DNA from: Acidobacteriaceae bacterium
GTDB taxonomy: Bacteria > Acidobacteriota > Terriglobia > Terriglobales > Acidobacteriaceae
Assembly (NCBI GenBank): GCA_030037705.1
Contig: JASHQE010000332.1
Coordinates: forward strand, 1 to 48,053
Length of the DNA stretch: 48,053 nt
Reading direction: 5' to 3'
The position numbers and the translations under genes are program-made. Of the stretch, positions 1 to 48,053 are shown in pieces. The notes beneath the pieces were generated by a model that ran no database searches, was not told where the DNA came from, and was given only the letters and a program-made list of their open reading frames with translations. Each line of letters starts with the position of its first letter. Position 1 is the first letter of the stretch.

Positions 1-505
1 CGGGCCGGGCTACGCGGCTGCGCAGCACTTCCTGTACGGCAGCGGTGGTGCGCTGGTAGGTATCAAAGAGCTTTTCGACGGTTGCGGAATAAAGCTGGGA
101 TGAGGCGGAATCTTCTCCAAAATCAGGAAGATACCAGCCCGATTTGAGGAAATTCTGGTAACGGGTGGAACGCTCCTGTCCATCCCATCGCTGCTCATCG
201 ACCAAAACGATGGCCGCCAGCAAACTCAGCCGCTCTACCGCGAAGGCGATGTGGGCCAGATCGGCAATGGACCGGTGACCATATTGAAAATAAAATGTGT
301 TCAGGAATTGTTCCGCGCGCTGGGCACTGATCTCGGCGAGGGACTCGCGCATGGAGAGCGCGGAGCGGGAATACTTGGCCATTGCAAATGCAAGAACTTC
401 CGGATCGGCGCCGTGGACGGCAAAGACTTCAGTCTGGTTCCGGGCAACCGGGGGATGAAAAGATTCACTGGACATTGCGGCGGTCTCGCGAACAGAATAC
501 GTCAT
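1..505 (-). CDS. thyX: ThyX-family thymidylate synthase, N-terminal part (runs off window)
   Basis: Probable flavin-dependent thymidylate synthase, which would make dTMP from dUMP using FAD and methylene-tetrahydrofolate. About 168 residues are visible and the 3' end lies beyond base 1. What shows it: the block YGHRSIADLAHIAF followed by a conserved helix and then GQERSTRYQNF, which corresponds to the ThyX signature ending in S-x-RY. The classical RHR triplet is replaced by EQRW, as in a divergent long-form branch, so substrate or activity could differ. Two in-frame ATGs exist, at 505 and 475; neither has a strong ribosome binding site. It is divergent from the DUF2071 gene. Family assignment is fairly firm, enzymatic activity is inferred. 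Confidence 0.72.
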   Translation of the reverse strand, partial: MTYSVRETAAMSSESFHPPVARNQTEVFAVHGADPEVLAFAMAKYSRSALSMRESLAEISAQRAEQFLNTFYFQYGHRSIADLAHIAFAVERLSLLAAIVLVDEQRWDGQERSTRYQNFLKSGWYLPDFGEDSASSQLYSATVEKLFDTYQRTTAAVQEVLRSRVARP

Positions 506-601
506 TGAGGTTAGTGGGCAAGGCTGCGGTATATGGGCAATCCTCCGGGTGGCATCTCTCCGATAAAAGGCGGGAGCCGCACTGGGCAGGTGGAGTGGGC
601 C

Positions 602-1411
602 ATGCAGGAATTTTTGCTACGCACGTCACATAAGCCTCGGCCGCTGCCCTCAGGCCGCTGGGCAATGACCCAGCGCTGGAATGATCTGCTCTTTGCTCAC
701 TGGCCAGTTCCGGCGCCTTCTATGAGCGCGCTGCTGCCCGACTGGCTCGATGTGGACACATTCCAGGGGTCGGCATGGCTGGGCGTAGTGCCTTTCTGGT
801 TGGATCGCATCAAGATCCGCGGTCTGCCCTCCGTTCCCGGCGTGCGCAGCTTCCCTGATCTCAATCTCCGCACTTATGTCCGCGACCGCTACACAGGGAC
901 GCCCGGGATTTACTGTTTTTCTCTGGATGCAAGCAACCTCATTGCCATTGCCGTGGCGCGCATGTTTTATCATCTCCCGTACTACTGGGCCGACATGCGG
1001 CTCGAACAACGCTCTGAACGTGAGTTTGTGTTCTATAGCCGGCGGTTGCTCGCAGGCAGGCAGGTCATCTTCAAGGCGCGTTATCGGGGACTAGGTCCAA
1101 CACACAAGACCGCCGAGCAGCGGCCCGGCACCTTCGAGTACTTCATTACCGAGCGCAACTGCCTGTTCAGTTCCAACCGTGCCGGCCAGCCTGTCCGGGC
1201 CAATCTTCATTACGTTCCTTGGCCGCTTGAAGAAGCCGAGGCGGAGATTGAGTGCAATGACCTGCCTGCGACTGTCGGGGTTCAACTTCCGGAGCTGGAA
1301 CCGATTTTGCACTACTCGCGCCGTTTGGCCGTCTACATCTGGCCCACGGAGCTGGCGCGGCCGGCTATCGCCGGAAGACCGGTGACTGTGGCGGCGACGC
1401 CGTCAGGATAA
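602..1411 (+). CDS. DUF2071 (YqjF-like) family protein
   Basis: A 269-residue cytoplasmic protein of the DUF2071/YqjF family, which has an acetoacetate-decarboxylase-like fold and no established reaction. Typical features are the N-terminal QRWNDLLFAHWPV block, then W-L-G-V-VPFWLDRIKIRGLP and NLRTYVRD, followed by a beta-rich C-terminal half. The start at 602 is preferred over an upstream in-frame start at 533 because GGTGGAG lies just ahead of it and the family begins near this point. It is divergent from thyX and stands alone ahead of fabG. No catalytic role can be claimed. Confidence 0.8.
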   Translation: MQEFLLRTSHKPRPLPSGRWAMTQRWNDLLFAHWPVPAPSMSALLPDWLDVDTFQGSAWLGVVPFWLDRIKIRGLPSVPGVRSFPDLNLRTYVRDRYTGTPGIYCFSLDASNLIAIAVARMFYHLPYYWADMRLEQRSEREFVFYSRRLLAGRQVIFKARYRGLGPTHKTAEQRPGTFEYFITERNCLFSSNRAGQPVRANLHYVPWPLEEAEAEIECNDLPATVGVQLPELEPILHYSRRLAVYIWPTELARPAIAGRPVTVAATPSG

Positions 1412-1552
1412 CGACTCTCCACTCTGCCATTCACCCTCTCGCGGCGCGGTACGTTGCACGCATTCAGTGCGGTTCTCTGCGCGGTTCCCTGATCCGCTGT
1501 CTATAATGGGCAACGAATCGCGAAGGAAATCACAAAAGACAAAGGATAGAGG

Positions 1553-2299
1553 ATGAAGGGTTTAGCTGGACGGATCGCGCTGGTGACCGGGGCTTCGCAG
1601 GGAATCGGACGGGCCTGCGCGCTGGAGTTAGCCGCAGCCGGGGCCATTGTGGCTTTAGCGGCTCGCAATGAGGGCAAGCTGGCGGAAGCAGTCAAGGAGA
1701 TCGAAGGCGCCGGCGGCCAAGCGGCGGCATTTGCGTTGGATATCGCCAACGAGGAGTCGATTAAGACGGCAGCAAAGGAGGTGCTGACGCGATTCGGCAA
1801 GGTGGAGATCCTGGTGAACAATGCCGGAATCACCCGGGATGGGCTGATGTTGCGCATGAAGCGTGCCGATTGGGACGACGTTTTGAGCACCAACCTGACG
1901 GGAACGTTTCTACTGACCCAGGCCCTGCTGAGCCCAATGCTGAAGAACCGCTGGGGCCGGATCATCCATGTTTCCAGCGTGGTAGGCCGCACAGGGCAAG
2001 CTGGCCAAGTGAACTATGCGGCATCCAAGGCGGGACTCATCGGGCTCACACGCTCCATGGCCCGCGAGGTCGCCTCGCGCGGAATCACCGTGAACGCCGT
2101 GGCCCCCGGTTACATCGAAACGCCTATGACGGCCGTGCTCAATGAAGAGCAACGCGCAGCTATGATGGCGCAGATTCCGCTTGGCCGCCCAGGGACCGAT
2201 GCCGAAATTGCTCAATGCGTGGCTTTTCTGGCTTCTGACTCCGCATCCTACATCACGGGGCACGTGCTCGACGTAAACGGCGGCATGTTTATGGGGTAA
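1553..2299 (+). CDS. fabG: 3-oxoacyl-[ACP] reductase
   Basis: NADPH-dependent reductase of the elongation cycle of fatty-acid synthesis, reducing 3-oxoacyl-ACP to 3-hydroxyacyl-ACP in the cytoplasm. The 248-residue length is typical. Visible SDR motifs are the cofactor loop TGASQGIG near the N-terminus, NNAG in the middle, the catalytic Ser of HVSSVVG, YAASK with the Tyr-Lys pair, and the C-terminal YITGHVLDVNGGMFM characteristic of FabG. AAAGGA six bases before the ATG is the ribosome binding site; a TATAAT at 1502-1507 could be the -10 of its promoter, although no good -35 is present. It is not next to other fab genes, so it may serve another SDR reaction, but the C-terminus favours FabG. 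Confidence 0.88.
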   Translation: MKGLAGRIALVTGASQGIGRACALELAAAGAIVALAARNEGKLAEAVKEIEGAGGQAAAFALDIANEESIKTAAKEVLTRFGKVEILVNNAGITRDGLMLRMKRADWDDVLSTNLTGTFLLTQALLSPMLKNRWGRIIHVSSVVGRTGQAGQVNYAASKAGLIGLTRSMAREVASRGITVNAVAPGYIETPMTAVLNEEQRAAMMAQIPLGRPGTDAEIAQCVAFLASDSASYITGHVLDVNGGMFMG

Positions 2300-2396
2300 C
2301 ATAACCCTGCATGTAACCGAGTACACGCCCGGTTCCCTGTTCGTGGGATTCGCCGAATCAAGTTTTGCCAGCACACTGTCGATAAGAGTTATTTAG

Positions 2397-2521
2397 ACCG
2401 GATTAGGAATCCAACGTAGGGTAATTAACAATGTGCAAGACGCCGTTCGCCACGGCGAACAGCACTTGAGCGTATCACAACCATCTTTAACGACAATTCC
2501 TAATCCGGTATTGAGCGTATC
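2397..2521. repeat. Paired inverted and direct repeats ahead of the EAL-HDOD gene
   Basis: ACCGGATTAGGAAT at 2397-2410 is repeated as its exact reverse complement at 2496-2509, 85 bases apart. TTGAGCGTATC occurs twice in direct orientation, at 2466-2476 and 2511-2521; the second copy ends directly before the ATG at 2523. The arrangement could be a long-range hairpin in the 5' leader or a two-site operator. Function is inference; the repeats are seen directly. Confidence 0.6.
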
Positions 2522-2522
2522 T

Positions 2523-3785
2523 ATGGCATTGCCGATCGCCGCGATCGATTTTCCCCGACCAACGCCGGACGAAAAACCGGCCGGAGTCCGTTATGTAGCG
2601 CGTCAGCCGATTCTCGATCTGCGCGGCAATGTCCATGGCTATGAGCTGCTCTTCCGGACAGGGCGCGAGCAGTCCTTCCGCGGCGATTGCAACCTGGCCA
2701 CGAGGACAATGCTCGATAATACTTTGGTCTTCGGCCTCGAACGGCTCACCGGCGGACTTACGGCCTTCGTGAACTGCACTCAGGAAGCCCTGACCGACAA
2801 CCTCGTAGACATTTTGCCGCCGAGTCTGTGCGTGTTGGAGATTCTCGAGACCGTTGAGCCGACACCAGACGTTATCGATTCTTGCCGCAGCCTGAAAAAA
2901 GCCGGATTCCGGCTTGCCCTGGATGACTTCATCTGGAAGCCGCAGTTAAAGCCGCTGGTCGAACTGGCTGATTACATCAAGGTCGACTTCACTCTTTCCA
3001 GAGCAAGCCAGCGACGGGAACTGTTCAAGCACCTCCAGGGCACACCGGTCGTGATGATTGCCGAAAAAATTGAAACTCAGGATGAATACAGGCAAGCCTG
3101 CGCGGAAGGTTTCACGCTCATTCAAGGCTATTATTTTTGCCGCCCGCAGTTGATCGAGAACCGCAAAGTACCGGCTAACCGGCTCTCGCAGATCGAGATT
3201 CTGCGCCTTCTGCGCGAAGACTCCTTGGACCTGCCCGAACTTGCGCGGCTGGTCAAACAGGATACCTCGCTCGCCTACCGGCTGCTGCGCCTCATCAATT
3301 CGCCTGTCTTTGCGATTCGCCAGCAGGTCCGCTCCATCGAATCCGCTCTGCTGGCCGTCGGCGAAGACGTTTTTCGCCGCATTGCCACACTCGCCATCAC
3401 CAGCGAATTGAATGGCGATCAACCGGTAGAACTGCTGCGCATGGCCTTCATTCGCGGCCGATTCTGCGAGCTGGCGGCGGATCTCTACGCTCTCGATTCA
3501 ACTGAGCAGTACTTGCTTGGTTTGCTCAGCCTGCTCCCGGCCATGCTCCACGTGCCGATGCAGCAGCTCACGCCGGCGCTGCCACTGCGCGAAGAGATTT
3601 GCGTAGCCCTCAAGGGCGAATCCGTACCGGAACGCAGGCTGCTTGAGTGGCTGATGGCGCACGAGCATGGCGACTGGTCCGCGTGCGACTCGATCGCGGA
3701 AAAATACGCGCTCGATCCAATGGCGCTTCTCCGCACGTATGCGGATGCCGTGGTCTGGGCTGCATCCGCGCTCCACTTCTCCTAA
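2523..3785 (+). CDS. EAL and HDOD domain signalling protein
   Basis: A 420-residue cytoplasmic signalling protein with an EAL domain (roughly residues 20-220) followed by an HDOD domain (roughly 225-400), the architecture of the YuxH/CdgJ group. EAL domains hydrolyse or bind cyclic di-GMP; HDOD is a non-catalytic HD-like output. Seen: YELLFR in place of the EAL triplet, FVNCTQE, LEILETVEP, LDDF, IKVDF, AEKIET and LIQGYYFCRP, so most acidic and Lys positions of an active EAL are retained while the triplet itself is altered. ATG 2523 is chosen because the homologous part begins right after it; GTG 2433 would add 30 unrelated residues across the repeats. Neither start has a clear ribosome binding site. 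Catalysis is uncertain. Confidence 0.85.
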   Translation: MALPIAAIDFPRPTPDEKPAGVRYVARQPILDLRGNVHGYELLFRTGREQSFRGDCNLATRTMLDNTLVFGLERLTGGLTAFVNCTQEALTDNLVDILPPSLCVLEILETVEPTPDVIDSCRSLKKAGFRLALDDFIWKPQLKPLVELADYIKVDFTLSRASQRRELFKHLQGTPVVMIAEKIETQDEYRQACAEGFTLIQGYYFCRPQLIENRKVPANRLSQIEILRLLREDSLDLPELARLVKQDTSLAYRLLRLINSPVFAIRQQVRSIESALLAVGEDVFRRIATLAITSELNGDQPVELLRMAFIRGRFCELAADLYALDSTEQYLLGLLSLLPAMLHVPMQQLTPALPLREEICVALKGESVPERRLLEWLMAHEHGDWSACDSIAEKYALDPMALLRTYADAVVWAASALHFS

Positions 3786-3959
3786 AAGAATTCTGGAAAG
3801 CAGTTTCATCCACCCGCAAGAAGTGTCAGATCGATCAGGCCGCCCGATCCATGCCAGCGGCCATCCCATCACGGTGATCTGCCGGTTTGCAGAGTATACT
3901 GTGGCGTTCCTGAAGCTGGACTCAGGTCCGCAGTGAACTTGCGGATTGCCGGAGGGGTC

Positions 3960-5972
3960 ATGCCAATTGCACGCGTGGGCGCGCTGTGTCTGCTGGCTTT
4001 GCTGGCAGCAGATACCGCAATTGCGCAGAACAGTGATCGAGTCACATCGCCGAACGGACAGATCACGCTGACGCTCTTTCCATCGAGCGCGTCCGGTGGC
4101 AACCTGGGCTATGCGGTGGACTTCCACGGAAAGCGAATGATCGAAGAATCGAAGCTCGGGCTGGAGATTGCGGGGCAGCCGGAGTTGGGTCCGGACATGC
4201 GTCTAACCGGCTCGCAGATGGAGACTGTGGACGAGAACTATGCCATCCCTGTGGGCAAAACCAGCAGCGTGCGCGACCACCACACCAGCCTGCGCGCGGA
4301 ATTCACGGACGCGAGCGGACGCAGGCTCACGATCGAAGTGCGGGCTTTCGACGATGGCGTGGCGTTTCGGTATAGCGTGCCGGAACAAGCTGCGTTCGAG
4401 CAGGTAAAGATTCTGCACGAGAGCACAGAGTTTACCTTCGCCAAGGATGCGGAGAGTTATCCGCTGATTCTCGACGGATTTCAATCATCGTATGAAGACG
4501 AATATCAACTGCGCAATGTGAGCGGCCTCCATCCCGACTGGCTCATCGGCCTGCCGTATCTGGCGCATGAGCCGGGAGTCGGCTGGATGGCCATCACCGA
4601 GGCGGATATCGAGAACTATGCGGGTATGTATCTGCGCAAGAGCGCGCACTTCGGCGACTTTGTGCTCCATGCCGAGTTGCCGCCGCGCCGCGACGAAGGG
4701 GGACGTCTTGAGCCGGATGGCGCGGCCGTCGTGACGGCGACGCCGTTCGCCAGCCCGTGGCGCGTTTTCATGATCGCCGACGAGCCGGGCAAGTTGATCG
4801 AATCGAATATTGTCTTGAACCTGAACCCGCCATCGAAGATCGCCGATACCTCGTGGATCCAGGCAGGCAAATCGGCATGGGACTGGTGGTCGGGCGACGC
4901 TGCGCCCAGCGTGAGCTTCAAGACCGGAGTGAACACCGCGACGATGAAGCATTACATCGACTTCGCGTCGGCATCCGGCTTTCCTTACATGCTGATTGAC
5001 GCCGGATGGGCGGCTGTGGACCCGAACACGCCGAAAGATGGGCCCCGGCTTGCCGACATCACCCGGACAGCGCCGGAGATCGACATGCCGGAGCTGCTGC
5101 GCTATGCGCAGCAAAAGAATGTCAAGTTATGGTTGTGGGCGCACTGGACTTCGGTCGACAAGTATATGGATCAGGCGTTTCCGCTCTTCGAGAAGTGGGG
5201 TATAGCAGGCGTCAAGATCGACTTCATGAACCGGGACGATCAGTGGATGGTTGCCTGGTATCGGCGTGTGGCAGCGAATGCGGCCGAACATCACCTGATG
5301 ATCGATTTTCATGGTGCATTCAAACCCGATGGCCTGCGCCGGACGTATCCCAATGTGATGACACGCGAAGGCGTGATGGGCAAGGAATATTTGAAGTGGA
5401 GCGCGCAGGTGACGCCTGCGCACAACGCCACGCTGCCCTTTACGCGCATGCTGGCCGGACCAATGGACTACACGCCCGGCGCCTTCGGCAACAGTAATCT
5501 CGCCGACTTTATCCCGCGTCACGTCGAACCTATGGGTTTGGACACGCGGGCGCAGGAACTGGCGTTATATGTCCTGTTCGAAAGCCCGCTGCAGATGGTT
5601 TCGGATTATCCGGAGCACTATGAGGGACAAAAGGAGTTCGATTTTATCAAGCGCGTGCCGACCACGTGGGACGAAGTGCGTTCGATCGGCGGTCTCCCCA
5701 TGCAGTGGATCAGCCTGGCGCGCCGCAACGGAACGGACTGGTATGTGGGTACGATCACGAACTGGGATAAACGCGATGTGAAAATTCCGTTGCATTTTCT
5801 TGGGACAGGTCAATATGTAGCAGAGATCTACGCAGACGCCCCCGATGCAGCCCAGGAGGCCACGCACACGGTTCTCACCCGGCAAAATGTCGATCAGAAT
5901 ACGGTGCTCGACGTACACATGGTCTCCGGCGGTGGAAATGCCATCTGGATTCATCCCGTGGGACAGCGCTAA
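3960..5972 (+). CDS. Glycoside hydrolase family 97 (SusB-like alpha-glycosidase)
   Basis: Exported 670-residue GH97 enzyme that should release alpha-linked glucose or galactose in the periplasm. A signal peptide (about 23 residues, ending TAIAQ) precedes an N-terminal beta-sandwich beginning SPNGQITLTL, a (beta/alpha)8 barrel with MLIDAGWAAVD, KLWLWAHW, GVKIDFMNRDDQ and FHGAFKP-G-RTYPNVMTREGV, and a C-terminal beta domain. Asp421 in VKIDFM sits where the retaining (alpha-galactosidase-type) GH97 enzymes carry their nucleophile, so a retaining enzyme is the better guess; this rests on family recall. ATG 3960 is preferred over GTG 3933 because GGAGGGG lies three bases ahead and the signal peptide starts there. 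Confidence 0.9.
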   Translation: MPIARVGALCLLALLAADTAIAQNSDRVTSPNGQITLTLFPSSASGGNLGYAVDFHGKRMIEESKLGLEIAGQPELGPDMRLTGSQMETVDENYAIPVGKTSSVRDHHTSLRAEFTDASGRRLTIEVRAFDDGVAFRYSVPEQAAFEQVKILHESTEFTFAKDAESYPLILDGFQSSYEDEYQLRNVSGLHPDWLIGLPYLAHEPGVGWMAITEADIENYAGMYLRKSAHFGDFVLHAELPPRRDEGGRLEPDGAAVVTATPFASPWRVFMIADEPGKLIESNIVLNLNPPSKIADTSWIQAGKSAWDWWSGDAAPSVSFKTGVNTATMKHYIDFASASGFPYMLIDAGWAAVDPNTPKDGPRLADITRTAPEIDMPELLRYAQQKNVKLWLWAHWTSVDKYMDQAFPLFEKWGIAGVKIDFMNRDDQWMVAWYRRVAANAAEHHLMIDFHGAFKPDGLRRTYPNVMTREGVMGKEYLKWSAQVTPAHNATLPFTRMLAGPMDYTPGAFGNSNLADFIPRHVEPMGLDTRAQELALYVLFESPLQMVSDYPEHYEGQKEFDFIKRVPTTWDEVRSIGGLPMQWISLARRNGTDWYVGTITNWDKRDVKIPLHFLGTGQYVAEIYADAPDAAQEATHTVLTRQNVDQNTVLDVHMVSGGGNAIWIHPVGQR

Positions 5973-6006
5973 GTGGAACCGCGCTAAGCGGCCGTCTGGT
6001 GTCAAA

Positions 6007-7530
6007 ATGGATTCTTTTTCGAGCGATTCCGGTGAATCTCGGCGGCTCTCGGCTCATCTAAGAATAGTGAGTGTGAGAGGATATTTTTCTCTGGGGCGGG
6101 CGTGGATGGTTTTTTTTGCGTCTGCGGTGCTGCTCGCTGCGAGTGGAGCGTCGGTTCACGCGCAGACAAATCCGAGCTCGGCTGCCGACCCGTTCTGGGG
6201 AAGCGTTACGGCCAAGCCCGCAACGGGCGAGACGCTCAAGCTCTCGCTTGATGACGCAGTGCGCCGGGGATTTGAAGATAATCTCGGCCTCCGGGAAGCC
6301 GAGAGCGACGAATTGACGCTTAAGGGCCAGAAGAATCAGGCTTTGCAGGAGTTTCTGCCCACCATCACCTTTACTGGCGACACCGGCTATTACCAACACA
6401 ATCTGGTGGCACTGGGATTTAAACCGACGTTGCTTTCGCAATTCAAAGGGTTTTTCCCCGGTGGGCAGGTGCCTGCGGGATTTTCCACGCTCACGCGGGA
6501 CGATCTGACCGAGGCGCAGATCCACTTCAGTCAGACCCTCTTTTCCGGGCCGGTGATCGCCGGTTATAAAGCGGCAGGCGCAGCGGAGCGCTCGGCCTAC
6601 TTCGCGAAGATGACGGCACGGGGCCAGGTAGTGCAGGATGTGGCAACCACGTATCTGCGCTGCATCGCCGACGCGAGCGAAGTGGAAGACGCGAAGGCGC
6701 AAGCAGACGAGGCGCAGGTACTGTACGATCACCAGCACCAGGCGCACGTGGCTGGAACTGTGGCCAACCTCGACGAACTGCGCGCGCAGGTTGAGCTGCA
6801 AACCCAGCAACAGGCCTTGATCGCCGCACAAAACCAACTCGACAAGGACCTGATCTTGTTGAAACGCGAGATCGGTATCGATCCTGGGCAGAAGATCGAA
6901 CTTACTGATCCCGCTCCGTACAGCGAACTCGCCGCGCAGACACCGGAAGAGGCGCTGGCGACTGCCTACAAGGATCGCCAGGATTACCAGAACCTGCAGA
7001 ATCAGGCCGTCGAGTTTAAAGCGGTGCACGCGGCTTACCGCAGCCAGCGATTGCCCACGCTCAAATTTACAAGCTATTACGGCACCAGTACGGTGGATGG
7101 AGCCGGCACGCGCGGCAACTTAATCGCCTACGGCACTCTGAGCGTGCCCATCTTCCGCGAAGCCCGCTTGCGCGGCGACGAAGATGCGTCGCTGGCGCAG
7201 ATGCAAGCGGTGAACGACCAGCTTGCCGACCTGCGTACACATATCGACCAGCAGGTACGCTCGGCGCTGCTCGATGTGGCAGCCAATCAAAAATTGGTAG
7301 AGGTGGCGCGCTCCAATGTCGACCTCGCCACGCGGGCGCTGAGCGACGAGACCGACCGCGTGAATGCCGGGGTAGACGACAATCTGCCGCTGGTGACGGC
7401 GCAGGCTGCGCTGGCCTCCGCGCAGAATAATCTGGTTGAGAGCCTCTATCAATACAACGTATCCAAGGTGTTGCTGGCGCGTTCCTGCGGTGTGCTGGAA
7501 CAACAGTATCGGCTCTATCTGGGCAAATAG
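6007..7530 (+). CDS. TolC-family outer-membrane efflux protein
   Basis: Outer-membrane channel component of a tripartite efflux or type I secretion pump, about 507 residues. A signal peptide (core MVFFASAVLLAASGA, cleavage after VHAQ) is followed by two long helical OEP repeats: the first starts with LSLDDAVRRGFEDNLGLREAE and includes QEFLPTITF, the second includes HAAYRSQRLPTLKF and the C-terminal LPLVTAQAALASAQNNLVES helix. No inner-membrane pump or adaptor gene is adjacent, so the partner is elsewhere. The start is uncertain: ATG 6007, GTG 6067 and ATG 6106 are all in frame and none has a good ribosome binding site; 6067 or 6106 would give a more usual signal peptide. It follows GH97 by 34 bases. 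Confidence 0.85.
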   Translation: MDSFSSDSGESRRLSAHLRIVSVRGYFSLGRAWMVFFASAVLLAASGASVHAQTNPSSAADPFWGSVTAKPATGETLKLSLDDAVRRGFEDNLGLREAESDELTLKGQKNQALQEFLPTITFTGDTGYYQHNLVALGFKPTLLSQFKGFFPGGQVPAGFSTLTRDDLTEAQIHFSQTLFSGPVIAGYKAAGAAERSAYFAKMTARGQVVQDVATTYLRCIADASEVEDAKAQADEAQVLYDHQHQAHVAGTVANLDELRAQVELQTQQQALIAAQNQLDKDLILLKREIGIDPGQKIELTDPAPYSELAAQTPEEALATAYKDRQDYQNLQNQAVEFKAVHAAYRSQRLPTLKFTSYYGTSTVDGAGTRGNLIAYGTLSVPIFREARLRGDEDASLAQMQAVNDQLADLRTHIDQQVRSALLDVAANQKLVEVARSNVDLATRALSDETDRVNAGVDDNLPLVTAQAALASAQNNLVESLYQYNVSKVLLARSCGVLEQQYRLYLGK

Positions 7531-7572
7531 CTGTTGATGGGATGTATTTCTTTTTCTCGGGAAGGAACTCTC

Positions 7573-7932
7573 ATGAGAGCCAATGCGAGCCAAGCGCCGG
7601 CGCGTGATCCTCAGGACTTGGCCCGAATGCTGATTGCGCGGGAAAGAGCGGGAGATGCTGATGGGATGGCTGCGCTCTACGAACCCAATGCCATTCTGGA
7701 CTGTGGCGGCGGACGATTGGCCGTGGGCAGAGAGGCGATCCGCTCGTTCTACGCCGGGCTCATTGCGTCGGGTATTCAATTTGAACTCGGCGATCAGCGT
7801 GAAGCTTTAGTCGGTGAAGATTTGGCTCTCACCTCGACCCGTCTTCCCAATGGCAACCTGACTGCTGAAGTGGCCCGCCGGCAAAGTGACGGAACATGGC
7901 TCTGGGTGATTGATCAACCGTCCATTGCGTAG
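7573..7932 (+). CDS. SnoaL/NTF2-like small protein
   Basis: A 119-residue protein with the sequence pattern of the SnoaL/DUF4440 NTF2-like fold: an N-terminal helix DLARMLIARERAGDADGMAALY, then EPNAILDCGG, GREAIRSFYAGLI, and a C-terminal strand pair ending DGTWLWVIDQPS. Such proteins may be small-molecule isomerases or ligand-binding proteins; nothing here identifies a substrate. ATG 7573 is taken because GGAAGGAA lies eight bases ahead; the upstream in-frame start at 7534 has no such site. It lies 42 bases after the TolC-like gene. Confidence 0.72.
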   Translation: MRANASQAPARDPQDLARMLIARERAGDADGMAALYEPNAILDCGGGRLAVGREAIRSFYAGLIASGIQFELGDQREALVGEDLALTSTRLPNGNLTAEVARRQSDGTWLWVIDQPSIA

Positions 7933-8045
7933 CGCGCTCATCGTAAATTTCATACCTCCAGCCATCCAATCGTTAAGGCAGTAAGCCCCATCGATCACTC
8001 GCCGGCCTCTCGCCGTGTAAGGTAGAAATCGGAGGACTTGCCTTC

Positions 8046-8843
8046 ATGCCTCACAAGCTCAAGATTGAATATTTCGTCGAACCCGATGCTGCTTCCCTCG
8101 CCGAGCGCGCTGCACGGCATTTTGTTGAAGAAACAGAGCGGGCTGTCGCGGCACGGGGACGCGCTCGCATCGCCGTCAGCGGAGGGTCCACACCAAAGGC
8201 CGCTTTCAAATTACTTGCCGATCCCGCGCAGCCGTGGCGCGCGCGGATGCCATGGGATAAGCTCGAACTCTATTGGGTGGATGAGCGCTGTGTTCCTCCG
8301 GACCATCCCGACAGCAACTACCGTATGACCCGCGAGGCGATGCTGGATTACGTGCCGCTTACGTCCGCGCAGGTCCATCGCATGGAAGGCGAGTTGGAGC
8401 CCGAGGCGGCCGCGGCACGCTACGAGTCGGCGCTGAGAAACGGCTTTCGCTTAGAAGGGGCCGAGACGCCGCGCTTCGACCTGATCGCCTTGGGTATGGG
8501 TCCCGATGGGCATACGGCATCGCTCTTTCCGCATACGGCCGCTCTCAACGAAGTGAGCCGGCTTGCGGTCGCGAATCATGTGCAGAACAAGGATGCCTGG
8601 CGCATCACGCTCACACGGCCGGTGATCAATCAGGGCGCAAGCGTCTTCTTCCTCATTGCCGGAGCGGATAAGGCGCAAGTCTTGAAAGAAGTAATGACTG
8701 GGCCGCGCGATCCGGGGCGCCTGCCTAGCCAGTTCATCGCACCCGCCGGCGGTATACTGACTCTGCTTCTGGACAAAGCTGCGGCCGCTCTGCTGCCTGT
8801 GACAGACAAGCAGGGTTACGGCTTTTTTGAGAGGGAAGGATGA
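8046..8843 (+). CDS. pgl: 6-phosphogluconolactonase
   Basis: Cytoplasmic hydrolase of the oxidative pentose-phosphate pathway, converting 6-phosphogluconolactone to 6-phosphogluconate; DevB/SOL type, 265 residues. Family motifs are AVSGGSTPKAAF, the block LYWVDERCVPPDHPDSNYRM, and IALGMGPDGHTASLFP. A strong ribosome binding site (GGAGGA) lies nine bases before the ATG. The stop codon overlaps the ATG of the glucokinase gene by four bases, so the two are translated together; both act on glucose entering central metabolism, one phosphorylating it and the other working two steps later. Confidence 0.93.
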   Translation: MPHKLKIEYFVEPDAASLAERAARHFVEETERAVAARGRARIAVSGGSTPKAAFKLLADPAQPWRARMPWDKLELYWVDERCVPPDHPDSNYRMTREAMLDYVPLTSAQVHRMEGELEPEAAAARYESALRNGFRLEGAETPRFDLIALGMGPDGHTASLFPHTAALNEVSRLAVANHVQNKDAWRITLTRPVINQGASVFFLIAGADKAQVLKEVMTGPRDPGRLPSQFIAPAGGILTLLLDKAAAALLPVTDKQGYGFFEREG

Positions 8844-9859
8844 TTCTGGCGGGAGACGTAGGCGGCACCAAGGTCCACCTGGCGCTGTATGAGTTTACGG
8901 ATGGGGACCTGAAACATGCCCGCGATCAACAGTTTCCAGCCAAGGAGTATTCAGGTCTGGAAGAAATCGTCAAAGAGTTCATCGTCACGGAAAAGGTGAC
9001 GGCGGCGTGCTTTGGCGTGCCGGGCCCCGTCCGCGAAGGCCGTCTGCGCCTGACCAACCTGCCCTGGACGCTGGATAGCCGCGAGCTCTCCACTCATCTC
9101 AAGATCGACTATGTCTTCCTCATTAACGATCTCCAGGCCAACGGCTATGGCATTGCGGAGCTCTCCTCTGAGCAGGTCTACACCTTGAGCGAGGGCGACG
9201 CGCGCCAGATCGGCAACCGCGCGCTCATCTCGGCGGGAACCGGTCTTGGCGAGGCCTTCCTCATCTGGGATGGCCGCGATTACGTGCCATATCCCTCTGA
9301 AGGCGGCCACTCGGACTTCGCGCCACGCAATGAGGATGAGATCGATCTGCTGCGCTTCCTCATGCAGAAGTACAATGGGCGCATCAGCTTTGAGCGCGTG
9401 GTGAGCGGGCAGGGACTGACCAATTGCTACGAGTTTCTGCGCGAGGTGCGTGGCGTGGAAGAGCCGGCATGGCTGGCGGAGCGCATGACCACGGGAGACC
9501 CGAACGCCGTCATTACTGAGCTGGCCATGGCAGCTAAGAGCGAAATTTGCGAGAAGGCGCTGGATATGTTTGTTTCCGCTTACGGGGCGGAGGCGGGAAA
9601 CCTGGCGCTGAAGATTCTCTCGGCTGGCGGTCTTTACGTGGGCGGCGGCATCGCGCCGCGGATTCTCGAGAAGCTCAAAGACGGCACGTTCATGAAGGCC
9701 TTCAGCGACAAAGGCCGTCTGAGCCAGTTGCTGCTGCATATGCCTGTGCGCGTGATTCTTGAAAGCCGCACCGCGCTGATTGGCGCTGCGGCTTATGCCG
9801 AAGCCCGGGCCGCGGAGTTGAGCGGGATTTCGCCGCGGGCGGCCAGCGTAAAGTTTTAG
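8840..9859 (+). CDS. glk: Glucokinase
   Basis: ATP-dependent glucokinase of the bacterial Glk family (339 residues, usual size about 320-340), producing glucose 6-phosphate in the cytoplasm. The N-terminal phosphate loop reads GDVGGTKVHLALYE, the sugar site carries INDLQANGYG with the presumed catalytic Asp97, followed by SAGTGLGEAFL and EGGHSDFAP. GGIAPRIL near the C-terminus matches the adenosine motif. It starts within the stop of pgl (ATGA overlap). With pgl, GH97 and GH42 nearby it fits use of glucose freed from oligosaccharides. Confidence 0.92.
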   Translation: MILAGDVGGTKVHLALYEFTDGDLKHARDQQFPAKEYSGLEEIVKEFIVTEKVTAACFGVPGPVREGRLRLTNLPWTLDSRELSTHLKIDYVFLINDLQANGYGIAELSSEQVYTLSEGDARQIGNRALISAGTGLGEAFLIWDGRDYVPYPSEGGHSDFAPRNEDEIDLLRFLMQKYNGRISFERVVSGQGLTNCYEFLREVRGVEEPAWLAERMTTGDPNAVITELAMAAKSEICEKALDMFVSAYGAEAGNLALKILSAGGLYVGGGIAPRILEKLKDGTFMKAFSDKGRLSQLLLHMPVRVILESRTALIGAAAYAEARAAELSGISPRAASVKF

Positions 9860-9940
9860 AGCATTTCTCTTCTTATCGGTTCACAAAACCACAAAGTGCA
9901 CACCGCCATTCAGGTTTGCGGCTATTCTGTTTGCAACCGC

Positions 9941-11335
9941 ATGAGCTTCGCGCACACGATTGCTAACCGCCGCTACACCTTTGGCAGCCTGCGCGAGCTG
10001 CTGGCCAAGGCTACGCCTTTGCGCAGCGGTGATGTGCTTGCCGGGATAGCCGCTGAATCTGCAGAGGAGCGCGTGGCCGCGCAGTTCGCGCTGGCTGACT
10101 TGCCGCTTGCGCATTTTCTCTCTGAGCAAGTTGTGCCGTATGAAGACGACGAGGTCACGCGGCTCATTGTCGACACGCATAACGCAGGAGCATTTGCCCC
10201 GGTGCGTTCCTTTACAGTAGGCGAGCTGCGCGACTGGCTGCTCAGCGACGAAGCCACGCTGGAGCGTCTTGCCGCGCTGGGACCGGGATTTACGCCGGAG
10301 ATGGTTGCAGCCGTAAGCAAGCTGATGCGCGTGCAAGACCTGATCGCCGCGGCCGCGAAGATTCGCGTAGTGACCCGCTTTCGCACCACGGTCGGATTGC
10401 CCGGCAGGCTGAGCGCACGGCTGCAGCCCAATCATCCAACAGACTCACCCGCTGGCATCGCGGCTTCGATTCTCGACGGCCTGCTGCTCGGGTCCGGCGA
10501 CGCTGTCATCGGCGTGAATCCTGCCGGCGACGGCGTAGAGGTGACCGCACAACTGTTGCGCATGATGGACACTCTGCGCGAGCGATTCCGCATTCCGGTG
10601 CAAAGCTGCGTGCTGGCGCACATCACCACGCAGATGGCCGCGCTCGCGCATGATGCGCCCGTCGACTTGCTGTTTCAGTCGATCGCCGGAACCGAAGCGG
10701 CCAATCGCAGCTTTGGAGTCAATCTCGCACTGCTCACGGAAGCACATGAAGCAGGGCAAGCGCTCAAGAGGGGTGCGGTGTGTGTGGATGGGCAGATCGG
10801 CAGCAATATCCTGTACTTTGAAACCGGTCAAGGTTCCGCGCTCTCAGCCAATGCACATTACGGCGCAGGCGGTCTCGGAGTTGACCAGCAGACCCTCGAA
10901 GCACGCGCCTACGCTGTGGCTAGACACTTCCGGCCTATGCTCGTGAATACCGTGGTGGGCTTTATCGGACCCGAATATTTGTATGACGGCAAGCAGATTC
11001 TACGCGCGGGCCTGGAAGACCACTTCTGCGGCAAACTGCTGGGCCTGCCCATGGGTTGCGATGTGTGCTACACGAATCACGCCGAGGCCGACCAGGACGA
11101 TATGGACACGCTGCTCACATTGCTGGGAGTGGCCGGCGTGAATTACATCATGGGCGTGCCCGGCGCAGACGACGTAATGCTCAATTACCAGAGCACCAGC
11201 TTTCATGACGCTCTCTATTTACGCCGCGTGCTCGGCCTCAGGCCCGCGCCGGAGTTTGAGGCGTGGATGGAAGGCGATGGGTTTGGCCGACTCGCGCTCG
11301 AAGCGCGCCATCCGGAAAGACTGCTGACGGTATGA
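9941..11335 (+). CDS. eutB: Ethanolamine ammonia-lyase, large subunit
   Basis: Catalytic subunit of adenosylcobalamin-dependent ethanolamine ammonia-lyase, which turns ethanolamine into acetaldehyde and ammonia. The 464-residue length fits the family. Seen: LREL-AKA-PLRSGD-LAGIAA near the N-terminus, HNAGAFAP, GLPGRLSARLQPNHPTD, GDAVIGVNPAGD, FETGQGSALSANAHYG, and the C-terminal CDVCYTNHAEADQDDMD and NYIMGVPGADDVMLNYQS. ATG 9941 is used because the family starts near MSFAHT; an in-frame GTG at 9896 has no support. It overlaps eutC by four bases. No shell, reactivase or acetaldehyde dehydrogenase gene is beside it, so this is not a full eut operon. Confidence 0.94.
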   Translation: MSFAHTIANRRYTFGSLRELLAKATPLRSGDVLAGIAAESAEERVAAQFALADLPLAHFLSEQVVPYEDDEVTRLIVDTHNAGAFAPVRSFTVGELRDWLLSDEATLERLAALGPGFTPEMVAAVSKLMRVQDLIAAAAKIRVVTRFRTTVGLPGRLSARLQPNHPTDSPAGIAASILDGLLLGSGDAVIGVNPAGDGVEVTAQLLRMMDTLRERFRIPVQSCVLAHITTQMAALAHDAPVDLLFQSIAGTEAANRSFGVNLALLTEAHEAGQALKRGAVCVDGQIGSNILYFETGQGSALSANAHYGAGGLGVDQQTLEARAYAVARHFRPMLVNTVVGFIGPEYLYDGKQILRAGLEDHFCGKLLGLPMGCDVCYTNHAEADQDDMDTLLTLLGVAGVNYIMGVPGADDVMLNYQSTSFHDALYLRRVLGLRPAPEFEAWMEGDGFGRLALEARHPERLLTV

Positions 11336-12111
11336 GCGGAATCACGCGCGCCAAGCCGGTTGCCGGCCCGGTCGCCGGTCTGGCAGCGCGGCTGCGCGCG
11401 TTGACGCCGGCTCGCGTGGGCCTGGGCCGCACGGGGGCGAGCGTGGCCACTCGCGATCTGCTCGACTTTCAACGGTGCCACGCGCTGGCGCGCGATGCCG
11501 TTCAAGCGCGCCTGGAGAGCGCAGCTCTGGCAAGAACTCTAGGCGCGATCGTTGGAGGCAGCGTTTTTCGTCTGCATTCGGCGGCGACGGATCGCGCAAC
11601 GTATCTGCAGCGGCCTGATCTAGGCCGAAGGCTCGATGAGACAAGCCGAACCTTATTGCTGGAACGGGCAGAATCAAAATCGCGCGATTTGGCCTTGATC
11701 GTCGCCGACGGCCTTTCCGCACTTGCTGTCGAACGGCATGTTGCTCCGCTGTTCGAGGAGTTGCTGCCGAAGCTCGCGGGCTGGCGGCTCGCTCCCATGT
11801 GCATCGTCGAGCAGGGCCGCGTGGCCATTGGTGACGAGATCGGCGCTTTGCTCGGCGCACAGATCGCAGTGGTGTTGATCGGCGAGCGGCCAGGACTGAG
11901 CTCTCCCGATTCGCTCGGCGCTTACATCACCTGGGAACCGCAGCCCGGCCGTGTGGACGCCGAGCGCAACTGCATCTCAAACATTCGCGCCGAAGGACTT
12001 AGCTGCACACGGGCTGCGGCGCAGCTTGAGGTTATCCTGAGTGCAGCGCGGCGCCTGCAGCTCACCGGCGTGGCGCTCAAAAACGAGGCAGGTTTGCTTC
12101 AGAAAGGTTGA
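11332..12111 (+). CDS. eutC: Ethanolamine ammonia-lyase, small subunit
   Basis: Small subunit that completes the cobalamin site of ethanolamine ammonia-lyase; 259 residues. Recognisable motifs are ARVGLGRTGAS, LLDFQRCHALARDAV, LIVADGLSALAVERH, QGRVAIGDEIGALLGA, LIGERPGLSSPDSLGAYITW, and ERNCISNIR. The ATG at 11332 lies inside the eutB stop region (ATGA overlap), which is the expected coupling of the two subunits. An upstream in-frame start inside eutB is not needed. Three bases separate its stop from the next small gene. Confidence 0.94.
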   Translation: MSGITRAKPVAGPVAGLAARLRALTPARVGLGRTGASVATRDLLDFQRCHALARDAVQARLESAALARTLGAIVGGSVFRLHSAATDRATYLQRPDLGRRLDETSRTLLLERAESKSRDLALIVADGLSALAVERHVAPLFEELLPKLAGWRLAPMCIVEQGRVAIGDEIGALLGAQIAVVLIGERPGLSSPDSLGAYITWEPQPGRVDAERNCISNIRAEGLSCTRAAAQLEVILSAARRLQLTGVALKNEAGLLQKG

Positions 12112-12114
12112 AGC

Positions 12115-12399
12115 GTGTTCAGCATTCTCGGCCAGTGGATCTTCCGCGCCTTCATCTCAATGGCGGTCTGTTTTCTGGTGACCTACACCGGCGATTGGAC
12201 CGTCTTTCACCTGCGCGGCTCGCCCATGGCCACGGCAACCATCAATCGCTATATGGGCGTTCCTCTTAAGGGGCAAAAGGAGGAGTACGATTACCTTGGC
12301 AGCTTCACCGTGCCGTGTTCCGTCTCCCTGTTCCCGCAGGGAGGCCACGATCCTTGCTGGCGGCTGCGCCAGCATCCCGATCAATGGGAAAACCTCTAA
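12115..12399 (+). CDS. Small membrane protein of unknown function behind eutC
   Basis: A 94-residue protein starting with GTG three bases after the eutC stop; the GAAAGG inside the eutC end is its likely ribosome binding site. One hydrophobic helix lies at about residues 8-26 (FRAFISMAVCFLVTYTGDW), followed by a short soluble tail with two Cys (CSVSL and CWRLR). I do not recognise a family. The tight spacing suggests it is co-transcribed with eutBC, but nothing in the sequence ties it to ethanolamine use. Confidence 0.6.
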   Translation: MFSILGQWIFRAFISMAVCFLVTYTGDWTVFHLRGSPMATATINRYMGVPLKGQKEEYDYLGSFTVPCSVSLFPQGGHDPCWRLRQHPDQWENL

Positions 12400-12432
12400 A
12401 CAAGCGCGAAGTTGGCGGGAATTGACATGTAA

Positions 12433-12612
12433 AGACGCATACAAGACGACGACGGCACTTACAACTCCCGCTGTCTCGATTGTTTTTTCAGCATCGCCTT
12501 ATCCATCGAAACCGAAGCCGAGCTTGACCGGCTTGAAGCCAATCATCTCTGCCCGGAAAGACTTTTGGCCGAGCTCAACTCTCAGGCGCAAGTTCGCGCT
12601 ACGGAAAAGTGA
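12433..12612 (+). pseudogene. Possible small two-Cys protein lacking a normal start
   Basis: An open frame of 59 codons with no ATG, GTG or TTG at its upstream end; it opens directly after a TAA at 12430-12432. The encoded text DDDGTYNSRCLDCFFSIA, followed by an acidic helix and a final HLCPERLLAEL, looks like a real small protein with a CxxC-type pair (C-L-D-C) and a later Cys. A neighbouring frame upstream of the GACGACGAC run (LTCKDAYK) would join it after a one-base shift, so it may be a frameshifted remnant. Identification is tentative. Confidence 0.35.
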
Positions 12613-12648
12613 CGGCTGCGCGAAGCGACCTATGCATTGCGCGATGGA

Positions 12649-13476
12649 CTACTGCGCCGTTCCCGTCTCAAGAAGCACGAACGAATTTCCATCGGGGTCT
12701 TGCACGAAAACGAGCTTCTTTTGCAGGTTTGCGCTCAACCCGGCTGCCTGCAGTTGCTCAGCCGCCTTGCGCGCATCGGCAACCGGAAAAAGCGATTGCA
12801 CCTTGAGACCCGGCCTGTACTGAGGCAGCTCGATGCGCAGGTCGTCATTTCCGGAGAGACTAAGGCGAAGGCCGCTCCCCGTGTCGTCCACATCGAAACC
12901 AAGATCGGTGTAAAAGCGGCGCGCCGCCTTCAAGTCAGTGACTGGAAGCTCGAAACCCAGCAGCTCAGTGGAGATGCGATTGGGACCGAGATGTTGACCT
13001 TTATCGAGAGTGTGGCGTGAGCCGGGCATGTACTGCGTGAACTCGGTGACGCGGCCGTCAGGATCAATGACTACGGAAAGCAGATTGCCGGCGCCGGCCT
13101 TTTTCACGGGCGTCGGTTTCTCGCCGCGGGCGTTGAGCACGGGTACAAACGCGTCGAGGTCGCCGACCTCATAGCAAACATGCATCCAGCCGAGCTGCTG
13201 CGAGGGATCGGTCTGCGGATAGATCTCAAGAAACTGGCGGTCGTTGATCTTGACGAAGACTTCGGTCGTCTTGCCGTTCGCAGTCGAGGCAAAGGATTCC
13301 TCGTAGCCGAGCTTCGCCAAAAAGGCCAGCTCCTGTTCAAGATTTTTTACGCGATAGGCAACGTGCGCAATACCCATAATCTGGCCTGTCGGCTGAGGGG
13401 CCTGCGCACTGGAGCAGAGCACACTTGCGTTCAGAACGACGAACGCCAAAATGGAAATCCACCGGATCCTCTTCAT
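12649..13476 (-). CDS. Secreted protein with two VOC (glyoxalase-like) domains
   Basis: A 275-residue exported protein: signal peptide MKRIRWISILAFVVLNASVL-CSSAQA, then two VOC/glyoxalase-fold modules. The first begins IMGIAHVAYRVKNLEQELAF and holds FLEIYPQTDP and WMHVCYEVGDL; the second begins LLGFELPVTDLKAARRFYTD-LGF and ends FVQDPDGNSFVLLE. VOC proteins are usually metal-dependent lyases, dioxygenases or binding proteins; the substrate is not evident. GGAGG ten bases ahead supports the ATG at 13476. It is the last of three minus-strand genes after kduD and kdgF, so a role in sugar-acid handling is possible but unproven. Confidence 0.82.
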   Translation of the reverse strand: MKRIRWISILAFVVLNASVLCSSAQAPQPTGQIMGIAHVAYRVKNLEQELAFLAKLGYEESFASTANGKTTEVFVKINDRQFLEIYPQTDPSQQLGWMHVCYEVGDLDAFVPVLNARGEKPTPVKKAGAGNLLSVVIDPDGRVTEFTQYMPGSRHTLDKGQHLGPNRISTELLGFELPVTDLKAARRFYTDLGFDVDDTGSGLRLSLSGNDDLRIELPQYRPGLKVQSLFPVADARKAAEQLQAAGLSANLQKKLVFVQDPDGNSFVLLETGTAQ

Positions 13477-13508
13477 GTTGAATCAATCCTCCAGAGCCGC
13501 GGAAGTGC

Positions 13509-13850
13509 TCATCCAGCATAGTCTTCGCGATAGGGCGTAAAGATATCCAGCACTTCGGAGTCTTCGAACGCAGACGCCCGGTGATCGATATCGCCGTTCA
13601 CCACTACGCTGTCGCCGCTACGCAAATCCCAGCTGTTGCCTTCGGCTTCAAACCGGATGTGGCCGCGCACTACGTACACCATTTGATGATGCGGATGCGT
13701 GTGGCGTGCGCCGTTCCAACCTTTTTCAAAGGTATGGCGAACCAGCATCAGTTGTGGACTGTAAGCCAGTACCTGGCGCCGCATTCCCGGCTCCGGAGTC
13801 GTCACTTGGGTTGCGTCGGTTGCAGCGTAAACCACTCCGCGGTTGGACAT
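13509..13850 (-). CDS. kdgF: KdgF-like cupin (unsaturated uronate linearisation)
   Basis: A 113-residue single-domain cupin. The pattern GMRRQVLAYSPQLMLVRHTFEKG, then HTHPHHQMVYVVRGHIRF, GDSVVVNGDIDHRA and the ending LDIFTPYREDY closely follows KdgF, which opens 4,5-unsaturated monouronates from pectin or alginate to the linear ketouronate. The metal-binding His residues of cupin motif 1 (H-T-H-P-H-H) and the His of motif 2 (DHRA) are present. GGAGAAGAA just ahead of ATG 13850 fixes the start; an in-frame start at 13880 is disfavoured. It lies downstream of kduD on the same strand, consistent with one pathway. Confidence 0.8.
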   Translation of the reverse strand: MSNRGVVYAATDATQVTTPEPGMRRQVLAYSPQLMLVRHTFEKGWNGARHTHPHHQMVYVVRGHIRFEAEGNSWDLRSGDSVVVNGDIDHRASAFEDSEVLDIFTPYREDYAG

Positions 13851-13916
13851 TTCTTCTCCATTCTTTTCCACGCACCGCAAACAGCACAGGAATAACGCTC
13901 GTCGGCTCAGACCAAC

Positions 13917-14678
13917 TTAGCGATTCATCCATCCGCCGTCCACAATAAGAATGTGGCCGTGCACATAATCGCTCGCGCTGGAGGCGAGAAACACAGCCGC
14001 ACCGGCCAGATCCTCGGGCTCACCCCATCGACCCGCTGGAATGCGTTCCAGGATCTTGGGCGCCCGTTCGGGATTATTCCGGAGCGCTTCGGTGTTGTCG
14101 GTTTCCATGTAGCCAGGCGCGATGGCATTCACGTTGACACCCTTCGCCGCCCACTCGTTGGCGAAGGCTTTCGTGAGCTGCCCTACGCCGCCTTTAGCCG
14201 CGGCGTACGACGGCACGAGAATGCCGCCCTGAAACGTCAGGAGCGAGGCGATATTGATGATTTTGCCCGAGCCACGCGCCAACATATGCCGGCCTGCGTG
14301 CTGCGTCAGGCGAAAGACGCTGCTAAGATTTACATCGATCAGCAGCTTCCAGTCTTCTTCCGAGTGCTCGATGGCCGGAGAGCGGCGAATCGTGCCGGCA
14401 TTGTTTACCAGAATATCGATGGTACCGAAGTGCCGCACGGTCTCTTCCACCAGGCGCGCGCACACTTCTTTCTGGCCCACGTCACCCGTGAGAGCAATTG
14501 ATTGTGTGCCCGCAGCGATGACCTTCTGCTTGGTCGTCTCGGGTGCGTGGCTCGAACCGTGAACCGCCACATTGGCTCCCGCTTGCGCCAGCGCAATGGC
14601 AATGGCCGCACCCAGCCCGCGCGACGATCCCGTCACCAGCGCCGTCTTGCCGTTCAGCTTGAATGTATCCAGTATCAG
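13917..14678 (-). CDS. kduD: 2-dehydro-3-deoxy-D-gluconate 5-dehydrogenase (KduD-type SDR)
   Basis: NAD(P)-dependent SDR of uronate breakdown, reducing 5-keto-4-deoxyuronate-derived diketogluconate to 2-keto-3-deoxygluconate. Visible: TGSSRGLG cofactor loop, NNAGTIRR, the Ser of NIASLLTFQGG, YAAAK catalytic pair, and the KduD-like tail ERIPAGRWGEPEDL and SSASDYVHGHILIVDGGWM. The natural N-terminus of KduD is (M)ILD-F-L-GK; here ILDTFKLNGK is preceded by CTG at 14678, with AAAGGA ten bases upstream and no ATG nearby, giving 253 residues, the normal length. GTG 14789 or 14759 in frame would add an unrelated leader. The function call is good; the CTG start is inference. Confidence 0.83.
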   Translation of the reverse strand: MILDTFKLNGKTALVTGSSRGLGAAIAIALAQAGANVAVHGSSHAPETTKQKVIAAGTQSIALTGDVGQKEVCARLVEETVRHFGTIDILVNNAGTIRRSPAIEHSEEDWKLLIDVNLSSVFRLTQHAGRHMLARGSGKIINIASLLTFQGGILVPSYAAAKGGVGQLTKAFANEWAAKGVNVNAIAPGYMETDNTEALRNNPERAPKILERIPAGRWGEPEDLAGAAVFLASSASDYVHGHILIVDGGWMNR

Positions 14679-14962
14679 GAGGGGTCGATCCTTTCGGCCA
14701 TAATGGCTGCACGCAAAAGACGGCGCTCCGCGCGGAACCAACCCGAGAATACACCGCACGCTTGCGGCTGCGCAACCGCAGCGCGCCACGTTTTGAGATC
14801 CTTCTCAAACGCGTGCCGGCAAAACTGTTTCAACCGCCCCACGCTGCAGTTCCTGTACCGGGTCCGCGCATTCCCGCTATTCTTTGGATAGAGGTCTCCT
14901 GAGCCGCGTGGAGCCGGAGATCCGCTCCCGTTTAGTAGAGGTTCCGTTCAGAGGTTTTGTCC

Positions 14963-15424
14963 ATGTCGATTCCCCCCGGATTCTCAGTGATTGCCGCCGT
15001 TGCAGGCCTTGTAGCCGTCCTGGCTTGGCGCGTCCGCGAAGGCCGGACCGCAGTAACGATCCGCAAGATACTCATCCCGCCCGTCGGCATGGCCACAGGA
15101 TTTTCGATGTTCGTGATTCCGGCCTTTCGTGTTCCGCTCACCTGGGCTATCGGTGCCTTCCTGATCGGCGCCATCGCACTGGCGTATCCCTTGCTGCTTA
15201 CCTCCCGGCTCGAACGGAATGGCGAAACCATCATGATGAAGCGCTCAGGCGCATTCTTCGCCGTGGTGGTTGTGTTGGCTGCCATCCGCTATTTGGCGCG
15301 CGGATACTTCGACAGGCTGATGACCATGGAGCAGACCGGCGGGCTCTTTTTCGTCCTCGCCTTCGGCATGATCCTGCGCTGGCGGATGAGCATGTTCTTC
15401 GAATATCGCGCGCTCACGGCCTAG
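14963..15424 (+). CDS. CcdC-like integral membrane protein (DUF1453)
   Basis: A 153-residue membrane protein with about four to five hydrophobic helices: IPPGFSVIAAVAGLVAVLAW, IRKILIPPVGMATGFSMFVI, LTWAIGAFLIGAIALAYPLL, AFFAVVVVLAAIRYLA and GGLFFVLAFGMIL. The order and the LLTSRLER and RMSMFFEYR blocks agree with the CcdC/DUF1453 family, named from the cytochrome c maturation region of Bacillus but of unclear biochemical role. GAGG nine bases before ATG 14963 supports this start over a TTG two codons upstream. It is divergent from kduD across about 280 bases that hold no other gene. Confidence 0.72.
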   Translation: MSIPPGFSVIAAVAGLVAVLAWRVREGRTAVTIRKILIPPVGMATGFSMFVIPAFRVPLTWAIGAFLIGAIALAYPLLLTSRLERNGETIMMKRSGAFFAVVVVLAAIRYLARGYFDRLMTMEQTGGLFFVLAFGMILRWRMSMFFEYRALTA

Positions 15425-15646
15425 AATCATCGAAGGCAGCTCCTCGGGTAGCCCGTCGCGGGCGCTCAAGGATGAGTCTTCAAGACTTTTGGAATAAAAT
15501 TTGAAAAATCAATGACGTGCCGTATGCCCGCTTCTCTTCCAGTTGGCAGCAAAGCACATCTTGAATGACCCTCGTTATTTGAGGCTTCACCTGGGCTGCC
15601 TTCCGCTGAAGGCCTCAGATTTGTGTTTGTGAATATAGGGTGCAAG

Positions 15647-17812
15647 GTGGACAGAAGAACATTCAGCAAATTTGCCGGCTTAGCTGCAGTCGGTGCCGCG
15701 GCCAGACCACGAGAGATTCTGGCCTATGAACAGGATGAAACCTCGACCACACATGCCGCACAAAAAGAAGCGCACGGTTCGTGGGACCACTATCTTGTGG
15801 GAGCTGCCTATTATCCGGAATGGTGGTCCTCCTCGGAATGGGAAATCGACTTTCGCGCAATGCAGGCGCTAGGCATCAATGCGGTCCGCATGGGTGAGTT
15901 TGCCTGGGCACTCTTTGAACCTGCGCCGGGAAAGTTCGACTTTTCCTGGATGGATCAGGCCGTCGATCTCGCAAGCCATCACGGCATCCGTGTGATTCTT
16001 GGCACGCCAACCGCTTCGGTCCCTCCATGGCTCTACCAGGAACATCCTGATGTTCTGAGCGGCAATGATCTTGGCCCGTACACGTACGGTGGCCGTAAAG
16101 GGTACTGCACCAGCAGTCCCAATTATCTGGCTGCCAGCAAGCGCATCGTAACCGCGCTTGCGGAGCATTACGGCCGGAATCCCACGGTGATCGGATGGCA
16201 ACTCGATAATGAGCCAGGCTATCCGTTTCAGAGCTACGATCCCATCTCCGAAAGCGCGTTTCAGAGCTGGCTCAAACAGCGCTACGGAACACTGGACGAG
16301 TTGAACCGCGTATGGAATGGCGCTTTCTGGAGTAATGCGTACTCCGACTGGTCACAAATCCATTTTCCGAGGAACTCCGCGGAGGGCGGCTGGCAACCGG
16401 CCATCAGCCTGGACTATCGCCGTTTTTTCTCGGATTCCTTCCTGAATCATCTGCGCCGCCAGGCAAACATTCTTCATGCGCACACGGCGAATCAGTTTGT
16501 CTTCACCAACTGGCCGGCTCCCACCTGGTCAGTCGATGTTTTCAAGGCTGCCGCAGAGTTTCTGGATGCGACAGCGTGGGACAATTACGTAAGCGCGCCG
16601 GGGCTGAGCCGGTTTCAGCGCCAATATACCGCAGGTTTCCTGAGCGATTTCTGCAGGTGCGCAGGGCCGCATCAACGGTTTCTCTGCGCAGAGCAGAATG
16701 CGTACGTTCCGCCGGATGCGTTGGCCGAAGGGCTGCGTTTGCAAGCTTACTGCGATCTGGCGCACGGCGCGCACGGACATCTCTACTTTGAGTGGCGGCG
16801 GCCGCTTGCCGGCAATGAAGAGCATCGTCCATCTTTCATCAAGGGCTTCGATGGGAAAATCAATCCCGACGGGCTGGTGCTTGCGCAAATCTGCAAGGAG
16901 CTTGCGCATCTTGGTCCACAAGTAGCGAAGGCAACTACGCGTGCCGATATTGCCCTGCTCTACGACTTCACCAACGAATGGGCACAGGGACTCGGCGGCG
17001 TGGGCGATCGAAATCCCCGCTACAACGGCGAGATGCAGGGCTATTACAACGGCCTCAAGGTATTGCAGCGCAATCTCGATGTGGTGCCGTTGATTGCGGA
17101 CTTGTCCCGGTATAAGGTTGTCGTCGCATCGAACCTGCGGCTCGTGGATGACGCAATCGTGGAGCAGCTAAAAGCTTTTGCATCCGGCGGCGGGATTCTC
17201 GTGCTGAATTACCGCGCAGGCACACAGAACCCGGATAACAGCATGCGCAGAACGCTGGCGCCCGGCCCGTTTGCAGAGATTGCCGGCGTGCGGTCCGAAG
17301 CAATGCTCGACCTCTTCGAATACAACACGCAGAATGGAATGCTCGACGAAAAGCACCAGGCGGAGCTGGGCATCCGCTTTGCGGATGGCAATGCCGTATT
17401 CAAGCCTCGCACCATCGTCGAGTCTCTTGTGCTGGAGGGTGCGGAGGTTCTTGCTACAGTGCAGGGCGGCGGGCCGATGGACAGCAGACCCGCTGTCACG
17501 CGCAACCGTCATGGCCAAGGTTGGGTCTTCTATGTGGGAACTGATTCGGACGACGATAGCTTCTACGAGGCATTGGCGCGCATCATCGGTACTACAGGAA
17601 AACTTGCACCCCTTATCTCGGCTCCGTATGGAGTGGAGATAACGAGCCGGGAAGAGTCCGGAACTACGTATTACTTTCTTTTGAACCTGACTGAAACTGC
17701 GCACGAGAAGATCGATTTGCCGGCGCCGATGAACGACCTCGTGAACAAGCGGGTAAACATAACTCAGATCTCGCTTGGCCCATTGGATGTGGCGGTGCTC
17801 GCATCACAGTAG
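15647..17812 (+). CDS. Beta-galactosidase, glycoside hydrolase family 42, probable Tat export
   Basis: A 721-residue GH42 beta-galactosidase. Domain order: barrel (GAAYYPEWW, GINAVRMGEFAWALFEP, LGTPTASVPPWL), an A4-type trimerisation middle domain, and a C-terminal beta domain ending SLGPLDVAVLAS. Glu189 in WQLDNEPG is the acid/base and Glu349 in LCAEQN the nucleophile by family position. The N-terminus DRRTFSKFAGLAAVGAAA has the twin-Arg pattern of a Tat signal, so it probably acts in the periplasm. GTG 15647 starts directly before this signal; GTG 15623 would add eight residues. No transport genes are beside it. Confidence 0.9.
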   Translation: MDRRTFSKFAGLAAVGAAARPREILAYEQDETSTTHAAQKEAHGSWDHYLVGAAYYPEWWSSSEWEIDFRAMQALGINAVRMGEFAWALFEPAPGKFDFSWMDQAVDLASHHGIRVILGTPTASVPPWLYQEHPDVLSGNDLGPYTYGGRKGYCTSSPNYLAASKRIVTALAEHYGRNPTVIGWQLDNEPGYPFQSYDPISESAFQSWLKQRYGTLDELNRVWNGAFWSNAYSDWSQIHFPRNSAEGGWQPAISLDYRRFFSDSFLNHLRRQANILHAHTANQFVFTNWPAPTWSVDVFKAAAEFLDATAWDNYVSAPGLSRFQRQYTAGFLSDFCRCAGPHQRFLCAEQNAYVPPDALAEGLRLQAYCDLAHGAHGHLYFEWRRPLAGNEEHRPSFIKGFDGKINPDGLVLAQICKELAHLGPQVAKATTRADIALLYDFTNEWAQGLGGVGDRNPRYNGEMQGYYNGLKVLQRNLDVVPLIADLSRYKVVVASNLRLVDDAIVEQLKAFASGGGILVLNYRAGTQNPDNSMRRTLAPGPFAEIAGVRSEAMLDLFEYNTQNGMLDEKHQAELGIRFADGNAVFKPRTIVESLVLEGAEVLATVQGGGPMDSRPAVTRNRHGQGWVFYVGTDSDDDSFYEALARIIGTTGKLAPLISAPYGVEITSREESGTTYYFLLNLTETAHEKIDLPAPMNDLVNKRVNITQISLGPLDVAVLASQ

Positions 17813-17852
17813 TGCGCGCTGCTCAATGTCGATGTACGGTCGTTAGGAGAAA

Positions 17853-18905
17853 TCACCGCGGTGCAGAGCCGCCGGTTCCCATGGGGTGCGGCGCCGTGAC
17901 GATCTGATTCATCGGCAGCTCAAGCGCAAAGAGAGTGGTATTTCCCTGATCCGCATGGACCCAGATGCCGTGAAAGGCCGTCTGCAATTCGGGGTGCTGT
18001 TGCAGCAGCGCCGACATGATGTCCGTCACCTGCTTGCGCGCGGAGGGCGGATCGCGCAACTGTTCTGCCTGCGTCGGGTCCGGCGTGTAGTGCACATCAA
18101 GATCAAGCGGGCCGAATGTCGTCGTCGTATCGATCGCCGTTACGGCGAAGGCAGCGCCGCTGGCATTCAAAGTCATGGGATGGTCGCCGGGAACGCTGCC
18201 GGGCCGCACCTTGTCGGTTTCCTGTTGCAGCTTTTGGAGATTCGAGCTGGATAGAAAATCCAGCGGTTCCAGTAAATTCGTGGCAATGCGGTAGTAGAAC
18301 CATGCAGCCCAATCCGCTTGGGCTTGCGCGTATTTGCGCGCCGAACTCCAGTACCACAAGCCGTCGTGTCCCGCTTCGATCATCGCCTTATCGAAGAAGC
18401 CGGCAAGCATCCAGCGGTCTCCGGTCGATTTTGCCAGGATCAGCGAGACCTGTTGTGGCTGCGGCACGCCCGTGGCGTGAACGATTGCGAGCGCGTACGT
18501 CGCCGGAGGCAGGCTGTTGAAGTTCAGCACGACCACCGGCGATCCGCAAAAGAAGTCCGTGCGAGGTGCTCCTGCCGGATCGCCTGAAGCATCCAGAACG
18601 TACAGCTCATCCACTGTAATGGTTGCGCTTTGTACCAGCGGCTTCAGATACTCGATCGAGCTGCGAATTCCGTTGAAATCTGCAGCAACGGCGGGAATCG
18701 TGTTCGCCTGCAGAGCCTGCACGTCTCCGCTCTGTACCTGACCGAGCATGGTGCGCGCTGCGTTGATCAGGTTCGCGCGCTGCGCAGCCGTCAATTGCGA
18801 CTGAGTTGTGCAAGCCGCAGCATGAGCGCGGAAACTCGCCGCGAGCGCGCACGCCAGGATCACGACCAGCCTTCTGCACTGCCGGGGCAAAGAACTTGTT
18901 TGCAT
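17853..18905 (-). CDS. Secreted protein of unknown function
   Basis: A 350-residue protein with a signal peptide (hydrophobic LVVILACALAASFRA, cleavage near AHAA) and a mature part starting CTTQSQLTAAQRANLINAAR. It contains an NTF2-like opening (helix, then PAVAADFNGIRSSIEYLKPL) and a middle region RWMLAGFFDKAMIEAGHDGLWYW with many aromatic residues. I do not recognise a named family. GGAAAGG ahead of the ATG supports the start. It is the last gene of the minus-strand group that includes the flippase and kinase, separated from the kinase by about 100 bases; a link to that group is only positional. Confidence 0.7.
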   Translation of the reverse strand: MQTSSLPRQCRRLVVILACALAASFRAHAAACTTQSQLTAAQRANLINAARTMLGQVQSGDVQALQANTIPAVAADFNGIRSSIEYLKPLVQSATITVDELYVLDASGDPAGAPRTDFFCGSPVVVLNFNSLPPATYALAIVHATGVPQPQQVSLILAKSTGDRWMLAGFFDKAMIEAGHDGLWYWSSARKYAQAQADWAAWFYYRIATNLLEPLDFLSSSNLQKLQQETDKVRPGSVPGDHPMTLNASGAAFAVTAIDTTTTFGPLDLDVHYTPDPTQAEQLRDPPSARKQVTDIMSALLQQHPELQTAFHGIWVHADQGNTTLFALELPMNQIVTAPHPMGTGGSAPR

Positions 18906-19004
18906 AGCAGAAACCTTTCCGGATGCGATGAGTACGGCGGATACGACTTATTGCTACTGAGTTGGATGCAGATTTGTGAGTCTTGGCCTATCGCAAACTC
19001 CGCA

Positions 19005-19769
19005 TCACGAAGCAGCCGGGCGGCCAAAAGGCCCGTCCAATTTTGTCGAATTCGTGCAACCATTGTCTTCGCGCGTTCCATGCGCGCCATTCTCGCTTTC
19101 GCCAGCGCCGAATGATAATCCTTTCAGGGCGTGCTCCCATATGGCCCGTTTTGTCTCCTCCATCGGCATGGGAGCAACCACCGTCATCTCTGCAAATGAG
19201 CTGAGATCCAGATACACCTGCCGGTTCTCGTAGAGAAACTCGAGCGGATACTCAGGCTTTCGTGTGCGAGCTTGCACAGGATCCGCATCCAGCAGATAAC
19301 GTATCCGGGGACGGGGAACGAATCGCAAAATGATCCATGCGTACGCGCGCATCATTGGATTCCGCAGCGAGAGGTTGGCGAGTTCGTCGTAAATATATCG
19401 ATCAAAGATGAGGATATCCGCCATGTAGGACCGCATCGCCCTAGCCACGACGCGCTGCACCGAAATCGCATCGAGGAAATATATGCACAACCGCACGCAG
19501 CTCATCGGCCATGAGCGGACGTTCTTGTCGCGCCGGTTGATTGGCGCTGCGGGCGATCCCACCCCCTTGTCACCGCCAAAGATCGCATGTCCGGCGCCCT
19601 CGCGAACCCCTGTCAAGACTGCTATCTCATTCCAGAAAGCGATCGTGCGGACCCGCAGACCCATCTCTTCCAACCGTGCGCGAAGAGCCGCAATCTGTGT
19701 GCTCTTTCCGGCACCATCCATACCCGAAAAGCTCACAAATAAGGTTTTGTTCTCTTTACCTCTACGCAT
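19005..19769 (-). CDS. Thymidylate-kinase-like P-loop kinase
   Basis: A 254-residue P-loop protein of the thymidylate kinase superfamily. Walker A is GMDGAGKST at residues 16-24 in the FVSFSGMDGAGKSTQI context, and IFDRYIYDELANL carries the DR(Y/F) substrate motif. The region between them and the long C-terminal tail (rich in Gly, Glu and Asn) are unlike housekeeping Tmk of about 210 residues. Such divergent kinases recur in polysaccharide loci, where the substrate is unknown. It follows the Ala/Pro-rich secreted protein by 25 bases, so it probably belongs to the flippase-STAS transcript. A role as the cell's main dTMP kinase is unlikely. Confidence 0.75.
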   Translation of the reverse strand: MRRGKENKTLFVSFSGMDGAGKSTQIAALRARLEEMGLRVRTIAFWNEIAVLTGVREGAGHAIFGGDKGVGSPAAPINRRDKNVRSWPMSCVRLCIYFLDAISVQRVVARAMRSYMADILIFDRYIYDELANLSLRNPMMRAYAWIILRFVPRPRIRYLLDADPVQARTRKPEYPLEFLYENRQVYLDLSSFAEMTVVAPMPMEETKRAIWEHALKGLSFGAGESENGAHGTREDNGCTNSTKLDGPFGRPAAS

Positions 19770-19794
19770 CGCTCCAATCCTTCACGACCGTTCT

Positions 19795-20265
19795 TCAGTG
19801 GGGCTGGCTTGGACTCGAGTGAGAAAGAGCCGCAACCGTACCGATTGCAACTCCAGCGCCGACAATCACGCCAATCTTGATCACAAGCGCGCGCACGCGC
19901 CGCTGTTTTGCGGGCGCAATCACGGCTCCGGCCGGTCTCGACGCCGTTACGCCCATCGTTTTCTCGCGAGGAGCGATCGCTGTGCCAACCGGTTTGGCCG
20001 CGCCATTCTGCGGTTCAGCGCTGTTCTGCGTATCCGTGGGCACCGCTGCTTGTTGAGAACTTTGCGGAACAGGCGCAGACGGGGTATTTGCATCTTTCGC
20101 CTGATCTCCCGCAGAAACGGTATTCGACGCTGGCTGCGAAGTTTCTGACTGGATGGATGGAGCGGCTTGTTGCTGCGCGCTTGCAGCCGCTGCCTCAAGC
20201 GGAATGGCCAAGAACAGGATCAGCCCGCTTGCGATCAGTCTTGTGACACCACTTGCGACTCTCAT
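19795..20265 (-). CDS. Exported Ala/Pro/Gln-rich protein of unknown function
   Basis: A 156-residue low-complexity protein: signal peptide (SGLILFLAIPLEAAAASA), a long disordered stretch rich in Ala, Gln, Ser and Pro, a basic patch KQRRVRALVIK, and a second hydrophobic helix IGVIVGAGVAIGTVAAL close to the C-terminus. It could be anchored in the inner membrane by that helix. GGAGAAAG directly ahead of ATG 20265 is the ribosome binding site; the frame stays open upstream to 20313 without one. It lies between the STAS and kinase genes on the same strand. No family is recognised. Confidence 0.6.
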   Translation of the reverse strand: MRVASGVTRLIASGLILFLAIPLEAAAASAQQQAAPSIQSETSQPASNTVSAGDQAKDANTPSAPVPQSSQQAAVPTDTQNSAEPQNGAAKPVGTAIAPREKTMGVTASRPAGAVIAPAKQRRVRALVIKIGVIVGAGVAIGTVAALSHSSPSQPH

Positions 20266-20351
20266 CTTTCTCCTCCGTGGAATCCGGCAACAGGATGGGC
20301 TCCCATACGGCATAGCGATTCATGGAAGCCCTTGATGAAGCACTCCAAGCA

Positions 20352-20807
20352 TCACGCCGCATTTTCCGCGTGTTGTTTTTTTTCTCCATACGCGGCATAT
20401 CCGTGCGCACGCTGAAAGCTGTCGGTGGCCTCCGCGGTCGTTTCAAAGATTTTGAATAGACGGTCGATCCCTAAAAGTCTGAGATTGACTCTTGTTCCCG
20501 GCCGGACCGCCGCAAGCCTTACGTCGCCATTGAGTTTCATGGCCTCTTCGAGGCAGCAGAGCAGCAGATGAACAGCTGATTTATCCATCTGCTGCGTCTG
20601 CGAGCAGTCGAGCACAATGCACGGCCGCGAGACCTTCAGGCTGCTCTCCAGTTCGCGAAGAAAGGCCCGCTCCTGTTCACGGCCGAAGACAGCCGGCAAT
20701 TGCTTTACCGTCACTGCGCGTCTTTGAAATGTCATCTCCCTGTCCTGTCCCAATGATTTGTATTTCAAATCCCTGTTCGTGCTAAGCAGCGCTCCTTCGC
20801 GCTTCAT
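20352..20807 (-). CDS. STAS-domain protein (anti-sigma-factor-antagonist-like)
   Basis: A 151-residue single STAS domain: FLRELESSLKVSRPCIVLDCS, then the loop QQMDKSAVHLLLCCLEEA, where Ser of DKSA is in the place phosphorylated in SpoIIAA-like proteins, and a final strand-helix LLGIDRLFKIFETTAEA. STAS proteins act as partner-switch regulators or bind lipids and nucleotides. The ATG at 20807 overlaps the stop of the flippase gene by four bases (ATGA), so both are translated together; an internal ATG at 20735 is possible. This coupling suggests that the STAS protein regulates or assembles with the glycan export machinery. No anti-sigma kinase is nearby. Confidence 0.78.
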   Translation of the reverse strand: MKREGALLSTNRDLKYKSLGQDREMTFQRRAVTVKQLPAVFGREQERAFLRELESSLKVSRPCIVLDCSQTQQMDKSAVHLLLCCLEEAMKLNGDVRLAAVRPGTRVNLRLLGIDRLFKIFETTAEATDSFQRAHGYAAYGEKKQHAENAA

Positions 20808-22804
20808 AGCGGCTCGGGTTGTTGTAAAAGACGCATCAACTCTGCTTCAGGATTGCGCAGTGCGTGCGCCATCACATTTTTTGCGTACCGGAAGAGCGTC
20901 CCAAGATTTGTGTCGTACCAGCAGCATTCCCGCATGTGCGGCGATATCCCGCAGACGAACTTGAGCTTTTTGATACACTGAGGAGACACAAGCATGGCAG
21001 CCATCAGCCTGTGGTTTCCATCGAGAACTGTAAGCGGCTCGCTCCCGTTGAGCCCGATCATAATTACGGCGCCACGCGCGCCGTGATCATGAAGAAGCTC
21101 ATCGCCAATCGAGTCAATCTTCGAAAGAAAGGGCGCATCCAGAATGTGGCTGTGCGTCTTCATCCGCACTGCGACTTGCGTAATTGAATAATTACCTCGC
21201 GCAAGTTTTCTCCATTGAGCACGCGGAAACACCCGGATACTTCCCAGTTCGTTCTCGTTCACTTCGACCTCGTACCACTCCGTTCCTGCGGGGATTTCCT
21301 TCCATAGAGAAAGATGGCGAAGGAAGAGCAGCGCGCGCCGCTTGGCGTTCTCGCCAACGTCATCGAAGTTCGGCGCGGCCACAATCTCCCGCATAGTCTG
21401 GTGATAATCCCGAAAGGCGGGACCATCGAAATCGCTTTTCAAGAACTCTGCAATCACCTCGTCTTCTGACAGGCGGCGAATCAACCGCACCGGCCGACAA
21501 GCACCGGGAAGCGGCAATTTTTTCGGATCGGTGAGCGAGTTAACCAAGAAGGGAAAGGCTACAAACACAAACAGCGCGATCATCAATACCAACTGCACTA
21601 CGATGACCTCGCGCAGGGATGAGTGGAAGCGGTAGATACCCGCAATCAACACTCCGCTAAAAGCTAATTGCACCCAGCTTGTATTTGCGATCTTATAGGA
21701 CATCTCAAAGGTGATGATGACCGCGCTGAGCGAATAAATAACAATGGCCAGCGCATATAACGCCAGTAGATAAGAGAGGTTGTATCTCCCCGCAATCTCA
21801 AAGCTGGAACCGAACAATTTCGTCCACACCCAGGAAGGCGCAACGCACAGCGCTAGAGCCAATCCGGCGCCGCTCGCTAATACCAGCAGCAGCGCGGTGG
21901 TGATGACCCTCAGGTCCCGTCTGTCTTCTTCACTGGTGCCCGCCACCAGTGGGAAAGTGGTATTTACTACCGCCGAAGTCATGGTGAAGATCACGCGACC
22001 CACCATCGCCACCGCCGCATAGAGCCCTGCTTTGTGCGCGGGGAAGAAATGATTGACCATTACGATGCCGCAATTGCCGATAAGCATCTGCCCCGCGTAA
22101 AAGACCCCCGCCTGCGAAGTTTCGCGGAAGGCGTCGGAAAAATCGAGAGGATTAGGTATGCGCGCAGCCAGCTTGGGCGCAATGGCGAGGTAGGCCGCGG
22201 CCGTGGCAGCTGCATTGGCTGCGATCACGCCGCGAACCCCGAAGCCGGCGAGGATCAGAAAGCATGACCCGCCCAGGCGAACCGCTCCTTCCAGAACAAG
22301 GTTAATCGCCAGTCCGCGAAAACCGTAGGTTCCCTGGATATAGCCCCGCCGCGGCCCGAGAGGCACATAGAACGCCGCGCCGATTGCAAGCAAGGCCACG
22401 AGAATTGAGTCAGGAAGATTGAGGTAATCCGCAATCGCACCGCGAAAGATGAGCAACGCAAGCCCAACAACCAGACCACATGCCCACGCGCTCCGGTGAA
22501 ATCCCCGATAAACTGCCGCTTTCCCTTCCGGAGTGCTCTGTTGCGCCACAACTTTGCTGGAAACAATTTGAAATGAAAGCGTGACTGCGGAGAGCAGTGT
22601 AAGAAGGGTGTATACAACCGTTGCCTGACCGAAGCCGCCGGTACCGAGATAGCGGGCGACAACGATGTTGTAGAGCAAGTTCGTGGCTATGGTCATGCCC
22701 GATCCTGAGAGCAGGACCATACTTCCGACAAGGATGCGAGCCGGCAGCGTTTTCGGTTTGTGGGTTACATCATGCACCACGCTTTGACGCTCCAAATTGA
22801 CCAT
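20804..22804 (-). CDS. Wzx-like flippase with C-terminal ParB/sulfiredoxin-like domain
   Basis: A 666-residue fusion. Residues 20 to about 435 form a multi-helix MATE/Wzx-type polysaccharide flippase: GMTIATNLLYNIVVARYLGT at the start, IVSSKVVAQ, then repeated helices up to LVLMIALFVFVAFPFLVNSL. The remaining 220 residues are soluble and cytoplasmic by position; they contain VIMIGLNGSEPLTVLDGNHR with Asp595-Gly-Asn-His-Arg599, the kind of D-G-x-H-R motif seen in ParB N-terminal and sulfiredoxin folds, and two Cys (ECCWYD). Flippases normally end with the membrane part. The gene leads a minus-strand transcript with the overlapping STAS gene. The flippase call is strong; the C-terminal fold is inference. 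Confidence 0.82.
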   Translation of the reverse strand: MVNLERQSVVHDVTHKPKTLPARILVGSMVLLSGSGMTIATNLLYNIVVARYLGTGGFGQATVVYTLLTLLSAVTLSFQIVSSKVVAQQSTPEGKAAVYRGFHRSAWACGLVVGLALLIFRGAIADYLNLPDSILVALLAIGAAFYVPLGPRRGYIQGTYGFRGLAINLVLEGAVRLGGSCFLILAGFGVRGVIAANAAATAAAYLAIAPKLAARIPNPLDFSDAFRETSQAGVFYAGQMLIGNCGIVMVNHFFPAHKAGLYAAVAMVGRVIFTMTSAVVNTTFPLVAGTSEEDRRDLRVITTALLLVLASGAGLALALCVAPSWVWTKLFGSSFEIAGRYNLSYLLALYALAIVIYSLSAVIITFEMSYKIANTSWVQLAFSGVLIAGIYRFHSSLREVIVVQLVLMIALFVFVAFPFLVNSLTDPKKLPLPGACRPVRLIRRLSEDEVIAEFLKSDFDGPAFRDYHQTMREIVAAPNFDDVGENAKRRALLFLRHLSLWKEIPAGTEWYEVEVNENELGSIRVFPRAQWRKLARGNYSITQVAVRMKTHSHILDAPFLSKIDSIGDELLHDHGARGAVIMIGLNGSEPLTVLDGNHRLMAAMLVSPQCIKKLKFVCGISPHMRECCWYDTNLGTLFRYAKNVMAHALRNPEAELMRLLQQPEPL

Positions 22805-22948
22805 CCATCATGAAATTCAAATCAAGCGTAGCGATTGCAGCCGATGGCAATTAATCCGATGCAAAAATGCACGTTCTGGCTGCTTCGAACGGTGGGCGCT
22901 GACCCCGTCCAACCCTGGTGATTGCTGGGTGCTTCTAACCTTTCAAGC

Positions 22949-23947
22949 ATGTTCAGGCACATAAGTTTTGCATTTTTGCTGTGTCTCTTTACCTCCCGTG
23001 GATGCTCCGGTCCTGGAGTTGGACCTGCGCCGCGCCTGCAGCACAGAGCTGCAGGCAATTCGCCGGAGATCATCGCCTTGTATGAGGCGTGGTTTGGGCA
23101 CCCCAAACACATCTCCGTGGGCTATTCTTCGCAGGATCCCGCCGAGCTCAACAACCAGATCCACCACGCACAAGCGATGGGAATCTCGGCGTTCGTCGTC
23201 GATTGGTACGGTGACCGCGAACCTTTCATCGATCGCAGTTACGCTCTGATGCAGCAGGCGGCGCAAAAAAATCACTTCCACGTGGCCATGATGTATGACG
23301 AAACCAGCGATGACGAAGATGCAACGGACGAAGCGATAGCCGATTTCACTATGTTTCACGACACATATCTTGCTGCTCATGCTCCTGGACATCAGGCTTA
23401 TCTCACCTATGAAGGCCGGCCCGTGATTTTTATCTTCCCCAAGGGAGGGCATACCGACTGGCCCAAGGTGCGCGCATTGGTGGATCAGTGGAAGCCGGCG
23501 CCATTACTGATCCAGGAAAATCTGCCAGGAGCGGATGCAAGCGCATTTGACGGATTCTACGCGTGGGTGGATCCGGCACAAGGCGGCAACGGCAGCAACT
23601 GGGGCGAACAATATCTGAGCAACTTCTACGAAACGCTGAAGACCAAATTTCCTGACAAGATCATCGTCGGTGGGGCTTGGGCGCAGTTCGATGACAGCAA
23701 AGCATCGTGGGGGCTTAACCGTCACATCGCTGCGCGCTGCGGCCAGACTTTTCAGGATACTTTCAATTTCTGGCGCAGCGAGTTCTCCCCTGACGATCCA
23801 ATACCGTTCATCATGATTGAGACGTGGAATGACTACGAAGAAGGAACGGCAATTGAGCGGGGAATTCCAACGTGCGGCTCCGGTTCCCAAGAAAATCCGC
23901 TGACGCTGCGCGCTGCAGCATCTTCCACCCCGTCGGCCAAGCCTTGA
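22949..23947 (+). CDS. GH99/GH71-like glycoside hydrolase (WbsX-like), exported
   Basis: A 332-residue exported protein. After a hydrophobic leader (ISFAFLLCLFTS, with a Cys at RGC that might be lipidated) the barrel shows IIALYEAWFGHP, HHAQAMGISAFVVDWYG, HFHVAMMYDE, and near the end IETWNDYEEGTAIERGI. The W293-N-D-Y-E-E-G-T block equals the W-N-E-W-E-G-T end of GH99 endo-mannosidases, whose two Glu residues act in catalysis; Glu297 and Glu298 are the matching candidates. It would trim or cleave a glycan in the periplasm. ATG 22949 fits the leader best. It stands between two minus-strand glycan operons and is divergent from the flippase gene. Confidence 0.77.
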   Translation: MFRHISFAFLLCLFTSRGCSGPGVGPAPRLQHRAAGNSPEIIALYEAWFGHPKHISVGYSSQDPAELNNQIHHAQAMGISAFVVDWYGDREPFIDRSYALMQQAAQKNHFHVAMMYDETSDDEDATDEAIADFTMFHDTYLAAHAPGHQAYLTYEGRPVIFIFPKGGHTDWPKVRALVDQWKPAPLLIQENLPGADASAFDGFYAWVDPAQGGNGSNWGEQYLSNFYETLKTKFPDKIIVGGAWAQFDDSKASWGLNRHIAARCGQTFQDTFNFWRSEFSPDDPIPFIMIETWNDYEEGTAIERGIPTCGSGSQENPLTLRAAASSTPSAKP

Positions 23948-24009
23948 ATTTTCCCATACTTTCTTCTCGCAAAGCCATCCCCTGCAGGTTTGCAGATAAA
24001 ACGGCTCCG

Positions 24010-25086
24010 CTATGCCGCCTGCGTCACTTCGCGGTCAGAGTAGGCTTCGGCTGGAACTGCAAAGCTGCCGTTTTGCACCGCAATCATACCCACTTGCGTC
24101 GCAATCTGGATCTGTGAGCGATGAACGCTGCTGATCAGTGACAATGGCCGGTTGCGCACTTCATCGTAAACCCGTCCGATATATTCGCCCAGCACGCCAA
24201 GGGATAGCAGCAAAAGGCTTCCCACAAAAAATACCGCTGCCGTTACGCCGAATGCAGCGGCAGTAACAGGATTCTTTGTAAAGAGAATGGATAAAACCAT
24301 TAGCACCGCAACTGTACTCGAAAACCCAAAGAGACCGAAGCTAAGCCGCAATGGCTTGTAGCTGAAACTCGCAATCGCATCCATCGCATACTTGATCCGG
24401 CTAATGAAAGAAAGCTTGCCATCGCCGCCTGCGCGATCTTGGCGGTCGTAATATATGATCGCGTTCCGGTAACCAACCCACGCGCGCAGTCCAGGCAAAT
24501 AGCGGTTCTTTTCACCCAAGGCCATCACAGAATCGACAACCTTGCGATCCATGAGACTGAAAATTCCCGCATTGAGAGGAATTGGATAGTCAGAAAGCGC
24601 GCCAAGCACGCGATAAAAAAGAGGGAAAAGCTTGGCTAGAACCTTCCGGCTCTCTTGCCGGCTCCGCCGCACACCAACAACAACCTCGGCTCCATCGCGC
24701 CATGCTTCGATGAGTGCCGGCAGCACCTCAGGCGGATCCTGAAAATCACCATCCATCAAAATCACCGCGCGGCCACACGCAATACTGAGCCCGGCCGAGA
24801 TCGCTCCCATGTGGCCCCAGTTGCGGGATAGCTCCACCACGACGACATGAGGATCGACCTGCTGCAAGCCTTTTAATAACTCGAGCGAAGAGTCCGTCGA
24901 ACCATCGTTTACATAAACGACTTCCCATTCGTTCACAACGTCCTTCAACGCACTGGCAACAGCTTCGTGAAATCGAATGATAAGCTCTTCCTCGTTGAAG
25001 ATGGGGACAACTACCGAAACCATAATGTCAGCTCCTGAAATTAAGCTTGGGTCTATCTCTCTCTCAGATTCGTTTTTGTCAGTCAT
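24010..25086 (-). CDS. GtrB/DPM-like family 2 glycosyltransferase
   Basis: A 358-residue membrane-bound GT2 enzyme that should transfer a sugar from a nucleotide donor to undecaprenyl phosphate on the cytoplasmic face. Seen: SVVVPIFNEEELI, VVYVNDGSTDSS, SRNWGHMGAISAGL, the metal site MDGDFQDPPE (Asp112, Asp114), GVRRSRQES, NAGIFSLMDRKV, and two C-terminal helices (SSTVAVLMVLSILFT and VFFVGSLLLLSLGVLGEYIG) that define the GtrB/YkcC type. The start is ATG 25086 (MTDKNE) or ATG 25113. It is the last gene of a five-gene minus-strand operon headed by a GT-C-like protein, the natural acceptor-side partner for a lipid-linked sugar. Confidence 0.87.
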   Translation of the reverse strand: MTDKNESEREIDPSLISGADIMVSVVVPIFNEEELIIRFHEAVASALKDVVNEWEVVYVNDGSTDSSLELLKGLQQVDPHVVVVELSRNWGHMGAISAGLSIACGRAVILMDGDFQDPPEVLPALIEAWRDGAEVVVGVRRSRQESRKVLAKLFPLFYRVLGALSDYPIPLNAGIFSLMDRKVVDSVMALGEKNRYLPGLRAWVGYRNAIIYYDRQDRAGGDGKLSFISRIKYAMDAIASFSYKPLRLSFGLFGFSSTVAVLMVLSILFTKNPVTAAAFGVTAAVFFVGSLLLLSLGVLGEYIGRVYDEVRNRPLSLISSVHRSQIQIATQVGMIAVQNGSFAVPAEAYSDREVTQAA

Positions 25087-25129
25087 CCTGTGTGCTTCTT
25101 TTGTCCTTTCCATCAAATTTTTAGCACCG

Positions 25130-25633
25130 TTACTCCGCTTCCGCCTGCAGGACCCGCACCTTCCAACGCAGTTCGGCCGGAGTAAGAACCACAAGATAGC
25201 GCATGTGGACCCGCTGCATACCTTGAGATTTGTCATGATCGAGGAGCTGCACATCGTAATCCACCGTATCGGTGAGTTCGATCGACAAACCTTCGGGTGA
25301 ATAAAAGACAATCTGCACGTCGTGCGCCCGGTCTTCATAATGTGTGCGGATTCCCAGCCTGGATTGCTCCTGGATTGCTGCCATGAGCTTATCTTTGGCA
25401 TCTCCTACAAAATCCGCGTCCAGAAGATCTGCTCGATTGCCATCGAGAGCTGCGTTCAAACTCTGCCAGGATTCGATATAGTCGCGAATGGCTGCTTTTG
25501 CAGTCTGGTCCGCAAGAGGCCGCGGGCCCTGGAAGCTTGCCGGCTCCACGTGCACAGTCGCCTGAGCGGCTGCCGCCCCTGTGGCCGAGCCTAATACTGC
25601 GCAGAGGATCAGAATCGATTTCAACGTTGTCAT
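25130..25633 (-). CDS. Secreted NTF2-like protein of unknown function
   Basis: A 167-residue exported protein: signal peptide SILILCAVLGSATGAAAAQA, then a compact domain with helix AIRDYIESWQSLNAALDG, followed by FVGDAKDKLMAAIQEQ and several strands ending LRWKVRVLQAEAE. The pattern resembles NTF2-like/IMS-type folds but no family is certain. Its ATG overlaps the stop of the preceding gene by four bases, with GGGAG ahead as ribosome binding site, so it is coupled to that gene. FVGD also occurs in the 375-residue secreted protein two genes upstream (EFVGDLMGYYP), which hints at related domains. Confidence 0.66.
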   Translation of the reverse strand: MTTLKSILILCAVLGSATGAAAAQATVHVEPASFQGPRPLADQTAKAAIRDYIESWQSLNAALDGNRADLLDADFVGDAKDKLMAAIQEQSRLGIRTHYEDRAHDVQIVFYSPEGLSIELTDTVDYDVQLLDHDKSQGMQRVHMRYLVVLTPAELRWKVRVLQAEAE

Positions 25634-26490
25634 TTCTCCCACCGAATCTGGTTCCCTAATATCACTCCGCTTGCGACAGTGATGGTCGCGTCCGCGTGCG
25701 CCGGCATCTCCACCTGTGCGATGCCCCGCTTGAGCGGAACGTCTACGGTTGACTGCGCTCCGTTGTAAGCCTCGGTGAACGTAACGATCGTTCCATCCGG
25801 TACTGCATTCCCGCTGCAGTCGCGCACCGGATCCGTCTGCAGTTGAATCTGCCGGCCCGCCGGTTTGGCACTCATCTTCAGCCCACACGGATCGCCCGGG
25901 ACCTGGCCGATAATGCGGGTGCTGGAGATTGCGCCGCTGCTTGCGACAAACTTGTCTGTGCCTTGTTTGGCGGTCGAGTCCATCACTGTCCATGCAGCGC
26001 CATTGTGCGTGACGACGGTGCTCGATTGTGTCTCACTGGAGGGACTCGTCAACCGAAACTCGATCGGCATGGATACGGGGATCAAGTTCTTGTACGCGTC
26101 GAAAAGAAACACAGCTCCGGTGATCCCGTCATGGAGCCCTACGGCCAATCGTGACGGCCGAGCCAGAAAACTGAGATCAGCGGGTTGGCTTACAGGCACT
26201 ACATCAAAGGCGCCGCTCGCGGCTGAACCATTGCCGGCGAGAAAGACCGCATAATGGCCGGCATTGTAGAGTGTGCCTGCTGGGAACCATGTTGTCTCTC
26301 CTAACTGCACATCGCGCTTGAGTACCTGCCCGAGACCCGCGATATACAGCGTGCCCTTCCCCGTTCCTGTGCTTTGTATAGAAAAGGCTGCTCCGGCTTC
26401 AACCTTCGCTGGCAACATCAGTTCGCTGCTCTGCGCGCAGACCGGAGCAGCTACGCCAATCATCAGCAGGAATGCCGCCACAGCTCTCAC
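25630..26490 (-). CDS. Secreted beta-rich (Ig-like) protein of unknown function
   Basis: A 286-residue exported protein with signal peptide MRAVAAFLLMIGVAAPVCAQ. The mature chain is rich in beta strands and Gly/Thr/Val, with patterns typical of Ig-like or bacterial big domains: LPAKVEAGAAFSIQSTGTG, ITGAVFLFDAYKNLIPVSMP, GTIVTFTEAYNG and a final ITVASGVILGNQIRW. It could bind glycan or form part of an envelope assembly. Both ends overlap neighbours by four bases (ATGA), so it is translated as part of a coupled series between two NTF2-like secreted proteins. No specific family is recognised. Confidence 0.67.
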   Translation of the reverse strand: MRAVAAFLLMIGVAAPVCAQSSELMLPAKVEAGAAFSIQSTGTGKGTLYIAGLGQVLKRDVQLGETTWFPAGTLYNAGHYAVFLAGNGSAASGAFDVVPVSQPADLSFLARPSRLAVGLHDGITGAVFLFDAYKNLIPVSMPIEFRLTSPSSETQSSTVVTHNGAAWTVMDSTAKQGTDKFVASSGAISSTRIIGQVPGDPCGLKMSAKPAGRQIQLQTDPVRDCSGNAVPDGTIVTFTEAYNGAQSTVDVPLKRGIAQVEMPAHADATITVASGVILGNQIRWEK

Positions 26491-27614
26491 GACACGCCTC
26501 CAGCGGTATACGATGCCACTACAGTGCGTTCGCTGCTGACCTTCCGAGCAAGATCTTCGGGAATGTGAATCTCAAATGGCACCGGCGTCTGCGGCAGGAG
26601 CGCGCTGTCGACGTACTGATCCGCGATCCACACGACGTGACCGGTGCTGTCATAAAAAGTCCCCAGCACATGGGCAACATTAACGACCTGTCCACTCTGG
26701 TTGATCAACTGTCCCGTCAGTGATGCTCCGGGTGCGGGGTTGAGATGCTCATTGTCGATCTCGATCACCGGGTCTGCCGATGCAGGAACCAGAGTGGAGA
26801 AGGGCGTCATGCGCACGCTCTGCACATCGGAAAGTGATGCCCCGGGGAATTGAATCAGGAATGGTGTCACCTGCTTTGGCAATAAGAGGTGAGAGATCTT
26901 GTCAAAACTGCCTTCGGTCGCGAACGGCGTCTGATCTTTTCCGAGCAATGTTGCCGTCACCGAGACGTATGCGGGCACGACATCCTCATTCAGCAGCTCG
27001 CCGAGGATGACAAGCCCCTCAGCCCGCTGCACCGGATGCATATCGACAATACGCACATGCGGCGACTCTACATCCTGCGTGCCCCAGTCATCTCCCGGAC
27101 CACGATAGATCACGTCCCATCGCAGGTAATTCACGGGAATCACCTGCGGCGGCACAACCGGCCTCTTGACGATGGGCCACTCCGCCACCCAATGATCTCC
27201 ATCCCGAACTACATGCAGGTCGCGCGTGCTCACAGAAGGACCAACCACAGTGGACCAATAGAGCTTGAGCTGAACCTCTGCATCGTTGTCAGAGGCATGG
27301 AGCGGAAAGACTTCAACATGGTCCACTCCTGAATAGGTACGGAGGTTGGGGTAGTATCCCATCAGGTCGCCAACAAACTCAGGCTCGGTAAACTGGGCCT
27401 TATTTGCCAGGCTTTCGTAGGCTCTCTGCCATGCTTGGGCACGGATCTGGTCGCCGAGATTCTGAACTGCTGCTTCCGGCGTGGAAGACGAACGCAGCAA
27501 CCCTTGGCCACCGGCGTAGGCGCGCGCGGAGGACACAGGCCACACGGTTCCGATAACGACGAGCCCTATGGTCGCCGCGCCGAGCATTCCAGCCAGCAGG
27601 CCTCCTTTGTTCAC
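26487..27614 (-). CDS. Membrane-anchored or secreted protein of unknown function
   Basis: A 375-residue protein starting with GTG inside the stop of the GT-C-like gene. An N-terminal hydrophobic segment (GMLGAATIGLVVIGTVWPV) is either a signal peptide or an anchor. Next comes an NTF2-like section (TPEAAVQNLGDQIRAQAWQR, FTEPEFVGDLMGYYP), then a region VEVFPLHASDNDAEVQLKLY, and two beta domains of the FxLYD type that describe extracytoplasmic stabilising folds (GLVILGELLNEDVVPAYVSV; SLTGQLINQSGQVVNVAHVL). The sequence does not show a function. Overlaps on both sides place it in the coupled operon. Confidence 0.68.
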   Translation of the reverse strand: MNKGGLLAGMLGAATIGLVVIGTVWPVSSARAYAGGQGLLRSSSTPEAAVQNLGDQIRAQAWQRAYESLANKAQFTEPEFVGDLMGYYPNLRTYSGVDHVEVFPLHASDNDAEVQLKLYWSTVVGPSVSTRDLHVVRDGDHWVAEWPIVKRPVVPPQVIPVNYLRWDVIYRGPGDDWGTQDVESPHVRIVDMHPVQRAEGLVILGELLNEDVVPAYVSVTATLLGKDQTPFATEGSFDKISHLLLPKQVTPFLIQFPGASLSDVQSVRMTPFSTLVPASADPVIEIDNEHLNPAPGASLTGQLINQSGQVVNVAHVLGTFYDSTGHVVWIADQYVDSALLPQTPVPFEIHIPEDLARKVSSERTVVASYTAGGVS

Positions 27615-29428
27615 GAAACCATCCTCCCCGGAACGCGATCTTCATCGCTGGCGAAACGATACTTTGCCTGCGCTTCCTGCTGCCGCTTCTCCGGGATGAG
27701 CAGGACAAGAATTGCGAGAATACTGCTTCCGAACGGAAGGATGCCCCACATCAAACCTTGCCAATGCGGCGGCATCTGCGGTGCATTTACCGGTGTTGCC
27801 GGCGGCACGCCGTCCTTGCTCCAAATGGTGATCGTATCTTCGTCGAGATTGTCCACCGGGCGCCAGCCGGCGAAGGAGAGGAGCGGATCATAGTAATGGT
27901 CCCGCACCAGAACCCACTTCAATCCGTAATGGTCCGCGTGGCTCAGCATGGCGCGCAGTGCGTCCAGCCCAGGTTTGCCGAAATACTTTGAACTGGTGAG
28001 CGGACCGCCGCCGTAACGCGTGAGTTCCGGCAACATGCGTCCCGAGTTCCATTCTCCATCTACGCTACCGGCATCGGTCATCATCGCGAGCCGCGAGATC
28101 TTGTTACCGAATCCCAGCGTAACGTAGCGGTACTGATCGTGTCCGTCACGATTGAGCCATGAGGCCGCAGACCCCACATCGAAGTCTTCCGCGTCGGCAG
28201 GATGATAGGTTGTCCACCCCACTGCCAGCGCGCAGGTGAACGTAGCCAATACGGCAAGGCTAACGGCTGCACGCGCGCGATATCTCGCGAATAGCTCTGC
28301 GGCGAGCGCTCCAACGAAAGGCAGTGCGAGCAGCGTTGCCCAATAACTGAACCGCTCCATCGTCAGTACGTCGAATGCACGCCCCAGCAGAATGGGACCC
28401 ACGGGCGTGGTACCGCCAAGTCCGAGCAGAAATGCGACCCAAAAGCCGAGCAGCAGCGGCCGAAGCCGGGCAACCATCGAGCCACGCATAAAGATAAACG
28501 GTAGCGCGAGAATCAGCGCTCCGTACGGCACCACGAAATAATTCAAGCCCCACTGTGGGCTCAAAATGTAATTAGCCCGGCTGGGGTGCGGGATGGGCGT
28601 CTGCGTAACCGGGTAGTGAATCAGCGCGATCCAGAATGGAAGCAGCACAATTGCAATCGCGGCACCCACAGCCAGGGTGATGATTAAAGTGCGGACAAGA
28701 AAAGCCGGCGTTGAAACCCGCACCCCGTTTTCGCGGTCGAGGAACGCCAGCGCAAGCACGGGCAACGCGAAGAAGAACGAACCGAAGAGCAATGTAGCGT
28801 GGTGCGCAGCTGCGGCCGCAGTGAATAAAATGCTCGCTTTTACAAATGAACGCCAGCTCCCGCGTCGTATCCACTCGAAAAGAAAAGGAAGCGCGTTGAG
28901 ATAAATGGGCGCTGCAGCGGTTGTTCCTAACTGCCCGGCAGAGTAAACCAGAAAGCTTTCCGAACCGAGAAAAATGCTTGCCAGCGCGGCAATGGACGCT
29001 GCGCGCGGATTGACCCACAGCTTTGCAAATCGGTAGACGCCCACTACCAGCAAGAGGATGGCAGCGAGCTGCACGGCCATGTAGGCCAAGTCCAAGCCAA
29101 CGGCATGGGAAACCAAAGCGACCCATTGTTGCGGCAAAGGGGGATACGTAGTCTGCGAAAATCCCGCGTACCACTTGGGATTCCAAGGATCGAACCAATG
29201 ATGAAGATAGTGAGACGCGAAAAAGATGTGAAAGTTTGTGTCGTACGACTTCAAAGGCAACTTCATTAAGAGAAGCGGAAGATGGACCGCAACCGCCGCC
29301 ATCAGGAGAAGGCTCATCGATATGGGGCGTTGAGGTAATTCCAGCGATTCAGATTTCTGCACAGGTGCTTCTCCAAACAATGGTCGATTCAAATTGGTCA
29401 AGAAAGGAGATAGCTCCATCGGCGCCAT
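27611..29428 (-). CDS. GT-C-like polytopic membrane glycosyltransferase
   Basis: A 605-residue inner-membrane protein with about ten hydrophobic helices after a soluble start. The first periplasmic loop carries the acidic and aromatic pattern LKSYDTNFHIFFASHYLHHW and FDPWNPKWYAGF, which is the layout of GT-C lipid-linked-sugar transferases and the 6-pyruvoyl-tetrahydropterin-synthase-related membrane family. The C-terminal soluble part has GLKWVLVRDHYYDPLLSF and a final helix. It probably moves a sugar from undecaprenyl phosphate to a glycan or protein on the periplasmic side; the GtrB-like enzyme at the end of the operon could supply that donor. The acceptor is unknown. It heads a five-gene operon. 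Confidence 0.72.
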   Translation of the reverse strand: MAPMELSPFLTNLNRPLFGEAPVQKSESLELPQRPISMSLLLMAAVAVHLPLLLMKLPLKSYDTNFHIFFASHYLHHWFDPWNPKWYAGFSQTTYPPLPQQWVALVSHAVGLDLAYMAVQLAAILLLVVGVYRFAKLWVNPRAASIAALASIFLGSESFLVYSAGQLGTTAAAPIYLNALPFLFEWIRRGSWRSFVKASILFTAAAAAHHATLLFGSFFFALPVLALAFLDRENGVRVSTPAFLVRTLIITLAVGAAIAIVLLPFWIALIHYPVTQTPIPHPSRANYILSPQWGLNYFVVPYGALILALPFIFMRGSMVARLRPLLLGFWVAFLLGLGGTTPVGPILLGRAFDVLTMERFSYWATLLALPFVGALAAELFARYRARAAVSLAVLATFTCALAVGWTTYHPADAEDFDVGSAASWLNRDGHDQYRYVTLGFGNKISRLAMMTDAGSVDGEWNSGRMLPELTRYGGGPLTSSKYFGKPGLDALRAMLSHADHYGLKWVLVRDHYYDPLLSFAGWRPVDNLDEDTITIWSKDGVPPATPVNAPQMPPHWQGLMWGILPFGSSILAILVLLIPEKRQQEAQAKYRFASDEDRVPGRMVS

Positions 29429-29641
29429 GTCATTCGAATGAACTGCCGGGTAAAAATAAAATCCGAAATTTTACACTCTTATCCGTTCGATTAAGAAATG
29501 TACCAATGTGGTTGCTTTGTATCAGCTCATGGACGCCCTTTCCGTTTACATGAATGCATCCGATGCGAAAGGCATTTCATGTAGCCAACATCCGGGCTGG
29601 TTTGGGAATCAAATTGCTCATTGCCGATTTCGAGGGCCCTG

Positions 29642-32600
29642 GTGACCCCCTTGATAGCTAGACCTGCACTTCTCAAGGCTGTATTCGTGTTCGTCGCATT
29701 GACCTGCGCCGCTGGCGCGCAAATTTATCAAGTAGGCGGCGGAGCTTCGAGCAATCCCCAGCCTCAATCAAATCAGTCTGGCGCCCAGGCGCCGGGCCAA
29801 TCTCTTGGCTGGGGATCGAACATCCAAAACGCACGGCTTGCGAGTGCCGCGCAACAGGCCCTTACGCGAGGTGATCACGCGCTCGCATTCGAGTATGCAC
29901 AACGCGCAGCGAAGGCCGCTCCCAATGATCCACAGTTATGGTTTCTGCTTGGTTACGCAGCACGGCTAGACGGGAAGTATCAGGAATCGGTGGACGCTTA
30001 CAATCAGGGCCTTCATTTAAGTCCTTCTTCATTAGAGGGGCTCTCCGGCCTTGCGCAGGATTACAATCTCATGAACCGCACGGAAGACGCAGAGCGCCTC
30101 CTCAAGCAGGTAACCTCCGCAGATCCAGGACGCGTAGGGGATCTGTTACTGCTCGGCGATATTGATATGCGCTCTAAGGACTATACCGGGGCTATTGACT
30201 GGCTCAATCGAGCAGAGCGCCTTCATCCGGACGCACGTTCGGAACTGCTGTTGGCTCTTTCATACCAGCAGCTTAAGCAGATGGACCTTGCAAGCCAGTA
30301 CCTCAACATGGCGGAGCACCGTGCGCCGAACAATCCTGATGTGCAGCGATCGCTTGCAGGTTACTATCGCGAGATCGGCAAATATACCGAAGCGATTGCC
30401 GCGCTCAAATCAATCCGCAACCCGAAGCCGGACGTTACAGCCGAGTTGGCTTATACCTATCAGCTCGATGGCAAGCTCGAAGACTCTGCAAACCTCTATG
30501 CGGCGGCTGCAAACGCAATGCCCAGGGATCTCATACTGCAACTCTCCGCGGCGCAGGCGCAAGCTGCGACCGGCGCTTTAGACGACGCGAACTCTTTTCT
30601 TAAGCGTGCCCAGGAACTCAATCCGAGTGACTATCGCCTGCATGCCGTTCGCGGACAAATTGCGCAGTTGCAGAATCGTGATGCGGATGCGGTTACGGAA
30701 TATAAAGCCGCACTAGCTAACCTGCCGGCAACTCCTGTCGAAGGGCCCCTCTATGGCATCCAACTACACATGGATCTGGTGGCGCTCTATGATAACCAGG
30801 GAGATGAAAACGCCGCACACAGTCAGCTTCAGCTGGCGCAAAACGAAATCGGCTCTGTCGATCATTCCGGGCCTGGAAGAGAGCCATTCCTGCGCCTGCG
30901 CGCATCGATCAGGATGAATGCAGGCGATCTGGACGGCGCACTGTCCGATATCAGGGATGCGCTCGCCATGAGTTCGCTCGACCGGAATGACCTCCAGCTC
31001 GATGGCGACATCCTCATGAAGATGGGGCGTGTCGAAGATGCAATCGGGATCTATAAGCAGATCCTGGCCAAAAATCCCAACGACCGGTTTGCCCTCACTT
31101 CGATCGGCTACGCGTCACGGGCAGCAGGCCGCGACGAGGACGCGGAAAGATATTTCCAGCGCCTCGCGCAAGCCGAGCCTTCGCTGTACGTCCCATATCT
31201 CGCACTCGGCGATCTCTACACGGCGCTCCGCGAGTTCACCAAAGCACAGACATCTTATGAAAAAGGCTACGCAATTGCCCCGCGCAATGCGCTCATTGTA
31301 GCCGGAGGCATGAATGCTGCGATCGAGGCGCATAACTTGAATCTCGCTGGCGCCTGGCGGGGTCGCGTCACAGCCGAGATGCGAGACCAACCCCAAGTTC
31401 TTCGCGAAGAAGAAAGATATCTCAGCTTCGAAGGCAGATACAGCGAATCGGCTGAGGTCGGCCGTCAGGCGATCAAGGTGCTTCCGCACGACAGAGATGT
31501 GGTTGTCTATCTCGGCTATGATCTGCTGCACCTCGGGCAATACGACGCGCTGCTGACGCTTACGTCGAATTATCTCGATGTGCTTCCGAAAGAAGCCGAT
31601 ATCCCCTTGCTGGAAGGATATGTCCACAAACATCAGGGACTCGCTGAACAGGCAAGCGAGGATTTTACGGAAGCTCTCAAGCGGGATCCCGAAATCGTTA
31701 CCGCGTATGTCAATCGCGGTTATATGCTGAATGACCTTCACCAGCCCGCAGCAGCCGCGGCAGATTTCGAGTCGGCCCTGAAAAGGGAGCCGAATAATGG
31801 TGAGGCGCATCTCGGTCTCGCTTATGCCAGCCTGGACCTGCACAAATCGCAGACGGCCATACGTGAAGCTGATCTCGCCGAGCGCGATTCCGGCGATTCC
31901 CGCGATGTTCACGTGATTCGTGCAACAGCGTATGCAGACGAGGAAATGCTGGCCAAGGCCGCTGATGAATATAAGGCAGCGCTTAAGTTCACGCCCGATG
32001 ACGGCGCTTTGCATCTTGGTCTGGCAAGTGTCATTTTTTCGGAGCACCGATATCGCGACGCAATTGACGAACTCCAGATCGCCGAGAAGGCTTCGCCCGA
32101 AGACCCCGATGTCGATGCACTGTTCGCGCGCTCGTATGCAAATCTCGACGATCATAGCCAGACATTGCGCTATGTCAACCTGGCGGAACAAAACTCCGGG
32201 ACAGGCATGTCCGCGATGCGAAGCCGCATTTTCGTTTCCACAGGAGAAGCACTGGACATTCTCGGAGACGATAGCGCGGCGATGGACCGTTTTCGGCGAG
32301 CGCTTGAAATTCCCGGCAGCAATCGCATTGGCATCCGCCTCGCTATTGCGCAGTTGATGGTTCAGCAGGGCCATCCCGACGATGCAGAAAGACAGATCGC
32401 GTTGGGCTGGATGGAGGCCGCTGCAGGCGATGCACCGGCCCCCACGGGAAACCAGTTCATTGCAGCGGCAGATGTATTTCGCTCCACGCATGACTACGAG
32501 CTGTCGCAAACATATCTTCAGCGCGCCAAGTCAGCCGGAGCTCCAGATACGGACGTGCGTATCGGACTGGCCAACAATTATCTTGCGCTCGGAGACACAA

Positions 32601-33856
32601 CTCGCGCCCAGGCCGAGCTCAATGCCGTCAGCGCAACAGGTGAAGATCCGCCCAGTTATCAGTATTTGCTCGCTGAGGCCAACGTCTTTCAACAGGAGCA
32701 CCAGGGAGCTCAGGCGCTCACCTCGTTTGCGCAGGCTTCCAATGCTGAAGGTGACGACGAAACCGCCGAAGAAGGCATGCTTGCCATTGGTGCGGATGAA
32801 GGGCTGCGTGTGACTCCCAATGTAAGCCTTCTTTCTGATTTTTCGATTCAGCCCATCTACGAAGACACCACCGTCTATGTGTTGGATTCCAAACTGGACG
32901 CGACATTTGCCGTTCCAAGCACGGATACGTCTCTTCTTCCACCGCCGCGTTCCTCACTGCAAACGGAATGGACCGATGCCTTTCACCTCCACCTTCCGCA
33001 CATGATCACCTCCGGCGGATTCTTTCAGCTTCGAAATGCGCGCGGCCCGATCTCGGTGCCTGCCACTAATTCGGTTGTGAACCGCGATACGACCGATACC
33101 ACGTTGAACTACGGAGTAAACCCCACGATCCACATCGGAGATAACTCACTCTCGTTCGACGCCGGGGTCCAGGAGACCTTCCGGCGCGACTCTCTGACTC
33201 CCGTGCAAATGAACCAAAATCTCTTTCGCGCTTTCGCCTACGTAACATCGAGTTCCTTTTTCAATGCGGTCTCTTTCAGCGGGTACGTCCTTCACGAGGC
33301 CGGCCCATTTACCGAAAGCAATCTTCATTCCCGGGCCCTTACTGGCGCGCTGGATTTTCGCATAGGCGCTCCGTGGAGTAAGACCGCGCTTGTCACAGGA
33401 TGGGGAATGAATGACCAGGTCTTCTCACCGGTTCATTATGAGGATTACTACACTTCGACATACATCGGCATGGAGCGCCGATTTTCGCCGCGGCTAGACG
33501 TGAAGGCCATCCTGGAAGATCTCCGCGCGTGGCGCGTGGTGGGGACAAATTCCGGAATCGCCCAAGACCTGCGCCCCTCCGGCGCCGTCGATTTTATCCC
33601 GAAGCGGAATTGGGACGTGCAGTTCTCCAGCGCGTACTCCAGCACGCGAGGATTTCACGTCTATGACGCCATTCAAAATGGGTTCTCCATCTCCTATGCC
33701 AAACCATTCCGCCGCAAATTCAATGACGTTTCCGGGGCCGTTGATCTTGCCTATCCCATTCGTTTCTCGGCCGGCATGCAGCAGGAGACCTTTTTTAATT
33801 TCATCGGAGCTCAGAATCAGCAATTCAGGCCGTACGCCGAAGTCAGCATATTTTGA
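29642..33856 (+). CDS. Large TPR protein with outer-membrane beta-barrel (BcsC/PelB-like)
   Basis: A 1404-residue exported protein. After a signal peptide (ALLKAVFVFVALTCAAGA) come some 20 or more TPR units to about residue 1060, for example HALAFEYAQRAAKAAPNDPQ and YTEAIAALKSIRNPKPDVTA. The last 340 residues are beta-rich, with aromatic strand ends and a terminal Phe (EVSIF), as in an outer-membrane barrel. This scaffold-plus-pore architecture is that of BcsC (cellulose) and PelB (Pel) exporters, so a glycan-export pore is the best reading. GTG 29642 is chosen because GAGGG lies five bases ahead; TTG 29621 is the alternative. It is divergent from the GT-C operon and 12 bases ahead of the GT4 gene. 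Confidence 0.84.
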   Translation: MTPLIARPALLKAVFVFVALTCAAGAQIYQVGGGASSNPQPQSNQSGAQAPGQSLGWGSNIQNARLASAAQQALTRGDHALAFEYAQRAAKAAPNDPQLWFLLGYAARLDGKYQESVDAYNQGLHLSPSSLEGLSGLAQDYNLMNRTEDAERLLKQVTSADPGRVGDLLLLGDIDMRSKDYTGAIDWLNRAERLHPDARSELLLALSYQQLKQMDLASQYLNMAEHRAPNNPDVQRSLAGYYREIGKYTEAIAALKSIRNPKPDVTAELAYTYQLDGKLEDSANLYAAAANAMPRDLILQLSAAQAQAATGALDDANSFLKRAQELNPSDYRLHAVRGQIAQLQNRDADAVTEYKAALANLPATPVEGPLYGIQLHMDLVALYDNQGDENAAHSQLQLAQNEIGSVDHSGPGREPFLRLRASIRMNAGDLDGALSDIRDALAMSSLDRNDLQLDGDILMKMGRVEDAIGIYKQILAKNPNDRFALTSIGYASRAAGRDEDAERYFQRLAQAEPSLYVPYLALGDLYTALREFTKAQTSYEKGYAIAPRNALIVAGGMNAAIEAHNLNLAGAWRGRVTAEMRDQPQVLREEERYLSFEGRYSESAEVGRQAIKVLPHDRDVVVYLGYDLLHLGQYDALLTLTSNYLDVLPKEADIPLLEGYVHKHQGLAEQASEDFTEALKRDPEIVTAYVNRGYMLNDLHQPAAAAADFESALKREPNNGEAHLGLAYASLDLHKSQTAIREADLAERDSGDSRDVHVIRATAYADEEMLAKAADEYKAALKFTPDDGALHLGLASVIFSEHRYRDAIDELQIAEKASPEDPDVDALFARSYANLDDHSQTLRYVNLAEQNSGTGMSAMRSRIFVSTGEALDILGDDSAAMDRFRRALEIPGSNRIGIRLAIAQLMVQQGHPDDAERQIALGWMEAAAGDAPAPTGNQFIAAADVFRSTHDYELSQTYLQRAKSAGAPDTDVRIGLANNYLALGDTTRAQAELNAVSATGEDPPSYQYLLAEANVFQQEHQGAQALTSFAQASNAEGDDETAEEGMLAIGADEGLRVTPNVSLLSDFSIQPIYEDTTVYVLDSKLDATFAVPSTDTSLLPPPRSSLQTEWTDAFHLHLPHMITSGGFFQLRNARGPISVPATNSVVNRDTTDTTLNYGVNPTIHIGDNSLSFDAGVQETFRRDSLTPVQMNQNLFRAFAYVTSSSFFNAVSFSGYVLHEAGPFTESNLHSRALTGALDFRIGAPWSKTALVTGWGMNDQVFSPVHYEDYYTSTYIGMERRFSPRLDVKAILEDLRAWRVVGTNSGIAQDLRPSGAVDFIPKRNWDVQFSSAYSSTRGFHVYDAIQNGFSISYAKPFRRKFNDVSGAVDLAYPIRFSAGMQQETFFNFIGAQNQQFRPYAEVSIF

Positions 33857-33868
33857 GGTTAGACTGCA

Positions 33869-35266
33869 ATGAAAATATGTTTAGTTGCTACGTTTCCGCC
33901 GAGCGGACGCCAATTAAACGAATACGCGTTTCATATTGCGCGCGAGTTGCGACGTCATCCTGAGGTCGAATTGACGATCCTTGCTGACGAGCTTACAGAG
34001 TACGCATTTGCAACCGATCAAAACGGCTGCCCGCTTCCGGTCGATAGCCAGACGGAATTGCCCGGATTCAATGTGGTGCGTTGCTGGAAATTCGGCAGCG
34101 CCGCGAATCCCATACATCTATTAAAAACGATCCGTAAGCTAAAACCGGACGTTGTGTGGTACAATCTGGTCTTTTCGAGCTTCGCAACGCCCGCCAATCC
34201 ATTCGCCGCATTCGCAGGACTTTCCACGCCCGCTTTAACGCGCGCGGCGGGCTTTTACACGCACATTACTCTGCATCACATCATCGAGCACGTTGACTTT
34301 GCTGCTGCCGGTGTCCGCCAGGAAAAGCTCTTCCGCCTCGGAACGGACTTGATCACCCGTGCCTTGCTCGCGGCAAACTCCGTCTCCGTGTTGCTTCCCG
34401 GTTATCATCGCACGTTGACGACTAAGTACTCCGCTCATAATGTGCTACTGGGCACTCATGGAACCTTCGCCACCGTCCCCACCCCACCTGACTTTACGAA
34501 GCGCGGCAATCCTGATAAACGCATCCTGGCCATCGGACACTGGGGCACTTATAAGCGCCTTGAAACTTTGATGGAGGCTTTTCCGCGAGTACTCGAGAAA
34601 GTACCGAACGCCCGCCTCATCGTGGCTGGAGCTAACCATCACACGAAGACCGGATATTGGGAATCGATCCGTGCGGCCCAGCCATCGCATCTTCCCATTG
34701 AGTTCCGGGGTTATGTTTCGGAAGAAGATATTCCCGAGCTTTACCGGACTACGTCGATTGTCGTGATGCCATACGATTCGGCAACGGGTTCGAGCGGGCC
34801 GGCTCATCAGGCATGCGAATACGGTGTTCCGATTGTCTGTGCAGACATTGCCGACTTCCGCGGCATGGCTGCAAACGAAAATATGGCCATCCTCTTTCAC
34901 AAAGCCGGTGACGCGAACCAATTGGCTGAAAAGCTCGTTGCAATTCTGCAATCGCCAGAGCTGGAGCGGCAGATGGCGGAACAAAACTTTGCTGCCGGCG
35001 CAGAGATGACTATGAGTAATGTAGTGGCAAATTATCTCCGCTGGTTCGAACTCAACAGGCACAAAAAAGTTCTTTCCCGGATTCGTAGTTTTTCAGAGCT
35101 GGATTGCTCATCACCCAATGCCGAAGCTTCGCCTCGCCGGAACGCTCCCATGCGGGAAAAGCAAAACCCGCTTCGAAGCTTTGAACCAGGAAGACACTAT
35201 ACCGATGTAGATAAATTTGCCGGCTCATTTGCAGACGAGGGCACGGCAGCTTCAGAAAATCGCTGA
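33869..35266 (+). CDS. Family 4 glycosyltransferase
   Basis: A 465-residue cytoplasmic GT-B enzyme. The N-domain starts KICLVATFPPSGRQLNEYAF with the Gly-rich acceptor loop, and the C-domain shows ILAIGHWGTYKRLETLMEAF, ARLIVAGANHH, FRGYVSEEDIPELYRTTSIV, then SSGPAHQACEYGVPIVCADI, the usual nucleotide-sugar site of GT4. About 75 residues after the catalytic part (from FSELDCSS onward) are polar and probably disordered. Its sugar and acceptor are unknown. GAGG ten bases before the ATG is the ribosome binding site. The 12-base gap to the TPR-barrel gene makes the two an operon, linking sugar addition with export. Confidence 0.88.
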   Translation: MKICLVATFPPSGRQLNEYAFHIARELRRHPEVELTILADELTEYAFATDQNGCPLPVDSQTELPGFNVVRCWKFGSAANPIHLLKTIRKLKPDVVWYNLVFSSFATPANPFAAFAGLSTPALTRAAGFYTHITLHHIIEHVDFAAAGVRQEKLFRLGTDLITRALLAANSVSVLLPGYHRTLTTKYSAHNVLLGTHGTFATVPTPPDFTKRGNPDKRILAIGHWGTYKRLETLMEAFPRVLEKVPNARLIVAGANHHTKTGYWESIRAAQPSHLPIEFRGYVSEEDIPELYRTTSIVVMPYDSATGSSGPAHQACEYGVPIVCADIADFRGMAANENMAILFHKAGDANQLAEKLVAILQSPELERQMAEQNFAAGAEMTMSNVVANYLRWFELNRHKKVLSRIRSFSELDCSSPNAEASPRRNAPMREKQNPLRSFEPGRHYTDVDKFAGSFADEGTAASENR

Positions 35267-35523
35267 TGTGATGGATAAGAACAAAAAGCACCCGTGGAGC
35301 ATCCATCCTTTAGCTCTTCTTCATCCAACTAAATGCTCTGTTCCCGGGTTATGGTTTGACGGCTAATGGACACGAAGTCAGACACAAGCCAATCTGTTCC
35401 CTCAGATTCGTAATGGCATGGAATGATTGGACCCGCTGAGCGGCATATTTTAATTGTCTAGTCCATTTGCCCGCGCACGGCGCGGACGAACGTGCTTGCA
35501 TCAGCAGCACGAAGGAGGATGCT

Positions 35524-38001
35524 TTGCTACGTACGCGTGTGAGCAGATTCCTGCCCTTGCTTTTCTTTTCGAGTGCTGTTGCTCCCTCACTTCTTCTGCC
35601 GATCGCCGGATGCGGCGCACCTCATTTAAATATCGAAACTGCTTCGCCGCAGGTCTCGATTGCAGCGAATCCCGCTTCGATCAAGGCGGGCGCCTCGTCT
35701 CTGTTGACGGTCACTGCGAGTAATGCCGCGCAAGTTACAGTAACCGGAACGGATGGCAGCACCTATAAGCTGAGCATAACCGGAGGAACGCAGGCAGTCA
35801 GTCCGGCAGCAACCACCACTTACACCGCCACGGCGACAGGAGCCAGCACGAGTGCGACCGCCACGGTATTAGTCACAGTAACGGCAAATCCTGCGCCTAC
35901 CGTGACCATTTCTGCCAACCCTTCGTCTATCGCGGCAGGCGGATCGTCCACATTGACTGTCAGTGCCGTCAACGCGACTCAAGTCATTATTACTGGCAGC
36001 GACGGCAGCAGTTACACCATGCCGCAACCTAATGGCGGCACGATATCCGTGAGCCCCTCCGCTACGACAAGCTATACCGCTACGGCAACCGGACCGGGCA
36101 GCACAGTCTCCGCCAGTGCAACTGTCACCATCATAGCGAATCCTGCTCCTACCATAACGCTTGTGGCAAATCCGACGACGATTGCATCCGGGAACTCATC
36201 TACCTTGACGGCGACTGCGAGCTACGCAACACAGGTCTCCATCACAGGAACGGACGGCAGTTCATACAATCTTTCATCCACAGGTGGGAATCAGTCGGTA
36301 AGCCCGACCGCGACTACCACGTATACGGCAACGGCTACCGGAACCGGGGGCAGCACAACCGCAAGCGCCACCGTGACCGTTATGCCGCCAGGCAATGTTC
36401 AGTCCATCGATCACGTCATCTTCATGCTGCAAGAGAACCACACTTTTGACAACTACTTTGGGATGCTCAATCCTTACCGGGAAACGAATGGTTGGAATAT
36501 CGGTGACGATGGCAATACATACAACGTAGATGGGATTGACGATAAGCTAAACACGATCAGCAATGAGGACGATCAAGGTACATCCTATTCGCTCTTCAAA
36601 TTCACCAGTACCTGCGTTGATGATATGAGCTCGGCTTGGCTGGCGAGTTACGGTGACGTCAATCGCTATGACTTCCTCACTACGCGGCCCATCAACATGG
36701 ATGGCTTTGTCCATAACGCCGAAGGTTACGCAATTAGCTGCTCCGCCCCTGATGCAGGCGGAACTTGCGCAGGCAGCTTTACCGATACAACCGGCCAGCG
36801 CTCGATGGGTTACTACGACCAGGGATTTCTCAACTATTACTACTATATGGCGTCGCAGTTCGCGATCTCCGATCGCTGGTTCTCGCCTGTGGCGAGCAAG
36901 AGCATTGATAATCGGATCGCCACGTTCACGGGAGGCACGACCCAAGGTCTGGTTAACGACCCTGGCAGTGACGACAATCTCGGCCAGCTCAATATACCAA
37001 CTATCTTTCAGGAGCTCGATCAGGCGAATGTCTCCTGGAAGATTTATTACACGGTCACTCAGGGTTATTGTCTCGAAGAGGATGATTGTCCAGGTTCCGC
37101 AAACGACAAGTATCCGGCCACGGACTTCTCAAGCCTGACTTACTCTTATCAATATCTTTATGAAAATCCTTCCGGCGCGGCCTGCACACCGCCTACACAA
37201 CCTTCTAGCGTGGTCGGCGACTCGACTAACTCGTTCTGCATTGATCCGAATCATATCGCGCCGCTCTCGCAGTATTACACCGACCTAACGAACGGCACAT
37301 TACCGAGCTTTGCCTTTATCGAAGCTGGATATGGCAACAATGATGAGCATCCAGGTTCAGGCCAGTCAATTCTCGAGGGCCAGGCGGAAGTGGCTAACGT
37401 CGTGAATGCGTTTATGGCAAGCCCGGAGTGGTCCGACTCAGTATTCTTCTTAAGCTATGACGAAGGCGGTGGGCCGTATGACCATGTTCCCCCTGTGCCC
37501 GGCTCCTCTAACGCCAACACCGATGCGTCGCTTGGAGCGATTCCCGATATCTCGTCAATCGCTGTCAATCCTGATAGCTATAATCCGTGTGTGCCTCCTG
37601 GAGGAACACCCACCACGCATTGCGATTTGAGCTCGACCGACCCTGGAGCCAATCCAGGCGATGCGGCGGCCGTTAATGGCTTCGCGGCTCAGCTTGGCTT
37701 CCGCTTACCTAATATCGTCATCTCACCGTTCACTCGCAAACACTATGTCTCGCACATACCGATGGATCACACCGCTGTCATCAAGTTTGTCGAGAATCGT
37801 TTTATCGGCAGCTCGGCGCATTTGACCGCCCGCGATGCAGCGCAACCCAACCTGCTGGACTTCTTCGATTTCACGAGCATCCCGTGGGCCACGCCGCCTA
37901 CGCCGCCAGCTCCCGTAACAGCGCAATCCCTGGGTTACGATCCGTGCACACCTGCCAGTTTTGCACCTGCGGTAGCTCAGCGAAAGCTGCAGTTCTTTTA
38001 A
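35524..38001 (+). CDS. Lipoprotein phosphoesterase (phospholipase C/acid phosphatase family) with Ig-like repeats
   Basis: An 825-residue lipoprotein. The leader RFLPLLFFSSAVAPSLLLP ends in the lipobox IAGC. Three Ig-like repeats of about 83 residues follow, then a PF04185 phosphoesterase domain: IDHVIFMLQENHTFDNYFG, the internal RWFSPVASKSIDNR, FLSYDEGGGPYDHVPP and FTRKHYVSHIPMDHT, which carry the metal and phosphoenzyme positions. The family includes phospholipase C and the acid phosphatase AcpA; the substrate is not predictable. TTG 35524 is the start: AAGGAGG lies five bases ahead and the lipoprotein signal begins there. It follows the GT4 gene after 257 bases without an obvious promoter. 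Confidence 0.86.
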   Translation: MLRTRVSRFLPLLFFSSAVAPSLLLPIAGCGAPHLNIETASPQVSIAANPASIKAGASSLLTVTASNAAQVTVTGTDGSTYKLSITGGTQAVSPAATTTYTATATGASTSATATVLVTVTANPAPTVTISANPSSIAAGGSSTLTVSAVNATQVIITGSDGSSYTMPQPNGGTISVSPSATTSYTATATGPGSTVSASATVTIIANPAPTITLVANPTTIASGNSSTLTATASYATQVSITGTDGSSYNLSSTGGNQSVSPTATTTYTATATGTGGSTTASATVTVMPPGNVQSIDHVIFMLQENHTFDNYFGMLNPYRETNGWNIGDDGNTYNVDGIDDKLNTISNEDDQGTSYSLFKFTSTCVDDMSSAWLASYGDVNRYDFLTTRPINMDGFVHNAEGYAISCSAPDAGGTCAGSFTDTTGQRSMGYYDQGFLNYYYYMASQFAISDRWFSPVASKSIDNRIATFTGGTTQGLVNDPGSDDNLGQLNIPTIFQELDQANVSWKIYYTVTQGYCLEEDDCPGSANDKYPATDFSSLTYSYQYLYENPSGAACTPPTQPSSVVGDSTNSFCIDPNHIAPLSQYYTDLTNGTLPSFAFIEAGYGNNDEHPGSGQSILEGQAEVANVVNAFMASPEWSDSVFFLSYDEGGGPYDHVPPVPGSSNANTDASLGAIPDISSIAVNPDSYNPCVPPGGTPTTHCDLSSTDPGANPGDAAAVNGFAAQLGFRLPNIVISPFTRKHYVSHIPMDHTAVIKFVENRFIGSSAHLTARDAAQPNLLDFFDFTSIPWATPPTPPAPVTAQSLGYDPCTPASFAPAVAQRKLQFF
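35653..36384 (+). repeat. Three tandem Ig-like repeats inside the phosphoesterase gene
   Basis: Units start at about 35653, 35902 and 36154 and are 83-84 codons long (the last shorter). Each has the frame ANP-(S/T)-I-x-(A/S)-G-x-S-S-x-LT, then TG-(T/S)-DGS-(S/T)-Y, and SP-x-AT-T-(T/S)-YTATATG. They are low in charge and rich in Thr, Ser and Ala, like surface stalk domains. The high similarity of the units suggests recent duplication. Confidence 0.85.
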
Positions 38002-38169
38002 AGAACAATTCGACATGGCGGGATTTTCGCGTCTACTCGATTTGCCCGTTCCACATCAGGCTGCACGCAGTGCGGGTTGCCCAACTCTCAAGGCTCGACC
38101 CGGCGTGCACAACAAGAGTGCGGCTCATCATTCTTTCGCGCGATCTTTCGGATACGCAGGTTTAAGCAA

Positions 38170-39042
38170 TTAGTCCGGCGCAATCTGACTGGCTATGTAG
38201 CGCAGGCCGTCATATTCGGCCTTTACACTCACATGCTCCCCCAGATGAAGATCCTCACTGGACGGCATACGAGCGGCGCCAAAAGAGATCTGATAGCTCC
38301 GTTGGTCTCGTGGATCGATCAAGACCAATGAGCCTGCGTGCAGATCGAGCGAAGAGATATTCCCGCTGAATGCAAAGGCCGCGCCAGGAACGGCAAGCAC
38401 TGTGATCTTGTCAGCCATACCTCGGCCGCCCTGGCCTGACTCAAACTCCACAGCAACCAGCGACCCCTTCCGCAGATCCCACGGACCAGAACGCACCGAT
38501 GCAAAAGCAGGCTGCCCCTCTCGCACGAATGAAGCTTCCCTGGCCACCTGCACTGTGAAGGGCTCGAGCGAAGCCGAGGAGGCAACGGTCAATGCGCCGC
38601 TGCCTGGATCGTAGCTCACCACTCGCCCTTCGTAGTCGCCTTCAGGAGCACGCGACAGCGTATGAATGCTGACGGCGAAGATATTGGTCCCATCCAGCGT
38701 CGTTTCAATCGAGGCATGATCTTCAGGACGCAATCCGCGTAGCGGAATACGCTTGCCATCTAAATAGACGAGGGTTCGCTCATCGAACAAGATCTTCATT
38801 GGCTTCTCGCCGTATACCTTCAGAACCAATTCGTCACGCACTGGATCGATGCTTCGAATTTCACCCCCGAAGATCGTGCTTTTCCCGGCTGGCGCGGGCG
38901 GCAGGTCGGCAGAAGCAGGCGCCGATTCGCCCGTCTTCAAAACCGAAGTTGGACTGCTGAGCTGTTCCTGTTGCGCTTGCGCCGCAGAGAGCTGCATAAG
39001 CGCCACACTGGCTACAATAATCGCCACAATAATTCGTTCCAT
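38170..39042 (-). CDS. Secreted DUF5666-like (OB-fold) protein
   Basis: A 290-residue exported protein: signal peptide MERIIVAIIVASVALMQLSA with AQAQ cleavage, a short polar linker, then repeated beta modules. Three modules each combine a G-x-(I/V)-x-S-(I/L/Y)-D core with strands for example FGGEIRSIDPVRDELVLKVY, YEGRVVSYDPGSGALTVASS and FSGNISSLDLHAGSLVLIDP. This is the small OB-fold pattern seen in DUF5666. Such domains may bind metal or sugars; the role is unknown. It faces the phosphoesterase gene tail to tail and is divergent from the TPR gene across a 166-base gap. Confidence 0.7.
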   Translation of the reverse strand: MERIIVAIIVASVALMQLSAAQAQQEQLSSPTSVLKTGESAPASADLPPAPAGKSTIFGGEIRSIDPVRDELVLKVYGEKPMKILFDERTLVYLDGKRIPLRGLRPEDHASIETTLDGTNIFAVSIHTLSRAPEGDYEGRVVSYDPGSGALTVASSASLEPFTVQVAREASFVREGQPAFASVRSGPWDLRKGSLVAVEFESGQGGRGMADKITVLAVPGAAFAFSGNISSLDLHAGSLVLIDPRDQRSYQISFGAARMPSSEDLHLGEHVSVKAEYDGLRYIASQIAPD

Positions 39043-39208
39043 ATCGGCTTTTACCCTGGTTTGCGACGTTTAGACAATTATTTTGATGAAGCAAGCTGTG
39101 TTCCGGTGGCCTGGGAGACCGAGGAGACAACATAGCCCTATCGCTCGCATCTAATTTGTTGTGAACCCACATGTGGTCTCTCTGCGAAGTGGAACCTCTG
39201 AGAACACG

Positions 39209-40390
39209 ATGATCAGCACATCGGCCAAATTTATGGCGGTCATAGTGGTCGTCGCGGCATCGGCGTTCCCATTGGCCTGGGCGCGGGACACTGTCACGAT
39301 CGATCTCCCGCGGCACAGTCAACTCAGCCCTGTGCAACGCTTGAATCGCGAGGGCGTCGAGGCTATCAACAAGCACCAATATGAAAAAGCGGAGGCGATC
39401 TTTTTAAAGGCATACCTCTACGACCCTTCAGATCCGTTCACACTGAATAATCTTGGCTATATCTCGGAGTTGGAAGGCCAGTTAGACCGGGCGCGCAAGT
39501 TTTATCAGCTAGCAGCGGAGCAGGGTTGCAATGCCGCCATTGATCTGAGCAGTGTAAAAGACCTTCAAGGTAAACCGATGAAGGTGGCTCTCGAAAATAT
39601 CGGTAATCTTCCCATGCGGGTGAATCGGATGAATATCGATGCGATGCGGCTTCTTTCGGAAGATCGGGGTTTTGAAGCCATAGCGGTTCTCGAGCAGGCA
39701 CTTGCTTTTGATCCGCAGAATCCGTTCACGCTGAATAATCTCGGTGTCGCGAATGAAACTGTTGGCGATGAGTGGAATGCTTTGAAGTATTACCGCGAAG
39801 CGGCTGATGCGCACTCGAAGGAGCCTATCGTTGTCACGGAAAATCGTTCTTGGCGAGGCCGTTCCGTAAGCGAGATGGCGGCAGCCAGTGCCAAGCGTGT
39901 GGAAAGTGCGATGCAGCAGGCCAATTCGAATGACGTGCGGGCGCGCATGTTTAACTTGCGTGGTGTGTACGCAGAAAATCAAAACAACTGGGCTGCGGCG
40001 AAACAGGATTTTCTGAACGCTTACTCGCTCGATCCCGCCAATCCGTTCTCCATCAACAATCGGGGATATGTCGCGGAGAGAGATGGAGATCTGGAATCCG
40101 CGAAATTCTTTTACGAAAAGGCGCGCAGGGCCAGCGACGCAAGTGCGCAAGTCGGACTGGCAACGGATATCTCTGCGCAGGGAAAAACTATCTCTACTGT
40201 CGCCGCAGAAAGCGATCATAAAGTTGATGGAGCACTCAACAAATACAGTTGGGAACGTCACGGACAACCTGGCCCAATTGAACTCACGCCTCGCGGCGCT
40301 GCATCAGGAGAGGAAAATCCCGCACCGTCGCAACAACCTTCAACTCCGGATACAGAAAAGGCTCCCCCGGCGCCGCGGTCGCCTCGTTGA
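39209..40390 (+). CDS. Exported TPR protein with a repeated PFTLNNLG motif
   Basis: A 393-residue exported protein. A signal peptide (FMAVIVVVAASAFPLAWA) precedes three TPR pairs, each with a strongly conserved turn: DPSDPFTLNNLGYISELEGQ, DPQNPFTLNNLGVANETVGD and DPANPFSINNRGYVAERDGD. The C-terminal 40 residues are Pro-rich and probably disordered. It is likely a periplasmic scaffold for the neighbouring glycan machinery. ATG 39209 is taken; the upstream in-frame ATG-less extension to 39161 has no support. The nucleotidyltransferase gene begins 22 bases later. Confidence 0.78.
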   Translation: MISTSAKFMAVIVVVAASAFPLAWARDTVTIDLPRHSQLSPVQRLNREGVEAINKHQYEKAEAIFLKAYLYDPSDPFTLNNLGYISELEGQLDRARKFYQLAAEQGCNAAIDLSSVKDLQGKPMKVALENIGNLPMRVNRMNIDAMRLLSEDRGFEAIAVLEQALAFDPQNPFTLNNLGVANETVGDEWNALKYYREAADAHSKEPIVVTENRSWRGRSVSEMAAASAKRVESAMQQANSNDVRARMFNLRGVYAENQNNWAAAKQDFLNAYSLDPANPFSINNRGYVAERDGDLESAKFFYEKARRASDASAQVGLATDISAQGKTISTVAAESDHKVDGALNKYSWERHGQPGPIELTPRGAASGEENPAPSQQPSTPDTEKAPPAPRSPR

Positions 40391-40412
40391 CTCCGATCAA
40401 GGGCCCTTATAT

Positions 40413-41537
40413 ATGAGTAAACCAAAAATGCAAATTGCTTCAAACAATTCAAACAAGTTGATGTCTTTTCTTTCGCGTCTGCTGTTGCCTTCGGAAATCC
40501 AACTTCTTTATGCTTCGGCGGCTGCTGCAGAGTTAAGGCAGGAACTTCTGAGCCTGAACCACGATGACTTCGACGAGCTCGTCGTTCTTGCCGGCTCGAA
40601 TCATGTGGTTATACGCGGCCTGGAAGTTTGGCTCTACTTATTACGCGAAGAGCAAAGCGTGCCGCACCGCGAATGGGGAATGCAGGCTCTTGAGGCCGAG
40701 CAGAGGCGCATCGCTCATGCGGTCAGGTTTCTCCATGAGATTTGCGCCGCTTTTGCAGAGCTCGGATATCGCGCGGCCGTTATTAAGTCGCTTGACCATT
40801 GGCCCGATCTTGGCAGCGATCTCGACCTTTACACCGATGCGAAGCCCCAGGAGATATGCGCATTCATGAAGACACGCTTCAAGGCGCGGATTGCGCCGAG
40901 GAGCTGGGGTGATCGCCTTGCGTCGAAATGGAATTTTCTTGTGCCCGGTCTACCTGAGGCGGTCGAAATTCACATGGGGCGCCTTGGACAGACGGGCGAG
41001 CAGGTTGCAATCGCCGCCACGCTCCTCGAGCGCACGCGGCGTATCACAACCCATGGTTATTCGTTCGATGTTCCATCGTTCTCTGATCGGTTGATGATCT
41101 CGACGTTGCAGCGCATGTATCGCCATTTCTATTTCCGGTTATGCGACATCGTGGACTCAGCCGCGCTTGCGGATCGCGGTCATATTGACTATGACAACTT
41201 GCGCGCCCTGGCCTCTCTTGCCGGTATCTGGGAGGGTGTGGCAACTTATCTGGTCATCGTATCGGATTACGCAAAGAACTATCGCGGCTCGGGGCTCGAT
41301 CTGCCAAGCTTCGTCGTCAACGCGGCACGGTTTGGCGGCGATCTTATTTACTACGGCAAGGGCTTTCTGCGGGTCCCAATTCTGCCTCAATCCGCGCGTC
41401 TCTATGGATCGCAGTTCGCGGGCATGCTGGGAAAAGGCGAATTGCACAACACCGTTCGGCTCAGCCTTCTGCCTTGGCTTGCCACAGCAGCCGTGATCGG
41501 GCAAAAGCTTACCGGAAGCGATAAGGGGATTTGGTAA
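40413..41537 (+). CDS. Nucleotidyltransferase-fold protein (PF14907-like)
   Basis: A 374-residue cytoplasmic protein. An N-terminal helical region (LMSFLSRLLLPSEIQLLYAS) precedes a nucleotidyltransferase core: AFAELGYRAAVIKSLDHWP, then DLGSDLDLYTD with the D-x-D metal pair and the following Asp candidate, and a helical C-terminal half (MISTLQRMYRHFYFRLCDIV). The layout matches the uncharacterised NTP_transf_5 group, which often occurs in polysaccharide loci. The exact reaction is unknown. It is 22 bases after the TPR gene and ahead of a TonB gene, so co-transcription with the former is likely. Confidence 0.72.
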   Translation: MSKPKMQIASNNSNKLMSFLSRLLLPSEIQLLYASAAAAELRQELLSLNHDDFDELVVLAGSNHVVIRGLEVWLYLLREEQSVPHREWGMQALEAEQRRIAHAVRFLHEICAAFAELGYRAAVIKSLDHWPDLGSDLDLYTDAKPQEICAFMKTRFKARIAPRSWGDRLASKWNFLVPGLPEAVEIHMGRLGQTGEQVAIAATLLERTRRITTHGYSFDVPSFSDRLMISTLQRMYRHFYFRLCDIVDSAALADRGHIDYDNLRALASLAGIWEGVATYLVIVSDYAKNYRGSGLDLPSFVVNAARFGGDLIYYGKGFLRVPILPQSARLYGSQFAGMLGKGELHNTVRLSLLPWLATAAVIGQKLTGSDKGIW

Positions 41538-41639
41538 AGTCGCGGCACAAGCTCCGCGCACTGGATTTGAGAAAAGTATCGATGGCCTAACTTACAGAAA
41601 AGGGGGCGCCGGGCAGTTCGATTTTCCGGCCAAAAATTT

Positions 41640-42680
41640 ATGCGTAACGTGCTATCGGGAACTCGCAATACGGGAACGCGCGCAAAGTGGTCGGCTGAAG
41701 CGGAGCAAACGGGGCCTGCCGATCGTGAGGCGTATAACCGGTCATCGCTCGCCATGGATGCCTTTGAAGATCAGGCCTCTGCCTGGCCGCAGCATATGCC
41801 CCATCTGATCTCACGGCGCTACGCGATGGCGGGCGGAGCACCTGGCGCGTTAGGGTGGAAGGGATTCCAACCGGTTTCATTTAAACGTGACCGCAAGTCC
41901 AGCTTTGTTTCTTTCATCATTCACGTTCTCATTGTCACGCTGGTTTTGTGGTGGAGTTTGACAAGCCACCCTCACGTTGTGGAAACCGCGAACACGGTTG
42001 TGACGCCGATGCACTTTACCCTTTACGCTCCTCCGCCGCCTCCACAGGTAATGCCGGTTGCCAAAGTGCAGGGCGGCGGTGGTGGCGGAGGCGCGCATCA
42101 GTTGATTGAGCCCACGCGCGGACATGTGCCCAAGGTTGCGCGCATCCAGACTCTGCCCCCACAGATTGTCAGGGTCGCCAATCCGAAGCTTGCTGTTGAA
42201 CCGACGATGCAGGTCCATATCCCTTCGAGCAACCCTCTTCCCAATTTTGGAGTGTCTCAGTCACCGCAGATTGCTCTTGCTTCGCAAGGCAGCGGCAGCG
42301 GTTCCAGATTCGGGCACGGTCTTGGCGGTGGCATCGGCGCCAGCCAGGGTAGTGGAGCGGGCACGGGTAATGGTGGAGGTTACGGCGGAGGCCTGATGAG
42401 CGTGGGCGGAGGCGTAAGCGCGCCTATCCTTATCCATTCCGTCGAGCCGGAGTTTACCGATCAGGCCCGGCAGGCGAATTACACCGGCACCGTCTCCATT
42501 CAGCTCATCGTCGACTCGCAAGGTAATCCGCAGGATGCCCACGTGGTGCGCCATCTCGGTATGGGACTCGATGAAAAAGCCGTCGAGGCAGTGAATCAGT
42601 ATAGATTCAGGCCGGCTGTCTATCAGGGGCATCCCGTTGCCGTGCAGATGATTGTTGAGGTTGATTTCCGCCTGCACTAA
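41640..42680 (+). CDS. TonB-family energy transducer
   Basis: A 346-residue TonB-like protein. One membrane helix, SFVSFIIHVLIVTLVLWW, lies at about residues 88-105 after an unusually long cytoplasmic N-terminal region. A periplasmic linker rich in Pro and then Gly (a run of glycines follows VAKVQ) leads to a C-terminal TonB domain: ILIHSVEPEFTDQARQANYT, GTVSIQLIVDSQGNPQDAHV, GLDEKAVEAVNQYRFRPA and VEVDFRLH. It passes proton-motive energy from ExbBD to outer-membrane receptors. The start could also be ATG 41754, which would shorten the N-terminal region. No exbBD genes are beside it. Confidence 0.86.
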   Translation: MRNVLSGTRNTGTRAKWSAEAEQTGPADREAYNRSSLAMDAFEDQASAWPQHMPHLISRRYAMAGGAPGALGWKGFQPVSFKRDRKSSFVSFIIHVLIVTLVLWWSLTSHPHVVETANTVVTPMHFTLYAPPPPPQVMPVAKVQGGGGGGGAHQLIEPTRGHVPKVARIQTLPPQIVRVANPKLAVEPTMQVHIPSSNPLPNFGVSQSPQIALASQGSGSGSRFGHGLGGGIGASQGSGAGTGNGGGYGGGLMSVGGGVSAPILIHSVEPEFTDQARQANYTGTVSIQLIVDSQGNPQDAHVVRHLGMGLDEKAVEAVNQYRFRPAVYQGHPVAVQMIVEVDFRLH

Positions 42681-42857
42681 GAACAGATGCCTGGCTTGCA
42701 GAGCAGATATGTCCCGGCAATTCGGCTCAATAAGGAAACAAAAAATCGGGAATGCAGTGCTACAGACAGGTTCCTTGCAGCTGTGACAGAAAAGAAGGGC
42801 TTGCCATTCGCCTTACTTTTTATATCGACTGGCGCTATATATATTCTTTGCGAGGTT

Positions 42858-44048
42858 TCACGGCTTTATTTCCTGCGCCGTTTGCGTTGGCTCTTGCTTA
42901 CCATTGGCGTAATAGCCATGGCGGGTGATCACGTGCAGCTTGCCCGCATTCGGCGAAGTTGCTTCCACATGCACGACCCGGTAACCGCCCAAGCTGGCCG
43001 ACTTAGTCGAACGGTACGCAAGGGTGTATTGATTGCGGATGACACGAGCGATCTGGGCCGCAATACCGTTCACCTCGTCCAGTGAACGCGGGAAGTATGC
43101 GACGCCGCCTGTCTCCTGCGACAGCATCTCCAGCGCTTGCCGCGCCTGCGCGGACTCGTCCTTATCCGCATCGAAGAGCAGCCCGATGGTATACACGACC
43201 GGGCCACCTAAATCCTGCACACGCCGGATAGCTTGCTGCAGATCGAGCCGGGAGGCATTGTCTGCGCCGTCGGTAATGATCAGGAGAATCTGCTTGCGAT
43301 CCTTCGCATGTTTGGCCAGTTCGTCGGCCGACGCGGCCACCGCGTCATATAACGCTGTCGTGCCGTGCGAGTCGAAGCGTGACAAGCTGCGGTTCAGAGC
43401 TACCAGGTCCGAGGTAAAGCCCTGATCGAGATAGGCCCGATCATTGAAGTTCACCACAAAGGCTGCATCACGCGAATTCGATTCCCGCAGAAGATCCATC
43501 GCGGCCAGGTTCACGGCGGCGCGCTTGTCGCGCATCGAGCCTGAGTTATCCACCAGGATGCCCATCGATACCGGCTGGTCCATGTGCTCAAAGCCATTGA
43601 TAGTCTGCGGCACGCCGTCTTCCCACACGCGAAAATCGCGCTGATTGAGATCCGTCACCGTCCGGCCCTTTTCGTCGATGACCGTGCAGTTCAGCAGCAC
43701 TTCGTCTACATTCGCGTGCAGAACGTACATGCCGTCCTGCATCTTTTGCGGCTCGCCGTTTGCGCTGTTTGGAACGGCTCCGGACGGCGCATTTATTGCA
43801 GTGGCCGGCACGGCCGCAGGCTCTTCGGGATCAGGTGAGGCAATCGGATCTCGGTCTACATCCAACGGAGGCTGCATCTCAGGACGCGTTGGATCTTGCA
43901 TTTCTGCAGAGTTCGTCGATTGCGCCGGAGCACTCGGCATTGCCCGCGCCTGAGACCATAACAGCGACCCATGCCAGCAAACCAATCCGGCGGCGCCCAA
44001 AAGCATGGACCGTAAGAAACGTGATTGCAATAAGATCGTCGGGATCAT
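42858..44048 (-). CDS. VWA-domain secreted protein (acidobacterial VWFA-related type)
   Basis: A 396-residue exported protein of the VWFA-related family common in Acidobacteriota. After a signal sequence (FLRSMLLGAAGLVCW) and a disordered Pro-rich region to about residue 105 come VDEVLLNCTVIDEKGRTVTD, FRVWEDGVPQTINGFEH, and a von Willebrand A domain with the metal site DNSGS (Asp167), FDSHGTTALYDAV and IITDGADN. The final strands include YTLAYRST. Partners and role are unknown; such domains usually mediate protein contacts. It is divergent from the RES-Xre pair. Confidence 0.85.
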   Translation of the reverse strand: MIPTILLQSRFLRSMLLGAAGLVCWHGSLLWSQARAMPSAPAQSTNSAEMQDPTRPEMQPPLDVDRDPIASPDPEEPAAVPATAINAPSGAVPNSANGEPQKMQDGMYVLHANVDEVLLNCTVIDEKGRTVTDLNQRDFRVWEDGVPQTINGFEHMDQPVSMGILVDNSGSMRDKRAAVNLAAMDLLRESNSRDAAFVVNFNDRAYLDQGFTSDLVALNRSLSRFDSHGTTALYDAVAASADELAKHAKDRKQILLIITDGADNASRLDLQQAIRRVQDLGGPVVYTIGLLFDADKDESAQARQALEMLSQETGGVAYFPRSLDEVNGIAAQIARVIRNQYTLAYRSTKSASLGGYRVVHVEATSPNAGKLHVITRHGYYANGKQEPTQTAQEIKP

Positions 44049-44190
44049 AGATTCGCGAAGATCAAAGACAATGTCATCTGAATTGGATGCGAATTCGGGC
44101 CCAAGCAGGCGTATCGCGCCAAGAAATGTCTGCTGCGGCTTCCTATCTTTCCAACCGTCTTCGAAAGAATGTGAGTTGTCAACGTGGATC

Positions 44191-44232
44191 GTCTCATTAT
44201 GAACTTGAAATTATCTAAAATGAGACTATAAT
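44191..44232 (+). promoter_or_regulatory. Promoter inside an inverted repeat, RES-Xre operon
   Basis: TTGAAA at 44205-44210 and TATAAT at 44227-44232 are 16 bases apart, a near-consensus housekeeping promoter. GTCTCATT at 44191-44198 and its exact reverse complement AATGAGAC at 44219-44226 bracket the -35 and touch the -10. An Xre-type antitoxin binding here would block RNA polymerase, which fits autoregulation; binding is inferred. Confidence 0.75.
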
Positions 44233-44254
44233 CCTTCATTGAAGAGGGCGATGC

Positions 44255-44689
44255 ATGGCTACATTTCAGACCTTTGCTGCTCCGGGCTATCAGTTCGAGG
44301 CGACTCCGGACCTTAGCCGGCTGGAGACACGCGAGCGCCTCAGCCAATCCGCGGTCGACGGGCTGTTTAGCATTGCCGAGCAGTGGCGTCTTTCCATCGA
44401 TAAAATCGGAGAACTGCTCGGCGGTGTGCCGCGTTCGAGCCTCTACAAGCTCAAAACAGCGGCGGGAACCTTGCGCGTGGACGAGTTGACCCGGATCTCC
44501 TATCTCGTAGGCATCTATAAGGCTTTACATATCCTGTTGCCCGACGAACTGGCGGACCAATGGATGACCCGGCCCAATGACAATCTGCTCTTCGGTGGCC
44601 AGCCTCCGCTCGATTACGCCATCCGGGCTGGCATTCCTGGCTTACAGCAGATTCGAAGCTTGCTCGATGCGGCGCGGGGTGGTCGTTAA
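44255..44689 (+). CDS. Xre/MbcA/ParS-type antitoxin
   Basis: A 144-residue DNA-binding antitoxin of the RES-Xre module. An N-terminal leader is followed by a helix-turn-helix (LFSIAEQWRLSIDKIGELLG and PRSSLYKLK) and the C-terminal MbcA/ParS/Xre toxin-binding domain (LTRISYLVGIYKALHILLPD, WMTRPNDNLLFGGQPPLDYA). It would neutralise the downstream toxin and repress the operon through the inverted repeat at 44191-44226. AGAGGG eight bases before the ATG is the ribosome binding site. Its TAA directly abuts the toxin's TTG start with no gap. Confidence 0.86.
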   Translation: MATFQTFAAPGYQFEATPDLSRLETRERLSQSAVDGLFSIAEQWRLSIDKIGELLGGVPRSSLYKLKTAAGTLRVDELTRISYLVGIYKALHILLPDELADQWMTRPNDNLLFGGQPPLDYAIRAGIPGLQQIRSLLDAARGGR

Positions 44690-45385
44690 TTGGCGCATAT
44701 TCAGAAAATCGAATACGCTGCGACGCACAGGCTCATCCCTGCGAAGTACGGTACCAGAAGTGTCCTTGAGAAGCTCCCGCTTCCGGAACAGGTAATCGCC
44801 GACCTGACTGAGCTGGATGCAGCTACAAACGAGCGGAAGATTGCCGAGCGGTCCGGGAATCCGGCGATCGGCCCGCACGAGCTCCTATATGGCGTTCCCA
44901 ATGCGCATATCGTCAACGCAGCCTTCTGTCATCCAGGCCCGCATGGCGGCCGGTTCAACAGTCCGCGCCGCGGAGCCTGGTACGCCGGAGTCGAGGTTCA
45001 GACTTCGATCCAGGAAGTGGCTTACCACAAACGAAGATTCCTGAAAGAAGGCCGCATCGCAGGCCGGCATACATTTGAGTACGCCGAGTTCCTTGCCGAT
45101 TTCTCCGGCGATTTCCATGCCCTCGACGGACAGGAGCAGCATGACTGCCTGCAGCCGGAGCCTGTTCCGCAATGCTATGGACCTTCGCAGTCTCTGGCAG
45201 AAGCGCTTCTCTACGCAGGATCCAATGGCATTGTGTATCCCAGCGTCCGCAAAAAAGGCGGCGCCTGCATCGCCTGTTTCCGACCGGCCCTCATTTTCCA
45301 TCCCCGCCGCGGCCGCGGATTCAGAATCAAGCTCGATGCCGCCACGGGTAAGTTGTCTTCAGAGATCTTTGCTCTGGACGCGTGA
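44690..45385 (+). CDS. RES-domain toxin (NAD-depleting type)
   Basis: A 231-residue RES toxin. RES proteins degrade NAD+ or ADP-ribosylate targets when free of the antitoxin. The family residues can be placed as Arg in GGRFNSPRRGAWYAG, Glu in TSIQEVAYHKRR and Ser in NGIVYPSVRKKGGACIACFRP-like context (VYPSVR). The start is TTG at 44690, immediately after the antitoxin stop, so translation depends on termination of the antitoxin; a rare start would keep toxin output low. The N-terminal part up to HELLYGVPNAHIVNAAF is family-typical. No second toxin-antitoxin gene is seen nearby. Confidence 0.86.
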   Translation: MAHIQKIEYAATHRLIPAKYGTRSVLEKLPLPEQVIADLTELDAATNERKIAERSGNPAIGPHELLYGVPNAHIVNAAFCHPGPHGGRFNSPRRGAWYAGVEVQTSIQEVAYHKRRFLKEGRIAGRHTFEYAEFLADFSGDFHALDGQEQHDCLQPEPVPQCYGPSQSLAEALLYAGSNGIVYPSVRKKGGACIACFRPALIFHPRRGRGFRIKLDAATGKLSSEIFALDA

Positions 45386-45703
45386 GCCGCTCAACGAAAC
45401 TGGCGTACAAACTCATCATTGAGAGGTCTTCACATTTCTATGAACTCGGCATCATGCAAGGAAGTTCGCCCGGCCGCTTGGATACACTAGATCCATACTC
45501 CCGGCCTTGCATAGCGCACGCTGCGGTTCTCAATCGCGCGCAAAGTGCCAGAGTATAATCAGATTTTGTCGCAGACAGCAGCGCCAACACAATGCAGATA
45601 GGAACTGTGCAAGCGTACCCCAAGGTACAGGTGCCACGGATTTGAGTTCCTCAGTCGGATACATTGTGAATGCATCAGCCCATCAAATTTGAGGTCGGCT
45701 AGC
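45386..45703. other. Intergenic stretch before the amidase gene
   Basis: About 318 bases between the RES toxin and the amidase. No open frame with coding character was found. A TATAAT occurs at 45554-45559, but no convincing -35 lies 16-18 bases ahead, so it is only a possible promoter. No repeat, tRNA or terminator hairpin was recognised. Confidence 0.5.
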
Positions 45704-47140
45704 TTGAAACTCAATGAACTCTCGGCAGGGGCTCTAAAAGAGCTGTTGGAGGCCGGAACTGTCTCCAACTGCGACGTAATGGCGGCCGTTCTTGACCGAA
45801 TCGAGACGGTAGAAGAATCTATTGGCGCTTTTCTCACTGTGCGAGATAGACAAGCACTCATGAGAGAAGCTGAGGCGGTTGACCGAAGAAGGCGCAAAGG
45901 AGAGCGGATCGGCGCGTTGGCTGGTCTTCCAGTAGCCGTTAAAGACAATATCTGTACCGAAGGTGTTCGTACCACTTGCGCTTCGAAGATGCTTGAGTTC
46001 CATGTGCCGCCGTACGACGCCACTGTAATAGCCAGGATAAAGAACGCCGATGGAATCGTTCTCGGCAAGACAAACATGGATGAATTCGCAATGGGTTCAT
46101 CAACCGAAAATTCCGCTTTCAAAATTACTCGAAATCCGCATAACCTGAGTTACGTGCCTGGAGGTACAAGCGGTGGCTCCGCGGCGGCTGTTGCTGCGAA
46201 CGAAACGATCCTGGCAATTGGCTCCGATACTGGCGGCTCGATACGGCAACCTGCATCGTTTTGTGGCGTAGTGGGACTGAAGCCCACATATGGCCGAGTA
46301 TCTCGGTTCGGTTTGCTGGCGTACGGATCGTCATTGGATCAAATAGGCACTCTAACCAAGACGCCGGCAGATGCTCGTCTTTTGCTGTCAGTGATTGCGG
46401 GGCATGATCCCAAAGATGCCACGAGCGTCGGCTTTAAAGACGGAGCCAACGCAGAGCCGGAAAATCTCAAACCGCTTAAGATCGGTATCCCTAAAGAATA
46501 TTTTATTCAGGGTGTAGATTCGGAAGTGCTCGCGTGTGCGACGCGCGTCACATCTGTATTGAGAGAGCTTGGACACGAAATCATAGAGATCACGCTCCCC
46601 CATACACCGTATGCAGTGCCTACCTATTATGTCATTGCGGCCGCTGAGATGAGTTCCAATCTCGCCCGCTACGATGGCTGCCGCTATGGCTATCGCTCAT
46701 CTTCTTATGCCAGTTTACGAGACATGCTAGTCAAGACCAGAACAGAAGGGTTCGGCCGCGAGGTTCAGAGGCGGATTCTCTTGGGAACCTTCGTGCTAAG
46801 TGCAGGCTACTACGACGCCTACTACGAGAAGGCTATGAAGGTTCGAAAGCTCATCTGCAGCGACTTTCAGGAAGCCTTCCTTCAATGTGACGCAATCATG
46901 ACTCCTGTAGCTCCGACCCCCGCATTCAAGATCGGCGAAAAAACCTCTGATCCGCTCAATATGTACTTAGTCGACATTTTCAGCGTAACCGCAAATCTCG
47001 CGGGTTTACCTGGAATTAGCATTCCTTTTGGTCATTCCTCTCAAGGATTGCCGCTCTCGATGCAATTTCTCGGCCGGTCAGGCCAGGAAGAACTCCTGCT
47101 TCAATTGTCCACGGATCTCTGGAAGGCCAGCCCGGAATAG
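45704..47140 (+). CDS. gatA: Amidase, GatA-like (Asp/Glu-tRNA amidotransferase subunit A type)
   Basis: A 478-residue amidase-signature enzyme. The Ser-cisSer-Lys triad is visible as Lys80 in VAVKDNI, the Ser-rich GGTSGGSAAAVAA and the nucleophile Ser179 in DTGGSIRQP. GKTNMDEFAMGSSTENSAF, GLKPTYGRVSRFGL and YDAYYEKAMKVRKLI are strongly GatA-like, so it can release ammonia from glutamine to convert Glu-tRNA(Gln). No gatB or gatC lies beside it, which leaves a stand-alone amidase role open. The start is TTG 45704, with GAGG eight bases upstream; TTG 45689 would add five residues. It sits in an accessory-looking stretch between the toxin-antitoxin pair and a MITE-like element. Confidence 0.85.
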   Translation: MKLNELSAGALKELLEAGTVSNCDVMAAVLDRIETVEESIGAFLTVRDRQALMREAEAVDRRRRKGERIGALAGLPVAVKDNICTEGVRTTCASKMLEFHVPPYDATVIARIKNADGIVLGKTNMDEFAMGSSTENSAFKITRNPHNLSYVPGGTSGGSAAAVAANETILAIGSDTGGSIRQPASFCGVVGLKPTYGRVSRFGLLAYGSSLDQIGTLTKTPADARLLLSVIAGHDPKDATSVGFKDGANAEPENLKPLKIGIPKEYFIQGVDSEVLACATRVTSVLRELGHEIIEITLPHTPYAVPTYYVIAAAEMSSNLARYDGCRYGYRSSSYASLRDMLVKTRTEGFGREVQRRILLGTFVLSAGYYDAYYEKAMKVRKLICSDFQEAFLQCDAIMTPVAPTPAFKIGEKTSDPLNMYLVDIFSVTANLAGLPGISIPFGHSSQGLPLSMQFLGRSGQEELLLQLSTDLWKASPE

Positions 47141-47513
47141 GCACATTGGACGAAAGCTTTTCGGGCAGGCTCTACGATTCTTGGGCTCTCCTGTTTCCTC
47201 AGCGCTTAGAGTTCGGTTGCTTCATCATGCTCCTCGCGCCAGTGAAGAGTCTTTGCGCATCTCACAACCTTCCGTGGACTATGCAGGAAAGTTCCGCACT
47301 CCCCATTGCGCAGATTTCAGCAGCACATAGATAGGCTGGCGATTGCCGGGAGTCAATTTCTCCGCAGCAGCCACAACATGCGTGGCGTGGCCTTTGGGCG
47401 AAGACCGACGGCGATGCAACTTTCTGAATGGTTATTCGTCAGACAAAACAGAGGTGAGATTCACCTGTATAGGTTCTGACAGGTTTGGTTTGATCCACCG
47501 AGCGCTCGACCTA
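47141..47513. other. Non-coding stretch downstream of gatA
   Basis: About 370 bases without a convincing gene. A minus-strand frame at 47279-47422 (47 codons, no ATG, upstream stop) reads like a worn coding remnant (HATHVVAAAEKLTPG, then YVLLKSAQWGVRNF), but I cannot assign it. No promoter, terminator or RNA gene was recognised. The stretch leads straight into the inverted-repeat element at 47514. Confidence 0.4.
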
Positions 47514-47627
47514 AGTCTCTGACCGTTTGATTTTGTACCATCTCGGGTTTCCCAGGTCTCGTCCGCCGCGGCGGACGAGACCTGGGAAACCTGGATGCCA
47601 ATGTACGAATTCATCCGGTCAGAGACC
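47514..47627. mobile_element. MITE-like 114-bp inverted-repeat element with a perfect palindromic core
   Basis: Terminal inverted repeats AGTCTCTGACCG (47514-47525) and CGGTCAGAGACC (47616-47627) match at 11 of 12 positions. Each end is flanked by TA (47512-47513 and 47628-47629), consistent with the TA duplication of IS630/mariner-type elements. The core 47546-47591 is a perfect 46-base palindrome centred on CCGCGG. No transposase is encoded. It is either a non-autonomous mobile element or a large hairpin; mobility is inference from structure. Confidence 0.6.
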
Positions 47628-47763
47628 TAGTGATGGTTCGGCGTGAACGATAGACGCACAACCGGCGAAATGGCTGGAACAAAGATGCATCTATGGGCAA
47701 CGAAGCGGTTTGCAAAAAACGGGACCGCGATTGCACGGCAAAATTCGCTTTGAAGTGGGAAAC

Positions 47764-48053
47764 ATGAAACATCAATTTTCAGTTTCATGCGCGCGCACGT
47801 GCGTGCGTCGGCTAGCAACGTCCATTGTTTCGACGGCGATGGTCACGGGAATCATGCTGAGCGCGACAGCCGCTCAGGCTCAGAACGCTGCGCCAGCCGC
47901 TCCCAATCCATCTGTCGCTCAGAGCGCACCCAACGCGATGGGAGGCATCCATGGCCAAGTCACCGATCCAAGCGGTGCGGTCATTCCCAACGCGACTGTC
48001 GTCGCTCTTACAACTGCCGGTCAGGTTGCCGGAAAAGCGACTTCGAATGGCCT
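47764..48053 (+). CDS. TonB-dependent receptor with carboxypeptidase-regulatory N-domain (partial)
   Basis: Start of a large outer-membrane receptor that runs off the window; 96 codons are visible. A signal peptide (TSIVSTAMVTGIMLSATAAQ, with a long basic n-region before it) and an Ala/Pro/Asn linker lead into GGIHGQVTDPSGAVIPNATV, the opening of the carboxypeptidase regulatory-like beta domain that stands ahead of the plug in the large acidobacterial TonB-receptor family. The barrel is not in view, so the receptor call rests on this domain and on the length such genes usually have. The ATG at 47764 lies nine or so bases after a GTGGGA; it may be served by the TonB gene at 41.6 kb or by another. 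Confidence 0.72.
   Translation, partial: MKHQFSVSCARTCVRRLATSIVSTAMVTGIMLSATAAQAQNAAPAAPNPSVAQSAPNAMGGIHGQVTDPSGAVIPNATVVALTTAGQVAGKATSNG

Follow-up and report, generated by a model that had tools for sequence, protein, structure and literature searches.

Does the region between nt 19005 and nt 42680 of an Acidobacteriaceae contig (JASHQE010000332.1, assembly GCA_030037705.1) encode one machine for building and exporting a surface glycan, or do several pathways merely adjoin one another there? The window analysed is the whole 48,053 nt stretch. About a dozen of its genes, which recur together across a family of soil bacteria, look like an uncharacterised glycan machine that combines components usually belonging to two distinct export systems. 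All genes named in the first-pass annotation, which had proposed a single glycan assembly and export locus, were present where it had placed them (Table 1).

Table 1. Features of the region, with the number of loci carrying each gene among the 43 longer than 21 kb.
Feature	Position (nt)	Strand	Evidence	Loci
Thymidylate-kinase-like P-loop kinase	19005..19769	-	PF02223, 35.9 bits (cut-off 27), best stretch the P-loop only	29/43
Small conserved protein, C-terminal hydrophobic stretch	19795..20313	-	No Pfam family above cut-off	29/43
STAS-domain protein	20352..20807	-	PF01740, 1.6e-11, 44.3 bits (cut-off 22.6)	
Wzx-like flippase (residues 1 to ~425) fused to extra domain (~428-666)	20804..22804	-	PF01943 in relatives	39/43
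Secreted GH71/GH99-like glycoside hydrolase	22922..23947	+	PF03659, 36.9 bits (cut-off 34); PF16317, 22.2 bits (below cut-off 33)	42/43
GT2, ArnC/GtrB/PgfS type (putative polyprenyl-phosphate sugar synthase)	24010..25113	-	NCBIfam models, below cut-off	26/43
Secreted partner 3 of GT-C operon	25130..25642	-	Fixed order after GT-C gene	42/43
Secreted partner 2 of GT-C operon	25630..26490	-	Ends overlap both neighbours	42/43
Secreted partner 1 of GT-C operon, N-terminal hydrophobic stretch	26487..27614	-	4-base overlaps with both neighbours	43/43
GT-C-like polytopic membrane protein, candidate polymerase or periplasmic glycosyltransferase	27611..29428	-	Weak PF10131 in relatives	43/43
TPR repeats and C-terminal outer-membrane beta-barrel	29621..33856	+	TPR Pfam matches; 16-stranded model	43/43
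GT4 glycosyltransferase	33869..35266	+	PF13692, 4.5e-19	34/43
PF04185 phosphoesterase, frequent associate	35467..38001	+	PF04185, 8.9e-61	26/43
Weakly DUF5666-like secreted protein	38170..39042	-	17.8 bits (below cut-off 27)	24/43
TPR protein, N-terminal hydrophobic stretch	39161..40390	+	TPR_2, 1.3e-17	18/43 (undercount, because the flank is only 10 kb)
PF14907-like candidate nucleotidyltransferase, GsDlDLy motif	40413..41537	+	26.2 bits (below cut-off 31.2)	

Conservation and gene order

Genes of the window were surveyed in the best 80 of 141 confirmed GT-C loci (GTDB), among which 43 exceed 21 kb; the GT-C gene, present in every one, is itself the query that defined the 80 loci. Comparison confirms a conserved module of several genes in the window. 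Its conservation is far above chance as judged against four control genes of the window (GatA, RES, Xre and GH42), none of which occurs in any of the 80 loci. The GT-C gene and the three secreted partner genes keep a fixed order in all 70 loci that hold the four, and the GT-C and TPR-barrel genes are divergent and adjacent in 76 of 77. Lack of conserved synteny, which the first-pass annotation had named as grounds for giving up a common locus, therefore falls away, since the genes form one conserved unit across genomes.

Across 120 genomes of the family, five module genes co-occur with phi values of 0.76-0.95 when all hits are kept and 0.87-0.97 without weak hits. After removal of weak hits, all five were present in 54 genomes, none in 57 and some in 9 (all-or-none in 111 of 120); with every hit kept the corresponding figures are 55 with all and 50 with none (105 of 120). 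The filter excluded weak or partial Tmk hits in G017, G019, G058, G063, G064, G066, G079, G086 and G088, and also the weak GT-C hit of G079. It is a matter of judgement: the G017 Tmk hit (9.7e-8, an internal stretch) was left out, whereas those of G118 (1.6e-8) and G094 (6.5e-8), fragments at contig ends, were retained. Nine genera contain both flippase carriers and non-carriers, and the module genes thus appear to have been gained or lost jointly and repeatedly. Distance correlations between module genes lie at r 0.53-0.96, values that plain vertical descent would give as well.

The gene at nt 17853-18905, a neighbour of the module, occurs in 110 of the 120 genomes and has a phi of 0.18 with the flippase. 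It is a weak control, as its matches include paralogues and 8 of the 80 loci have it close to the module; 10 of its 12 best matches fall in flippase carriers.

The same data bear on whether two or more separate pathways are simply neighbours here, with a GtrB/GT-C system for protein or LPS glycosylation beside an independent flippase/kinase unit and its export pore. Such an arrangement would agree with the rearranged gene order among loci (order A in 39, order B in 14) and with the location of kinase and flippase on different contigs in some draft genomes (e.g. G010, G059). It would also agree with G041, where a stretch of about 9 kb around the flippase (locus L043) holds no other module gene and the GT-C, barrel and kinase genes are on other contigs, and with G045, which retains Tmk, STAS, TPR2 and NTP5 but lacks the flippase, GT-C and barrel genes. 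The all-or-none distribution of the five markers and the near-constant pairing of the barrel and GT-C genes argue against it, and we consider separate pathways unlikely.

Flippase, STAS protein and kinase

Of 19 aligned flippase proteins, 15 have a PF01943 match in their N-terminal part (best 2.7e-12); the protein of the window is not among these 15. Flippase and extra domain form a full-length fusion in 39 genomes and are encoded by two adjacent same-strand genes in 18. The extra domain matched no known family, with no credible match in Pfam or PDB profile searches. A ParB/sulfiredoxin-like fold was suggested by its G-N-H-R motif and by a single DndB hit (E 0.16) in 1 of the 19 proteins; neither of those searches supports this assignment, and alignment with 19 ParB domains (hhalign) gave 0.4 percent probability, though with the motif in register, so that the domain is left unassigned. 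The STAS gene overlaps the flippase gene by 4 bases, and the two are neighbours in every one of the 35 loci with this orientation; in such loci the small-protein gene adjoins the STAS gene (35 of 35) and the kinase gene (36 of 36).

GT-C operon, GT2 and glycoside hydrolase

The GT-C assignment, like that of the nucleotidyltransferase, is a candidate one resting on matches below Pfam cut-offs. PF10131 is matched weakly by 12 of 16 GT-C-like proteins (best 8.4e-5), again with no match for the window protein. A paralogue that is fused to a GT4 and lies near Wza and Wzc (about 3 kb from Wza) in locus L185 of another genome scores 24.8 bits (cut-off 26.4). Among 299 genomes of the class the GT-C-like protein was found in 14, all of them Acidobacteriaceae. 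Sequence searches of the PDB gave no credible match to the profiles of the GT-C-like protein, the flippase or the barrel, and the three secreted partners have no Pfam family above cut-off. The predicted ORF at nt 25130-25993 over-extends partner 3, for which a start near nt 25642 or 25633 is indicated; similarly, ORF 24010-25401 over-extends the GT2, which probably starts at nt 25113.

The nearest models to the GT2 are NF047588 (PgfS, 241.7 bits) and PRK10714 (ArnC, 156.9 bits), both below NCBIfam cut-offs, and the protein has two C-terminal hydrophobic stretches. Its membership of the module, claimed in the first-pass annotation, is not supported throughout: the gene is present in 26 of the 43 loci, but in the other 17 it was not found and could lie elsewhere in those genomes.

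Of the row sets used, A1 took in 15 and A2 18 loci from a set of 20, and A3 and A4 hold 53 of 65 and 39 of 48 candidate rows. Motif consensuses pool 20 loci with the 80 named ones, and as 7 of the 20 recur among the 80, the row numbers count some loci twice. Read in this way, the kinase (53 rows) retains its P-loop together with a DRY motif and RKPEYP, the hydrolase (75 rows) contains TWNDyEEg, the nucleotidyltransferase (24 rows) has GsDlDLy, and the GT2 (50 rows) has MDGDfQDPP, the QDPP of which is a motif of GtrB/ArnC polyprenyl-phosphate GT2 enzymes.

The TPR-barrel protein and its neighbours

The likeness of the outer-membrane protein to PelB, PgaA and BcsC was upheld, as TPR repeats precede a predicted barrel of 16 strands (pLDDT 86). 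A fold search against the PDB ranked the exporters PelB and PgaA at the top, tied with the cyclodextrin porin CymA. The XrtA/PEP-CTERM TPR protein PrsT was rejected as an identity (TIGR02917, 195.3 bits, below the cut-off of 312.2).

In all 49 loci with the orientation concerned, the GT4 gene lies beside the barrel gene, and the DUF5666-like gene adjoins the TPR protein gene in all 22 loci with both. The nucleotidyltransferase occurs in 60 of the 120 genomes, with phi 0.92-0.95 to four module genes once weak hits are removed. TonB, listed earlier as a component, drops out: its TonB_C domain is clear (61.7 bits, cut-off 24.6), but it was found in only 3 of 43 loci. A VWA protein just outside the interval was likewise set aside (7 of 43). 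Three recurrent genes had been passed over in the first-pass annotation, namely those of the phosphoesterase, the DUF5666-like protein and the small conserved protein.

Comparison with known export systems

The earlier description of the locus as lacking Wza, Wzc and a processive synthase agrees with what was found within it. Wza-type OPX proteins (PF02563) are absent from the window's contig, and similarity to one acidobacterial Wza revealed none in the 80 loci. Comparison with a single Wzc-like protein of acidobacterial origin found no Wzc/PCP in these loci or in the window, though distant relatives could escape it. The only GT2 found in the locus is the ArnC/PgfS-like one (54 bits to the PgaC/IcaA model, cut-off 422.3), and no processive synthase was found there. 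'Without Wza' holds for the locus only, because six PF02563 matches occur elsewhere in the genome. Initiating phosphoglycosyltransferases (PF02397) show the same pattern, with none on the contig and 7 matches elsewhere. As regards Wzy, comparison with two polymerase-like proteins from L185, themselves without Pfam match, gave no hit; its role could fall to the GT-C-like protein. Pfam scan matches of the module proteins included no PilZ or PelD-type c-di-GMP receptor domain.

Like the PelB, PgaA and BcsC systems, the module combines TPR repeats and a 16-stranded outer-membrane barrel with a secreted hydrolase encoded nearby, here the putative GH71/GH99-like enzyme. It differs in having a Wzx-like flippase and a GT-C-like protein in place of a processive synthase, and in its three partners of no recognised Pfam family. 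A PF01943 flippase and a GT4, along with the GT-C/GT4 fusion paralogue near Wza in L185, recall the Wzx/Wzy pathway; unlike that pathway, the locus has no detected initiating enzyme, Wzc, Wza or recognised Wzy, and its flippase carries or is paired with an extra domain of 230 residues. The proximity of a polyprenyl-phosphate-type GT2 to a polytopic GT-C-like protein resembles GtrB/ArnC/PgfS plus GT-C modification systems, whereas the inconstancy of the GT2 and the company of three secreted partners and an outer-membrane porin do not. The Myxococcus EpsX/EpsY translocon also couples a flippase-type pathway to an outer-membrane barrel, but that barrel, according to the available part of PMC9601211, has 18 strands and a separate OPX protein, in contrast to the 16 strands, the integral TPR domain and the lack of a detected OPX gene in the present locus.

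Each of the 14 genomes examined, carriers and non-carriers alike, has Wza and initiating enzymes elsewhere, and a Wza could thus act for the module in trans. A Wzx/Wzy pathway with such an unlinked Wza, and with the TPR-barrel as an accessory after the manner of the composite OPX/barrel translocons described in the same part of PMC9601211, is nevertheless improbable. PF02563 matches number 3-8 in 10 carriers and 4-6 in 4 non-carriers, similar counts that tie no Wza copy to the module; the 80 loci hold no homologue of the Wza and Wzc queries, and the barrel's own TPR domain is a feature of synthase-dependent systems.

Slam-like export of protein by the barrel (Ig-like Big_7 secreted or glycosylated surface proteins, glycosylated by the neighbouring enzymes) is likewise improbable: 24 of the 80 loci share a family of secreted proteins, one member of which matches Big_7, the TPR region approaches TPR_Slam (28 bits, below the cut-off of 35.2, with no Slam barrel match in that scan) and the GT2 resembles PgfS, assigned to a protein-glycosylation system in the available part of PMC5856776, but the closest folds to the 16-stranded barrel include PelB and PgaA, no relative of the Big_7 protein was found in the window, and a flippase with a secreted glycosidase better suits a glycan substrate.

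Proposed function

The preferred reading, to which we assign a probability of roughly 0.6, is that the module builds and exports a lipid-linked surface glycan by Wzx-like flipping, GT-C-like extension or decoration and exit through a PelB/PgaA-like porin. The data establish the conservation and architecture of the module; substrate, order of steps and export are inferred. The kinase and nucleotidyltransferase would activate or modify a cytosolic building block, and the GT4, with an initiating enzyme encoded elsewhere, would produce a polyprenyl-linked oligosaccharide. This may be flipped by the Wzx-like part, a step that the extra domain and STAS protein would control or couple. In the periplasm, the GT-C-like protein and its three secreted partners would polymerise or decorate the glycan, in many species perhaps with a polyprenyl-phosphate sugar that the GT2 supplies. 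The hydrolase may trim the product, and the TPR-barrel would carry it across the outer membrane.

A bolder form of this proposal, which we rate somewhat short of an even chance, is that the module follows a distinct assembly and export logic, so far encountered only in a single family of acidobacteria. Lipid-linked units would be delivered by a flippase that has its own control domain, the GT-C-like protein and three periplasmic proteins would polymerise them as a complex, and a PelB/PgaA-like TPR porin would export the polymer without Wza, Wzc or a processive synthase, joining a flippase route to a synthase-type exit. If true, PelB/PgaA-like TPR porins are open to pathways of the flippase type as well, a point that matters for the evolution of polysaccharide exit routes.

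Acidobacteria of this group make exopolysaccharides, and the module is a concrete candidate for a surface polymer of these organisms. Within the literature examined, cellulose is the only acidobacterial exopolysaccharide whose locus has been dissected (PMC9693552, available part), and the available part of a report on Granulicella polymer sugars names no genes (PMC5259719). A search of open-access titles and the opening lines of abstracts returned no description of this module. Cultured carriers include Acidipila rosea, Terriglobus albidus, Occallatibacter savannae and strains KBS 83 and KBS 89, and the link between genes and polymer is therefore testable.

Conservation and organization of the module

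The candidate assembly and export module is a real and coherent locus whose role very probably lies at the cell surface, and its product is most likely a glycan. The contig carrying it (C90) is part of a 5.1-Mb draft genome that is 85% complete. ORFs were listed and chosen ones scanned against Pfam and NCBIfam; every gene named in the first-pass annotation was found, with the start of the GT2 gene corrected to, most likely, nt 25113 and that of the gene upstream of it to 25642 or 25633. A profile search of GTDB genomes with GT-C gave 141 confirmed relatives, the best 80 of which were examined with a flank of up to 10 kb.

Positions of features in the window and at other loci (L numbers), and occurrence of window genes at the 43 loci that exceed 21 kb among the best 80 of 141 GT-C relatives; genes at the far end are undercounted owing to the flank limit
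Feature	Position (nt)	Strand	Loci
GT-C (query)	27611-29428		43/43
TPR-barrel	29621-33856	+	43/43
Secreted partner 1 (s26487)	26487-27614		43/43
Secreted partner 2 (s25630)	25630-26490		42/43
Secreted partner 3 (s25130)	25130-25642		42/43
Hydrolase			42/43
Flippase fusion	20804-22804	-	39/43
GT4			34/43
Tmk-like kinase			29/43
STAS protein			29/43
Small protein			29/43
GT2			26/43
Phosphoesterase			26/43
DUF5666-like			24/43
TPR protein			18/43
Nucleotidyltransferase			17/43
VWA			7/43
Gene 17853-18905	17853-18905		5/43
TonB			3/43
eutB and eutC	9896-12111		
Antitoxin and toxin genes	44255-45385		
GT-C/GT4 fusion (L185)	9284-12289	+	
Lone C-domain copy (L183)	8586-9560		
Lone C-domain copy (L184)	8560-9579		
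Recurrent secreted protein (L114)	14010-15275		

The GT-C and TPR-barrel genes are divergent neighbours at 76 of 77 loci, GT-C and its three secreted partners keep the same order throughout (70/70), GT4 adjoins the barrel gene (49/49), and the flippase and STAS genes are adjacent (35/35). These sub-blocks are internally rigid; their relative placement is rearranged, with 39 loci in one order (A) and 14 in another (B). In the window, GT-C and the secreted genes lie on a single strand with overlapping ends, and the flippase and STAS genes, also on one strand, overlap at nt 20804-20807, which suggests that both the GT-C block and the flippase/STAS pair are translationally coupled.

Named carriers are labelled Acidobacteriaceae, Acidobacteria, Acidobacteriales, Terriglobia, Ca. 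Sulfotelmatobacter or with a genus name from this group, and those in culture include Terriglobus albidus and Acidipila rosea. The one exception is a module locus (L101) in a metagenome bin labelled Rhodanobacteraceae, and this bin is probably mislabelled or contaminated. Among 20 relatives chosen by their flippase (18 fusions and 2 split genes), 19 had further module genes nearby. A full-length fusion in genome G041 (L043) stands alone within about 9 kb, and the GT-C, barrel and kinase genes of that genome are on contigs other than that of the flippase. A recurrent secreted protein family occurs at 24 of the 80 module loci (L114 and 23 others); one member matches Big_7, and a search of the window at E 1e-3 gave no relative of this protein.

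Features of the individual proteins

The flippase part corresponds to PF01943 in 15 of 19 proteins. Across the family genomes, the extra C-domain is fused to it in 39 and encoded by an adjacent separate gene in 18, two further matches being fragments; such fusion or adjacency suggests that the two parts function together. Lone copies of the domain with an N-terminal extension (L183 and L184) are also present in two genomes, G011 and G004, where they adjoin a gene that, by inspection, is EPSP-synthase-like.

GT2 retains MDGDfQDPP, a motif of polyprenyl-phosphate glycosyltransferases, and GsDlDLy is kept in the nucleotidyltransferase. The kinase retains its P-loop and DRY motif, and also conserves RKPEYP, presumably a departure from thymidylate kinase. 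STAS regulators have a usual phospho-serine position; as this is not conserved across the 51 rows compared, nothing indicates a role akin to that of a classical anti-sigma antagonist. A single protein of 1002 residues in G040 (L185) joins a GT-C paralogue to a GT4; genes for a PF02563 Wza and a Wzc-like protein lie about 3 kb away, with polymerase-like genes also near. This arrangement connects both the GT-C family and GT4 with the assembly of polysaccharides.

Distribution within the family and beyond

Among 120 genomes of the family (taken as Acidobacteriaceae because contigs match, for example those of Acidipila rosea and KBS 83), the flippase was found in 59, GT-C in 60, the barrel in 59, the kinase in 66 and the nucleotidyltransferase in 60. 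With every match kept, all five markers occur together in 55 of the 120 genomes and none in 50 (pairwise phi 0.76-0.95); with weak matches dropped, the choice of which was a matter of judgement, all five occur in 54, part in 9 and none in 57 (phi 0.87-0.97), all phi values being inflated by shared ancestry. Gene 17853-18905, a weak control for co-occurrence, is present in 110 of the 120 genomes (57/59 flippase carriers and 53/61 non-carriers; phi 0.18).

Nine GTDB genera (g1, g9, g12, g14, g28, g29, g40, g46 and g58) include both flippase carriers and non-carriers. Within these the markers mostly switch together (G012, G058 and G086 are partial), and 6 of the 10 non-carriers are at least 96% complete, which favours the view that the module genes were gained or lost jointly more than once. 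G003 has GT-C and the barrel only, on a 12.5-kb contig that stops within GT2, and in G032 the nucleotidyltransferase is present though megabases from the module. A remnant in G045 (L144) comprises the kinase, STAS, small protein, phosphoesterase, TPR protein and nucleotidyltransferase genes, without flippase, GT-C or barrel; upstream of it are genes that by inspection appear phage-like and transposase-like.

At wider range, the flippase C-domain matched in 8 of 396 genomes of the phylum, 7 of them in the family and the other a remote lone protein, and GT-C in 14 of 299 genomes of the class, every one within the family.

Relationship to known export systems

The module would combine an assembly line of the Wzx type with an exit of the PelB/PgaA type. 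Synthase-dependent (PelB/PgaA) systems have a processive synthase, and Wzx/Wzy systems have Wza, Wzc and an initiating enzyme, whereas none of these was found at the module locus. Since it lacks tested defining features of both families, the module is assigned to neither and is filed as a variant. PF02563 and PF02397 have no match on C90, against six and seven, respectively, in the rest of the genome, and both families occur in all 14 genomes tested (10 carriers and 4 non-carriers). When the 218 unassigned ORFs at the 80 loci were compared with L185, none was similar to its Wza, its Wzc-like protein or its two polymerase-like proteins; with one or two query proteins per type, more distant homologues can escape such a comparison.

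Other genes of the window

Beside the module, an Xre/MbcA-ParS-type antitoxin gene is followed by a RES-domain toxin gene, and the two are likely a toxin-antitoxin pair; neither these nor the GatA and GH42 genes of the window have a match at the 80 module loci examined. The window also carries both ethanolamine ammonia-lyase genes, eutB and eutC (PF06751, PF05985), adjoined by glucokinase and glucosamine/phosphogluconolactonase-type genes.
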